From NCBI GenBank assembly GCA_963855995.1, contig OY979719.1, positions 2,604,001 through 2,668,000 on the forward strand: DNA of 64,000 nucleotides, read 5' to 3'. The position numbers were made by a program, and so were the translations under genes. Source of the stretch: Muricea muricata (Eukaryota > Cnidaria > Anthozoa > Malacalcyonacea > Plexauridae). Below, in pieces: positions 1-64,000 of the stretch. Position 1 is the first letter of the stretch. Each line of letters begins with the position of its first letter. The notes below the pieces were generated by a model. It saw only the letters and a list, made by a program, of their open reading frames with translations, had not been told where the DNA came from and did not search any database.

Positions 1-1829
1 ATCTTGAAAGAAACATATAGTAAGACTGGATTATTTCCTCATCCTCATAATTTGATTTTTGAATTTCTCTAGATGAATGTTGCTGCAAAGTCCAAAAATG
101 TTAACTGTTTCCCATCAGGGAATGGTATGCAGGTCTTGCAAGGAATCAATACACTGGTGGAAAGCTTACAAAGGTGTTTGTTTTTTTTTGGTTTGTTTAC
201 TTTGGTTATTTACAGTTTTATTTGCACTGGATCAGATGATTAAAATTTGAGTTGTCACTGATCACATTCATTTCTAAATGTGGTTAAAGCAATTCTGAAG
301 AGATAAAAAATATTAGCAAACTGTTTATATGTTTCAAAAAATTCATATACTGTTAGACATTTTCCCTGTTTGGTTTTGGACCATAATACCAATGATGTAA
401 GTCACCAAATATTCAGTATTTCACCAACTCATTCGCAGGGTATTTGATGTCAATAACTTTTAAGGGAAGGCTCTTGGGTGAGAAGCTAGCAAAACAGCTT
501 TTAAGCTTGTTTGTTCGCAACAACCAGATGTAGTAACTTTTTTGCCTGTTACTCTGGTTATGTTTACAAAGCCTGATCAAATTGCATTTATGACCCAACG
601 TTTCAAAACTCTAGTCTTGTGTCTTTCTCACAGCATAAGACAATTAACATAGCAATACAGTTTGTTATTATTTGGATTCAAGTCATTAAGTGCAAAAAGA
701 CTGAGATAGTTTTGTAAGAAACTCAAACACACTTTAACATGTTATGACATTTGATTTAAAGCCAACCATTTGCCTGTTACCCCCCCCCCTTTTTAGTACC
801 ATTTGACCATTGATATAATGATTAACCAAAATCTATATAAGCAGTTTACAGCAGTTGACTTGGGTTTCTTATCACCATCTCAGTCTTGTTTAGTTAAATA
901 GTCAATTTGCAGTGTTAAAAACATGTTTGAAAAGTTCATTTGAAAACTGCAAGGTTTCTCATCAATACAGCTTGGTATAATTTTTGTCTTGAAGTATATA
1001 CTTGAGGTTAAAACTTATAATAAGAAGACAAGGACTATGCTTGAAAAAGAAGAAATATAGTGAATAGTTTTTCAATATTATATAGTCATGTTCTATTAAG
1101 GATGTTTGAATTAAAATGTACCAGTACTGAAGAAGATCACAGATAAAGATCCAAACTTACAGACTGAAATTTTTTTGGTACACCAATTTATTGTTTCCAC
1201 AAAACTAAATGTACATTAATGTTTTAATTATTATGCCAAAAAAGTGTTTTAGTATTGAGATAACCTTTGCAGTTTTAAATTGTAACTTTTCTAACTTTTA
1301 AATAAACATTTACAAAGTGGAACTGATTTGAATATAGATGAACTGAAGTAACAAAACTACAATATATTTTTAAATGATATAAAAAGATATCCATTCACAA
1401 GTTAAAAAAATATGAGAAAAAACATACTTTGAAAACAAGAAAACAATTTAGTTGTGATATTTAATGATTGACTTGTTAAGCAATTGAAATCATTTTGTAT
1501 GTTCATTTTGCTTTCACTTCTGTTCAACATTCAAGTAGTTTCATTTTGTAACACTGTTGTGTCATTATCGTAATAATAATATAAGAAAACTGGTTAACAT
1601 GGCCTTTGAATTTGCTCTTTTGAAAGGTAAGTTTATACTTCAAATAAATCTGTTTTTAACCTGACAACAAAATCATCCTAGTCCAACATCTGCAAAAACT
1701 TAACTTTTTTCAACTTTTATACTTTACAAGTACTGTTTAAATAACTGTTTTTGTTGACGAAAGAAATTGCGACAATTGGCACTGGTTGTTTTGTTAACTT
1801 TACTGTTGACCCAACTTTAATAAAGTAAC

Positions 1830-1973
1830 GAAGCCAGCCCGACAATTTGCTCATGCTATGCAAATTTATATCATTATCAATATCATTATTCATTTCTTTA
1901 GAAATTTATTCCTTATATGGTCTGTAAACACAGGAAAAATTTCATTTGAGTGACCAAATGTTGGGCTGGCTTC
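1830..1973. mobile_element. Short inverted-repeat element (MITE-like)
   Basis: About 20-base imperfect terminal inverted repeats (GAAGCCAGCCCGACAATTTG on the left) enclose 144 bases. There is no coding capacity and no target-site duplication I can define, so the superfamily is unassigned. Confidence 0.5.
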
Positions 1974-3401
1974 GCCACTGCATTAATATTGTTACAAATG
2001 AATTAGTGTATGGAAATTCGTTTTTTATTCAGTGGTAAAAATATCCTGACTAAGGGTTCAGCGTGAAAATGATATTAAAATGAAAAAGTGAAACACATCT
2101 TCTCTTTTTTGAAACAAAAATTTGTTCAACTCTCATAAAGAAACATTTAAAAAATTGGATCCTAATTTTGTACGAAGATTTTATTGAAAAACGTGGAAAC
2201 AATTTTCTGACGATTTTGTGAAGTTTCAAGTTCTTTTTCAAAGCAAATATACAGATTATATAGATTATATACAAAAGATGATAAGCTGTGGAAACCAAAC
2301 AACTGTTTGTAAAGTTGGTATATATTTTATTAAAGAGATTTGTTGCATACTACTGTTTGATTTTTGAGGTAATGTAAACTTGCAAAATAGGATATGATAT
2401 AGTTTTACATGAATACACAGTGAATAAAAACTGAAATGAATAAAAGTTAAACCAGAGAAATAACATTTGAAAATTTTTTGAACAGTATATTTTTGTCATT
2501 CTTTTAATTGTTGTCAGGTTAAAAGCATGTTTAAGATGTATATGGCTCAAAGTAATGAAAGTATGTCGGATAACGTTATTTTATTTGTACTTTGGCACTT
2601 AGTTTCCCAGTCGCATTTTCCCCTAAATTTCAAACAAAAAATGATATTTTTGTCTCAGTGTTTTGTTATTAAAAGATACAACTTTTTGGTTTAATTAATT
2701 TTCTTTTCGTTTCAAAAATTTTAAGGCCTTTTTAAGAAATAGATTTGAATCAATTAACGGAGCTTCTTTTCAAGTTTATTTAATTGTTTTGCAAAAAGTC
2801 TGTTGTTTGTTTATTGAAATTGAATAATGCAGACGTTGTGCAAAAATATTGCTTTGGAAACTTGTTTAAATTACAATCACTTTACTAAAATGTTTTTTCA
2901 TTGCACTTTGTTTGTAAAAGAAAGTAGAAACACAATGTTTTTTGTTCCTTTTATCACATCATTGAGCCATATACTTTCTTTAAAGTTTTGAAACAACACT
3001 CGTACGTCCTATGCTTTCGATGTTTGCGTCAAAGTCCACAAATTGCTGACTGACAGTTGTTTCAAAATCATTTATTCTGAAGTATGAACATTTGTCTTGA
3101 GAAGTCCAAGTTCTCATTATGCCTGTGTGTTGTTAATTCACAGACGAACAAATGTTCGAATGTTGTGTTTCTTCACTTGTGTTGAACACAGCGTTTGTTC
3201 TCTATCTGCCATGTTCTGTTTTCTTCTATTGTTATTTGAACGAGTACACAATTGTGGTAGTTAGTCTTTTTTTATTGTTATTAAAATTGTAATCATCACA
3301 AATTTTTTCAATAAATTGTTTACAAAATTTGCATGTGACCCCTTTTAATTAAAAATTCAATTCCCATGGGAATTGAGAAATTGAATAAAAAAAATCCCCC
3401 T

Positions 3402-3513
3402 ACCCTGGCCAGCTCCCCAAGTGCTACTTCCACCTAAGTAGAAGTACTTGTATATATTACAAGTACTTCTACTCATTTACGGTGGAAGTAGCACTCGGAG
3501 AGCTGGCCAGGGT
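3402..3513. repeat. Hairpin with GAAGTACTT arms, conserved in all less-decayed unit copies
   Basis: The outer arms ACCCTGGCCAGCTCC and GGAGAGCTGGCCAGGGT bracket an inner palindrome built on GTGCTACTTCCACC and AGTAGAAGTACTT. The same hairpin occurs at 17,584-17,697 and, reversed, at 34,460-34,573. At 45,295 only the flank survives. It is next to a tract containing TTCCCATGGGAA, also a perfect dyad. Confidence 0.65.
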
Positions 3514-5048
3514 AGCGAGGCGAAGAGAAGACCAACCTTGCAAATGCTAGTGCAAGTTGCTAAGTTGATCTTCTCTAGAGAGCAGCCGCGCATACCTAAC
3601 AAATTAAAACAATAAACGTTAGTGACTTAAGTACTTAGCATGCAAATTTGATTCCCAAGGCCAAAATGACAAGTGCCCCCCGCTGATCCTACCAACTTCC
3701 TACCTGCCTCAGTTCTAAGCTGTCTTCCTCGATCCTAAACTCCTGCATTCCATTCGTTACCCTCACTTTCCTCACTATCGCACAGTCACTCACAGCTGAT
3801 AAACCCGCATGCACCACCACCACCCTGACTGCCACCCAAATCCGAAAATTAAAAGAATCAAAATTTAGGAAAGTATGCGTATGAATTTAATTTTTTTCGA
3901 ATATTTTAGGCCAAACGTAAACAGAAACGGTCCAATTTTAAAAAACAAAAGGTCGCATATAAGAACAGGTGAGCTATCAACTTGACATTTAGGCTGTAAT
4001 ATTTAATTCCGGCGCAGAAATATCACTTTGAATAATTGCTAATACTAGACCAGTTTAATTTATGTTCAAAAATTACACCTAGCTGTTTTTTTCGAAAGCG
4101 ATGGTTTTTAGCATACTTTCAAAAATTATAATTCCTTTAGTAAGCCTAACCCCATGCAACTTACACACGGCTCACACCCTCGCATTCCATACATTTAGCT
4201 AATAAATTACGTTATAAACAAAAAATCAAAATAAAAAGGTAAATTACGTTATCTCTAGCTACTTAAACCCACTTAGACTGAGTATTTGATTGATTGTTCA
4301 AGCCTTAAACCTTAGCTGAAAGGGCATGGGCTTTTCGTTGTGTTAACTGGTCCGAAGTAAATATAAACCTAATACTTACCAAAATCTAAGGCTGGGTCAA
4401 ATAAGTATGAAAATATATTTAGCCTAGCAGACGAAATTATAAAATGTGAAATTGACTTTTTCAGTTATTGCCAAACTAGAAAATAAAAGTTTAGACTTGG
4501 CTGTCTTTATCTTTGGTTATCTATACGAGGTTAAACCTTAGTGTAAATTGCCGGATATTTCACAGATTGGGATATTAATTGTCCGCGATTTTCATACTCA
4601 TTTAACCAAAACGCCTTCATTTGCATGGTACGTCGCAGCTGCTCTCAAACCGCTTCCGTAATTTGCTTAAGTGCACACAAACAATTGCTTAATCGTTGCG
4701 CTGTTTATGCTAGCCAAAGCAAACCCGAAAGCACCAAGATACTTATCATATCTATGATCAAAGAGGATTCTCATTATGATGTCATATCTCACCATATCAC
4801 AATGAAACAAAGCATATATACTCCCATGGGAATTTAAAATGCGCAAAAAAGCTTTTGCTTTTTTTAATGCTCGTGTTGTTAACTTGGAAATATTTATTCC
4901 CGTGGGAATTATAACAAGGATATTAAAGTCTTATTTGCTTTAAAGTCTTATTTGCTTTAAAGTATGCTAATGATATTGTATCAGTCATTGCAAATACAAT
5001 AGAATTTCACAAACGCTTAACTCATAGTTTCAACACAATGAGAACATA

Positions 5049-5415
5049 CAGGGTGTGCCAAAAAACCCCAAAACTATTGAAAATTATCTATTGTTAGAAT
5101 TTCAATGCCTAGCACTAAATTGAACCCACGAGTGGATAAACTATTGACATAACCGTCATAATTAATAGTAATACTCAGTGTTAACCATTTTTATGCCAGA
5201 CAAAAAAAACTAATCCTATGAGTGCATATTAAAAATGCAATCAAATTTTATGCATGGGTTATTTTAGCCCATTCAATTTGGTTTTTATCAATATTCCCAT
5301 GAGCAAAACAAACGTACTTTACAAAGGATATTTTAATTTTTTAACAAGTGCTAGGGCATTCAAATGTTAACAATTGGTGATTTCAATAGTTTTTGGGGTT
5401 TTTTGGGACACCCTG
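5049..5415. mobile_element. Tc1/mariner-type MITE, TA target site
   Basis: A 367-base element with about 35-base terminal inverted repeats beginning CAGGGTGTGCCAAAAAACCC on the left; the right end reads GGACACCCTG. Each end is flanked by TA. The CAGGGTGTCCCAAAA-type terminus with TA duplication is typical of mariner/IS630 elements. It has no transposase, so it is non-autonomous. It sits inside the A1 copy. Confidence 0.8.
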
Positions 5416-6133
5416 TACAATGACTTTCACTGTTTTTTTGTCAAATTTTCAATTCACATTACTTTAAATAACCTGTAATTTTGTTTTCAGAAACAAAACT
5501 TATCCGAAACTTCATGGTATTATTAAGAATACTTTCGCGAATGTTAAATTTATTTTTTTGTGGATACTCCTCAAAAACTAGATTGAAGAAATGGATTTAT
5601 TTTTCCATTCGAATGATTTCCTTCCAGATTTTTCTTTCAAGAAGAAGCAGCTGAACTTAATTAAATCCCCTTTGATCTCTCGATAATAAGTATCTTGCTT
5701 CGTACTAACCTACATTTGTAAAATTTGCACTACTTATGTCAGTTTTCTCATTTTTGTGGATCATGGTTCTTTTTCGGGTGCGGGATTTGTTCATTCTGTC
5801 CTTTCCTTCTTGCGTTTTTTCACATTAAATCACTTTCTGAAATGGAAGTATCATAGATAATAAGGTCACAATTAATTAGAGGTAAAGTAAACTAATATAT
5901 AATAACTGAGTAAGAAGACAGAGGCAATTAAAGGGATAAAATGGTTGAAAAGTTTTTTAGAAAATACCAGCTTGTTCGACTAGTCATGAAGTTACCCTAA
6001 TAACGACTTTTTACCCTTTTACATTTGTAAATAATCAAAATCTTTGCTTCTTTTTTTGAAACTTTGCCTTTGGTGATACATTGTTTTTGTTACAACGATA
6101 AAATGTTACTCAGGATTTTAACTCAAAGTTTTT

Positions 6134-6282
6134 CATTAAACTTTTTATTTTTGCGACATTTCGGACAGTTTTACTACCCGTTTTCAAGCTTTTTACTTGA
6201 AAAAGGAAAGCTTTTTACGTGAAAAAGCTTGAAAACGGATAGTAAAACTGTCCGAAATGTCGCAAAAATAAAAAGTTTAATG
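6134..6282. repeat. Near-perfect 149-base palindrome
   Basis: Arms of about 65 bases starting CATTAAACTTTTTATTTTTG fold on a short centre around 6,208. A few mismatches only. It could be a solo hairpin transposon or a product of inverted end joining; no target-site duplication is evident. Confidence 0.7.
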
Positions 6283-7272
6283 AAAACCTTTCAGTTTTCT
6301 GACTTATCGGACCGTAACAAAAAGGCCTGGAACTATCTACCGAATAAAATCCATTTTCCTTTTTTACAGTCACCTTTTGTTTTGAAATAAAACTGTCCAA
6401 AGGTGACGTGAACACACCTGTAGTCAGTTGTTTTATCACCTGTCTTTAAAAATTTGTCGAAACTTAGAAATCTTGTTTGATAAAGTTAATCACACGTCTT
6501 ATACTTCATGAGGAATTTCGTAGTTTAGATCGAAAATGGATTTCTATCTGAAAACTTGTACCAGTACTCTCCGTGTTTTCACCGGGAAGATATAGACTAC
6601 AGAGCGATGTCATGTGACTTTACAGCCACCATGTGTCAACACAAAGGAAGTACACTGGTTCTTTGTTCTTATAATCTCCAAGGATCAATTCAATATATAC
6701 CAGCGATATTTTAAGATGACGGCATGTCGCACTGATAACGATTTTTGCGAATAAGACCGGCTACGACTATGTGAAAAGTAATTTACACACCGAATTCGTT
6801 TTATTTGTATAGGCTTTCCTATTTAGTTTTGCTTTTGCGAAATAATTAATGTTAAGTTCAACGACACAACTCGTGATAGGACAATAACATCTCAATTTCA
6901 CCGTTCTCTTTAGCGAAAAAATATATTAAAAAGGACAGCATCGCTTTGCTGGGATCAGAATTCTTACAGATTTGGCATGTCAAATTTGCTTAGTTATTAT
7001 GGAAACCAATTCAATCACTATATTTTTGTGTACGTAAATTTATTATCGCCAAAATAAATTTACGTGGTGTTTTCACAAAATTATATTGATTAATAGATTT
7101 AGCAAGGAACAATTTGAATTTATTAAACCCTTTTTAATTTTCGACTTGCCTTGTCCTGTGGTTCATTTTAGGGTGTTTTGCTTATAATGCAAAATTCAAA
7201 GGAAATTTTCCGGCAATTTTTTTAGAAACTTGAAAATATTTCTACTGAAATCTTGTCTGGATTAATTGTTGT

Positions 7273-8560
7273 TTTTGTTTCTAAAGTTTTGAAAGAAACG
7301 GATGTGTAGAAATACAGAAAGTAAAATAGCGAGTTAAACTTTGACCCAGGGTTAGCACTAAGCCAGCTTTAATTAAAGAACCGGCCTCAGAATTTTAAAA
7401 TTAGTCGAAGAAGATATTCTGGCTGCTAACTTACATTGGTAAATCTTGCATCACAAGTTCTCTTTGATAATGCCATTGTTGTTAGATCTGTTACTGTAGT
7501 CCTGATCTGTTCGTTCTCGCACTGCATCACATCCTTTTTGAAATATAAAAGAATCGTTTCGATTATATTATAGATTGTTTATTCTCCTCTTGTAGGTGGA
7601 AGCATTTAAGTGTTAGCCAGGTTCAGATTTGACTTCCACTATCAAGACGATGCAACGTATCTGATTGGCATTGATTTAATAAGGTGAGGCAGTGGAAGGG
7701 AAATCTGTTCTTCGCTATAACATGCTTTGAGTTAGTTCTTATGTGCAGAAAAAAGATTGAATGCTAAGATTAAAAAAATGCTTAGGGAAAAAATGCCTTG
7801 GGTGGTGTGACGAGTTTCGGACAATCAGTACAACGAATAATTGAAGAAGATTGGACGCCGTGGCAATTAAAGTAAGTACGTTGTAAAATATATTACTATA
7901 CTCTAGCATACATTTTACCAACAAAACTCACCTTCACTCATCGTTTCGTTCGTTCCGTTTTCTCATACTGTTCCTGGTTCCATCTGGTTGGCATTTTTTC
8001 TTCGTAAAACATCATATCGATCCAGTAGGTAACAACATGCTCGGTACCCCGGAAAGTATCATAAAATAAAGAGAAGTTATACAAGAGTGTTAAATTATAC
8101 ATGGAATTTTGAATATAATTGCATATCGAAAATGAGTCGTTGGGACACGAAGAGAAAACCTTGTGATAACATACCGTGTGTCTTCATTTGCATTGAAACG
8201 GGTTATTCATTTCTTGGGCTTATTTCTTGGGTTCTGCCACTGTTGTCAATTTTTCTTTCTGTTCTGTCTTGTTGGTGTTTCCAGTTTCCTTCATATAACA
8301 ACCTTAAGGCAAATCGACAACTGCCATGTTAGAAAATAATTACAAAGTAAAGAACTATAAAAAAGAGGTAATAGAATCTATCCAAATCAATAATAGTTTC
8401 TGAAGTTTTGAATGAAATAGACAGATGGAGATACAAAAATTGAAACAGCGGATTAAACTTTAACACGTTTCAACGTCAGCATTAGGGAGCTTAAGATCGA
8501 CAACGCGGCAAGTTCGAAGACGCGGTGTCAATATATAAGTACAGGAAGAAGCTTTTTGGA
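7273..8560 (+). repeat. Imperfect direct duplication within A1
   Basis: The segment 7,273-7,450 (beginning near AGTTTTGAAAGAAACGG) is repeated in diverged form at 8,400-8,560 in the same orientation, about 1.12 kb apart. The intervening sequence includes a short inverted-repeat motif (GGTTCAGATTTGACTT near 7,620) also found in an ADCK1 intron near 57,699. No gene is visible. Confidence 0.45.
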
Positions 8561-9094
8561 ATTTGATTGTTTTGATAACCATTTCAAGCTTGTTTTAGTA
8601 ACTTACAAATAGTTTTGTTTGCCAAAACGAAATGGTTTCTGCTATAAATAGGACTTCCAAAACACTTCTTACGTCGTAGCATGCTCTCGCGTTGTCCAAG
8701 AGATGTCATAATTCTCAGTTTGATGTTGTGCTAGGCATGGCTACGCACTTGAGAATACCCCTAGGACTACAAATTATTCATGGCTGTTGTGTTGTATAAA
8801 AAGATCCTTTGTTATGAAACAACGTCATCGAGCAGCAGCTGCGTCGTAAATCTTAAGGTCCCTACTAACCCAGCTTTGAACAACTGGCCTCAAATATTTT
8901 GGTTTTTTTGATATGCGACTTTTTGGTCTTCCGTACAAGGTGGCGTGATCCCATACGCATTCGATGTTGCGAGACTTTGGAAAACCGTTAAACTCAAGCC
9001 CCAGATTACTGTTTTTGTACGCTTTCTGAAAGTCGAGCAACATCCCAAGTACATGGATGACACTTTCTGCTTGAAAACTATGTCCTAATTTCTA

Positions 9095-10622
9095 CACTGC
9101 GACCCACGATATTACTTTTATGAGATATTTATGCCGTACGTATTTAAAATGAGCATTGCTATTCATTAAAACTTACGAACATCAAAACAAAGTTGTGAGA
9201 AGATCTTTACGATGTTGATATTTGATGTTAGTCACATGACTGAAAAAATATGGCGCTATTCCATATTTGAGGCGGACCACGCTATTAGTTTTAAAAATAT
9301 GATAACACGACAGGACGTCGTTTTTAACTTAATTGGAAGTGGAAACGACATTTTTTAACCAAAAACAGCATGGGTAACAACAAGAGAATGTTTTAGCTAG
9401 AAAATAAACGAACTTGGTGTCATAGTTGAAGGATTTTTCAAAGATTACGTGGAACGGTGGAAAAGAGGGATTCTGGATTTCTAAAATGGATAATAATGGG
9501 AGGTATTTAGGCGTTTGAAGGAGAACTGTTCGTAAATTATCATGATCAACGTCTATCAACATTTTGAAAAAGTTTGCTTTGCCATATATCTTCAAAACTA
9601 GCAATGATGGATTCCTGGTAAGCAATAATAATTCTAAAAGTACCTCCACTTGTGTAGTGGAATAAACGTTTGGAACTGGATTGAGGCAAAAAATACATCA
9701 GAGCACAACAGAAGTTTGTCCTTTTGACGGCCAGACGAAATCAGCATGATAAAGCTTGGAAAATGCATGCATGGGTTAGATTATTGATATTCAATGATGG
9801 TATGTGACAGGCGAGGCTAAGGAGTCAACAAAAAAGTGGTAAAGTGAACGAGTTCTTCTGGTAACAGCGGAAATAGCGATCAGAGTCTCTTTTGCACATT
9901 TAGGCACATATGAGGACATGTTGGTTGCTAATAATACGGATCTAAATCATCCTTCTACCACTTCTTTGGTAGGTACCTAAAACCTTTCATCAGAAGTTCC
10001 TTTTCCTATCATTAGGGCATTATTATACTGCAGTGGCGGATCTAGCGTAAGTCAAAATAAATTACTGCAGCTCATTCTAGGATATATTTACATTTTAAAA
10101 TACCTTCAAAGCAACTTCATTGGTTAGATTTTATTCTTTTGAAAGTCATAACCTATGACATTGTTAAAAAGTTATTTTAAATTTAAAATTGAGCTGCTAT
10201 AATTTATTTTGACTTACCCTGGATCCGCCACTGTTATACTGATCTCGACTTGTCTGTCTTGTCTGTCTCGACCTGTTGTATCCAGTTTTAACTATGACAC
10301 CAAGTTCGTTTATTTTCTAGCTAAAACATTCTCTTTTTGTTACCTATGCTGTTTTTGGTTAAAGAATGTCGTTTCCACTTCCAGTTAAGTTAAAAACGAC
10401 GTCCTGCCGTGTTATCATATTTTTAAAACTAATAGCGTGGTCCGCCTCAAATATGGAACAGCGCCACATTGTTTCAGTCATGTGACTAACATCAAATATC
10501 AACATCGTAAAGATCTTCTCACAACTTTGTTCTGATGTTCGTAAGTTTTGGTGAATAGCAATGCTCATTTTAAATACGTACGGCATAAATATCTTATAAA
10601 ACTAATATCGTGAGTCGCAGTG
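9095..10622. mobile_element. 1.53-kb TA-flanked inverted-repeat transposon, arms over 330 bases
   Basis: Both ends read CACTGCGACYCACGATATTA inwards and are flanked by TA. The inverted arms run about 9,095-9,428 and 10,283-10,622 with few mismatches. The matching place in the left palindrome arm (about 23,240-23,265) lacks the insertion, which confirms mobility: the offset between copies changes by about 1,520 bases here. TA duplication points to Tc1/mariner, but no transposase reading frame is visible, and the long arms are more foldback-like. A second element (10,031-10,233) is nested inside. Confidence 0.85.
10031..10233. mobile_element. hAT-type MITE nested in the TA element
   Basis: Terminal inverted repeats of about 44 bases start CAGTGGCGGATCTAGCGTAA; the right end is GGATCCGCCACTG. 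The 8-base target-site duplication TTATACTG is at 10,023-10,030 and 10,234-10,241. An 8-bp duplication and CAG-type terminus fit hAT. Confidence 0.85.
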
Positions 10623-10637
10623 TATAAAAAATAATTA

Positions 10638-10885
10638 CAGTGAAACACATGCCAGCGCGAGTGAATTTGAATTTCTCATGTGAAATTGTTTGATCCTGCA
10701 CAACAACGACCAATTGGCGCAATCGCCTGAGCAAGCGCCTGTCACTTCTGAGACCGTGGGTTCAGTCCCCACTCCAAACCCGTAACACTTGTGTGAGAAA
10801 TTCGTAGGTTTACTCCGGGTACTCTGGTTGGGAAATGTTGGCAGGGTGTTTGCAGTAGAAAAATATCTGTGATCAACGGGATCCG
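10638..10885 (+). mobile_element. tRNA-derived SINE-like sequence (A1 copy, right end lost)
   Basis: The segment contains a box-A-like TTGGCGCAATCGCCTGAGC and a box-B-like GTGGGTTCAGTCCCC with tRNA-like spacing, followed by a block ending ACTCCGGGTACTCTGGTTG. It is the diverged counterpart of 23,268-23,589. It starts with TA-CAGTGAAACACA like the young copy, but the matching right terminus is missing here. Confidence 0.6.
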
Positions 10886-10909
10886 GATAATTAGGCAAGG
10901 CTGTTTATG

Positions 10910-11260
10910 TAGGAGAAGTACTGGACGAAGAAGGGGTAAAACAGGATAAAGATTGGATTGGAGTGAAGGCCGGGTACTGCTCTAGGAGAGGTAGGAGAGG
11001 AGGAAGGGGGATAAAGTGGAGCAAGATTGGACTGGAGTGAAAACAGGGGGTACCACGCTGGGAGGGATAACAGGGTAAGGAGGAGATGCAAAAAATATAG
11101 AATGGATTGGAGTGAAGGCAGGGGGCACCTTGCTAGGAGGGATAGCAGGGAAAAGGAGAAGATGAAAAAGATATAGAATGGATTGAAGTGAAAGCAGAGG
11201 TATTACCCTAGGTACATACCCTAGGAGGTATACTAGGAGAATGAAGGGGGTAAGATAGAT
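10910..11260 (+). repeat. Purine-rich degenerate tandem repeat
   Basis: Three to four imperfect units of roughly 75-100 bases containing GGATTGGAGTGAAGGC and AGGAGGGATAGCAGGG. The counterpart in the young arms is at 23,680-23,940 and 28,930-29,215. Reading frames through this tract are repeat artefacts. Confidence 0.65.
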
Positions 11261-11490
11261 ATAGCTTACATTAGAGCTAGTGTCTCTAGTCAGTTGTTAA
11301 CATTGGCCTAACTTAATGAATTCTTACTTGGTCCTGGATAGAAATTCTCGTGGAATTTAAACTGGAAAACTAAATTTCATGTTTCTTACATGGAGTGCTG
11401 TGTATCAGTGGACAGAAGAAGTTTTGAAGAAAAAGAGAGTAAGAATAAAAGTAAGTTACTATTAAATTTATAAAGAATAACGATGGAACT

Positions 11491-11719
11491 ATTCTTGGGT
11501 TTCACTGGAACCTTTTTCAGTAATTCTGAGTGGGGGTCAACCCAAAATGTATTGATGATTGTACTGCACTGGAGCAAGCAAATCTCACGAAATTGCACAC
11601 ATTTGCTGCCAAACACAAGGTCAACACATACAGTGAAATTTTTTTTCAGTCTGATGACAGTGTATCGATTTGGAGTTGACCCCCAGTGAAATTTATAACG
11701 TCACGTGAAACCCAAGAAT
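11491..11719. mobile_element. MITE-like insertion present in A1 only
   Basis: Terminal inverted repeats ATTCTTGGGTTTCAC and GTGAAACCCAAGAAT bound about 229 bases with an internal GGGGGTCAACCC / GGAGTTGACCCCC pair. The aligned place in the left young arm (about 24,170) runs uninterrupted, so this is an insertion. Target-site duplication not resolved. Confidence 0.6.
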
Positions 11720-12115
11720 TAATACAGCAGTTGATACATAATAGTAATCCTCATAAACTCTCTATTAATCCCCATAGGCTAGGTTACTATTCGATTACAT
11801 TATGATTACATTCGGGACATGGTATTTAATGTTAATACGAGACCTTAATAGGAAAGGTACCGGTAACAGACAGACGCCTTAGTAAATTTATGCAGGTAAA
11901 TTTCTGATTCGGCGAAATTACAATAATGTGAAATATTTTGTAGCATATGGTTTTCTTACCATCTTAACGCTCTTCAAGCTCTTTTCTTAGGCGTGGCTTC
12001 TGCTATGACAGTTATCTCGTGGTTGTCTCACAATATCTCTGGATTGCCTAAAATGTAGGAAATATGTTAGATATAAAAAAACAAAAACCTTTCAACAGGC
12101 TAAAAATATTTTATT

Positions 12116-13236
12116 ACTCCGCCTGCCGTAGGCGAGGCGGAGTTTTAAATTCGCCCCGTTTCTGTTTTTTTTTTTTTTTTATTTTTTTTCGGTGTCAGAA
12201 GTCGGTGCAGCGCTCATGGGTGATACCGCTGGCACAAACCGCGTGAGCCGACCTAAACACGGCGTTTAAACTCAATTTCTAGCGAAATGTGTCAACAAAA
12301 CACGCATTTAAACGTGCATGCTAGAACATCTAAACCGCAAGAAGGTTTTACGTGCAAAGATTCTCATGCAAAATGCTTTAAAACGACAAATTCCAGCGAT
12401 GTGTCGCGGTGAAGTTTTGAGAGCGTGTTTCCGTCATTTTCTGGTTTATTCCTACTTTTAAGGAAATTTAGAAATTTCTACACAAGAATCAAACGCAAAT
12501 TCTACTGAAATATCTACATACATACAAAATGAAGATCGGTGAAGGAACTTCGCAAAAATATTCATTTTTGTACTTTCGAACGGCGTTTTTCCTATGCTTT
12601 TGACTGAAAACACGACGAACGACACTTGCCAGAGCAATTTGCGTGGCGCGTGGAATGACGTGAGCACGGGGACACAAAAATTGAGGTTATTGAGTGCGAG
12701 TTCCCTATCTGTATATATCTGATCTGTGATACAGCTTCTTCTGAATCAGGAACAAGGAACTTGCTCGGAGCATGTCGACACAAAGTGGTAGTTCGGCATT
12801 CCTCGGAATTCGTCGGTTTCCGACGCTGCTCGAAGATTTTCCGAATACTATTTTTTCAAAATTTTTCTCTAGCTCGAAGATTTTGCTCCTTGAAAGTCCT
12901 CTAAATTTTCATGCATCCTAACTTTGTTTTAAGGTAATATGCTTTATTTTCTATCATTATTTGTAGCAAAGTACTTAGATTGTGCATAGAGATCGATTTT
13001 TGAGAGATCAGACTGGAAATAAGTACAATTTTCGAGTATTGTAAGTTTGTGCTTTCCAAGCATGGCTATGGTCGCATGTAAGATTAAGGCTACCGTTTTC
13101 AGTTAAAGTTGGTTCGATAATAATACCATGAAATCCGCTATAGAAACTGAATGAGGTCTTGAATTGTTGAGATTGTCGAAGAAAGTATGCTGAGACAGTT
13201 CTATGTATAGAGTTGGTTCTGGTTCAAATTTATTGA
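12116..13236 (+). repeat. Repeat X1, left flank of the giant palindrome
   Basis: The repeat opens with the hairpin ACTCCGCCTGCCGTAGGCGA...AGGCGGAGT. Its first approximately 415 bases match 38,919-39,265 in the same orientation, apart from an internal T-rich stretch (12,166-12,240) missing there. The remaining 700 bases have no match in the window. It interrupts A1 at the position equivalent to about 24,440 in the left young arm. Reading frames here cover the hairpin and poly-T and are not coding. Confidence 0.65.
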
Positions 13237-13583
13237 AAAAAGGCAATTTAATTTTAATTTTGTGAATTTCGATTACAAAACATGCCTTGGACTGTCGGCC
13301 AATTGATTTCGTCAGGCGATTACAGACTTGTGAGAGGAGGGGGGGGTAGCCTAATTACTAAAATGTAGTGAAAAAAGGACTTTCCATCTAATGGTGGGAG
13401 CAGGTTGGCGGGAACACTGGAGAATAAAGGTCCTGTCACAATGCAATTTTTCTTGCAACTTGAAATGCAATTCTACTATTGGGAGATGTAAAATTGGCAA
13501 ATGCAAGTTTCCATCACAGTTTGCTGGGGTTTTTTAACGTACCAAACATTTGTCACAAATTTACTTAAGAGTAGATTTTCCCT

Positions 13584-13818
13584 GTAGCAAAAAAGATGGC
13601 AAATGTCGATTTTACCAGAGTGCATGGCAGTCTGAAATTGTTTAAAAAGGCAAATTAACGTCTTTTGAAGAACAGACAGAAGACAATAGGTTATTTTCAC
13701 ACTTGTGTTAAAATTTCAATCCAGTAGCTTTGCTTCTTGTCATCTTTTCCCACGTATTCTTTCTTGATACCTGCAATGCATTCTGGTAAAATCGACATGT
13801 CGCCATCTTTTTTGCTAC
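13584..13818. mobile_element. MITE with GTAGCAAAAAAGATGGC ends (copy 1)
   Basis: Inverted arms start GTAGCAAAAAAGATGGC and include TCGATTTTACCAGA; the right end is GCCATCTTTTTTGCTAC. A second copy of the same family lies at 19,276-19,505. Both are mirrored in the right arm (38,339-38,573 and 32,652-32,881), so both inserted before the arms duplicated. Immediately downstream, 13,828-13,975, a GTGCACCGTGTGACAGGGCC-type unit is duplicated in tandem. Confidence 0.75.
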
Positions 13819-16800
13819 GGTGAATGCAAGGAAAAGTGCACCGTGTGACAGGGCCTTAAGGGTAAGAGGTGGATAGAGAAGGAGACGGAGCAGTTACAAG
13901 TGCAAGAAAAATTGCACCGTGTGACGGGGCCTTGAGGGTGGGAGGTGGATAGGAGGAGACGGAGCAGGATGTGGGAGTCGTGCAAGGTCGGGAGGTTAAA
14001 AAAGAACAAGGAATGTTATGTTTTTAATGCCTTTTAGACTTTTCTTGAGGCAATTAAAATTCAAACTGTCAAATCCCAACACTGTACAGAATGGCCGACT
14101 TTACGTGGTCTTTAGTTTTTACACAACCACTTGCATTGTTATCTTTTGCAGTTTGTTTACCATTTCAGTTATCTATCTTCAATAGAATTCTTTGAAATTT
14201 GTTTGTAGATCGACAAAATGCTTAACCTCCTCTCAACAACTGGCAGATTATGAAAAATGAAATTGTTAAAGGTATTGGAATATTGCATGTACAATATTGA
14301 ACATGGGACAATTTGGGACAGTATAATTTTGGACATGACGGTTTCATTCTCACCTAATTTGACGATTATTTTGTGGGTACACATACCGTGGAATCTCATG
14401 TGCTCCAGAAGCATTTTAATCTTAGAAAAAGTCAAATAATGATGAACTGTGTTTTAAAAGAAAGTTAGAATCTTATTTGGTTCAAATCAATTGAATTATG
14501 GCCCAAGAGTTCATGAAAACACATACAAAAGGCTTTCTTAAAAAACTGAAATATCAAATCTAGCAATTTTATATGTTATGCCTCTAAACAACACAAATAT
14601 GTTTCTAAAAATTGGTACCCTACTAGACCTATATGCATGATTATACTAATTTGGACATATTTATTTTTACCCATTAAAATATAAATTTGTGTTTAATCAT
14701 TCGTGTTTGTCATTATTTGACTTTGTAATGTTGGTTAAACATAAGGAGATTGAGGTGACTTTGCCAGAAACAAAAACATCCATTATTATACTAAAATTTC
14801 AATATATATAGCAATTAAAACTAACCGCAGGAAATATATTTCTACTTTTTAATTGAAATGTTTCTGTTATATGCACTATATCATATTTTTGATAAAAAAT
14901 TACAACACCTATGTTATTTCCTGGTTTACTATCTCAATCATCTTTTGTTTAAGCTGGCTTTGAGTGTTCATTTGAAAGTTTGGAAAGTTCATTTGAAAAT
15001 CACAATAGTTCTCAATGTTATATTGGACCCTTTAAAGTTAAAAAAATACTTTGTAATATTTTATACTACTGGTAATTTATCTTAGATACAGACTTTGTGA
15101 TTTTGTACTAGAATGTTGACTTTCAAACTTTAAGATGAACTACTTATTAAGGACAAAATAAGCTAGCATATTGTCTTTTGTTTACAAAGTGGAACTTGTT
15201 TGGAATTGAGATGAACTGATGCAGTTGTTCTTTAACTTTATCAATTAATTACATATCTTAAATGAAAAAGAAAACCACAACTTGCCAAATAAATTCTGTG
15301 GGCTCTTTTTATTAGCAAAGAAAAGATGTGGCGGATGTAAGAATTTAAGAGTAAAAAAGTTTCCTTGGACTAAAAAAATTGACAGTATGCCAGATTTTCT
15401 AGATAAACAAGCAGTACAGATGTTGGCCAATAATAAGTATAAGTAACTACAATTTTTAATTTTAAAAGTTTTCTATTGATGCCTGGATACAGTAAATACT
15501 TTACCAGAGTTCTTCGTATTACATCGACTTGAAAAAGTTTTAAGTCACATGAAGCTTTTAGTTGATACTATGCAATTTCAAATTTTACAGACTTCTTAAT
15601 TAACATGCCAAATTTACCTTGTTGAACATAAGGTCTTTCCTGAGAAAAAGTAAAACTGTCTGGCATTATATGGAGTAGAATAATTTAAATTAGTTTGAGA
15701 CTTTGATTTGATAACAATTTTGATTTGTACTATTTACAATACAAGTGACCGGGTTGTATCGGATATACAAACCCAAGCTGAAGGCGAGATATCTGACATA
15801 CACAGATGCGAATGTTGTAAATGGCTTGTGAAACTCGTCAATTTTATACATCAGATCTATAGCAAAGTGATTTTGAAAATACCGATTCTGTAAGATGAGA
15901 AAATGATTTCTTTTGTGTTTCCTGTATGATTTATTACTTTATAAGTTTCTTAATTAAAATTACAACATATTGCCTACTGGAACTTTTTATATTGTTTGGT
16001 TGTGGTGAATTTGTATTTTGGCAATTGAAATATTTCTGAATTTGTATGTGCATTTCCTTTGCTTCAGTTCAAGTTTACATTTCAAATATTCCACTTTGTA
16101 ATACTTGCGTGGTAATAATAATATAAGAAAACAGGTTTACATGGCTCTTGAATATAGTCTTTTCAACAAGTAAGTAAAGATGAATTTATACTTCAAAGAG
16201 ATATGTTCCTAACCTGACAATGGTACCTTCCAAAAAGACTAAATTTAAATTGATTCTTCGAATAAATTTTTTACTTTTCAATCCAAGATCAATCTAAGTT
16301 ATGTATTTCTACTTTTATTTTGGTCTCTTTAACACTGAAACTATCAATTGTATATAAAGCAACTTCACTATCGAGTGACTTCATTAGTTGCTGGGCAAAG
16401 CCAAAGCATTGATTTTTCGGCTGTTTTCAATGAAAAATAGAATTTTGCCCAAAGTTATCTCAAATAAATTATCACAATTTGAACAAAAAGCTTCTGTTCT
16501 TGTGCCCACCAGAAAAATGAGATGTCTGAGACTTTCTTTGTATTTTTTTGCGAAAAATAGATCGCATGCACTGTTATGCAAAGAAAAGTGTAAGAGATTG
16601 GTTTCTGAAAAATGTCGTGCTACACACAATATTCTAAAAATGCTTGGTTTTTATTCTATGTATTTTTGAATTTTTTGTTAAAAAAAATAAAGGTAGCAAT
16701 GTTTAGTGCATTTCACATTGTCAGGTTAGAAACGCAATAAGAAAAATGTGGCTCCGAACATTACAGCTTGGTCAATTTGGAATTTATAAAAAAATCGTTT

Positions 16801-17035
16801 CTTCGTTGTTTTTCGACGTTTTGAAGGGTTGTTTCGAGTACAAAAAAGTATTTTTAGGAAGAATTATGTGCCCACGTTACATGTCTCAAAGCCATCAAAA
16901 TTCGTTGGTAATTCGTGCATGTATTTTTTCTGACTTATAAAAGCACAATTGATTAAAAATAATATTTTTCTTTTGACAAAAATACCTTTCTTCTGTGAGG
17001 CTAGCTGTATTTGAAAAAGCGTTGGTCAACGCTCC

Positions 17036-17130
17036 GCCAAAACTCGTGGGTTTTCTCCGGGTACTCCGGTTCTTCCCACTGGGAGAGTTGACAGGGTAGT
17101 TACATATGGTTATAAAAATGTGACTAACTT
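17036..17130 (+). mobile_element. SINE central-domain-like fragment
   Basis: The block ACTCGTGGGTTTTCTCCGGG followed by TACTCCGGTT resembles the deeply conserved central domain shared by many animal SINEs (Nin-DC type, from memory). A tRNA-like head is not visible here, so it is a 3' fragment. It is mirrored at 35,027-35,121. A related tail follows the tRNA-like head at 23,340-23,500. Confidence 0.5.
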
Positions 17131-18533
17131 TTGAAAACCTTTCTACTTAGACTTGTTAAGCCTTCTCGTCATCTCTATCAGTTGCATGTTTTGAGCCACA
17201 TGTTTTTCTTTGTAATTGTGAAACAACTCGTTATATGCTGGGTAAACCTTTGCAAAACTCTCAAAATTTATCACTTCAAGTTGTTTCATTGTTATAATAT
17301 ATTTTGAAGTATAAACATTTACTTACGTTGAAAAGACCCAAGTTTTTTAGGACTTTGTTCATTCACTTGTGTTATTGTTCTCTCTGCCATGTTCTGTTTT
17401 CTTCTGTTGTTATTTTAATAAGTACAATGTGTGGTAGTTAATCTCTTTTTATTGTTATTCAAATTGTATGTAATCTTTACAAATTTTTTCAATAAATTGT
17501 TTACAAAATTTACTTGTGACCCCTTTTTAATTAAAAATTCAATTCCCATGGGAATTGAGAAATTGAATAAAAAAAATCCCCCTACCCTGGCCAGCTCCCC
17601 AAGTGCCACTTCCACCTAAGTAGAAGTACTTATACATGTAGTACAAGTACTTCTACTTATTCACGGTGGAAGTAGCACTCGGAGAACTGGCCGGGGTAGC
17701 CGGCAAAGAGAAGACCAACTTTGCAAGTGCTAATACAATTGCTAAGTTGATCTTCCCTAGAGAGCAGCCGCGCGTACCTAACAAATTAAAACAACAAACG
17801 TTAGTGACTTAAGTACTTAGCATGCAAATTTGATTCCCAAAGCCAAAATGTCAAGTGCCCCCCGCTGATCCTACCAACTGCCTACCTGCCTCAGTTCTAA
17901 GCTGTCTTCCTCAGTTCTAAGCTCCTGCATTCCATTCGTTACCTTCACTTTCCTCACCATCGCACAGTCACTCACAGCTGATAAACCCGCATGCACCACC
18001 ACCACCCCGACTGCCACCCAATTTCGAAAATTAAAAGAGTTAAAATTTCGGTAAAGTATGCATTTTAAATGCAATTTATTTGGATATTTTAGATCAAACG
18101 TAAACAGAAAAAGCTCGTACATAAAAACAGGTGAGAATTCTATTTAAAATTTGCTTGCAAAATATAAAACTTAATTCGCATTTTTCTTAGTTAATAGTAT
18201 AGATCAATTTAGTTGATGTTGAAACCTACTCTTAACTGTTTTGTTAGAAGTGACGACAGATTTTGGTTTTTAAGCATACTTTCAAAAATTTTAATTCCTT
18301 TAATAAACCTAACCCCATGCAACTTACACACGGCGCACACCCTCGCAGTCCATACATTTAGCTAATAAATTACGTTATAAACAAAAAAGCAAAATAAAAA
18401 GATAAATTACGTTATCTCTAGCTACTTAAACCCACTTAGACTGAGTTTTTGATTGAATTTTCAAACGTAAAACCTTAGCTGAATGGGCATGGGCTTTTCG
18501 TTGTGTTAACTGTTCCGGAGTAAATATAAACCT

Positions 18534-18775
18534 GGGGCCGGTTGTATCAAAGGCGTTTAGCTTAAACGGTGGATAAGTGAAATTTAAAAATCAGTTTTAC
18601 ACCTAGTACGGAACCGAAATTATGAGTTGAAATAGAATAAATATTTAGTTTTATATATAATTGTTCTTCTCAGGTCAAATAACTTCAGCTGGTTTGTTTA
18701 TACAACATGGAAACGTGTTTCATATTTTTGACTTATCCACCGTTTAAGCTAAACGCCTTTGATACAACCGGCCCC
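18534..18775. mobile_element. MITE with GGGGCCGGTTG ends
   Basis: Terminal inverted repeats of about 45 bases start GGGGCCGGTTGTATCAAAGG and continue with a GCGTTTAGCTTAAACGGTGG block. The equivalent place in A1 (about 4,370, reading AAACCTAATACTTACC) is an empty site, so this is a clean insertion. It is also in the right arm (33,382-33,623), dating the insertion after the A1/A2 split but before the arm duplication. Superfamily unassigned; apparent duplication only about 3 bases. Confidence 0.8.
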
Positions 18776-19275
18776 TGATACTTACCAAAGTCCAAGGCTG
18801 GGTCAAATAAGCATGAGAATTAGGCAAAAATAAAAAGCAATTGAAACTCAACAGATTCACTAAAGTTGTTTTTTTTTGGCAACTTATATCCTTAAGTGTA
18901 GATGACATGCAATTTTTAATGCCGTAATTCTCACACTTATTTAACCGAAACGCCTTCATTTGCATGGTACCTCGCAGCTGCTCTCAAACCACCTTCGTAA
19001 TTTGCTTTAGTGTACACAAACAATGACTTCATTGTTCCTGCTTACCAAAACAAATCTGAAAGCACCAAGATACTTATCATATTAATAATCAAAGAGGATT
19101 CGCATTATGCAGTAATTACCATAAACAGACGCATCACCATTGAAACAAAGCATGCTGTATTCCCATGGGAATTTAAAATGCACAAAAAAATATAATGATC
19201 CTACTGATTTGCATGGATGTATGAACCAAATTAGCTAAGAAACAAAGAAATGATATATTCCCTTGGGAATTTAAT

Positions 19276-19505
19276 GTAGCAAAAAGATGGCGAGTGTTGA
19301 TTTTACCAGAATGCCTTGCGGTCTGAAATCGTTTAAAAACTTAAGGTAAATTAACCTCGTTTGAGGAACAGACAGATAGGTTATTTTGTCACTTGTGTTA
19401 AAATTCCGTCCATTAGCTTATCTTAAATATAATTTCACTGGTATTCTTGATTGATACCCGCATTAAATTCTGGTAAAATCGACATGCCACCATCTGTTTT
19501 GCTAC
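19276..19505. mobile_element. MITE with GTAGCAAAAAGATGGC ends (copy 2)
   Basis: Same family as 13,584-13,818: the arms again carry TTTTACCAGAATGC and end GTTTTGCTAC. Internal sequence (CAGACAGATAGGTTATTTTG) is also shared with copy 1. Confidence 0.7.
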
Positions 19506-20396
19506 GGTGAATTGGAATACAAGTCACATTTTCTCGCTTTTTAACCAGAGAACACATTCTTTAAAGGTAGAACGACGGAATTGATCGTTTGCAATCGACG
19601 CCATCTTTGTTGACGTTTGAAACACATGACAACCACAAAGTATCTATTCATTATATCTGATCGTATCGAGCCATACATCTTTAAAGTATCATTCATAATA
19701 CGCTAAAACTAACGATGAAATAGTAAATTGACACTAGTGTTTCGCTGTAAACAGCTGAAGTAATCTGCAGAGTCAACCAAGATGGCGCCCAATCACACGA
19801 AATGACGGCATGTGCAAACCAAGAATAGTGACAAAATGCATCAACTATAATTTAGTGGCATTATTACGAAACTTATTTTTGTAAAACGTTCAATCCTACA
19901 TGTTATTTTGTTTTGTTTTTAGAAATATCCAAATCCAAATGTTAGAGACGAAATTTCCAGGCGTTAAGGTATTGTTTCTTTAAAAAATATTGTCGACATT
20001 TACCATATTTTTACCTGTTTTTTGACTCGAAAATTGACTGCCAAACTCCTAGATATTCTATTTAATTATTTTGTTGAATGTATTTGATATCAATGTTATT
20101 TCAATCCAATTTTTTTCACTTAATTTGCTGTCTTTTCTTTTTCATTAACGAGAAATATCTATTAAATCCTCTTTGATCCCTCAATAATAAGTATCTTGTT
20201 TTCTACTAACTTGCACATTACCACTACTTTCTATTACAATGTCGTGTCTTCTTATTCTTGTGGATTGTTGTTTTGTGGGTCTTGCCGTCCAGGATCGTTC
20301 ATTCTTTTCTTTTCTTGTGCGTTTTTTTCACATCCCATCACCCTTTGCAATAGTAGAAAGAATTAAGTCATGAGATGATAGTTACGAATAATTTAT

Positions 20397-20541
20397 AAAC
20401 TATAACATGATAAGTTTCTTGTACGTTTGCATGGTGAATACAATATACTTATTAAGCTTTGTGGAAACACCACGTAAATTTATTATTGCAATAATAAATT
20501 TACGTGGTGTTTCCACAAAGCTTAATAAGTAAACTATAACA
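20397..20541. mobile_element. Left-arm-only 134-base insertion containing an 84-base perfect palindrome
   Basis: A 13-base direct repeat TAAACTATAACAT (20,396-20,408 and 20,530-20,542) brackets 134 extra bases absent from the right arm, where the sequence runs directly through one copy near 31,750. Inside, 20,447-20,530 is a perfect palindrome whose halves read AATAAATTTACGTGGTGTTT and CCACAAAG. That motif also occurs at 7,040-7,080 and in the tail of the Penelope-like fragment at 45,470-45,500, suggesting two head-to-head Penelope tails. A deletion in the right arm through the 13-base repeat is the alternative. Confidence 0.7.
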
Positions 20542-20551
20542 TATTAAGCAC

Positions 20552-20686
20552 TTATTGGATGAGGTTTTTGTGATATGCGAAATGATCAATGTCGAGGTAA
20601 GAGTTATCAGCCGAGCCGAAGGCGAGTCAGATAACTCTCACCAAGACATTGATAATTTTGCATATCACAAAAACCGAATCCGATAA
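20552..20686. repeat. Hairpin shared by both young arms
   Basis: Inverted halves run from GGATGAGGTTTTTGTGATAT to ATATCACAAAAACCGAATCC around a GAGTTATCAGCCGAGCCGAA loop. Mirrored at about 31,607-31,741. Probably an old MITE; no duplication resolved. Confidence 0.6.
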
Positions 20687-20906
20687 TTGCTTTATTATAC
20701 ATTGTAAGTCTTTTTCCTCGAGCAATTGACGAATTTCGCCTTCGGAAGAGCTTAAAAAGCAAGATGCCATAACATGAAACAGAAAATATCGAAAAAATGT
20801 TGTTGCCATGCCAACCATTGATGCCAACGAATACCGCACACTGTTATAATCTGCACCGTAGGCTCAACATGCAGATAACTCAGTTATCTGCTAGCAGATA
20901 ACTGAG

Positions 20907-21130
20907 CCATAGAATAAGAATACATAGAAGGGCCACTCGCGTCGGAGCCTTTGGAGTTTTTGAAGCCGCGCATGTCGCATTACGCACGTTATTAGCATTT
21001 TCTCAGCCAGTCAATTGCATTTTCTGGCCAATAGGAATGCTGAACTGGCTGGTGGCAGCCAGTAAACTGCATAAACATAGTGTGACATGTTGCACTGCTG
21101 AGTGGCCCTTCTATGTATTCTTATTGTATG
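20907..21130. mobile_element. Left-arm-only MITE with 6-base target-site duplication
   Basis: A 224-base element with terminal inverted repeats of about 30 bases containing AATAAGAATACATAGAAGGG. ACTGAG is duplicated at 20,901-20,906 and 21,131-21,136. The right arm has a single uninterrupted copy of that site (reverse complement CTCAGT at 31,387-31,392), a textbook empty site. The insertion therefore happened after the arms became separate sequences. Confidence 0.9.
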
Positions 21131-21216
21131 ACTGAGTTATCTGCAGATTGTGTGATAGTCGCATTTATCTGCATACAACTGACCAATCACAACGCATAAA
21201 ACAACTGCAATGTATA

Positions 21217-21581
21217 GTAATTAACACTTATTGACTGAGACCGAGGGAAACAGTATGTTTTGTGGACCAGAGACTGTCGATGTCGAGGGTCCACAAAACA
21301 TACTGCTTTCCCGAGGTCTCAGTCAATAAGTATTTTATTATATACTGAGTGCCAAAAGAGAAGAAAAGTACCACAAATCAATCAAACATGTGTAAAAAGG
21401 ATTACCTTTTACCTGACATGGCTACGTGAGGCTTTGTGGATTTGTTGTCTACCGGTGAATAAAAGTAATGTCCACCGCTTAGCTACGTTGCCAGGGAGAC
21501 AATAGAATTTCTCCACTATCACGTGATACGTTCTTAACCAATAAGAAACAGGAATAAATGAACTTTGACACTCAGTATATT
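21217..21581. mobile_element. Left-arm-only 365-base composite of two hairpin elements
   Basis: The block is absent from the right arm at 31,306/31,307. It contains a hairpin at about 21,227-21,335 (ACTTATTGACTGAGACCGAG and its reverse complement) and a second inverted-repeat unit with ends TACTGAGTGCCAAA and TTTGACACTCAGTA flanked by TA (about 21,343-21,579). This suggests one element inserted beside or into another. The duplication at the outer junction is not clean. Confidence 0.7.
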
Positions 21582-23267
21582 ATAAAATAGTATTAATTAG
21601 GCCGGCCAAATTATTGTGTAAGCTGTTAATATGAAATTTTTTTATTAAAATCTCGAGAATCATTAATAAATCGTGAGCAAAACACAAAAGAAAATCATAG
21701 CCGTGAAGGAGTCTTTATTTCTCACACGCACACAACTTGCAGCTACCCTAATTTATGAATTTAGATTAAAATATCTCGAGAATTAAACAACACGTAAGGA
21801 ATGTGTAAATTCTTAAAGCTCTTTCGAACAATAAAAATTAATATCTCGCACTAATCTCTCTCAAAAGCTCTCTCAAATTTATTGCCGATATCTCTTTGAG
21901 AATTACTGTGCACGTGAAATGTAACTTATATCAAAACTAGCTTACTTCAAGCTGTTTGGGAATCAAGATTTTACGTGTCAACGAGATCAAATATGAATCT
22001 AAGATGGCAGACAGCGCATTAAATTTCTATCTTTACGACCAACTCCCCAACGAAAGGCTTTAATTCGCTCGAAAGTCGAATTTTGTTTTTTTTTTTATTG
22101 TTTCAGGTAGTGAAAGATCCTGTGTGCTTTTTACAGTACTACCGACACTAGCAACGTTAGTGCGAGATGTTAATTTTTATTGAAACAAAAGCTGAACTGC
22201 TAAAAAAATGGAAACGACAAGATAAAATAAAAAAACTTACTTTCACTCTATCTTTGGATCTTCTTGGCTTCGGTTGTTCTCGTTTCATCATGCTGTTTAT
22301 GGTTTCATCTGGTTGGCGCACTCTCTTCATGGAGCATCAAGGCGGTCCAGTAGGTAACTAGCTCACTCGTGTCCAGTCAACCAACATAAAATAAGGAGAA
22401 AATTAATGTTACAAAATATTTTAGAATATAGGACACTAAGCTTTAATTGAATTGACTTTAACAAACCGTACATTGTGATAGTATTTGCATCTTAACATCT
22501 GATGGAGACGGCTTGTGATTTACTTCTTATGTCGATATGAATTCTTTCCCATCTTGTTGCATCATTAGTTGATGGTTGTTGTATTCACTTTTTACTTGGC
22601 ATTCTTTGAAAAAAAAATTACGATGTTCAGAAAACTGTTTACAAGATAAGCAAAGAAAACTACGTTCACAAGCATTAGAGAGGACTAAGTAATTATAATA
22701 GGCGTGACAGGTCACAGAGGTTAGTCGACGAAGAAACTCATGGACAAATTCCCGGCATGATGATATTCCGATAGCAAGAAGTACAGCAAGTGTAGAACGT
22801 GTACGTGTAAGCTTAAACTGTATCTATGCAACTCCAAGAAAAGCGCAACACAAAATGGCGGAATTTAAAGACATTTCTGGTGTCATTTCCAGTTCCCTAA
22901 CTTTCGCGGACAAATATATTTATATATTTTTCTCAAATTTTTTTGAAGTAAATCTAGATGGATTTTGTGAATAAACAAATTGAAAAAAGTATTGCCCACG
23001 TTAGGAAACTAGAACGGGCGCCCAAGAATGCCCACAATTTCTCCAATCTGGATTATATTTATTGATTGCGCAAATGACTGATAAAAAATAAGAGAGTAAT
23101 AAAATACCAAATGGTTTCCTCTTCAAGATAGTGTCATACATGCGCGCGGCATTTCGGGATATTTGGGAAAACTCATGTTGAAGTTGAACGTAAGGCAACA
23201 TGCCAAGTACATGGATGACGCTATCCTGCTCAGGAAACTATTTAGTAATTGTCTTACAAAATGATTA

Positions 23268-23589
23268 CAGTGAAACACAAGTCAACGCCACGGCATTTAA
23301 ATTTCTCGTGTAGGATTGTTTGATCCTGCACAGTAATAGCCAAGTGGCGCAATCGTCAGAGCAAACGCCTATCACATGTGAGGTCGTGGGTTCAATCCTT
23401 ACTTCAGACTCGTGACACCCATGTGAGGAGTTAGTCAGTCGTGGGTTTATCCCGGGTACTCCGGTTTGCGAATGTTGACTGGATGGTTAAAATTGTAAAA
23501 TATCAGTAATCACCGGAACACGGGTACTTAACTAAACTGCTGACGATGAGGCGGAACTCATAATGAATTAATGAAAATGTGTTTCACTG
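23268..23589 (+). mobile_element. TA-flanked element carrying a tRNA-derived SINE body
   Basis: The ends are TA-CAGTGAAACACA and TGTGTTTCACTG-TA, a Tc1/mariner-like MITE terminus. Inside are box A (AGTGGCGCAATCGTCAGAGC) and box B (GTGGGTTCAATCC) of a tRNA-like polymerase III promoter, then a GTGGGTTTATCCCGGGTACT tail as in conserved SINE central domains. Mirrored at 29,300-29,621. Either a SINE inserted inside a MITE or a composite mobile unit; the diverged A1 copy has the same left junction. Confidence 0.7.
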
Positions 23590-23679
23590 TAGTTATCATA
23601 TAATGTAATTGCCAAGCTGAATGAATAATTCTCCAGTAACTACGTCATATGAATAACTTACAATTATGAGAGTAGTGGG

Positions 23680-23940
23680 GGAGGGGGGGCAGCATAAAGA
23701 TTGAAGTAGTGTCAAGGAAGGGGTACTACCCTGACGGGTACTAGGCGAAGAAGTAGAGTAAACAGGAGGAAGAAAATTAAATTGGAGTAAATAAGGGGGA
23801 TTGGGGTAAAGAAGGGGAGAAGCAGGATAAAGAAACCAGTGGAAGGGGGTGCTATCCTGGAAGGAGTACCCGGGAAAGAAGAGGGTGAACAGGAGGAAAA
23901 GTAGATTGGAGAAAAGAAAGGGGAAATTAAACGGATCAGG
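23680..23940 (+). repeat. Purine-rich degenerate tandem tract
   Basis: GGAAG/AGGAG-rich units with GGGTACTACCC and GGAGTACCCGGG steps, counterpart of 10,910-11,260 and mirrored at 28,930-29,215. The long pyrimidine-strand reading frame through it gives a low-complexity Pro/Phe/Leu/Ser peptide and is not considered a gene. Confidence 0.6.
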
Positions 23941-25234
23941 AAATTCAGACTTGCAATTCAAATGAAAGGCAGCTCATTGGTCATGTAAACACTCGTTGAA
24001 TCATGGTTCTCGCTTGCCTTTAGCTTGGAATCATCTTTGAATTTGAACTGAAAGTCTGAATTTGCATGTTTCTTGTATAGAGTGCAGTGTATCAGAACAG
24101 AAGAGGTTTTGAAGAAAAAGAAAGAAAGAATAAAAGTAAGTTAAAATTTGTAAAGAATAATGAAGAAACTATTGGTACAGCACTTGATACATGATGATAA
24201 TCATCATTATAAACTCTCTATTAATCCGGGGGGGGGGGTATAATAGAGAATTTGCAATGATAGTAAGTATATTGTAATATTTGGGTTTTTACCACTAAAT
24301 CCTCTTGAAAGTTCTTTTTGGCTGTGGCTTCTCTCATCACAGTTGTCTGTGCTTGTCTTGCAAAATCTCTGGAATATCTATAACGTGAAGGTCAATATTT
24401 AAGATCAGAAAAATAGAAACCGTAAAATAGAAAGAAATTTAAATCGTGGCGAATACTTTTTACGGTCTTGCTGGCATGACAAAAAGAGAGTATAGATTTA
24501 TAAGATCATGTTGATTTATCCTTTATCTGAACTATATTTAACTTAGATTTTAAAATAGATTTCATCCTGGTAAGCAGACCGAATGGGTTTTCAAACAAGA
24601 TAACATTTAATGACTAAAACGTGCACAGAATAGTTAGAGAATGCTTACATGTCGAATAAAAATCCAATACTTTTAATGTCCAACTACACAATAGCGATTT
24701 TCGTTGCATTTCTAGACTGGAGAAGAAGACGACGCCATTTTGATTTTGATTTCTCCCGACAACGGCAGATTTGTCTTCGCAATTTTTTTCCATTTCTTCG
24801 TCGTTTCAGCTCCAATTTGCTCGTTGTGTTTCTTTCGTACCTTCCTCGCCATTTCCGTACAATCAATGGACATTTATACTCAAGATTAAGACTGTATTGA
24901 GACTTTCAAAATGTTCGTCAGGAGACATAAAAATCGAAGCTTCTTCTTCGGGTTGCAGAAGCAAATGACGTCAGACGACCTTTGTCCGCCAGCAAATACC
25001 CGTATGTATAACATTCAATGATCTTTTTAGGAAGCTGAAAATCAGTTTTTATTGCGCGAACGAAATGTTTTTGCCATTATTTCTTACTCAGGTCTTTGTT
25101 CTACTACTTTACTTCCAGTTTAGTTAGGTAACTTGCCAAAAGAAACGCCTGTAAGGGACAATTTTGCATTTTTTTTTATTTCGATGCTGATGAAGAAGAG
25201 AAGACTCGTTAGAGCTTTCATTGGCAAATATCTT

Positions 25235-25385
25235 TCCCTCCGTGGCCGAGAGGTAAAGACAACTGTCTTGACTTCGATTTTGGGTGGATCGAGGACCGGT
25301 CCAGTTCAACTGAGTTTGGTAAGAATTTAATTCTGATCGGTGCTCGATCCACCCAAAACTGAATTCAAAGCTGGGCGTGGAGTGC
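25235..25385 (+). repeat. tRNA-like box A followed by a GGTGGATCGAGGACC hairpin
   Basis: TCCGTGGCCGAGAGGTAAAG resembles the box A region of tRNA-Ser or tRNA-Leu. The following TTTTGGGTGGATCGAGGACC pairs with GGTGCTCGATCCACCCAAAA at about 25,343-25,362. Diverged versions lie near 41,655-41,815 and, reversed, 44,760-44,945, where the middle instead reads GAATTGCCCACATCGCCTGG. No complete tRNA cloverleaf can be drawn, so this is at best a tRNA-derived repeat. Confidence 0.4.
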
Positions 25386-25499
25386 AGGAAAACACTAGGC
25401 AGTACCGCGAGGCCAAGGAGGCAAACGTTATTTTCCTAGTGTTGTTAACTAATATTTAAGCAAATTTCATTAACTTGACTGTTGGGGACAGACCTGTAG

Positions 25500-25660
25500 G
25501 GTTGGTGCATTGAAGACTTCTCGTCGTTATTTCCCTTCGTTCAAGAAGACAAGTTGTCTTCATCGAGAAATAACGACGAAAAGACTTCAATACACCACTA
25601 AACCACTACACTTTAAAGCCACAGTGTAGTGGTTTAGCTAGCTAAACCACTACACTGTGC
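25500..25660. repeat. Pair of hairpins near the palindrome centre
   Basis: First hairpin: TTGGTGCATTGAAGACTTCT with CGTCGTTATTTC pairs with its complement ending near 25,595, around AGAAGACAAGTTGTCTTC. Second hairpin: ACAGTGTAGTGGTTTAG and its reverse complement form a perfect palindrome at about 25,621-25,658. Both are repeated in the right arm and, decayed, in the older palindrome near 42,000-42,090 and 44,470-44,620. Confidence 0.75.
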
Positions 25661-26276
25661 CAATAATATATGGCTGACTTCTTCCTAACGCTTACGGTAC
25701 GACCATGGATGCGCAAAGATGCGCAAACACATTAAAGCCTTGAAAGCAAGTGTTTTCTTTTAGGAAAGAATCAAGGACGACAACGCTTACTAAATCAAAG
25801 CCGTCTAGTCATGTTTTAAGTACTTCAGCTATGTTTAACGATCTTTTACCAGATCTTTGCAAGAGGAAAAGTAAAATTTTGCATCATTATTATTAACTTT
25901 CCGTCAGTCGTTTCTTTCTTGATCGAGCATTATATGCCATTGTGTTCAGTGTCCTTGATATAGGAGCCATATACTTATGGCCTTGGGTTTAATTCCCAAA
26001 CACTGAATGGCAGTGTTTTGCTCTTCCAATGAGATAACAAGATGGCACTGTAGAACGCGTGGTTTTATATAAGCTACGAGCGTCAAGATATCCTTGATAG
26101 GTAACTATTGATCCTACAATGGACACTTATGTTCACTGCCAATAGGAACGTTTCCAACTCACAGCTTGTACATAATGGATTTTATAGGTTGTGTCACAAG
26201 GAAACTGCAGTTCGGTCGTAAAATCAACTTGTTTTCAAGGTTGCCGGGTTTTAAACATTACTGACACTGTTAATGT

Positions 26277-26614
26277 TGTAGCTCGGAATTGTAAAACAAC
26301 GGCGGCAATGCAGTTTTCTTGTGCCATAACCTGTAAAATGGGTGGTTTTATCATTTATATAAGCTACGACCGCCAAGCTTTATCCTTGATAGGAAACAAT
26401 TGATCCCACCAACGACATTTGTATTCTCTACCGATAGGAACGTTTGAGACTTACAGCTTGTACATAACGCATTTTATCGGTGAGTCGTAAAACCAACCTG
26501 TTACTGCTCAGCAAACTACCAGTTCCCTCGATCAACGATAGTCGATGAAGCTTGGCGCTCGTAGGTTGTGTAAAACCAAGCATTTTACAGGTTATAGCCA
26601 GGTTAGCAGTATCT
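26277..26614. repeat. Spacer at the centre of the giant palindrome
   Basis: This 338-base stretch is the only non-palindromic part of the centre. It is related to the adjoining arm: the left-arm segment about 26,050-26,190 (TATATAAGCTACGAGCGTCA, CTTGATAGGTAACTATTGAT, AGCTTGTACATAATGGATTT) recurs in diverged form at about 26,355-26,480. A further inverted piece (GGCGCTCGTAGG, AAGCATTTTACAGGTTATA) follows at 26,548-26,600. The centre is thus itself built from direct and inverted copies of one module about 290 bases long. Confidence 0.7.
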
Positions 26615-29600
26615 ACATTAACAGTGTCAGTAATGTTTAAAACCCGGCAACCTTGAAAACAAGTTGATTTTACGACCGAACTGCAGTTTCCTTGTGACAC
26701 AACCTATAAAATCCATTATGTACAAGCTGTGAGTTGGAAACGTTCCTATTGGCAGTGAACATAAGTGTCCATTGTAGGATCAATAGTTACCTATCAAGGA
26801 TATCTTGACGCTCGTAGCTTATATAAAACCACGCGTTCTACAGTGCCATCTTGTTATCTCATTGGAAGAGCAAAACACTGCCATTCAGTGTTTGGGAATT
26901 AAACCCAAGGCCATAAGTATATGGCTCCTATATCAAGGACACTGAACACAATGGCATATAATGCTCGATCAAGAAAGAAACGACTGACGGAAAGTTAATA
27001 ATAATGATGCAAAATTTTACTTTTCCTCTTGCAAAGATCTGGTAAAAGATCGTTAAACAGCTGAAGTACTTAAAACATGACTAGACGGCTTTGATTTAGT
27101 AAGCGTTGTCGTCCTTGATTCTTTCCTAAAAGAAAACATTTGCTTTCAAGGCTTTAATGTGTTTGCGCATCTTTGCGCATCCATGGTCGTACCGTAAGCG
27201 TTAGGAAGAAGTCAGCCATATATTATTGGCACAGTGTAGTGGTTTAGCTAGCTAAACCACTACACTGTGGCTTTAAAGTGTAGTGGTTTAGTGGTGTATT
27301 GAAGTCTTTTCGTCGTTATTTCTCGATGAAGACAACTTGTCTTCTTGAACGAAGGGAAATAACGACGAGAAGTCTTCAATGCACCAACCCTACAGGTCTG
27401 TCCCCAACAGTCAAGTTAATGAAATTTGCTTAAATATTAGTTAACAACACTAGGAAAATAACGTTTGCCTCCTTGGCCTCGCGGTACTGCCTAGTGTTTT
27501 CCTGCACTCCACGCCCAGCTTTGAATTCAGTTTTGGGTGGATCGAGCACCGATCAGAATTAAATTCTTACCAAACTCAGTTGAACTGGACCGGTCCTCGA
27601 TCCACCCAAAATCGAAGTCAAGACAGTTGTCTTTACCTCTCGGCCACGGAGGGAAAGATATTTGCCAATGAAAGCTCTAACGAGTCTTCTCTTCTTCATC
27701 AGCATTGAAATAAAAAAAAATGCAAAATTGTCCCTTACAGGCGTTTCTTTTGGCAAGTTACGTAACTAAACTGGAAGTAAAGTAGTAGAACAAAGACCTG
27801 AGTAAGAAATAATGGCAAAAACATTTCGTTCGCGCAATAAAAACTGATTTTCAGCTTCCTAAAAAGATCATTGAATGTTATACATACGGGTATTTGCTGG
27901 CGGACAAAGGTCGTCTGACGTCATTTGCTTCTGCAACCCGAAGAAGAAGCTTCGATTTTTATGTCTCCTGACGAACATTTTGAAAGTCTCAATACAGTCT
28001 TAATCTTGAGTATAAATGTACATTGATTGTACGGAAATGGCGAGGAAGGTACGAAAGAAACACAACGAGCAAATTGGAGCTGAAACGACGAAGAAATGGA
28101 AAAAAATTGCGAAGACAAATCTGCCGTTGTCGGGAGAAATCAAAATCAAAATGGCGTCGTCTTCTTCTCCAGTCTAGAAATGCAACGAAAATCGCTATTG
28201 TGTAGTTGGACATTAAAAGTATTGGATTTTTATTCGACATGTAAGCATTCTCTAACTATTCTGTGCACGTTTTAGTCATTAAATGTTATCTTGTTTGAAA
28301 ACCCATTCGGTCTGCTTACCAGGGTGAAATCTATTTTAAAATCTAAGTTAAATATAGTTCAGATAAAGGATAAATCAACATGATCTTATAAATCTATACT
28401 CTCTTTTTGTCATGCCAGCAAGACCGTAAAAAGTATTCGCCACGATTTAAATTTCTTTCTATTTTACGGTTTCTATTTTTCTAATCTTAAATATTGACCT
28501 TCACGTTATAGATATTCCAGAGATTTTGCAAGACAAGCACAGACAACTGTGATGAGAGAAGCCACAGCCAAAAAGAACTTTCAAGAGGATTTAGTGGTAA
28601 AAACCCAAATATTACAATATACTTACTATCATTGCAAATTCTCTATTATACCCCCCCCCCCGGATTAATAGAGAGTTTATAATGATGATTATCATCATGT
28701 ATCAAGTGCTGTACCAATAGTTTCTTCATTATTCTTTACAAATTTTAACTTACTTTTATTCTTTCTTTCTTTTTCTTCAAAACCTCTTCTGTTCTGATAC
28801 ACTGCACTCTATACAAGAAACATGCAAATTCAGACTTTCAGTTCAAATTCAAAGATGATTCCAAGCTAAAGGCAAGCGAGAACCATGATTTAACGAGTGT
28901 TTACATGACCAATGAGCTGCCTTTCATTTGAATTGCAAGTCTGAATTTCCTGATCCGTTTAATTTCCCCTTTCTGTACTCCAATCTACTTTTCCTCCTGT
29001 TCACCCTCTTCTTTCCCGGGTACTCCTTCCAGGATAGCACCCCCTTCCACTGGTTTCTTTATCCTGCTTCTCCCCTTCTTTACCCCAATCCCCCTTATTT
29101 ACTCCAATTTAATTTTCTTCCTCCTGTTTACTCTACTTCTTCGCCTAGTACCCGTCAGGGTAGTACCCCTTCCTTGACACTACTTCAATCTTTATGCTGC
29201 CCCCCCCCCCCACTACTCTCATAATTGTAAATTATTCATATGACGTAGTTACTGGAGAATTATTCATTCAGCTTGGCAATTACATTATATGATAACTACA
29301 GTGAAACACATTTTCATTAATTCATTATGAGTTCCGCCTCATCGTCAGCAGTTTAGTTAAGTACCCGTGTTCCGGTGATTACTGATATTTTACAATTTTA
29401 ACCATCCAGTCAACATTCGCAAACCGGAGTACCCGGGATAAACCCACGACTGACTAACTCCTCACATGGGTGTCACGAGTCTGAAGTAAGGATTGAACCC
29501 ACGACCTCACATGTGATAGGCGTTTGCTCTGACGATTGCGCCACTTGGCTATTACTGTGCAGGATCAAACAATCCTACACGAGAAATTTAAATGCCGTGG

Positions 29601-32600
29601 CGTTGACTTGTGTTTCACTGTAATCATTTTGTAAGACAATTACTAAATAGTTTCCTGAGCAGGATAGCGTCATCCATGTACTTGGCATGTTGCCTTACGT
29701 TCAACTTCAACATGAGTTTTCCCAAATATCCCGAAATGCCGCGCGCATGTATGACACTATCTTGAAGAGGAAACCATTTGGTATTTTATTACTCTCTTAT
29801 TTTTTATCAGTCATTTGCGCAATCAATAAATATAATCCAGATTGGAGAAATTGTGGGCATTCTTGGGCGCCCGTTCTAGTTTCCTAACGTGGGCAATACT
29901 TTTTTCAATTTGTTTATTCACAAAATCCATCTAGATTTACTTCAAAAAAATTTGAGAAAAATATATAAATATATTTGTCCGCGAAAGTTAGGGAACTGGA
30001 AATGACACCAGAAATGTCTTTAAATTCCGCCATTTTGTGTTGCGCTTTTCTTGGAGTTGCATAGATACAGTTTAAGCTTACACGTACACGTTCTACACTT
30101 GCTGTACTTCTTGCTATCGGAATATCATCATGCCGGGAATTTGTCCATGAGTTTCTTCGTCGACTAACCTCTGTGACCTGTCACGCCTATTATAATTACT
30201 TAGTCCTCTCTAATGCTTGTGAACGTAGTTTTCTTTGCTTATCTTGTAAACAGTTTTCTGAACATCGTAATTTTTTTTTCAAAGAATGCCAAGTAAAAAG
30301 TGAATACAACAACCATCAACTAATGACGCAACAAGATGGGAAAGAATTCATATCGACATAAGAAGTAAATCACAAGCCGTCTCCATCAGATGTTAAGATG
30401 CAAATACTATCACAATGTACGGTTTGTTAAAGTCAATTTCAATTAACGCTTAGTGTCCTATATTCTAAAATATTTTGTAACATTAATTTTCTCCTTATTT
30501 TATGTTGGTTGACTGGACACGAGTGAGCTAGTTACCTACTGGACCGGCGTGATGTTCCGTGAAGAGAGTGCGCCAACCAGATGAAACCATAAACAGCATG
30601 ATGAAACGAGAACAACCGAAGCCAAGAAGATCCAAAGATAGAGTGAAAGTAAGTTTTTTGATTTTATCTTGTCGTTTCTATTTTCTTTAGCAGTTCAGCT
30701 TTCGTTTCAATAAAAATTAACATCTCGCACTAACGTTGCTAGTGTTGGCAGTGCTGTAAAAAGCACACAGGATCTTTCACTACATTAAACAATAAAAAAA
30801 CAAAATTCGACTTTCGAGCGAATTAAAGCCTTTCGTTGGGGAGTTGGTCGTAAAGATAGAAATTTAATGCGCTGTCTGCCATCTTAGATTCATATTTGAT
30901 CTCGTTGACACGTAAAATCTTAATTCCCAAACAACTTGAAGTAAGCTAGTTTTGATAGAAGTTACATTTCACCTGCAAAGTAATAGTTGAAGAGATATTG
31001 GTAATAAATTTGAGAGAGCTTTTGAGAGAGATTAGTGCGAGATATTAATTTTTATTGTTCGAAAGAGCTTTAAGAATTTACACATTCCTTACGTGTTGTT
31101 TAATTCTCGAGATATTTTGATTTAAAATCATAAATTAGGGTAGCTGCAAGTTGTGTGCGTGTGAGAAATAAAGACTCCTTCACGGCTATGATTTTCTTTT
31201 GTGTTTTGTTCACGATTTACTAATGATTCTCGAGATTTTAATAAAAAAATTTCATATTAACAGCTTACACAATAATTTGGCCGGCCTAATTAATAAACTA
31301 TTTTATTATACATTGCAGTTGTTTTATGCGTTGTGATTGATCAGTTGTATGCAGATAAATGCGACTATCACACAATCTGCAGATAACTCAGTTATCTGCT
31401 AGCAGATAACTGAGTTATCTGGATGTTGAGCCTACGGTGCAGATTATTACGGTATGCGGTATTCGTTGGCATCAATGGTTGGCATGGCAACAACATTTTT
31501 TCGATATTTTCTGTTTCATGTTGTGGCATCTTCCTTTTTAAGCTCTTCCGAGGGCGAAATGCGTCAATTGCTCGAGGAAAAAGACTTAAAATGTATAATA
31601 AAGCAATTATCGGATTCGGTTTTTGTGATATGCAAAATTATCAATCTCTCGGTAAGAGTTATCTGACTCGCCTTCGGCTCGGCTGATAACTCTTACCTCG
31701 ACATTGATAATTCCGCATATCACAAAAACCTCATCCAATAATTGTTTAATATGTTATAGTTTATAAATTACTCGTAACTATCATCTCATGATTTAATTCT
31801 TTCTACTATTGCAAAGGGTGATGGGATGTGAAAAAAACGCACAAGAAAAGAAAAGAATGAACGATCCTGGACGACAAGACCCACAAAACAACAATCCACA
31901 AGAATGAGAAGACACGACATTGTAATAGAAAGTAGTGGTAATGTGCAAGTTAGTAGAAAACAAGATACTTATTGAGGGATCAAAGAGGATTTAATAGATA
32001 TTTCTCGTTAATGAAAAAGAGAAGACAGCAAATTAAGTGAAAAAAATTGGATTGAAATAACATTGATATCAAATACATTCAACAAAATAATTAAATAGAA
32101 TACCTAGGAGTTTGGCAGTCAATTTTCGAGTCAAAAAACAGGTAAAAATATGGTAAATGTCGACAATATTTTTTAAAGAAACAATACCTTAACGCCTGGA
32201 AATTTCGTCTCTAACATTTGGATTTGGATATTTCTAAAAACAAAACAAAATAACATGTAGGATTGAACGTTTTACAAAAATAAGTTTCGTAATAATGCCA
32301 CTAAATTATAGTTGATGCATTTGGTCACTATTTTTGGTTTGCACATGCCGTCATTTCGTGTGATTGGGCGCCATCTTGGTTGACTCTGCAGATTACTTCA
32401 GCTGTTTACAGCGAAGTACTTGTGTCAATTTACTATTTCATCGTTAGTTTTAGCGTATTATGAATGATACTTTAAAGATGTATGGCTCGATAGGATCAGA
32501 TATAATGAATAGATACTTTGTGGTTGCCATGTGTTTCAAACGTCAACAAAGATGGCGTCGATTGTAAACGATCAATTCCGTCGTTCTACCTTTAAAGAAT

Positions 32601-35600
32601 GTGTTCTCTGGTTAAAAAGCGAGAAAATTTGACTTGTATTCCAATTCACCGTAGCAAAACAAATGGTGGCATGTCGATTTTACCAGAATTTAATGCGGGT
32701 ATCAATCAAGAATAGCAGTGAAATGATATTTAACATAAGCTAATGGACGGAATTTTAACACAAGTGACAAAATAACCTATCTGTCTGTTCCTCAAACGAG
32801 GTTAATTTACCTTAAGTTTTTAAACGATTTCAGACCGCAAGGCATTCTGGTAAAATCAACACCCGCCATCTTTTTGCTACATTAAATTCCCAAGGGAATA
32901 TATCATTTCTTTGTTTCTTAGCTAATTTGGTTCATACATCCATGCAAATCAGTAGGATCATTATATTTTTTTGTGCATTTTAAATTCCCATGGGAATACA
33001 GCATGCTTTGTTTCAATGGTGATGCGTCTGTTTATGGTAATTACTGCATAATGCGAATCCTCTTTGATTATTAATATGATAAGTATCTTGGTGCTTTCAG
33101 ATTTGTTTTGGTAAGCAGGAACAATGAAGTCATTGTTTGTGTACACTAAAGCAAATTACGAAGGTGGTTTGAGAGCAGCTGCGAGGTACCATGCAAATGA
33201 AGGCGTTTCGGTTAAATAAGTGTGAGAATTACGGCATTAAAAATTGCATGTCATCTACACTTAAGGATATAGGTTGCCAAAAAAAAAACAACTTTAGTGA
33301 ATCTGTTGAGTTTCAATTGCTTTTTATTTTTGCCTAATTCTCATGCTTATTTGACCCAGCCTTGGACTTTGGTAAGTATCAGGGGCCGGTTGTATCAAAG
33401 GCGTTTAGCTTAAACGGTGGATAAGTCAAAAATATGAAACAAGTTTCCATGTTGTATAAACAAACCAGCTGAAGTTATTTGACCTGAGAAGAACAATTAT
33501 ATATAAAACTAAATATTTATTCTATTTCAACTCATAATTTCGGTTCCGTACTAGGTGTAAAACTGATTTTTAAATTTCACTTATCCACCGTTTAAGCTAA
33601 ACGCCTTTGATACAACCGGCCCCAGGTTTATATTTACTCCGGAACAGTTAACACAACGAAAAGCCCATGCCCATTCAGCTAAGGTTTTACGTTTGAAAAT
33701 TCAATCAAAAACTCAGTCTAAGTGGGTTTAAGTAGCTAGAGATAACGTAATTTATCTTTTTATTTTGCTTTTTTGTTTATAACGTAATTTATTAGCTAAA
33801 TGTATGGACTGCGAGGGTGTGCGCCGTGTGTAAGTTGCATGGGATTAGGTTTATTAAAGGAATTAAAATTTTTGAAAGTATGCTTAAAAACCAAAATCTG
33901 TCGTCACTTCTAATAAAACAGTTAAGAGTAGGTTTCAACATCAACTAAATTGATCTATACTATTAACTAAGAAAAATGCGAATTAAGTTTTATATTTTGC
34001 AAGCAAATTTTAAATAGAATTCTCACCTGTTTTTATGTACGAGCTTTTTCTGTTTACGTTTGATCTAAAATATCCAAATAAATTGCATTTAAAATGCATA
34101 CTTTACCGAAATTTTAACTCTTTTAATTTTCGAAATTGGGTGGCAGTCGGGGTGGTGGTGGTGCATGCGGGTTTATCAGCTGTGAGTGACTGTGCGATGG
34201 TGAGGAAAGTGAAGGTAACGAATGGAATGCAGGAGCTTAGAACTGAGGAAGACAGCTTAGAACTGAGGCAGGTAGGCAGTTGGTAGGATCAGCGGGGGGC
34301 ACTTGACATTTTGGCTTTGGGAATCAAATTTGCATGCTAAGTACTTAAGTCACTAACGTTTGTTGTTTTAATTTGTTAGGTACGCGCGGCTGCTCTCTAG
34401 GGAAGATCAACTTAGCAATTGTATTAGCACTTGCAAAGTTGGTCTTCTCTTTGCCGGCTACCCCGGCCAGTTCTCCGAGTGCTACTTCCACCGTGAATAA
34501 GTAGAAGTACTTGTACTACATGTATAAGTACTTCTACTTAGGTGGAAGTGGCACTTGGGGAGCTGGCCGGGGTAGGGGGATTTTTTTTATTCAATTTCTC
34601 AATTCCCATGGGAATTGAATTTTTAATTAAAAAGGGGTCACAAGTAAATTTTGTAAACAATTTATTAAAAAAATTTGTAAAGATTACATACAATTTGAAT
34701 AACAATAAAAAGAGATTAACTACCACACATTGTACTTATTAAAATAACAACAGAAGAAAACAGAACATGGCAGAGAGAACAATAACACAAGTGAATGAAC
34801 AAAGTCCTAAAAAACTTGGGTCTTTTCAACGTAAGTAAATGTTTATACTTCAAAATATATTATAACAATGAAACAACTTGAATTGATAAATTTTGAGAGT
34901 TTTGCAAAGGTTTACCCAGCATATAACGAGTTGTTTCACAATTACAAAGAAAAACATGTGGCTCAAAACATGCAACTGATAGAGATGACGAGAAGGCTTA
35001 ACAAGTCTAAGTAGAAAGGTTTTCAAAAGTTAGTCACATTTTTATAACCATATGTAACTACCCTGTCAACTCTCCCAGTGGGAAGAACCGGAGTACCCGG
35101 AGAAAACCCACGAGTTTTGGCGGAGCGTTGACCAACGCTTTTTCAAATACAGCTAGCCTCACAGAAGAAAGGTATTTTTGTCAAAAGAAAAATATCATTT
35201 TTAATCAATTGTGCTTTTATAAGTCAGAAAAAATACATGCACGAATTACCAACGAATTTTGATGGCATTGAGACATGTAACGTGGGCACATAATTCTTCC
35301 TAAAAATACTTTTTTGTACTCGAAACAACCCTTCAAAACGTCGAAAAACAACGAAGAAACGATTTTTTTATAAATTCCAAATTGACCAAGCTGTAATGTT
35401 CGGAGCCACATTTTTCTTATTGCGTTTCTAACCTGACAATGTGAAATGCACTAAACATTGCTACCTTTATTTTTTTTAACAAAAAATTCAAAAATACATA
35501 GAATAAAAACCAAGCATTTTTAGAATATTGTGTGTAGCACGACATTTTTCAGAAACCAATCTCTTACACTTTTCTTTGCATAACAGTGCATGCGATCTAT

Positions 35601-38600
35601 TTTTCGCAAAAAAATACAAAGAAAGTCTCAGACATCTCATTTTTCTGGTGGGCACAAGAACAGAAGCTTTTTGTTCAAATTGTGATAATTTATTTGAGAT
35701 AACTTTGGGCAAAATTCTATTTTTCATTGAAAACAGCCGAAAAATCAATGCTTTGGCTTTGCCCAGCAACTAATGAAGTCACTCGATAGTGAAGTTGCTT
35801 TATATACAATTGATAGTTTCAGTGTTAAAGAGACCAAAATAAAAGTAGAAATACATAACTTAGATTGATCTTGGATTGAAAAGTAAAAAATTTATTCGAA
35901 GAATCAATTTAAATTTAGTCTTTTTGGAAGGTACCATTGTCAGGTTAGGAACATATCTCTTTGAAGTATAAATTCATCTTTACTTACTTGTTGAAAAGAC
36001 TATATTCAAGAGCCATGTAAACCTGTTTTCTTATATTATTATTACCACGCAAGTATTACAAAGTGGAATATTTGAAATGTAAACTTGAACTGAAGCAAAG
36101 GAAATGCACATACAAATTCAGAAATATTTCAATTGCCAAAATACAAATTCACCACAACCAAACAATATAAAAAGTTCCAGTAGGCAATATGTTGTAATTT
36201 TAATTAAGAAACTTATAAAGTAATAAATCATACAGGAAACACAAAAGAAATCATTTTCTCATCTTACAGAATCGGTATTTTCAAAATCACTTTGCTATAG
36301 ATCTGATGTATAAAATTGACGAGTTTCACAAGCCATTTACAACATTCGCATCTGTGTATGTCAGATATCTCGCCTTCAGCTTGGGTTTGTATATCCGATA
36401 CAACCCGGTCACTTGTATTGTAAATAGTACAAATCAAAATTGTTATCAAATCAAAGTCTCAAACTAATTTAAATTATTCTACTCCATATAATGCCAGACA
36501 GTTTTACTTTTTCTCAGGAAAGACCTTATGTTCAACAAGGTAAATTTGGCATGTTAATTAAGAAGTCTGTAAAATTTGAAATTGCATAGTATCAACTAAA
36601 AGCTTCATGTGACTTAAAACTTTTTCAAGTCGATGTAATACGAAGAACTCTGGTAAAGTATTTACTGTATCCAGGCATCAATAGAAAACTTTTAAAATTA
36701 AAAATTGTAGTTACTTATACTTATTATTGGCCGACATCTGTACTGCTTGTTTATCTAGAAAATCTGGCATACTGTCAATTTTTTTAGTCCAAGGAAACTT
36801 TTTTACTCTTAAATTCTTACATCTGCCACATCTTTTCTTTGCTAATAAAAAGAGCCCACAGAATTTATTTGGCAAGTTGTGGTTTTCTTTTTCATTTAAG
36901 ATATGTAATTAATTGATAAAGTTAAAGAACAACTGCATCAGTTCATCTCAATTCCAAACAAGTTCCACTTTGTAAACAAAAGACAATATGCTAGCTTATT
37001 TTGTCCTTAATAAGTAGTTCATCTTAAAGTTTGAAAGTCAACATTCTAGTACAAAATCACAAAGTCTGTATCTAAGATAAATTACCAGTAGTATAAAATA
37101 TTACAAAGTATTTTTTTAACTTTAAAGGGTCCAATATAACATTGAGAACTATTGTGATTTTCAAATGAACTTTCCAAACTTTCAAATGAACACTCAAAGC
37201 CAGCTTAAACAAAAGATGATTGAGATAGTAAACCAGGAAATAACATAGGTGTTGTAATTTTTTATCAAAAATATGATATAGTGCATATAACAGAAACATT
37301 TCAATTAAAAAGTAGAAATATATTTCCTGTGGTTAGTTTTAATTGCTACATATATTGAAATTTTAGTATAATAATGGATGTTTTTGTTTCTGGCAAAGTC
37401 ACCTCAATCTCCTTATGTTTAACCAACATTACAAAGTCAAATAATGACAAACACGAATGATTAAACACAAATTTATATTTTAATGGGTAAAAATAAATAT
37501 GTCCAAATTAGTATAATCATGCATATAGGTCTAGTAGGGTACCAATTTTTAGAAACAGAATTGTGTTGTTTAGAGGCATAACATATAAAATTGCTAGATT
37601 TGATATTTCAGTTTTTTAAGAAAGCCTTTTGTATGTGTTTTCATGAACTCTTGGGCCATAATTCAATTGATTTGAACCAAATAAGATTCTAACTTTCTTT
37701 TAAAACACAGTTCATCATTATTTGACTTTTTCTAAGATTAAAATGCTTCTGGAGCACATGAGATTCCACGGTATGTGTACCCACAAAATAATCGTCAAAT
37801 TAGGTAAGAATGAAACCGTCATGTCCAAAATTATACCGTCCCAAATTGTCCCATATTCAATATTGTACATGCAATATTCCAATACCTTTAACAATTTCAT
37901 TTTTCATAATCTGCCAGTTGTTGAGAGGAGGTTAAGCATTTTGTCGATCTACAAACAAATTTCAAAGAATTCTATTGAAGATAGATAACTGAAATGGTAA
38001 ACAAACTGCAAAAGATAACAATGCAAGTGGTTGTGTAAAAACTAAAGACCACGTAAAGTCGGCCATTCTGTACAGTGTTTGGATTTGACAGTTTGAATTT
38101 TAATTGCCTCAAGAAACGTCTAAAAGGCATTAAAAACATAACATTCCTTGTTCTTTTTTAACCTCTCGACCTTGCACGACTCCCACATCCTGCTCCGTCT
38201 CCTCCTATCCACCTCCCACCCTCAAGGCCCTGTCACACGGTGCAATTTTTCTTGCACTTGTAACTGCTCCGTCTCCTTCTCTATCCACCTCTTACCCTTA
38301 AGGCCCTGTCACACGGTGCACTTTTCCTTGCATTCACCGTAGCAAAAAAGATGGCGACATGTCGATTTTACCAGAATGCATTGCAGGTATCAAGAAAGAA
38401 TACGTGGGAAAAGATGACAAGAAACAAAGCTACTGGATTGAAATTTTAACACAAGTGTGAAAATAACCTATTGTCTTCTGTCTGTTCTTTAAAAGACGTT
38501 AATTTGCCTTTTTAAACAATTTCAGACTACCATGCACTCTGGTAAAATCGACATTTGCCATCTTTTTTGCTACAGGGAAAATCTACTCTTAAGTAAATTT

Positions 38601-38918
38601 GTGACAAATGTTTGGTACGTTAAAAAACCCCAGCAAACTGTGATGGAAACTTGCATTTGCCAATTTTACATCTCCCAATAGTAGAATTGCATTTCAAGTT
38701 GCAAGAAAAATTGCATTGTGACAGGACCTTTATTCTCCAGTGTTCCCGCCAACCTGCTCCCACCATTAGATGGAAAGTCCTTTTTTCACTACATTTTAGT
38801 AATTAGGCTACCCCCCTCCTCTCACAAGTCTGTAATCGCCTGACGAAATCAATTGGTCGACAGTCCAAGGCATGTTTTGTAATCGAAATTCACAAAATTA
38901 AAATTAAATTGCCTTTTT
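26615..38918 (-). repeat. Giant palindrome, right arm (A3)
   Basis: Reverse complement of the left arm. It is about 0.74 kb shorter because it lacks the insertions at 20,397-20,541, 20,907-21,130 and 21,217-21,581. The outer boundary at 38,918 is sharp: the next base begins repeat X2. It carries mirrored copies of the MITEs, SINE and hairpins described for the left arm. A short frame at 28,037-28,177 beginning MARKVRKKHNEQ is noted but unsupported as a gene. Confidence 0.95.
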
Positions 38919-40739
38919 ACTCCGCCTGCCGTAGGCGAGGCGGAGTTTTAAATTCGCCCGGTTTCTGTTTTTTCCGCGTGAGCCGACCTAAACACGTCGT
39001 TTAAACTCAATTTCCAGCGGAATATGTCAACAAAACACGCATTTTAACATGTATGCTAGAACATCTAAACCGCAAGAAGGTTTTACGTGCAAAAATTCTC
39101 ATGCAAAATGTTTTAAAACGACAAATTCCACCGCGAAACTTTACCGAGGAGCGATGAGAGCGTGCTTCCGTCATTTTCTGTTGTATTCCTACTTTTAAGG
39201 AAATTTAGAAATTTCTACACAAGAATCAAACGCAAATTCTACTGAAATATCTACATACAAAACACAATTTTTAACATGTAATAGTCAACAAAAAGGGACA
39301 GGAAGGTTCTTTATCAAAAAATTGCTCCAGAAATGTTTTAAAACGGCAAATAAAAGGTAAGAGACATTTTACATTCCAATTCCAGAAATACATATGTTAG
39401 TCTAAAGTTCCCAACAAATTATATCGTGGAGACTTCAGACTTAATAGCTTAGTCTAATTTTTAATTTTTGTTGTTTTTATGAGCGATTTTAATACTTGTT
39501 TTGTTAGAACGTCACGTTGAATAGTTGACTCAGAGAAAGGATTTCAAATTGGATATCACAGAAAATACAGATCACAGAAATACTTTTAAGTCGATTACTG
39601 TAAAGATTGTTGCTATAATTATTAAAATAGCAAGAAAAAAACTCAAAAATGCAAAATAAAAAAAAGAACAAAATTTAACTTAAATTTAGTAAAATTTCAA
39701 CTGGCACTTTCTTAATTTGCCAAAACTTTATCAGACACCCTGCCTATATACCAATGTTTTAACTGACACCTGAAGCTTTCTGGAAGTAAATACTTTGTCA
39801 GCATGTCGAAAGTCTAACTGACAACTTGTGGGCATGTACAGGTCAAAGTCTAACCGACATCTTGTCAACAAGCCAAAAGCCTAACTGATATCTTTTCAAC
39901 AAGTGAAAAGCCTTACCGACATCTTGTCAACAAGCCAAAAGCCTTACCGGCATCTTGTCAACAAGCCAAAAACCTAACCGACATCTTGTCAACATGCCAA
40001 AAATCTAACTAGGAGCATATCAACATGTCAAAAGTCCATTTCAAAGCTTGTCCACATATCAAAAGACTAACTCAGATCTTATCAACATGTCAAAAGTCTG
40101 CTCGAAAACTTGTCAACTAGTCAAAATCCTTACCAACATTTTATAAACATGCCAAATATTTACCTGACACCTTATCAACACATCAAATATCTAATTCAAA
40201 GCTGGTCAATATATCAAAAGGCTAGCCAACATTTTCCCAACAAATTATATCGTGGAGACTTCAGGCAGTGTGCTACAGAATAGATTTAATAAATTGATGG
40301 ATTTAATAGACTGATGTTTGTATACACTTTTAGTAAAATTTTCTTTACTTGCAAAATAAAACAGCTATTTGTTGGTGGCATTATGGCAAAAGAATCTTGT
40401 TTAACATATGTACTATTAAAGTCTTTAATCTAAATTAAATTCTAAAAAATGCAATCCTACTAGGACTCTGGACAGAGTGCCTGGCAGGTCACTCAGATAT
40501 TGATTTTTGGTTATCTTAGTGATTGCATAAGATGTGCTAGCAATGTCTTAAAATGCCTTGGAAGGTACCGTAATAATAATTGATTTAAAAAGGAATTAGT
40601 TGGACAGAACAGAAATAAGTGAATGTACCCCACCCCCAATGAACTCTCTAGTTACAGCCCTGCCTGGCCTTGTGCCCATTTTCGTTTGGCAGGCGGAGTG
40701 AACGCCTTAGCAGGCGTCTTGTTTTTTGACAAAATTAAT
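38919..40739 (+). repeat. Repeat X2, right flank of the giant palindrome
   Basis: It begins with the same ACTCCGCCTGCCGTAGGCGA hairpin as X1 and follows X1 for about 350 bases in direct orientation. It then has a private 1.4 kb including a 31-base minisatellite. The probable 3' end is AGGCGGAGTGAACGCC with the small hairpin ACGCCTTAGCAGGCGT near 40,711-40,726. After about 40,740 the sequence returns to the A1 unit where X1 had interrupted it. No coding sequence is visible. Confidence 0.55.
39780..40240 (+). repeat. Minisatellite of about 31 bases
   Basis: About 14 imperfect units of the type CATCTTGTCAACAAGCCAAA plus AGCCTAACCGA. Central copies (39,880-40,010) are the most regular and the edges decay. 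Located inside X2. Confidence 0.85.
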
Positions 40740-42480
40740 GTCTGAACGTTAGTCTGAATCAGTTGTAGATCTAAAAGACGCAGACTTAAGAATACAAATT
40801 ATCTTACCTCAAAAAGGTTCTGTTTAATAATGTCCCTAATGTTCTATTTCGAGCGGTTCTCTTACGCTCCAGCTAGAGAGAGCAAGAGAAATAGAAAGTC
40901 AGTCATATTATTACATTAAAGTGAATTTGTGATTTTTTTTTAATTACAGAAAATTGAGATTAAGACCTGGTGAGCCGGCCGGATTTTAATCAAAAAGGTA
41001 ACATTCAATGACTAAAATATTTACCATTTAAATGCGTAGAATAGTTAAAGAATACTTACGTGCTTAATAAATATCCAATATTGTCGATGCCCAACTTCAC
41101 TAGAACGATTTTGATTGCATCTTGGAGATTGACGCCATTTTGATTTTGAATTTGTCTGACAAAACCTTACTTTCCTTCGCAATTTTTGCCACATTTCTTC
41201 GTCATCTTTGTTCCAATTTCGTCCACAAACCTCTGTGTAATAACATACATACATTCTGTGTAATAAATTCGTATTTATTCTCGTTGTGTAAGGTACTTTT
41301 AAGACCCGTTGTTTGAACATCTTTCGTTCTTCGGCCGACATATTTTCTCGAAGCTTCTTCTTGGACTACCAGCAGCAAATGACGTCAAATGACCATGGTT
41401 CGCCACCAAATACCCGTATGTGTAGTAAGTGAATTTCTATATACAAAGTTAAAATGTGCTTTTTATAGCTCGGATGAAGCGATCTCACTATTATTTTTAG
41501 CCTCGATGTTTCTTCTACTTCTTTACTTCTAGTTTACTTAGTTATTTCGCCCAAAAAGCGCCTGTAAGGAGCGTTTTTGTATTTTTTTTTATTTGCACGC
41601 CGATCAGCAAAGAAAGACTTTTTCGAGTTTTCATTGGCAAACATCGTTTCCTGCGTGGCCGAAAGGTAAAAGTAACTGTCTTCGGAATTGCCCACATCGC
41701 CTGGCTTTGATTTTGGATGGATCGGGGACCATTAAAGGCCAAATGAGCTTATTGAAAATTTAATTCTTCAGTCGTTCAGTTGCATAGATTGGTCCTCGAT
41801 CCATCCAAAACTCAAGTCAAAGCTGGGCGTGGAGTGCAGGAAAACACTAGGCAGTACCGCGAGGCCAAGGAGGAACATGTTATTTGCCTAGTGCTTTTAA
41901 CTAATATTTAAGCAATTTTCCTTAACTTTACTGTTGGGGACAGTCCTGTAGGGTTGGTGCATTGAAGAGTTCTCGCCGTTATTTCCCTTCGTTCAAGGAC
42001 ACAGGTTGTCCTCGAGAAATAACGACGAGAAGACTTCAGGCACCACTAAACCACCACACGGCAAAACTACAGTGTAGTGGTTTAGCTGTGCCAAATATAT
42101 ATGGCGGACGTCTTCCCAAAGCTTACGGTACGCAAAGATGTAAAGCATAGATGCGCAAAGATGCGCAAACGCTTTAAAGCCTTAAATCAAGTGTTTTCTT
42201 TCAGGAAAGTGTCAAAGACGACAACGTTTACTAAATCGAAGCCGTGTAGTCATGTTTTAAGCTGTTTAGCTACATTTAACTTGCAAGTCTTAGTAGCAGG
42301 TATTTTGCTATTTGAAGTTTGCGTAATTAAGAACTGTTGTTTTTTTTTACTTTCCGTGGGCCTTTCTTCTTCTTGATCGAGCTTTATGTGCCATTACGTT
42401 CAGTGTCCTTGATATAGGAGTCATTCATTTATGGCCTTGGGTTTAATTCCCAAACACTGAATGGCAGTCCTTAGCTCCTT
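40740..42480 (+). repeat. Continuation of the older unit A1 (inner part of its arm)
   Basis: This stretch aligns in diverged form with 24,440-26,060 of the young left arm: CATTCAATGACTAAAAT near 41,005 matches 24,608; the AAAATGGCGTC region near 41,130 matches 24,740; AGTGCAGGAAAACACTAGGC near 41,835 matches 25,381; and the GGTTTAATTCCCAAACACTG segment near 42,439 matches 25,988. It shows that A1 was continuous before X1, the young palindrome and X2 entered it. Short frames here are not conserved between copies. Confidence 0.75.
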
Positions 42481-43062
42481 CAAGTGATAGGATAGCGTTG
42501 CAGCAAAGTTATTACTTTGCCTAATCACCATATACAAGCTATAAGTGTAAAGCGTGCTCGATAAGAAAAATATTAAGTTGGGTTACAGGCTTGACAAATT
42601 AAACATATAAATATGGCATTCACTTTTAATTCCCAAGCACTCAATGACAGTCTTTACCTCTTTCAAATGATGAGATAACATTGCAACAAGATGGCACTGC
42701 GTCATCATTTACTAGGCTGTAACCGAATTGTCAACACGAAAACGACAAACACACAGTATATTTTAAAAGCCTTAACTCGGAAATATGCAATTTAGTTTGT
42801 ATCAATGAGAAAGCTTGGTATTCACAGTCTGCATACCATGCATTTTATGCATCACAAGTAAACTAAGTGCATCCCCGTTGTCTTATAATGCGGAACTGAA
42901 GTTACCAGTGCGAACATTGCAGTTAAAAGCACCATTAAACTATTTCATTTCCGCTATTAACATTATACAAACTGAATCGCAGAGATCTGAGTTGAGGTTT
43001 CTAGGATAAACTATGAGCTTGGCTGTCGCTTACGCGCGAGTTACGTGTTCACGAATTGGTTA
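42481..43062. other. Centre of the older palindrome; no gene seen
   Basis: Sequence between the two decayed arms of the older palindrome. The segments at 42,605-42,710 partly repeat the arm motif (TTTTAATTCCCAAGCACTCA, AACAAGATGGCACTGCG). Otherwise I see no recognisable feature. Confidence 0.5.
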
Positions 43063-45460
43063 CAGCGTGACAACCGTGAAAGTGATAACGCAGTGCCATC
43101 TTGTTGCAATGTTATCTCATTACTTAAAAGAGCTGAAGGCTGCCATTCAGTGTTTGGGAATTAAACCCAAGGCCATAAATAAATGACTCCTATATCAAGG
43201 ACGCTGAACGTAATGGCATTTGAATTTCGTAATGGCATTTTAAAAAAAGAGACAATTATTTTATTTTATTTTATTTTATTTTACAAAATTCGCCATACAT
43301 TAGAATAACAATTACACAACAGAATTTACATACACTAAATAAATGTCATACACACAATGGCTGGAATGACCACACAGAGATGAAGTCTCTAATAACGGGG
43401 TTCCAATACAAAACATAACACAGGATGGATTGACAATAGACAGACAGATCGGAAGACGAATAAACGTATAGACGTATTAACAGACAAAGTGAATGAAAAT
43501 TACTATAGTGTAACAGCGCTCTCTCGATGAACGAACGAAGCTAAGCTAGGACTAGGAAATTAGACCATAAATACGAAACTGGAATAAGTAACCTTACCAA
43601 TTTGTACTAAGAATGAAGATAAGTTCACATATCGAGAAAACCTTGTTGAGCATGCATCTATCAACATAGACTTTTTGACAAGTTTGTCAGTGGACGGGAC
43701 ACGTGACATTTCACACACACAGTCTTGAAAGATCTTGGATCATCAGGATCATAAATTGTCTCCGTAAGATCTTTATAGTACATAAATAAAGCACGCTTAA
43801 ACGATGCCAGAGATTTAGTGATGTCTCTGGTACAGCACGGTAGATTGTTCCAAACTTTAGCAGATCTGATGTAAAAACTTGTCTGGTAACTAACTGTCCT
43901 ACACTTGGCAACATTTAGAAGGATGCCGTTGTTGGTATTTGATCTTGTTTGTCGAACAGAAGCTTTGATGGATATGTTGGGATCGGAGTTACTTATGACG
44001 CATTTGAAAAGATAGACCAGGTCTAAATATTCGTGCCAATAAGTTATGGGAAGAAAGTCGAGGATCTTGAGTCTTTCCTTGTACGAGACGTCAGTGTGGT
44101 AGGGCAGTGATAAAATGAACTTAGTCGCGCGTCGCTGAATGCATTCAAGGGTTAGAATGTTGTTTACTGTTTGTGGTGCCCAAACTTGGCTACCATAAGC
44201 CAGTTGACTTCGAACCAATGTCAGGTAGAGCATTTTACGGACCGGCTGATTGTGGATATCGTACGATGCTCGTTTGACGAAACCCAACATCTTATTTGCT
44301 TTACACGAGACTTCCTGCACCTGAGATCACTGGTGATGAACATGCCCAGATCTACACAGCTTTGATTTAGTAAGCGTTGTCGTCTTCGACTCCTTCCTAA
44401 AAGAAAACACTTGCTTTAAAGTGTTTTCGCATCTTTGCGCATGTACCCTATCTTACACATCTTTATACCCTAGCTGGTACAGTGTAGTGGTTTATAGTCA
44501 GCTAAATTGATACACTGTACATGTAGTTTTACAATGCAGTGGTTTAGCGGTGCCTTGAAGTCTTCTCGTCGTTATTTCTCGATGACGAAACTTGTCTTCT
44601 AGAACAAAGGGGGGACATCGACGGAAGCCTTCAATGCACCAACCCTATAGGACTGTCCCCAACAGTCAAGTTAAGTCAAAGCTAGGCAATAACGTTTACC
44701 TCCTTGGGCTTGCGGTACTGCATAGTGTTTTCCTCCACTGCATGCCCAGCTTTGACTTGAGTTTTGGGTGGATCGGGGACCGATCTGTTTAACTGAGCGA
44801 GTGAAGAATTAAATTTTCAATAAGCACAGTTGGACTTGAACGGTTCCCGATCCATCCAACGAAACGGGTCGACCCAAAACCAGGCGATGTGGGCAATTCG
44901 GAAGACAGTTACTTTTACCTCTCGGCCACGGAGGAAACGACGTTTGCCAATGAAAACTCGAAAAAGTCTTTCTTTGCTCATCGGCATGCATAAAATACAA
45001 AAAGGCAGGCGTCTTACAGGCGTTTTTTTGGCGAGTTCGCCAAGTAACTAGAAGTAAAGAAGTAGAAGAAACATTTAGGCTAAAAATAATAGTAACATCG
45101 TTTCATCCGACTCATATTTCGAACAAATTAACATTTTCCATGCATACTTCACCAAATTTTATCTCTTTTAAATTTCGGATTTGGGGTGGCAGTCTGGGCG
45201 GTGGTGGTGCATGCGGCTGCTCTCTACAGAAGATCAAGTTAGCAATTTGCACTAACATTTGCAAAGTTGGTCTTCACTTCGCCGGCTACCCCGACCAGCG
45301 CAGGGTAGGGATATTTTTTATTTAATTTCTCAATTCCCATGGGAATTGAATTTTTAATTAAAAAGGGGTAGCACGTAAGTTTTACAATTAACAATTTATT
45401 GAAAATAATTTGTAAAGATTACAATTTGAATAACATGTACAATAAAAAGAGACCAAATTA
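43063..45460 (-). repeat. Right arm of the older palindrome (A4), split by a retroelement
   Basis: At 43,063-43,242 and 44,344-45,065 the sequence is a diverged reverse complement of 40,990-42,480, and so matches the young right arm 26,830-27,800. It then jumps at about 45,130 to material equivalent to 34,095-34,640 (GGTGGTGGTGCATGCGG, the TTCCCATGGGAA tract), so some 6 kb of the arm is deleted. The interruption 43,243-44,343 is a non-LTR retroelement fragment. Confidence 0.75.
43243..44343 (-). pseudogene. 5'-truncated non-LTR retrotransposon, reverse transcriptase C-terminal part
   Basis: An open frame on the minus strand (44,320 down to 43,661, 219 aa) has the C-terminal portion of a jockey/CR1-like reverse transcriptase polyprotein: MLGFVKRAS, then LYLTLVRSQLAYGSQVWAP, LECIQRRATKFIL, YKERLKILDFLPI, and LDLVYLFKC. 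This is the thumb and downstream region that follows the polymerase palm. The palm with its catalytic YxDD and the endonuclease are absent, so the copy is 5'-truncated and immobile. Downstream on its own strand the insert ends in a tandem AAAAT tract (43,255-43,283), a typical non-LTR 3' end. It interrupts the older palindrome arm, with a short AATGGCATTT duplication near 43,213 and 43,231. No upstream frame continues it. Confidence 0.85.
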
Positions 45461-45465
45461 AAATA

Positions 45466-46075
45466 AATTTTGTGGAGACACCTCGTAAGTTTATTATCGC
45501 AATTCGCAAAGCTTACGATCCGTGAGCTCGGATCTTCATCAGTGCTAATAATAATGCGAGTAACTTAAATTCACAGTGGCTTACCCTTCTGATCTATCGT
45601 ACTATGCTTCTCAATTTCAATTGACCTCTCATTTTGCGAGAGAACATATGATTATTTATCGCTAAAATGGTCGCTTTATTCCTTTTTATGCGATGGTCAG
45701 TAGCCCACGAGTGTTTAGCAACGGCTGATTTTTCGATTTCGGCTTTCTCGCAACAGTTCTATGTTCTTTAGGACATAACGAGAGATTTTGGCCAGTCTCA
45801 CCAGTGTAAACCAAACCACATTCATAAGGAATGTGATACACACCAGGTTTCTGAAATTCATTTAATCTATCCTTATGTGAGAAAAGAGATCGAAACAATT
45901 TGTCTAGACTAGAATGGTAGACTTGTATGCCAACTTCCTTTAAAATCCTTTCAAATTTGAGTGGAGCTGAACCAATATATGGTAGGCTGAGAGAAGACTG
46001 AGATTCAGTCTTTTTGCGTACGCTTCGTGATGTTTTCATAGCATTGTCTATGAATTTCGTAGGATAACCATTCAT
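45466..46075 (-). pseudogene. Penelope-like retroelement fragment with GIY-YIG endonuclease
   Basis: The minus-strand frame 46,075-45,686 (129 aa) shows the end of a Penelope-like reverse transcriptase and its C-terminal GIY-YIG endonuclease. After a linker with LPYIGSAPLKFERILKEVG and the FRSLFSHKDRL motif comes GVYHIPYECGLVYTGETGQ, the two-strand GIY-YIG signature, then KEHRTVARK. The helix that normally carries a catalytic arginine (xxRLKEH) reads SLCPKEH here, so the nuclease is probably dead. The polymerase domain is missing. The tail on the same strand (to about 45,466) includes a CTGATGA hairpin motif and the AATAAACTTACGAGGTGT sequence shared with hairpins in the unit arms. Confidence 0.85.
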
Positions 46076-46096
46076 TTTTTATTTCATTCTTTTCAC

Positions 46097-46270
46097 AGAC
46101 AATGCTATGAAAACACCACGAAGCGTACGCGAAAAGACTGAATATCAGTCTTCTGTCAGTCTACCATATATTGGTTCAGCTTCACACAAAATTGAAAGGA
46201 TTTTGAAGGAACTTGGCACACAAGTATATCATTCTAGTGAAGAAAAATTGTTTTGATCTCTTTGCACACA
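46097..46270 (+). pseudogene. Second Penelope-like fragment, head-to-head with the first
   Basis: Read on the plus strand it repeats the linker segment of the adjacent fragment (DNAMKT, SVREKTE, LPYIGSASHKIERILKELG, QVYHSS) with substitutions and then a stop codon and frame loss. The two fragments diverge from a shared centre at about 46,057-46,097. Head-to-head and tail-to-head arrangements are usual for Penelope-like elements. Confidence 0.8.
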
Positions 46271-47100
46271 TAAGCTTCCTTATTTAAAGGAAATTGAAAA
46301 CTCTGTTTAAAAGTTTACTTTCATTCACCAAGATGGTGGCGATGACTTCAAAGTTTAATTATGAAAATGTGTTATACAGATCCACGTGTGGGTCACCCAA
46401 TCTCCAAGTAAACAGGCCCTAACATGCGTTTGAGATCTCAATCAGTTCTTCTGTTATACAAGCTGAAACTACTAAAGCACATTTTAACTGAATAGCAGCT
46501 TTTATTACGACAAAATCAGGCACAGCGAGCTTTCAAACATTTATACACGAGGGAAAATTTCAAGATTTCTGTGCCCCTAGAATTTGAGCTTGATTTTACA
46601 ACTTTCATCTAACCTAGCATTCTAAGTCCTCTTTTACAAACACGGGTACAAAATATAGCATTTTACCTTCAAATAAAAGCAGGATTGATATAAAAATCTT
46701 ACTGCTTCCTGCCCTAATTCTACTTCTCTACGGCGCCATGAAAACAAAAATATTGAAATTCGAAATTACGACAACGCGCGATAAGAGACGACAAACAATG
46801 AATGATATCGAGGAATACAATCTTGAAAATTTACAGCATTGTGACTGATGTTGATTGTTCAATTTTACACAGATTTGGTCGATTTTTTACTTTGAGGGAA
46901 AGAAAAACCGGAGGGAAGAACAGGTACAGGAAGAAGAGGTCCTCCCAGAGGGAATGGGGGAAGGGGGACAGAAGAATGGAGGAAAGGTGGCAAAGGGTTC
47001 AAAATTAGCAGATTGATGTAAATTGTATGTTGTCCCAGTAGCTTTTTGCAAAAGATAGAGGGACTTCGTACACCAAGGGAAAATGAGGACAAGGGCAGCG
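46271..47100. other. No gene recognised
   Basis: AT-rich sequence without a feature I can support, becoming purine-rich at about 46,890-47,000 (AGAAGAGGTCC, GGGGGAAGGGGGACAG) just before the satellite block. Confidence 0.5.
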
Positions 47101-47645
47101 GGGACTGACTGGTCGACTTATCGATTGACTGGTCGACTGATCGATCGATTGGTCGACTGACTGGTCGCCTAATCGATTGACTGGTCGTCTGATCGATCGA
47201 CTGGTCGCCTGATCGATCGACTGGTCGCCTGATCGTTTGACTGGTCGACTATTCGATCAAATGCTCGCCTGATCGGTCGACTGGATGCCTGATCCATCAA
47301 CCTGTCCTCTGATCGATTTACTGGTCGACTGATCGATCGATTGGTCGATCGACTGGTCGACTAATCGATCGACTGATCGATCGACTGGTGCCTGATCGAT
47401 CGACTGGTCGCCTGATCGATCGACTGGTTGGTCGAACAATCGATCCAGCAGTCGACTAGTCATTCGATCAGGCGACCAGTCGATCGATCAGATGACCAGT
47501 TGATCGATCAGGCAACAAGTTGGTCGAACAGGCGAGCATTTGATCGATCAGGCGACCAGTCGATCGATCAGGCAACCAGTCGATCGATCAGGCGACCAGT
47601 CAATCGATCAGTCGACCAATCGATCGATCAATCGACTGATAGATC
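47101..47645. repeat. 20-base minisatellite that reverses orientation midway
   Basis: From 47,105 to about 47,440 the unit is GATCGATCGACTGGTCGCCT with variants. From about 47,460 to 47,640 the same unit appears reverse-complemented (AGGCGACCAGTCGATCGATC). The switch lies near 47,440-47,460, making a head-to-head inverted array. The unit has two to three CpG and overlapping GATC/ATCGAT dyads. Open frames reading DRSGDQSID repeats are translation of the array. Confidence 0.95.
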
Positions 47646-49615
47646 TTTAATCCGGCCGGATTTAGGGCTAATCCAGCCGGATTTAGGGTTAATCCAGCCG
47701 GATTTAAGGGTTAATCCAGCCAGATTAAAAATTAATCCAGCCGGATTTAGGGTTAATCGGGCTGGATTTAGAGTTCATCTGGCCGGATTTAAGCGTTAAT
47801 CCGGCCGGATTTAAAGGTAATCCGGCCAGATTTAAAGGTTAATCCGGCCGGATTTAGGGTTAATCCGGCCGGATTTAAGGGTCAACCCGGCCGGATTTAA
47901 GGGCTAATCCGGCCGGATTTAGGGTTAATCCGCCAGATTTAAGGGTTAATCCGGTCGGATTTAGGCTTAATCCGGCCGGATTAAAGGGTTAATCCGGCTA
48001 GATTTAGGGTTAATCCGGCCGGATTTAAAAGCTAATCCGGCTGGATTAAGGGTTAATCCAGCCGGATTTAAGAGTTAATCCGGCCGGATTCAGGGTTAAT
48101 CCGGCCGGATTTAAGGGTTAATCCGGCCGGAGTTAGGGTTAATCCAGGTGGATTTAAAGGTTAATCCGGCCGGATTTAGGGTTAATCTGTCCGGATTTAG
48201 GGTTAATCCGGCTGGATTAAGAGATAATCCGGCCGGATTTAGTAGTAATCCGGCCGGATTCAAAGGTTAATCCGGCCGGATTTAAGGGTTAATCCGGCCG
48301 GATTTAGGGTTAATCCAGGTGGATTTAAAGGTTAATCCGGCCGGCTTTAGGGTTAATCTGTCCGGATTTAGGGTTAATCCGGCCGGATTTAGGGTTAATC
48401 CGCCAGATTTAAGGGTTAATCCCATAGAAATAAAAGATATAGAATGCGCGCTCCTATCTATTTTCAGGTAAACAAATGACGCCACATTAAAATTCAAAAT
48501 GGCCGATTTATAAGGGCAAATCAATGGGGCAAATTAAACTCGCCCCACTGTAATTCGCATAGACCGCTGCTCGGACAAATCCAACATGGCGGATTTATAA
48601 GGGCATTTTTTTTTTCAATTTGGGTACCGGCTAGGTTACCAAGCACGCATTCTATATCTATTATTTCTATGGTTAATCCGGCCGGAGTAAGGGTTAATCC
48701 GGCCTGATTTAGGGTTAATCGGGCTGGATTTAGAGTTAATCCGGCCGGATTTAGTGGTAATCCGGCCAGATTTAAAGGTTAATCCGGCCGGACTTAGGGT
48801 TATCCGGCCGGATTTGAGGGTTAATCCGGCCGGATTTAGGGTTAATCCGGCCGGATTTAAGGGTTAATCCGGCCGGATTTAAGGGCTAATCCGGCTAGAT
48901 TAAGAATTAATCCGGCCAGATTTAGTAGTAATTCGGCCGGATTCAAAGGTTAATCCGGCCGGATTTAGGGTTAATCCAGGTGGATTTAAAGGTTAATCCG
49001 GCCGGATTTAAGCGTTAATCCGGCCGGAATTAAAGGTAATCCGGCCAGATTTAAAGGTTAATCCGGCCGGATTTAGGGTTAATCCGACCGGATTTAAGGG
49101 TCAATCCGGCCGGATTTAAGGGCTAATCCGGCCGGATTTAGGGTTAATCCGCCAGATTTAAGGGTTAATCCGGCCGAAGTAAGGGTTAATCCGGCCTGAT
49201 TTAGGGTTAATCGGGCTGGATTTAGAGTTAATCCGGCCGGATTTAAGGGATAATCCGGCTGGATTAAGGGTTAATCCGGCCGGATTTAAGGGTTAATCCG
49301 GCCGGATTTAGGGTTAATCCGGTCGGATTTAAGCGTTAATCCGGCCGGATTTAGTGGTAGTCCGGCCAGATTTAAAGGTTAATCCGGCCGGGCTTAGGGT
49401 TAATCCGGCCGGATTTGAGGGTTAATTTGGCCGGATTTAGGGTTAATCCGGCCGGATTTAAGGGTTAATCCGGCCGGATTTAAGGGCTAATCCGGCTGGA
49501 TTAAGAGTTAATCCGGCCGGATTTAGTAGTAATCCGGCCGGATTCAAAGGTTAATCTGGCCGGATTTAAGGGTTAATCCGGCCGGATTTAAGGGTTAATC
49601 CGGACGGATTTAAGG
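47646..49615. repeat. 21-22 base satellite with dyad core and telomere-like linker
   Basis: Roughly 80 tandem copies of a unit made of the perfect 14-base palindrome AATCCGGCCGGATT and the linker TAGGGTT (variants TAAGGGTT, TAAAGGTT). Higher-order segments recur: the series around 47,830-48,000 resembles 49,060-49,200, and 48,700-48,960 resembles 49,330-49,560. It is interrupted once by a MITE (48,422-48,672). The core contains CCGG, GGCC and CGGCCG and so is CpG-dense compared with the AT-rich surroundings. Confidence 0.95.
48422..48672. mobile_element. MITE inserted in the satellite
   Basis: A 251-base element with ends CCATAGAAATAAAAGATATA and TATATCTATTATTTCTATGG, flanked by TTAATC on each side. 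Internal AATGGCCGATTTATAAGGGC and AACATGGCGGATTTATAAGG form a repeated motif. The flanking repeat also contains TTAATC, but only one copy would be expected without an insertion, so the duplication is credible. Confidence 0.8.
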
Positions 49616-50656
49616 GAGAAAGATACATGGTTGAATTTGGGAAAAATCTGGGATATTAATAAAGATCCTCTAACCGTTATCTCTAGGACAATTGGTAAGG
49701 GAGGAGAGCTAGTGTGCTTCTTTCTAATGAGTTTTGGATCTCGGTATGATGGATTAAATCCAATCACTGCATCATATCTGAAGAAGCAAATCGGTATTCC
49801 TAAATTTCTCTACGGATCTGAGCTTTGGAAGTTAAGTAAAAAGATATAATTGAATTGGAACGCATCCAAAATATCATGCTCCGCATTATGCAGGGCATTT
49901 CTCCCTGGTACATCTGGTTCAGCTGCAAGAGGACTTTTGGAAATGTTACCAATCGGGGTTGAAACTGAATGACGTAAGCTTTGTTTCTTGGAAAGGTTGA
50001 TAAATATTGGTGCCGGTGTAGTGTGCCGACGTGTTTTGTTCATCAGATTGGCTCGTTGGAAATGGAATCATAAAGTTAAAATGACCAGCTTTGTACCAGA
50101 TATAGCTGACGTTTCGGAAAAATATGAACTCTTGGATTATTTGTTGGAATTTGAAAAAAAAATTTTTTCGAAAAAAAAGAAGTGGAAAAAGACCGTGAAC
50201 AAACATATATATGGAAAACATAATTGTATGTGGCAAGAGAAAATCGAAAAAAATGAGCAACTATACTTCTATTCAAAAGTCCGAACAAAGAGGGAAATCG
50301 CTGAATGGTGGGTTCTTGCAAAAGAGTATCCAAATCATCTCCTAGAAATAACCAACGTGGTCAGACTGCTCTGTGGTTCATATAAAAACAGGGGGAAACG
50401 CATTTCTAATCCAGTTGTATACACAGATGTTTGTGATATCCGTGGGAAAAGGTTTGTGTTACATTGTTCAGCCTCATATGATGAGAGGGAAAATCTATGG
50501 AATCGGATAGTGGACAGTTTTGCAGTCGAACAAACAGTATATTTAGTAGCTTTATCTGACTTAGATTTTGTATTAATCATTCTAGGGCAAAATAGAGAAA
50601 CATTGGGATTAAACAATGAATTAAGAAAGTCATTTTTGCTGAAATCGGCGAACTAA
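49616..50656 (+). pseudogene. Degenerate non-LTR retrotransposon C-terminal region
   Basis: A plus-strand coding remnant is broken by frameshifts near 49,848 and 49,970. Piece one (49,631-49,849) reads RYDGLNPITASYLKKQIGI then PKFLYGSELWKLS. Piece two in another frame reads IELERIQNIMLRIMQG. Piece three (49,988-50,656, 222 aa open) starts MERLINIGAG and ends with a DVCDIRGKRFVLHCSASYDE RENLW segment. This is the usual reverse-transcriptase thumb followed by the C-terminal Cys/His region in which a His-Cys and R-x-x-L/W motif recur. The catalytic palm is absent. It lies directly against the satellite array, so the 5' truncation point is at the array edge. Confidence 0.75.
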
Positions 50657-52814
50657 ATCTCATATTGCTTTAATAAAATTAAACTGTTCTATCAATATAG
50701 ATAATGATTGTTATCAACTAATTAATTAAGAGGAGAATTTTTTCTAGGTCGCGTAAACGCGCTCAAAACCCATGACGTCGTTATCATAGATATAGGAGAC
50801 CTAGATTGCTGACTCGGCGCAGCAGGCGTGGCAATTTTTAAAATTCAAAATGGCGGCTCAACCGGGCAAAAATCATAGAGCGGTATAGGGAAAAACCATG
50901 TTTTTTGCATTTTACGTCGTCCTACAGCTTCCGATCCCGTTCCGACTCATTATTTTGGAAAGAGCTAACCGATGCGAAGGTTTTGAATGTATGTTTGTTA
51001 TAATTAGTACATTTTGCAATTTATATTTTACATTTTTACAACTGGGCAAAGGTGGGTAAAGATCAAAAGCGTGCGAACCTGTCGGCCTGGTTTCATTTCC
51101 TATGAATTTCTTCGGTCTTTTACGAGATTTTCCAACGTAACGAGATATATATCTAGTTATTCTAAGATCTAGTACTGTTTATTTAGTTCTTTCATCGTTT
51201 TTTTCGACCAAAATACAGTATTTTCATCTGAAATTTCTGCTGTGGCAATGCATGCCAAAAATATCTGAATATTTTCCAGTATATATTATGGATAATAAAA
51301 TATCTATTGCTTTTTAACTACCCATGTATAAGCATGCCTGAATATTGTCCAGCATATACCTATGAATAATAAAATATTGTTCATATACCTACTATCCATG
51401 GTATAACTGCCAGGTCCTTCCATAAGTATTAAGTCTATATAATACTGTACATTTGTACACCATATATCCTTCATATAAAAAGAATAGTTTAAGACAATAA
51501 ATCATATAAAAAGTATACTTTAAGACAATAAAATAACAAAGCTTTCAATAGCATAAAAACAACTTGTTTTGTAAATACTGTAATGACAACAAAATGTAGT
51601 TTTGAGTTTGTTGGCTACATATAATACCATAATATAAAACTATTTACAGTTTTAATTATGCAAAGAATGTTAGACCAAATAAGATCTTGTTTTGAACATC
51701 ATGCAACAATTCTGTCAAAGACTTTTGTTCACATTAGTGAACCAATAATACATCTTTCCCTTAAGTTTGCACTATTTTAACTTCTCATAACCAATCCCAG
51801 CATGTAACAAATTGAATAACAGCAATGAAATGGGCAGACTGGATGTCAACTAAATATTCAGTCTGGCATGCATGAGAAACACTTTATACCTGACAACTTT
51901 ATTAATATTACAGGAGAGCAAGTAATAGACCAATCTGAAAAAGATGCCATCCCATCTATTTTTGATTATCCTTTCCACCTTGTTAAGACCATGAACACAT
52001 TGATATTGTCTTGTCAGAGGTTTTACTCAAACTTTGTTTTGGCAAAGGAAATCCATCCCAGAGGCGAAAGCTGAATAGCTTTATTCTTTTTGGCAATGAC
52101 TGACTAATCAATATGGCCTGGACTGTAAAAAATCAATCAGGTGTCTTGGGGAGGGAACTAAGATACTTTAACAATTTAATGCATAGCTATACTATACACA
52201 AATTAGTTAGTTACTTCAAATTAATGCATTGAAAACTTTTTCTGGCATTAGCTCTCAATAAAAACCTGATTGTTTCATCACTTTTCACAGTCTAGGCCAT
52301 ATGGACTTGAGATTCCGTGACACATCTGCAGCAGCAAGGTCATAGTAAACAAAGCATCAGAGTTTTCAAACCAGCAGAGTAGTAGACCAGATAAATCAAG
52401 CAAAATAGGTTGAAACTTCACAATATTATTCCCTGTTTTATGTTCCAACCTAGATCCTTAAGAAAAAAAGTACCCAAAGAACCCAAACCTTTATTTTCTG
52501 CAACAAATTGTCTCGAACATTTCGAACAGCTCAACCGGCCAAATGCTATGATCTTCAGAAAACGTTTCGCGATCGATTATTTCGACTTTAATGAACTTAA
52601 ATTGTACAAATATACATTCAAAACCTTCGCATCAGTTAGCTCTTTCCAAAATAATGTGTTATGACGGGATCGGAAGCTGTAGGACGACGTAAAATGCAAA
52701 AAACATGGTTTTCCCCTATACCACTCTATGATTTTTGCCCGGTTGAGCCGCCATTTTGAATGCTCATAGTTGCCACGCGCATGCCTTATGAATTCTACCA
52801 CAGTCAGCAATCTA

Positions 52815-53067
52815 CAATCAGTGACATTGAAATTAGGGACACTTACATCAAAAAGACATTATTTAATATATTTATGGAAAATTCACCTGTAAACCCCCTC
52901 CCCCCGTTTCAATGTTGCTATTTTGGCCCGAAAAATCATTGGCTTCATCATACAAAACAATAGCAGTTGCTACTAAAATTATTTCCTATTTGAACAACAT
53001 TGAAAAGGGGGAAGGGGGGTAGGTTGTGCGTTTTGGGCAATCGTTCCAATAATTATGTCACTGATTG
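52815..53067. mobile_element. TA-flanked MITE nested in the right arm
   Basis: A 253-base element with ends CAATCAGTGACA and TGTCACTGATTG, each flanked by TA (52,813-52,814; 53,068-53,069). Subterminal CCCCCTCCCCCCGTTTCAAT pairs with ATTGAAAAGGGGGAAGGGGG. Tc1/mariner type by target site. Confidence 0.85.
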
Positions 53068-53077
53068 TAGGTCTCCT

Positions 53078-53779
53078 AACACCGCGGAAAAACGTCTGCG
53101 CATGCGCAAGTACTTAAAAATATTGTGGGGAATTTAAATCCCGTTTCCTGAAGCAAAATCATTCCTTTTAATTGCTGAAGATAAGTGAAACAAACAAAAC
53201 AACATTAGGTCGAGTAGTTTGGCTATTAATAAGTAGTTTTCTAAGGTTAAGAACACAAAATTTAATTTAAAAATTGACGTTTGAGTCCGAGAGGCGTGCG
53301 AGTACTTCTTGAAAAATTCTCGAACACCGGATTAAAACACAAGAGTTTTGCAAACTATGAAAGAGTTTCGCATTTGCATATGCTTAAGTTGTATAGCAGG
53401 TCATTACCTTTAAATACAGTCAACGCAAAATTTTTTCATTCTACGCAAAAAAAGTTATTGGCAAAAATGTGGATAAAATTACCCTATGGAAAATTTCCTT
53501 GTTCATTCGGTCGAGTAGCTTTCGTAAACAATAAATTTTTCATTACTCACCTTTGGCCTGCATCTAAAATAATATTATTTTCTAGGCATGTAAACTACAA
53601 TTATTTCTTGTTTTTAAGTTCATACGTTCGTTGGTTAGCTAATAATTTTACTCCAAAGGCACATATGTGAGGTACTTCTTTTCACCGCCATATTGCGAAA
53701 TAAACAAGCTCGAAACACCCGATTTATAAAGCCAATCTCAGTAAAATTGACGCATGCGCAGACGTTTTTCCGCGGTGTT
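53078..53779. mobile_element. MITE with 9-base target-site duplication
   Basis: A 702-base element with terminal inverted repeats of about 29 bases starting AACACCGCGGAAAAACGTCT and including GCGCATGCG. AGGTCTCCT is duplicated at 53,069-53,077 and 53,780-53,788. A 9-base duplication fits Mutator-like elements. An open frame of 129 codons inside has no recognisable motif and I do not call it a gene. Confidence 0.85.
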
Positions 53780-53967
53780 AGGTCTCCTATATCTATGGAG
53801 GAACCATATATGTCAAATTCAATATGGCGGCAAATGTGCAATATTCCTAGTAAAACATATTGAATTATTCACATTTGTAGTCGTCGTTTTATAATATACA
53901 TATGATTTGTAATTTTGAACTGATCTGCGATAGATTAATTTTTATTTTATTCTTTTAAAATATTGAA

Positions 53968-56900
53968 ATGAGGAGAAAAGGGCTTGTAATAGGTTCAGTT
54001 GTTACGTTTGTAGCAGCAGGCAGTGGTATTGGGTATTTTTTTGGCGGTGTGAAAGAAGCTCGTCAAGCCTGGCAAGGCATTGTAAGATCTACGAGTACAG
54101 CTTTGACCGTGAGTAATGAGTAGTAGTACTACAGGTAGAAAAAGGGGTAGGGTATGCTTTGGAAGATGGCTTAAGACTCGTATCGTGGGTGCATGCATAG
54201 GGAGAGGGGGGAGCTTCACCTCCCAAGTTTGACCGGAAACCCCCAAGTTTGACCAGCAACGTTAAGTAGTTGGGCTATTGGTACTAAAGTGTCCCTTTCT
54301 AAAAAAGAAAACATTAAAAAAAAGTAAAATTTCACCATCAAAATGTGGAATGCTCGTGGCCAGGATGCTTGTCCGGTAGATGGTAGACTAATGTCCACCC
54401 CCAACCCTCCAAAAAAGATTTTTAGGCATGTACACCTATGTATAGACATATGCATGAAAATGGAAAATCCCTTCATTATTTGTTATAAACTTTATTATAT
54501 AAAGTACAGTGCTTATAGGGTTTCGAGCACTGATAAAAGTGATAATCTCACATGTGAGATTATTTATGATAATTTCACATGTAAAAATATTTGCTTTTTT
54601 AAATTTTTAATCAATCATAGGTTCTGTATATTTTATATTGGTAGAAAAGACTGTAGTTTATGTAATAAGTTGGCTGAAATCGACTATAACTTTTGGAGGG
54701 GCTCAATCATGAGACTTGGATCAAATATGATAAGGCATCTTTTATATTTTCTTGCTCCACTATTTTCTCAATTTTAACTTTTAAAGAATAAACCATAAGC
54801 TATAAACGTGGTTTTAGTTAAAAAAATCAGGGGTAATAAAATGGAGTTATTATATTCTCTTTAATCAATTCAGGTTCTTCAAATAAGTTATGATTACAAG
54901 ACAACCTTGTGGAAATTAGACAAAACAAGTGAACTGTACAAGGAGTTACAGTCTCAGGTATTGCATTTCCATAAATATTTAAATTACCTAGCTGTTAATG
55001 ATCAAAATTGTGTGCCCCTATTTACATAAAATTTACTGAGCTAACTTCCTGAAACTGTTCAAGTTATTCTATCCTTTTGGTAGTTCAAAATTGTATGTCA
55101 CATGTTAATTGTAACTTAACTATAACTTTGTTCAAACCACAGGTACACAGTAGATCAGCTGAAAGGCTACGTGATTTGTGCTTTCGTAATGCTGGACTTT
55201 ACATAAAGATTGGGCAACATTTAGGATCTTTAGATTATTTGCTTCCAAAAGAGTATACTAAAGTTCTTAAAGTTTTCCATCATACGGCCCCGAGAAGCTC
55301 TTTGGAAGATATCCATCATGTGATCCGGAATGAGCTTGGTCAAATGCCTGATGAACTGTTTGACTGTTTTGATGCTGATCCACTTGGTATGAGGTATTTA
55401 CCATATACTATACAAACCTGCTAAATTTGTGAGTTTGCATCTGGACTTGTGTTAAATTGAGCCACAAATGTTATGTTTTGTGGCACTAACTTTGAACAAG
55501 TCCCTCCCCCTCCTTGATTAATAGCACAGTTTATTGTAGTGCTGTGCACCAGAGCCGGGGGGCCGGAGCCAGAATTTTGCCCTATTTTGCCTGAGCCGGA
55601 GTTTGTCCACCTCCGGCAAAACTCCAGCAGCACTTATGTATTTGTGCTGCAATCTTCTATCACAGATCAACGAAAAAACTAACTTCATCGACGAAAAAGT
55701 AAATACAGCCTAATACGGTTTGCCACAAACATACAAAATATAATTATGGTATTTTGCGTTTTTTTTGTAACTGTGACCTCCGCAAGACGGAAAAGCGCTT
55801 GAAAATTTTATCTGAAAATCTCATCAAACGCTGCTACGCTATGCTTACAATTGTCAACATGAAAGCTCCAATATGCGTTTTTAAGAATAACTGAAACATT
55901 ACTATTAACTGTATGTTTTTCCAGAAGAGAAAATGCTTCTCGTTTTGCAAATACAATACCGTGCATTATGCATATTACAAAATGTTAATGCAAAGAATGC
56001 AAAGTGTTAAATAAAAAACCAAAATGGTACTGTCTACTTTAAACTGTAAAAATTTCCAATTTTGACAAATTTGCACACAAACTTAAAATTTTCTGCAGGA
56101 GCGGGAGTTTTTTTTTTGCCGGAGCCGGAGGTGAAAAAACTGGAGTTTGCACAGCTCTAGTTTATTGTAGACAAAGTTACTGTGCATGTTTCAGGTTCTG
56201 CTTCTCTGGCACAAGTCCACAAGGCTGTTTTAAAAGATGGCCGTACTGTTGCTGTCAAGGTTCAACACAAAAATATCCAGGATCATTCTTCAAGTGATGT
56301 TAAAACAATGGAAGTATGTAAAAACTATCAAAAAATTTCCTCTATAACTTTGAACGTTTTATCAACAATCTTTAGTTTGTTGCCTTGGCGGATGTGTGTG
56401 TTTCTTACCATTTTTTAATGGTTTGTCTTGATTTATTTTTCAAGTTCTTAGTGAACATTGTGAAGAGAGTATTTCCTGAATTTCAATTTACTTGGCTGGT
56501 TGAAGAAACAAAAAAGAACCTACCACTGGAATTAGATTTTCTCAATGAAGGCAAGAACTCTGAAAAACTACAGGAGAAGTTCTCAAAATTAAAGTTTCTA
56601 AAGGTTTTTTAAAGTTTCATATGGGTTTTTCTATTGTTTCTTGGTAACATATGTACATAGTAAAAATTAGGTATGATATTTTCAGTGCATGCTTCACTGA
56701 GGAAAGATTTATCATTTCTGTTAAAGCTTTAAACTTCTTATATTGGTATTTCTGTGGTGATGACTTACTTTCTCAGCTGAGCTCTCTTAGCCTGTTCCTT
56801 GTGAACGCTTCTGATAAGGTCCAGACGGGAAAGAGGTGCTTTCTTATTCCTTGTTAAAGTAAGCATATTCTTGTAGATTCCTAAGGTTTTCTGGAAGTTC

Positions 56901-59066
56901 TCCAGCAAAAGAGTTCTTACAATGGAATATTGTGAAGGTGGTTATGTAAATGACTTAGACTACATGCAAATCCACAAAATTTCATCAAATGAGGTAAAAT
57001 TTCATTCCTTTTCATTATTTGTCTTAATGTATTTCAGAAAAAAAACAAACTGCACATGATTAAAATAAACAACAAATATATGAATATTTTACAACAATGG
57101 ATATCCACCATGACACAGAAATTTTTCCTTTTTTCTAGGTCTCCAGCAAAGTTGGTCAAATTTACAGTGAAATGATATTCGTACAAGGCTGTATTCATTG
57201 TGACCCCCACCCAGGAAACATATTAATACGAAAGAACAGCAGGGGAGTTGTCGAAATTGTCCTGTTAGATCACGGACTGTATCATGTAAGTACTATAATT
57301 GCGTATGTACCATATAAGGAAAGGTTTCTTTAAATAGCCAGTTTAAAATTGTTGGATCCCTGCTAGAATTTTTGGGAAAATGGCTGTTAATAGTGCATGA
57401 GTGGCGTAATTCGTTCAATAAACGTCTTTTACCTCTATTAAAATCGTGGGTTTGGACACTTAGGTCACCTTACGAAGTGAAATGTTCTCTCAAGAGTTTT
57501 AGCTTTGTCCAGTCAATGCTTTGCTAAAAGTCGCCACTATTCTCTGGGTATTCCAGTTTCTACCGACAGCGAATAACATTTCATCAGAAAGTTAGCGACC
57601 CCTTAATTTAAGCCGTTCTGCTGAAAAGTACTTTCCATATTTTTTGCATCTCTTTTGATTCCAATCTGTTGCGTTCGCACCGTGCAGACAATAGAGAGGT
57701 TCAGATTTGACTTTCTCTACAACTACCGCTACCTTTTTCCGATTTTTAAACAATTGCATTGGTTAATCGGATAGGTCCAGCGCATCTGATTGGCTGAAAG
57801 ATAGATTAGGGTAGCGGTAGAGGTACTCGAAGCCAAATCTGAATCAACGCGAACTCGTACCAAACAAATTCGCATTACATGACAAACCGTTTGATCAACT
57901 GTTTAGGAAATAACTGACGATTTTCGTGTGAACTACTGCAAACTCTGGCAAGCAATCATCTCTGCAGATTTAGAAGGTATCAAAAAGTACAGTGAGAAGA
58001 TGCATGTTGGTGAGTTCTACGGTATCTTCGCTTGTATGCTCGCCGCGCGCACCTGGGACACGGTTTTAAGCGGAATGAAGAAAACACCATTCTCGCAGAA
58101 TGAGGTAAGTGAGATGATAACATAGTGTGGGCGGGAGGAGGGGGGGGGGAGAAGTGTTTTGAAAGAAGATGACGGTTTGGGGTTGTCAAAAGTGGGTGGC
58201 CGTAGTATGAAGATTTAAAAAGTCTTTACAAATGTTATTGCTGGAAAGATTACCGACTATCACATCACTGTTGGCGGGGTTTTTCCATCGAAAGCCCAAA
58301 CTATCGCCGATTTTTTAATTAACCCAAGGCACAGAAATGTAAGGTAAACCTAAAATGTCCTGGTATTATGACTGGCCTTTTGATATAAAACTCATCATTG
58401 CTTGTGATTTGCTCTGCAGAAAACCAGTTTTTATATATAGCTGATTGTCTTTCATTGTTATAACCAGCCACTCACAAAGCCTCTGACGTATAGTACTGAG
58501 GTTGGCACCTGACGACCCGCAAGTATTACAGCTCTTGTTACATCGACATATTTGTCAATATTTGAATAAATGGAAAAATCTCCAAGGTTGTTAAGCTTTG
58601 CTTTCTCTTGCCAGCGAATTTATACAGTTGAGTAAAAATCACTTGAAAACTACTTGAACTTCCCTCTTCTTTAATTCAGATGCAAGAACTTCGTAAGTCC
58701 GTAGCAATGTACCTCAGCGATATTTCAAATGTGTTAAACCGCGTTCCTCGGCAGATGTTGCTTATCTTTAAAACAAACGATCTTCTTCGAGGTATAGACC
58801 ACCAACTGGAAACCAGTGAAACTTCCAGATCGTTTGTGACGATGTCAAAATGTTGCGCGGAAGCTGTTGCAACGGAGGAGTTGAAATCCTGTGGGACTTG
58901 GCTCGAGCGTTTTATGGTGTACGGCCGCTGGTCGGTAGATCGCGCACGCATTGCGTTGTATCAAGTTAGTGTCCAGGACTTCTCGATTCCCACCGAAATT
59001 CTCACGTTTGTTGCCACAAATGTGGTTAGTGTGCTTGTCTTTTCACTGTTATTTGGTATCCGCTGA
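53968..59066 (+). CDS. ADCK1: ADCK1, mitochondrial UbiB-family atypical kinase (nine coding exons)
   Basis: Exons by reading frame and GT-AG junctions: 53,968-54,108; 54,874-54,957; 55,143-55,386; 56,195-56,313; 56,445-56,603; 56,877-56,993; 57,139-57,285; 57,907-58,104; 58,680-59,066. The product is 531 aa, close to the roughly 530 of vertebrate ADCK1. The N-terminus (MRRKGLVIGSVVTFVAAGSG) is a basic then hydrophobic mitochondrial anchor. The family KxGQ motif is K97-IGQ; the G-rich stretch is GSASLAQVHKA (157-167); the nucleotide-binding lysine is K178 in VAVKVQ; ELD (225-227) is the ExD motif; the catalytic loop is HCDPHPGN (308-315); and the metal-binding DHG is 332-334. All key residues are intact. 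UbiB proteins are ATP-binding/ATPase-like rather than ordinary protein kinases; in animals ADCK1 acts in mitochondrial membrane and cristae maintenance. Exon 5 has a weak donor (AAG|GTTTTT), placed by homology. Intron 3 holds a hAT-type MITE. Confidence 0.95.
55537..56159. mobile_element. hAT-type MITE in ADCK1 intron 3
   Basis: A 623-base element with ends TAGTGCTGTGCA and TGCACAGCTCTA, plus subterminal GGGGGCCGGAGCC / GGAGCCGGAGGTG. GTTTATTG is duplicated exactly at 55,529-55,536 and 56,160-56,167. An 8-base duplication with TAGNGCTGTGCA ends is hAT. It lies 150 bases after the exon 3 donor and 35 bases before the exon 4 acceptor, so it makes up most of the intron. Confidence 0.9.
57699..57852. 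repeat. Short inverted-repeat element in ADCK1 intron 7
   Basis: GTTCAGATTTGACTTTCTCT pairs loosely with the segment ending CCAAATCTGAATC, and TACCGCTACC with GGTAGCGGTA. A relative lies near 7,617 in A1. No duplication resolved. Confidence 0.5.
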
Positions 59067-59227
59067 CTCGCTGTTCATTGAGCCGCTTTTGGCTCAATGT
59101 GCTGTCATCGCACGAAAGATTTCTTTAAATTATTTAATTATTTTAATATATGAATGTGTACAATATATACAGAAGGTTTACAAAAGGAAAAAATTAGGAA
59201 TAGATATTTTTTAAAATCCTGAAAGAC
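59067..59227 (+). other. Probable ADCK1 3' untranslated region
   Basis: Sequence following the TGA stop at 59,064-59,066. I see no AATAAA within it, so the transcript end is not placed. It may run into the minisatellite that follows. Confidence 0.4.
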
Positions 59228-59720
59228 ATTTTTGAGTGTGGGCAAATTAGGAAACATTTTGTGAGAAATATTCTTTCCTTTTTTTTTTCATGTTTCCTAG
59301 TGTAGACAAACTACTGCAGGAAACATTTTGTGAGAAATATTCTTTCCTTTTTTTCATGTTTCCTAGTGTAGACAAACTACTGTAGGAAACATTTTGTGAG
59401 AAATATTCTTTCCTGTGAGAAATATTCTTTCCTTTTTTTTTCATGTTTTCTTGTGTAGACAAACTAGGAAACATTTTGTGAGAAATATTCTTTCCTGTGA
59501 GAAATATTCTTTCTTTTTTTCATGTTTCCTAGTGTAGACAAACTAGGAAACATTTTGTGAGAAATATTCTTTCCTGTGAGAAATATTCTTTCTTTTTTTC
59601 ATGTTTTCTAATGTTGGCAAACTAGGAAACATTTTGTGAGAAACATTACTTCCTAACGATGTTTTGTCATGTCTCCTAGTGTAGACGAACTAGGAAACAG
59701 TTTGTGAGAAACATTAGCTT
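59228..59720 (+). repeat. Minisatellite downstream of ADCK1, units 62-80 bases
   Basis: About seven imperfect units built from AGGAAACATTTTGTGAGAAA, TATTCTTTCC, a poly-T stretch, CATGTTTCCTAGTGTAGACA and AACT. Unit length varies because the TGTGAGAAATATTCTTTCC subunit is doubled in some copies (for example near 59,396-59,432 and 59,478-59,515). Confidence 0.9.
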
Positions 59721-59842
59721 GCATTAATATTGCTTACGCATGCCTGAATTGCTTGCATGTGGAGAAGACATGTGGAAATATGCATTGTCAGTTACACCAA
59801 AATGTTTTTGAATTTATTGGGAAACATTTTTGCTTTCTAGGG

Positions 59843-60246
59843 CAATGGACAATTTGCATTATGGACTAAAGGTCGAACCAGACAGGAAGAACGAAATCTT
59901 TTACTACAGCTAGAAAGAGCATCTTAAAATTAATAGAATTGCAAAGTTTGGTGGCGAAATGTTGTGAAATACGGAAAATATAGCCCTGCGAAGTTTACCA
60001 TTTTGTATATATTGTACCGCGCGTGGAAAAAGTTACCATTTTTGAGCTGAAATTGTCGCGAAAATGGTAAGTTTTCCCACGTAATATTTGCAAAATAAAT
60101 TCACAGGGCTGTATTTTCCGTATTTCACAACATTTCGCCACCAAACTTTGCAGTTCTACTAATCGTAGGATCCTCTTTTTAGCTGTAGTAAAGGATTTTG
60201 TTCTTGCCTAGATCGAATGTTAGTCTACAATGCAAATTGTCCATTG
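59843..60246. mobile_element. Long-hairpin MITE
   Basis: A 404-base palindromic element. The ends are CAATGGACAATTTGCA and TGCAAATTGTCCATTG; the arms also share TTTGGTGGCGAAATGTTGTG and TACGGAAAATA with their complements near 60,110-60,160. The centre is about 60,040. No target-site duplication resolved. Confidence 0.8.
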
Positions 60247-61086
60247 TTTCCACAATGTCGTTAAACTATGGAGTTTTGTGATGTATAGGAAACATAATGT
60301 TTTCGCAACAGTGTTTCTCAGATTGCCTCGGCCTTAAGGCTTAAAAATTTATGATATTAAATATTTTTGTAAGCGCACGGAATTTAAATTCATGGCAATA
60401 AAATTCAGTTGAATTTCAAAGCTCATTTATTTCCTTTGTCTTTGTAGATACAGCACAATACACCAGCGGTTCATTAAAGTCTGATATGATTACCCATCTT
60501 TCTAAACAAGTACAATTCCTTACTTTATCAAGATTTCCACATGTTTTGTACTTAAACTTTTCTTTGAAATCTTGTGCATTCATGATTGAACAATTTCCCA
60601 TTGTCCCGGTGTTACATTTGCTTGGAGTCTACGGTGTTCCCAAAATTTCAATGGAATTCACTGCGTAACTGCGATAAGGTTATTTATTTACTTTTCGCGT
60701 TGTTGAATTGACCAATTGACCCCCTGTTATTAGCGACAGTTGGTGTGTGATTAATGTGAAAACAATCTTTCATAAAGGCCGTCACACTTATTAATCTCCT
60801 CCGACAAACAAGTTTTTTTAAAGTGGATGTTTACGTTTCGTATCTGTACTGTACACTAATGTAGGCTTTCTATGAGTAAACCTGTGCCGATATTACTAAA
60901 ATTCGGTGGGACTACAGCTGATTTGGCTGTTGCATTGTAGTTTTGTGCAGAAATTAATGCGCAACCAATGTCAACAGAAAACATGAGAAGTTGCATACCA
61001 TGTCATACTGTTCAGCTGGATATCTGTATAGGCCGTCCCCATTCAATTACCGCTCAAGGTTTGCCTTACAGTTTAACTATTCCAAA
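60247..61086. other. Intergenic region upstream of the LamG gene
   Basis: No supported gene. A good acceptor-like tract (TTTCCTTTGTCTTTGTAG) ends at about 60,448 on the plus strand, so a 5' untranslated exon of the downstream gene is possible. A 61-codon minus-strand frame at 60,416-60,601 is not recognisable. The leader just before 61,087 contains in-frame upstream ATGs at 60,991 and 61,000. Confidence 0.4.
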
Positions 61087-63672
61087 ATGCGTCAGGGCAA
61101 AATGCGCTGTCTGCTTTTGCTTTGCTTTGTTCTTGCAGCAACAGGCTTCAGCCTTTTCGACCTAAAAACGTCGTACGTTCAATTTGAGCGATTTTCCGAT
61201 ACTGCAGATGGCAAAAGTGGTGTTAGTTTTCGCTGCAAAACATATGTAACTGCTGGCATGCTTTTTTACGTTGACCGCGCGGGTCTAGGCGAGTATTTAA
61301 CTTTATACCTCCGAGATGGCTTCCTGATTTTGGAACTTCGCGATGGAGATGGGATTACATTCAAAGTGAAATCTAAAATTGTCATAAATGATCTTGAATG
61401 GCATAAAATCGACGTGGAGTTGAGCTCGAATCATGCTGCGTACAGACTGGACAACGTAACGCAGGCGGAACTTAATATTACAAAACTTCAATTGAAAAGT
61501 GACATTTATATCGGTGGCTTTCCTCACGATGTTGATATTTTCTCTATGTCGCACGATGAGATGATGTTCGTGCCACGGTTTATGGGATGCGTGGAAAACG
61601 TGAATTTAGAAAACACGAGAGGGAACGGCACAAGAACCAACGCAAAACTGCTGAGATCGGCCGGAATGGATTTGGAATGCAAGGACGCGTGCAAACCGAA
61701 GAGTCCATGCAACAACCGTGGTGTTTGCATCAATAAGTTTGCTGTGGCAGAATGCGTGTGTACTGGGACAGGCTACTATGGGAAGGCTTGTGAGAAAGGT
61801 ATGGGTGTTAGGTCATGGCTAAAGGGGATGAACGAGAGGTAGGTTTTCAAGTTGGCGGCTGTTTTTCAAGATTCTTAAAACGAGAAAGAATCAACAACCA
61901 GACATTTATAGCATTACTAAATTGTGGTTAGGTTTAGGGTTAGGGTTAGGGTAAGCTTTAGGAATGCTATCAAGTTCTGGTTGTTGATTCGTTCTCGTTT
62001 TAAGAATCTTGAAAAACAGCCGCCATCTTGAAAACCTACCTCTCGTGCATCCCCTTTAGCCATGACCATGGGTGTTATGTGTTGAGTGATAAAAATGTAA
62101 TAATGGTTTAATTAATTCGACGCCCCGCCTGTGGGCGACCTTCGCGCGTCGGTCTCAATGGCTGAATCGAATGTATATAGTACCTATAGTCAAAAACCAT
62201 CCCTACTGTTAAGGCATTTCTGATACCTTAATTAGTAAATGAATTAGACGTTGTAGACGAAGTCAAGCAGATTCGAGCTTACGGGTCGAAAGCTTTGCTA
62301 TATTTACGTTGTATTTGCACAAAGTTATACTGTTATTGATATTCAGCATTGGCAAACTTAAACTGTCAATTTGATAATAAAAAAACTATAAACTAACTAC
62401 TGACATATTTTTTGGTACAAATTTTTCATTCTAGAATCATCTGTCGTCGGTATTTCATCGGCAGACCATCGTGTCATCTTCGACGTGGTTTCGTCGTATG
62501 TCGAAGCTAGTTCGGTAACGACTTCATTGTCCGTTCGCGTACGCTCGAGCCAATCAGACGGCGTGTTTTTCTACACGGCCCACAAGGGTGACTTCATACT
62601 ACTCAAACTGGCCAGCGGTAGAATATCAGCGTCGGTCAATGTGGGTTCCGGAAGTGTCACCATAGAGAGCAAAGTAAACACGTACGACGATAACCAATGG
62701 CATCACGTGAAATTAGGACGTATCAAGCGATTGGTTAATCTGACAGTTGATAATTCGGATACCTCAACAGGCATGACGAAAGGTGTTTTTTATCAATTCC
62801 ATATACCCAAGCCAAAAATGAGTTTTATTCTTGGTGGTCCTGCTCGCGACGACTTGGACAAAAACGAGAGAAATTTCACTGGTTGCTTACAAGAACTGTT
62901 TTTCAATGGCTACGATTTGTTTGGGAAGTACAACAAAAGTTCTAAAGAAGTAACATCGCGGGGAAAATTTTTAAAAACTTGTCCAAAAGCACCGACAACG
63001 CCTCCGAAAGTTGCAACAACCATTTCGGACCCATCACACAGAAGCACTCGCGCTCTTGGTACCAAAACAACGAAAGCGTCTAGTGCTTTTTCGGTTACAT
63101 TGCCTCCGACAACCAGTACAAAGTTACCTTGCAGTGTGACGGGAATTTCCGGCGAAAACACAACCGCGGGCGGTCCTACCTCGCAGGCGCACACTGTGAC
63201 CTCATCACGGATTACACATGCAAGCACCTCTAGCGGGAGCCAATCATGGATCAGCTCAGAGACCGGTAGCCAATCAACTGTTAGACCTAAGAAAACAACC
63301 CAGGGGAGTTCAAACACTAACCCTGACAGTTCAAAAGCCCACTTTCCCACTTCTAAATCAGCCCGAAGTTTGTCAGCCTACACAAATGTTCGCACGAGTC
63401 AAAAGATTTCGACCAAAGCTAATGGCGGACCGCGTGCAACGGAGGAGGTGAAAATGGCAAGTCAAAGGGGAGAAGGCGACTTGACAATTTATTTCATCGT
63501 TGCTGCGATTGTTGGCTTGTTGGCGGTCCTGTTGGCCATTTTAATCATCGTCAAAGTGAACTGGGCCAGCAAGAAAAAATATGCCGTGAGGGGACAGAAT
63601 TATGAGAAAGGTTATTGGGCGGATACCGGTTCGTTTCAAAGGTCTACGAAGGAGTCCAAACCACTTGTATAA
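61087..63672 (+). CDS. Neurexin-like LamG-EGF-LamG type I membrane protein (two coding exons)
   Basis: Exons 61,087-61,798 and 62,435-63,672; the split codon restores Glu238; product 649 aa. Order: signal peptide (MRQGKMRCLLLLCFVLAATG, cleavage near 22); LamG 1 (about 24-198, with LEWHKIDVEL and the closing FMGC-C198 pair); EGF-like module 202-235 with six cysteines (C-x5-C-x5-C-x8-C-x-C-x9-C); LamG 2 (about 250-420, with NQWHHVKL and FTGC388...C420); a Ser/Thr/Pro-rich, probably O-glycosylated stalk (421-586); a transmembrane segment (587-610); and a 39-residue tail starting KKK and ending ESKPLV. LamG-EGF-LamG is the repeated cassette of neurexins and CASPR proteins, which act in cell adhesion and synaptic contacts, but there is only one cassette here, so orthology is not claimed. 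The start at 61,087 gives the best signal peptide; upstream in-frame ATGs would bury it. A MITE lies in the intron. Confidence 0.92.
61811..62067. mobile_element. Hairpin MITE with 10-base duplication next to a splice donor
   Basis: A 257-base element with ends GGTCATGGCTAAAGGGGATG and CATCCCCTTTAGCCATGACC; the arms extend over 100 bases (GAGAGGTAGGTTTTCAAG, GATTCTTAAAACGAGAA). ATGGGTGTTA is duplicated at 61,801-61,810 and 62,068-62,077. A 10-base duplication fits Mutator-like. The loop contains TTAGGGTTAGGGTTAGGG. It begins 12 bases after the exon 1 boundary, with its duplicated target forming donor positions +3 to +12. Confidence 0.92.
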
Positions 63673-64000
63673 AATCCAGAACATGTATATTAGGCTTGTT
63701 TCGAGGACTACTGAATAGTAATACGCGCAAGAGCGCAGAACGGAAAAGCAGGCGAAACGGACTTCAGGCATTTCCCTGTAAAATTGCCGTCCAATTCTTT
63801 CTTGTAGACAGTAAATAAAGTCCGTGGCTCCCTTCTTTTCTTTGGACGTTGTCTTGAAGCAAGTCTAAGAAAGCAATGTATGCACAGATAGGTGGAATTG
63901 TGCATTTAAGCGATTCCTGATAGAATACGTTCTGATGTTTGAAAAGCCGAAATTTTCCTCATTCTAGCTTTTACTTAATTTATAACCGATATAAATACTA
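63673..64000 (+). terminator. 3' untranslated region with polyadenylation signal
   Basis: AATAAA at 63,814-63,819 (in GTAAATAAAG), about 140 bases after the stop codon and followed by a GT/T-rich stretch (GTGGCTCCCTTCTTTTCTTT), is a good polyadenylation signal for the LamG gene. Nothing is recognised after about 63,850. Confidence 0.65.

Follow-up and report, generated by a model that had tools for sequence, protein, structure and literature searches.

The window, by which we mean the whole 64-kb stretch analysed here, is occupied between 13237 and 38918 by a palindrome of 25.7 kb, in which two inverted arms (A and B) surround a 338-base spacer (Table 1). The earlier note had described two arms of 12–13 kb forming a near-perfect palindrome around such a spacer, and both self-BLAST and global alignment bore this out at the same coordinates. 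Self-BLAST recovered three inverted blocks, 13237–20408 / 38918–31751 (99.3%, 7173 columns), 20530–20906 / 31763–31387 (95.8%) and 21578–26276 / 31310–26615 (98.9%). Arm identity, previously put at 97–99%, was 99.16% by global alignment (12,196 matches in 12,299 aligned columns), and the 103 substitutions comprised 65 transitions and 38 transversions. The arms also differ by 12 indels, the three large ones (134, 230 and 365 bp) all being extra sequence in arm A. There are no N bases in the window (A+C+G+T = 64,000). The spacer holds a MITE-like unit (26323–26598) with imperfect inverted ends of 28 nt (89%) and partial similarity to 26048–26189 of the arms, and at the axis of the palindrome inverted MITE-like units face each other at 26048–26087 and 26551–26590.

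Table 1. Features of the locus, with positions counted from the first base of the window.
Feature	Coordinates	Strand	Length	Description
C-left	874..12111	+		older paralogue of arm A 14928–24440, colinear, 62–90% identity by segment
Q1	12116..13236	+		Helentron/HINE-like 5' end (12116–12530 alike to Q2) and about 700 bp
Arm A	13237..26276	+	13,040 bp	99.16% identity to arm B
Divergent block of arm A	19414..22349	+		64 substitutions in 2,200 aligned columns (2.9%)
Insertion 1 in arm A	20396..20529	.	134 bp	flanking direct repeat of 13 bp
Insertion 2 in arm A	20901..21130	.	230 bp	MITE-like, inverted ends; flanking direct repeat of 6 bp
Insertion 3 in arm A	21217..21581	.	365 bp	two adjoining inverted-repeat elements; flanking repeat of only 3 bp
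Spacer	26277..26614	.	338 bp
Arm B	26615..38918	-	12,304 bp
Q2	38919..40739	+		HINE-like; 5' hairpin/subTIR at 38919; 3' limit inferred from published features
C-right	40862..42506	+		same older paralogue continued (arm 24460–26036); first 90 bp weak, firm from 40950
C'	43091..45152	-		decayed partner of C-right in inverted orientation; S1 identity 82%; axis near 42,894
Further arm-like piece	45111..45456	-		matches arm 17442–18092, about 81%

The palindrome had been said to contain no genes. Pfam searches of the six frames of arm A and the spacer (13237–26614, with X at each stop) returned no family at E ≤ 0.1, those of 1–13236 returned none at E ≤ 0.01, and coding remnants in these two stretches were rejected on this ground. 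No Rfam family attained its gathering score anywhere in the window, and ARAGORN found no tRNA. The claim therefore stands in the sense that nothing was detected by Pfam on arm A and spacer, by Rfam on the whole window or by ARAGORN; untranslated or lineage-specific genes may be present. Arm A and the spacer gave 22 sub-threshold Rfam matches, 19 of them to miRNA models, which we take as chance matches to hairpins. The same region contains 53 inverted-repeat pairs no more than 1.2 kb apart, and many of the 25 listed are MITE-like in form. Of the "MITE/SINE mosaic" proposed for the arms, the MITE part is supported and the SINE part was not confirmed, neither ARAGORN nor the 22 sub-threshold Rfam matches giving anything tRNA-like.

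The flanks contain an older relative of the arm, C. In a sensitive search (E ≤ 1e-4), arm and flanks gave 33 matches, 22 direct and 11 inverted. The direct matches paired arm 14928–24440 with 874–12111 and arm 24552–26036 with 40950–42489, and 18 of the 22 formed one colinear chain, against 12 at most in shuffled data (0 of 20,000). The four off the chain all lay within C' or beside it, from 44,000 onwards, and a hand-picked subset without these four and three secondary matches was wholly colinear (15/15). Identity between the arm and the older copy was 62–90% in 14 aligned segments. The stretch 3166–4850 is 83–89% alike to arm 17356–19189, other segments being mostly at 62–78%; this high likeness might reflect conversion between old and young copies, constraint or a younger repeat. 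No arm match was found in 45504–64000 at E ≤ 1e-4.

The homology to C ends at 12111, five bases ahead of the 5' end of Q1. By local alignment it restarts at arm 24460 / 40862, 19 bases on in arm coordinates. The alignment of arm 24441–24552 with 40723–40949 did not reach significance (score 14, null mean 12.8). When the joined empty site was aligned by MAFFT, the join fell at arm 24385 and the gaps were long. After Q2 comes an unmatched stretch of 122–210 bp, like neither Q nor the arm; the part between the inferred 3' end of Q2 and the resumed C is 40740–40861 (about 122 bp). Because C breaks off and then resumes, the sequence between, the whole palindrome included, is inserted. Judged from these alignments, C is interrupted at 12111–12116 and resumes at 40862–40950, and the insert into C measures about 28.6 kb (roughly 12116–40739).

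Compared directly with each other, the two flanks share the Q elements and one 50-column match. In inverted orientation (1–13236 against 38919–64000, E ≤ 1e-3) there are five pieces of 48–158 columns and 73–89% identity, four between C-left and 45118–45503 and one between 12906–12982 and 46694–46618; none of the five lies next to an arm end, and none is near-allelic. The last piece, in which the Q1 region matches the right flank in inverted orientation over 77 columns at 73%, is probably a dispersed repeat. Our analysis adds to the earlier description that the two flanks together make up a single older paralogue of the arm, that this paralogue has its own decayed inverted partner, and that the ends of the insert resemble those of rolling-circle elements.

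This partner, C', was paired with C-right by BLAST at 41429–42249 / 45152–44352 (77%) and 42378–42506 / 43229–43101 (86%), and C-right and C' together are a decayed palindrome themselves. An ORF inserted in C' (43661–44326) has no Pfam family at E ≤ 0.01 and has the look of a reverse-transcriptase fragment. The further arm-like piece at 45111–45456 could belong to C', about 7 kb of which would then have been lost, or be a repeat copy in its own right. The four arms were compared over three segments. Identities in S1 were 99.6% (A–B), 82.0% (C–C'), 83.7% (A–C) and 78.5% (A–C'), those in S2 were 100%, 86.0%, 80.9% and 82.7%, and those in S3 were 99.7%, 80.1%, 92.4% and 80.9%, in the same order. 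The young arms are thus more alike within their palindrome (99.6–100%) than between palindromes (78–92% to C or C'), and C–C' exceeds A–C in one segment of three, S2. In S1, 69 informative sites group A with B and C with C' and none supports either of the other two splits (ultrafast bootstrap 100), so A and B are not unconverted descendants of the two old arms. This count in large part restates the near-identity of A and B; it would be the same under conversion and under a new duplication of one C-like arm, and does not demonstrate concerted evolution of C and C'. By arithmetic, the last shared unit is about 410 bases away from one palindrome axis and 406 from the other, and these similar distances hint at a common origin of both palindromes. 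Homology of the two centres themselves was not supported (central 400 bp score 29.5, 95% null 28, reverse-complement control 33.5).

Other features of the right flank are of mixed kinds. Seven ORFs within 43661–63672 were searched with Pfam. Two laminin-G ORFs at 60958–63672, one with an EGF-like stretch below cut-off, and a weak ABC1-kinase match under the Pfam cut-off at 55053–55424 are likely gene pieces. A self-inverted element of roughly 460 bp (45844–46305, 80%) overlaps the ORF 45686–46078, which has no Pfam family at E ≤ 0.01. At 47107–49616, 20-bp repeat arrays in opposite orientation precede a 21-bp satellite that has a palindromic core and about 92 copies, and tandem repeats of 66–79 bp with 91–95% matches lie at 59249–59654.

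The edges of the insert are formed by Q1 and Q2. From 12116 and 38919 onwards the two are alike for about 350–415 bp; they share an initial 28-base hairpin, and a 55-bp match of 98% is followed by 90% over 295. The sequence ACTCCGCCTGCC stands at both 12116 and 38919 as a palindromic subTIR, with its reverse complement at 40688, and both 5' copies fold as hairpins (z −3.8 and −5.2). Allowing two mismatches, GGCAGGCGGAGT occurs at 7 sites in the window against a chance mean of 0.99; the two 5' hairpins account for four of these, the mirrored arm site 18004/34142 for two and 40688 for one. No 3' subterminal repeat of Q1 was found before arm A at up to two mismatches. The interior and 3' parts of Q2 contain a 31-bp minisatellite (39838–40130), a 3' subTIR (40688–40699), a stem (40702–40717) and a T-run. 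The stem has 6 bp and an energy within that of shuffles (z −1.2), and the 3' subTIR abuts the T-run, so that the published position, 2–4 bases inside, is matched only if Ts are counted. Arm B ends in GCCTTTTT right before Q2, and arm A, as the unoccupied site, reads GCCTTTTT followed directly by TCAATAA. Since arm B stops at Q2 in the T-run while arm A runs on, Q2 seemingly entered a palindrome that was once longer. A T-run is also present on the right side of Q2. Taken by their form, the edges of the insert look like Helentron/HINE-like rolling-circle ends, the 5' end being that of Q1 and the 3' end that of Q2. The insert and the 3' end of Q are known from one locus, within the 64-kb window. 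The exact 5'-end patterns of Q had no match in viral and prokaryote contigs, which say little here.

Divergence between the young arms is patchy. Beyond the divergent block of arm A (Table 1) it falls to 39 substitutions in 10,099 columns (0.39%), and the clustering of substitutions gave a likelihood ratio of 100, where the highest value among 200 shuffles was 21; the grid of cut points was coarser for the shuffles than for the data. All three large insertions fall within the block. The 134- and 230-bp extras look like insertions because of their flanking direct repeats, and the former may also be a repeat-mediated deletion in arm B. Nearly all of an 86-bp perfect palindrome (20446–20531) lies within the 134-bp sequence, and short copies similar to this palindrome are found at 7032–7079 and 45464–45503. 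Taking the older paralogue as outgroup, we could test 24 of the 103 differences between A and B: 9 are derived in B, 6 are derived in A and 9 are undecided.

A single, very recent copying seems to fit the patchy divergence less well than conversion or an allelic mosaic does. It is plausible that arm-to-arm gene conversion keeps A and B alike, and a failure of conversion around insertions would give the observed pattern. A deep allelic block, with one arm derived from the homologue, would give it too. Arm B may accordingly have had the homologous chromosome or a different allele as its template, which would need no block missed by conversion; a deep block of allelic divergence would yield the same contrast of 2.9% against 0.39%, and derived changes are present in both arms. 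However, if the palindrome was ancestral to both copies, the likeness of A and B would need later homogenisation. We regard this allelic origin of the patchiness, which is compatible with the other readings of the locus, as a tentative possibility.

The palindrome, the interruption and resumption of C, the common 5' ends of Q1 and Q2, the matching repeat near the 3' end of Q2 and the junction of arm B with Q2 are all read off the sequence. We propose that they reflect a genuine palindromic duplication without detected genes and not a misassembly, and that this duplication would have been delivered, in the insert of about 28.6 kb, into its older relative C by rolling-circle read-through; we put the probability of this at about one half. 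At a donor locus, Q2 would first have entered the T-run of arm B, which then belonged to a longer palindrome. Q1, having no 3' terminator of its own, would then have begun rolling-circle transposition and read through the palindrome as far as the terminator of Q2, and the product would have been inserted into C. Afterwards, arm-to-arm gene conversion would have kept the arms alike, save for the block of about 2.9 kb in which insertions disrupt pairing. We infer the single transposition event, the donor locus, the exact 3' limit of Q2 and the gene conversion; recombination between Q copies is another route by which the same layout could arise. Weighing against the proposal are its restriction to one locus, the indirect placing of the 3' end of Q2 and the unmatched 122–210 bp that follow. 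We make no claim of a host function for the palindrome.

An ordinary inverted segmental duplication is the rather unlikely alternative in which a replication template switch, or a broken end folding back, at the MITE-rich axis copied A as B, the Q elements being unrelated insertions. The inverted MITE-like units at 26048–26087 and 26551–26590 would suit such an event, and fold-back suits a spacer of a few hundred bases. A–C identity above C–C' in two of the three segments fits a new duplication of a C-like arm, and HINE-like elements can be common, so that two of them near the edges could be there by chance. However, such a duplication gives no reason for C to resume beyond the insert or to break within 5 bp of the 5' end of Q1, nor for arm B to end exactly at the 5' end of Q2. 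A further alternative is an assembly artefact in which two haplotypes, as the earlier note had suggested, or two loci were joined head to head at the spacer. An arm divergence of about 0.8%, together with the insertion differences, falls within the allelic range. In one bdelloid rotifer assembly there were palindromes that were undetected in a close relative, and related breaks of collinearity were suspected to be scaffolding errors (PMC5916493, consulted in part). Nevertheless, the flanks are the two halves of an interrupted C, in phase and in the same orientation, and a head-to-head misjoin of haplotypes is therefore unlikely; the flanks carry no near-allelic inverted sequence and are not allelic to each other (the five inverted pieces are 73–89% identical, none of them at arm ends), and the window is without N. 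The three large insertion differences and the 2.9% block speak against one molecule folded back on itself. We consider an artefact very improbable.

The two palindromes of one family, one nested in the other, might also suggest a giant foldback (long-TIR) transposon family whose mobile unit ends at 13237 and 38918. Arm B, however, stops at a T-run that Q2 occupies, whereas arm A continues past it, and a transposon with these ends was rejected on the absence of a target-site duplication at 13236/38919 (...TTTATTGA before arm A, ACTCCGCC after arm B). We judge this reading very improbable. Read-through transposition remains our preferred account. Its extension to a class of giant non-coding, self-nesting palindromes, which would spread as Helentron-type read-through cargo, land in older copies of themselves and have their arms homogenised by conversion between moves, is doubtful.

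Large palindromes are usually discussed for the genes of sex chromosomes. A palindrome in which no genes were detected, which lies in an older palindrome of its family and was apparently moved as rolling-circle cargo, would connect transposition, palindrome birth and arm conversion at a single locus, and conversion could be measured there free of selection on genes. Searching for an older interrupted copy across both flanks is a test, made from sequence only, of a true palindrome against a misjoin. Among titles and the beginnings of abstracts, with subscription journals thinly covered, nothing of this kind was found for palindromes carried by Helitrons, nor, among the matches listed, for giant foldback elements.

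The known systems closest to the edges of the insert are Helentrons and HINEs. According to the parts of these reports consulted, HINEs target T-rich sites and have palindromic subTIRs of 12–15 bp as well as a 3' palindrome, and some copies contain tandem repeats (PMC4067079), and Helentrons and Helitron2 insert at TT or TTTT/T (PMC5148889). Like these DINE-1-like elements, the ends described here have a palindromic 5' subTIR, a matching 3' subTIR and a central minisatellite, and on its left side, where arm A gives the unoccupied site, Q2 would have inserted between Ts without target-site duplication (PMC4067079, PMC5148889). Unlike them, the ends would enclose 28.6 kb, mostly palindrome, the 3' hairpin is weak and there is one locus only. 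No Rep/Hel domain was found by six-frame Pfam in 1–13236 and 13237–26614. Experiments have documented read-through for the Helitron Helraiser (PMC4778049, in the part consulted), in which an element whose 3' hairpin is absent or bypassed takes up downstream DNA as far as another terminator. There, however, the cargo was a 1.6-kb cassette, mobilised by a canonical Helitron in cultured cells, whereas the present case would involve a Helentron-type end and, as cargo, a palindrome of 25.7 kb.

As for palindromes, those of sex chromosomes with arm conversion (e.g. PMC8981503, seen in part) likewise have arm identities above 99%, but in the present case no coding sequence was detected and the palindrome is nested in an older one of the same family. 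In the long inverted repeats of Caenorhabditis (PMC1803023, in the portion available to us), arms are closer to each other than to relatives, as seen here for the young palindrome only, and intergenic sequence is included; the examples in that portion involve gene pairs, with intergenic arms of 124–160 bp, whereas our arms are 12–13 kb long and without detected genes. Springtail palindromes (PMC5490193, likewise seen in part) are also large, intrachromosomal and found in an invertebrate, but they are defined by gene order and have wide Ks ranges, and their authors reject concerted evolution as the explanation.
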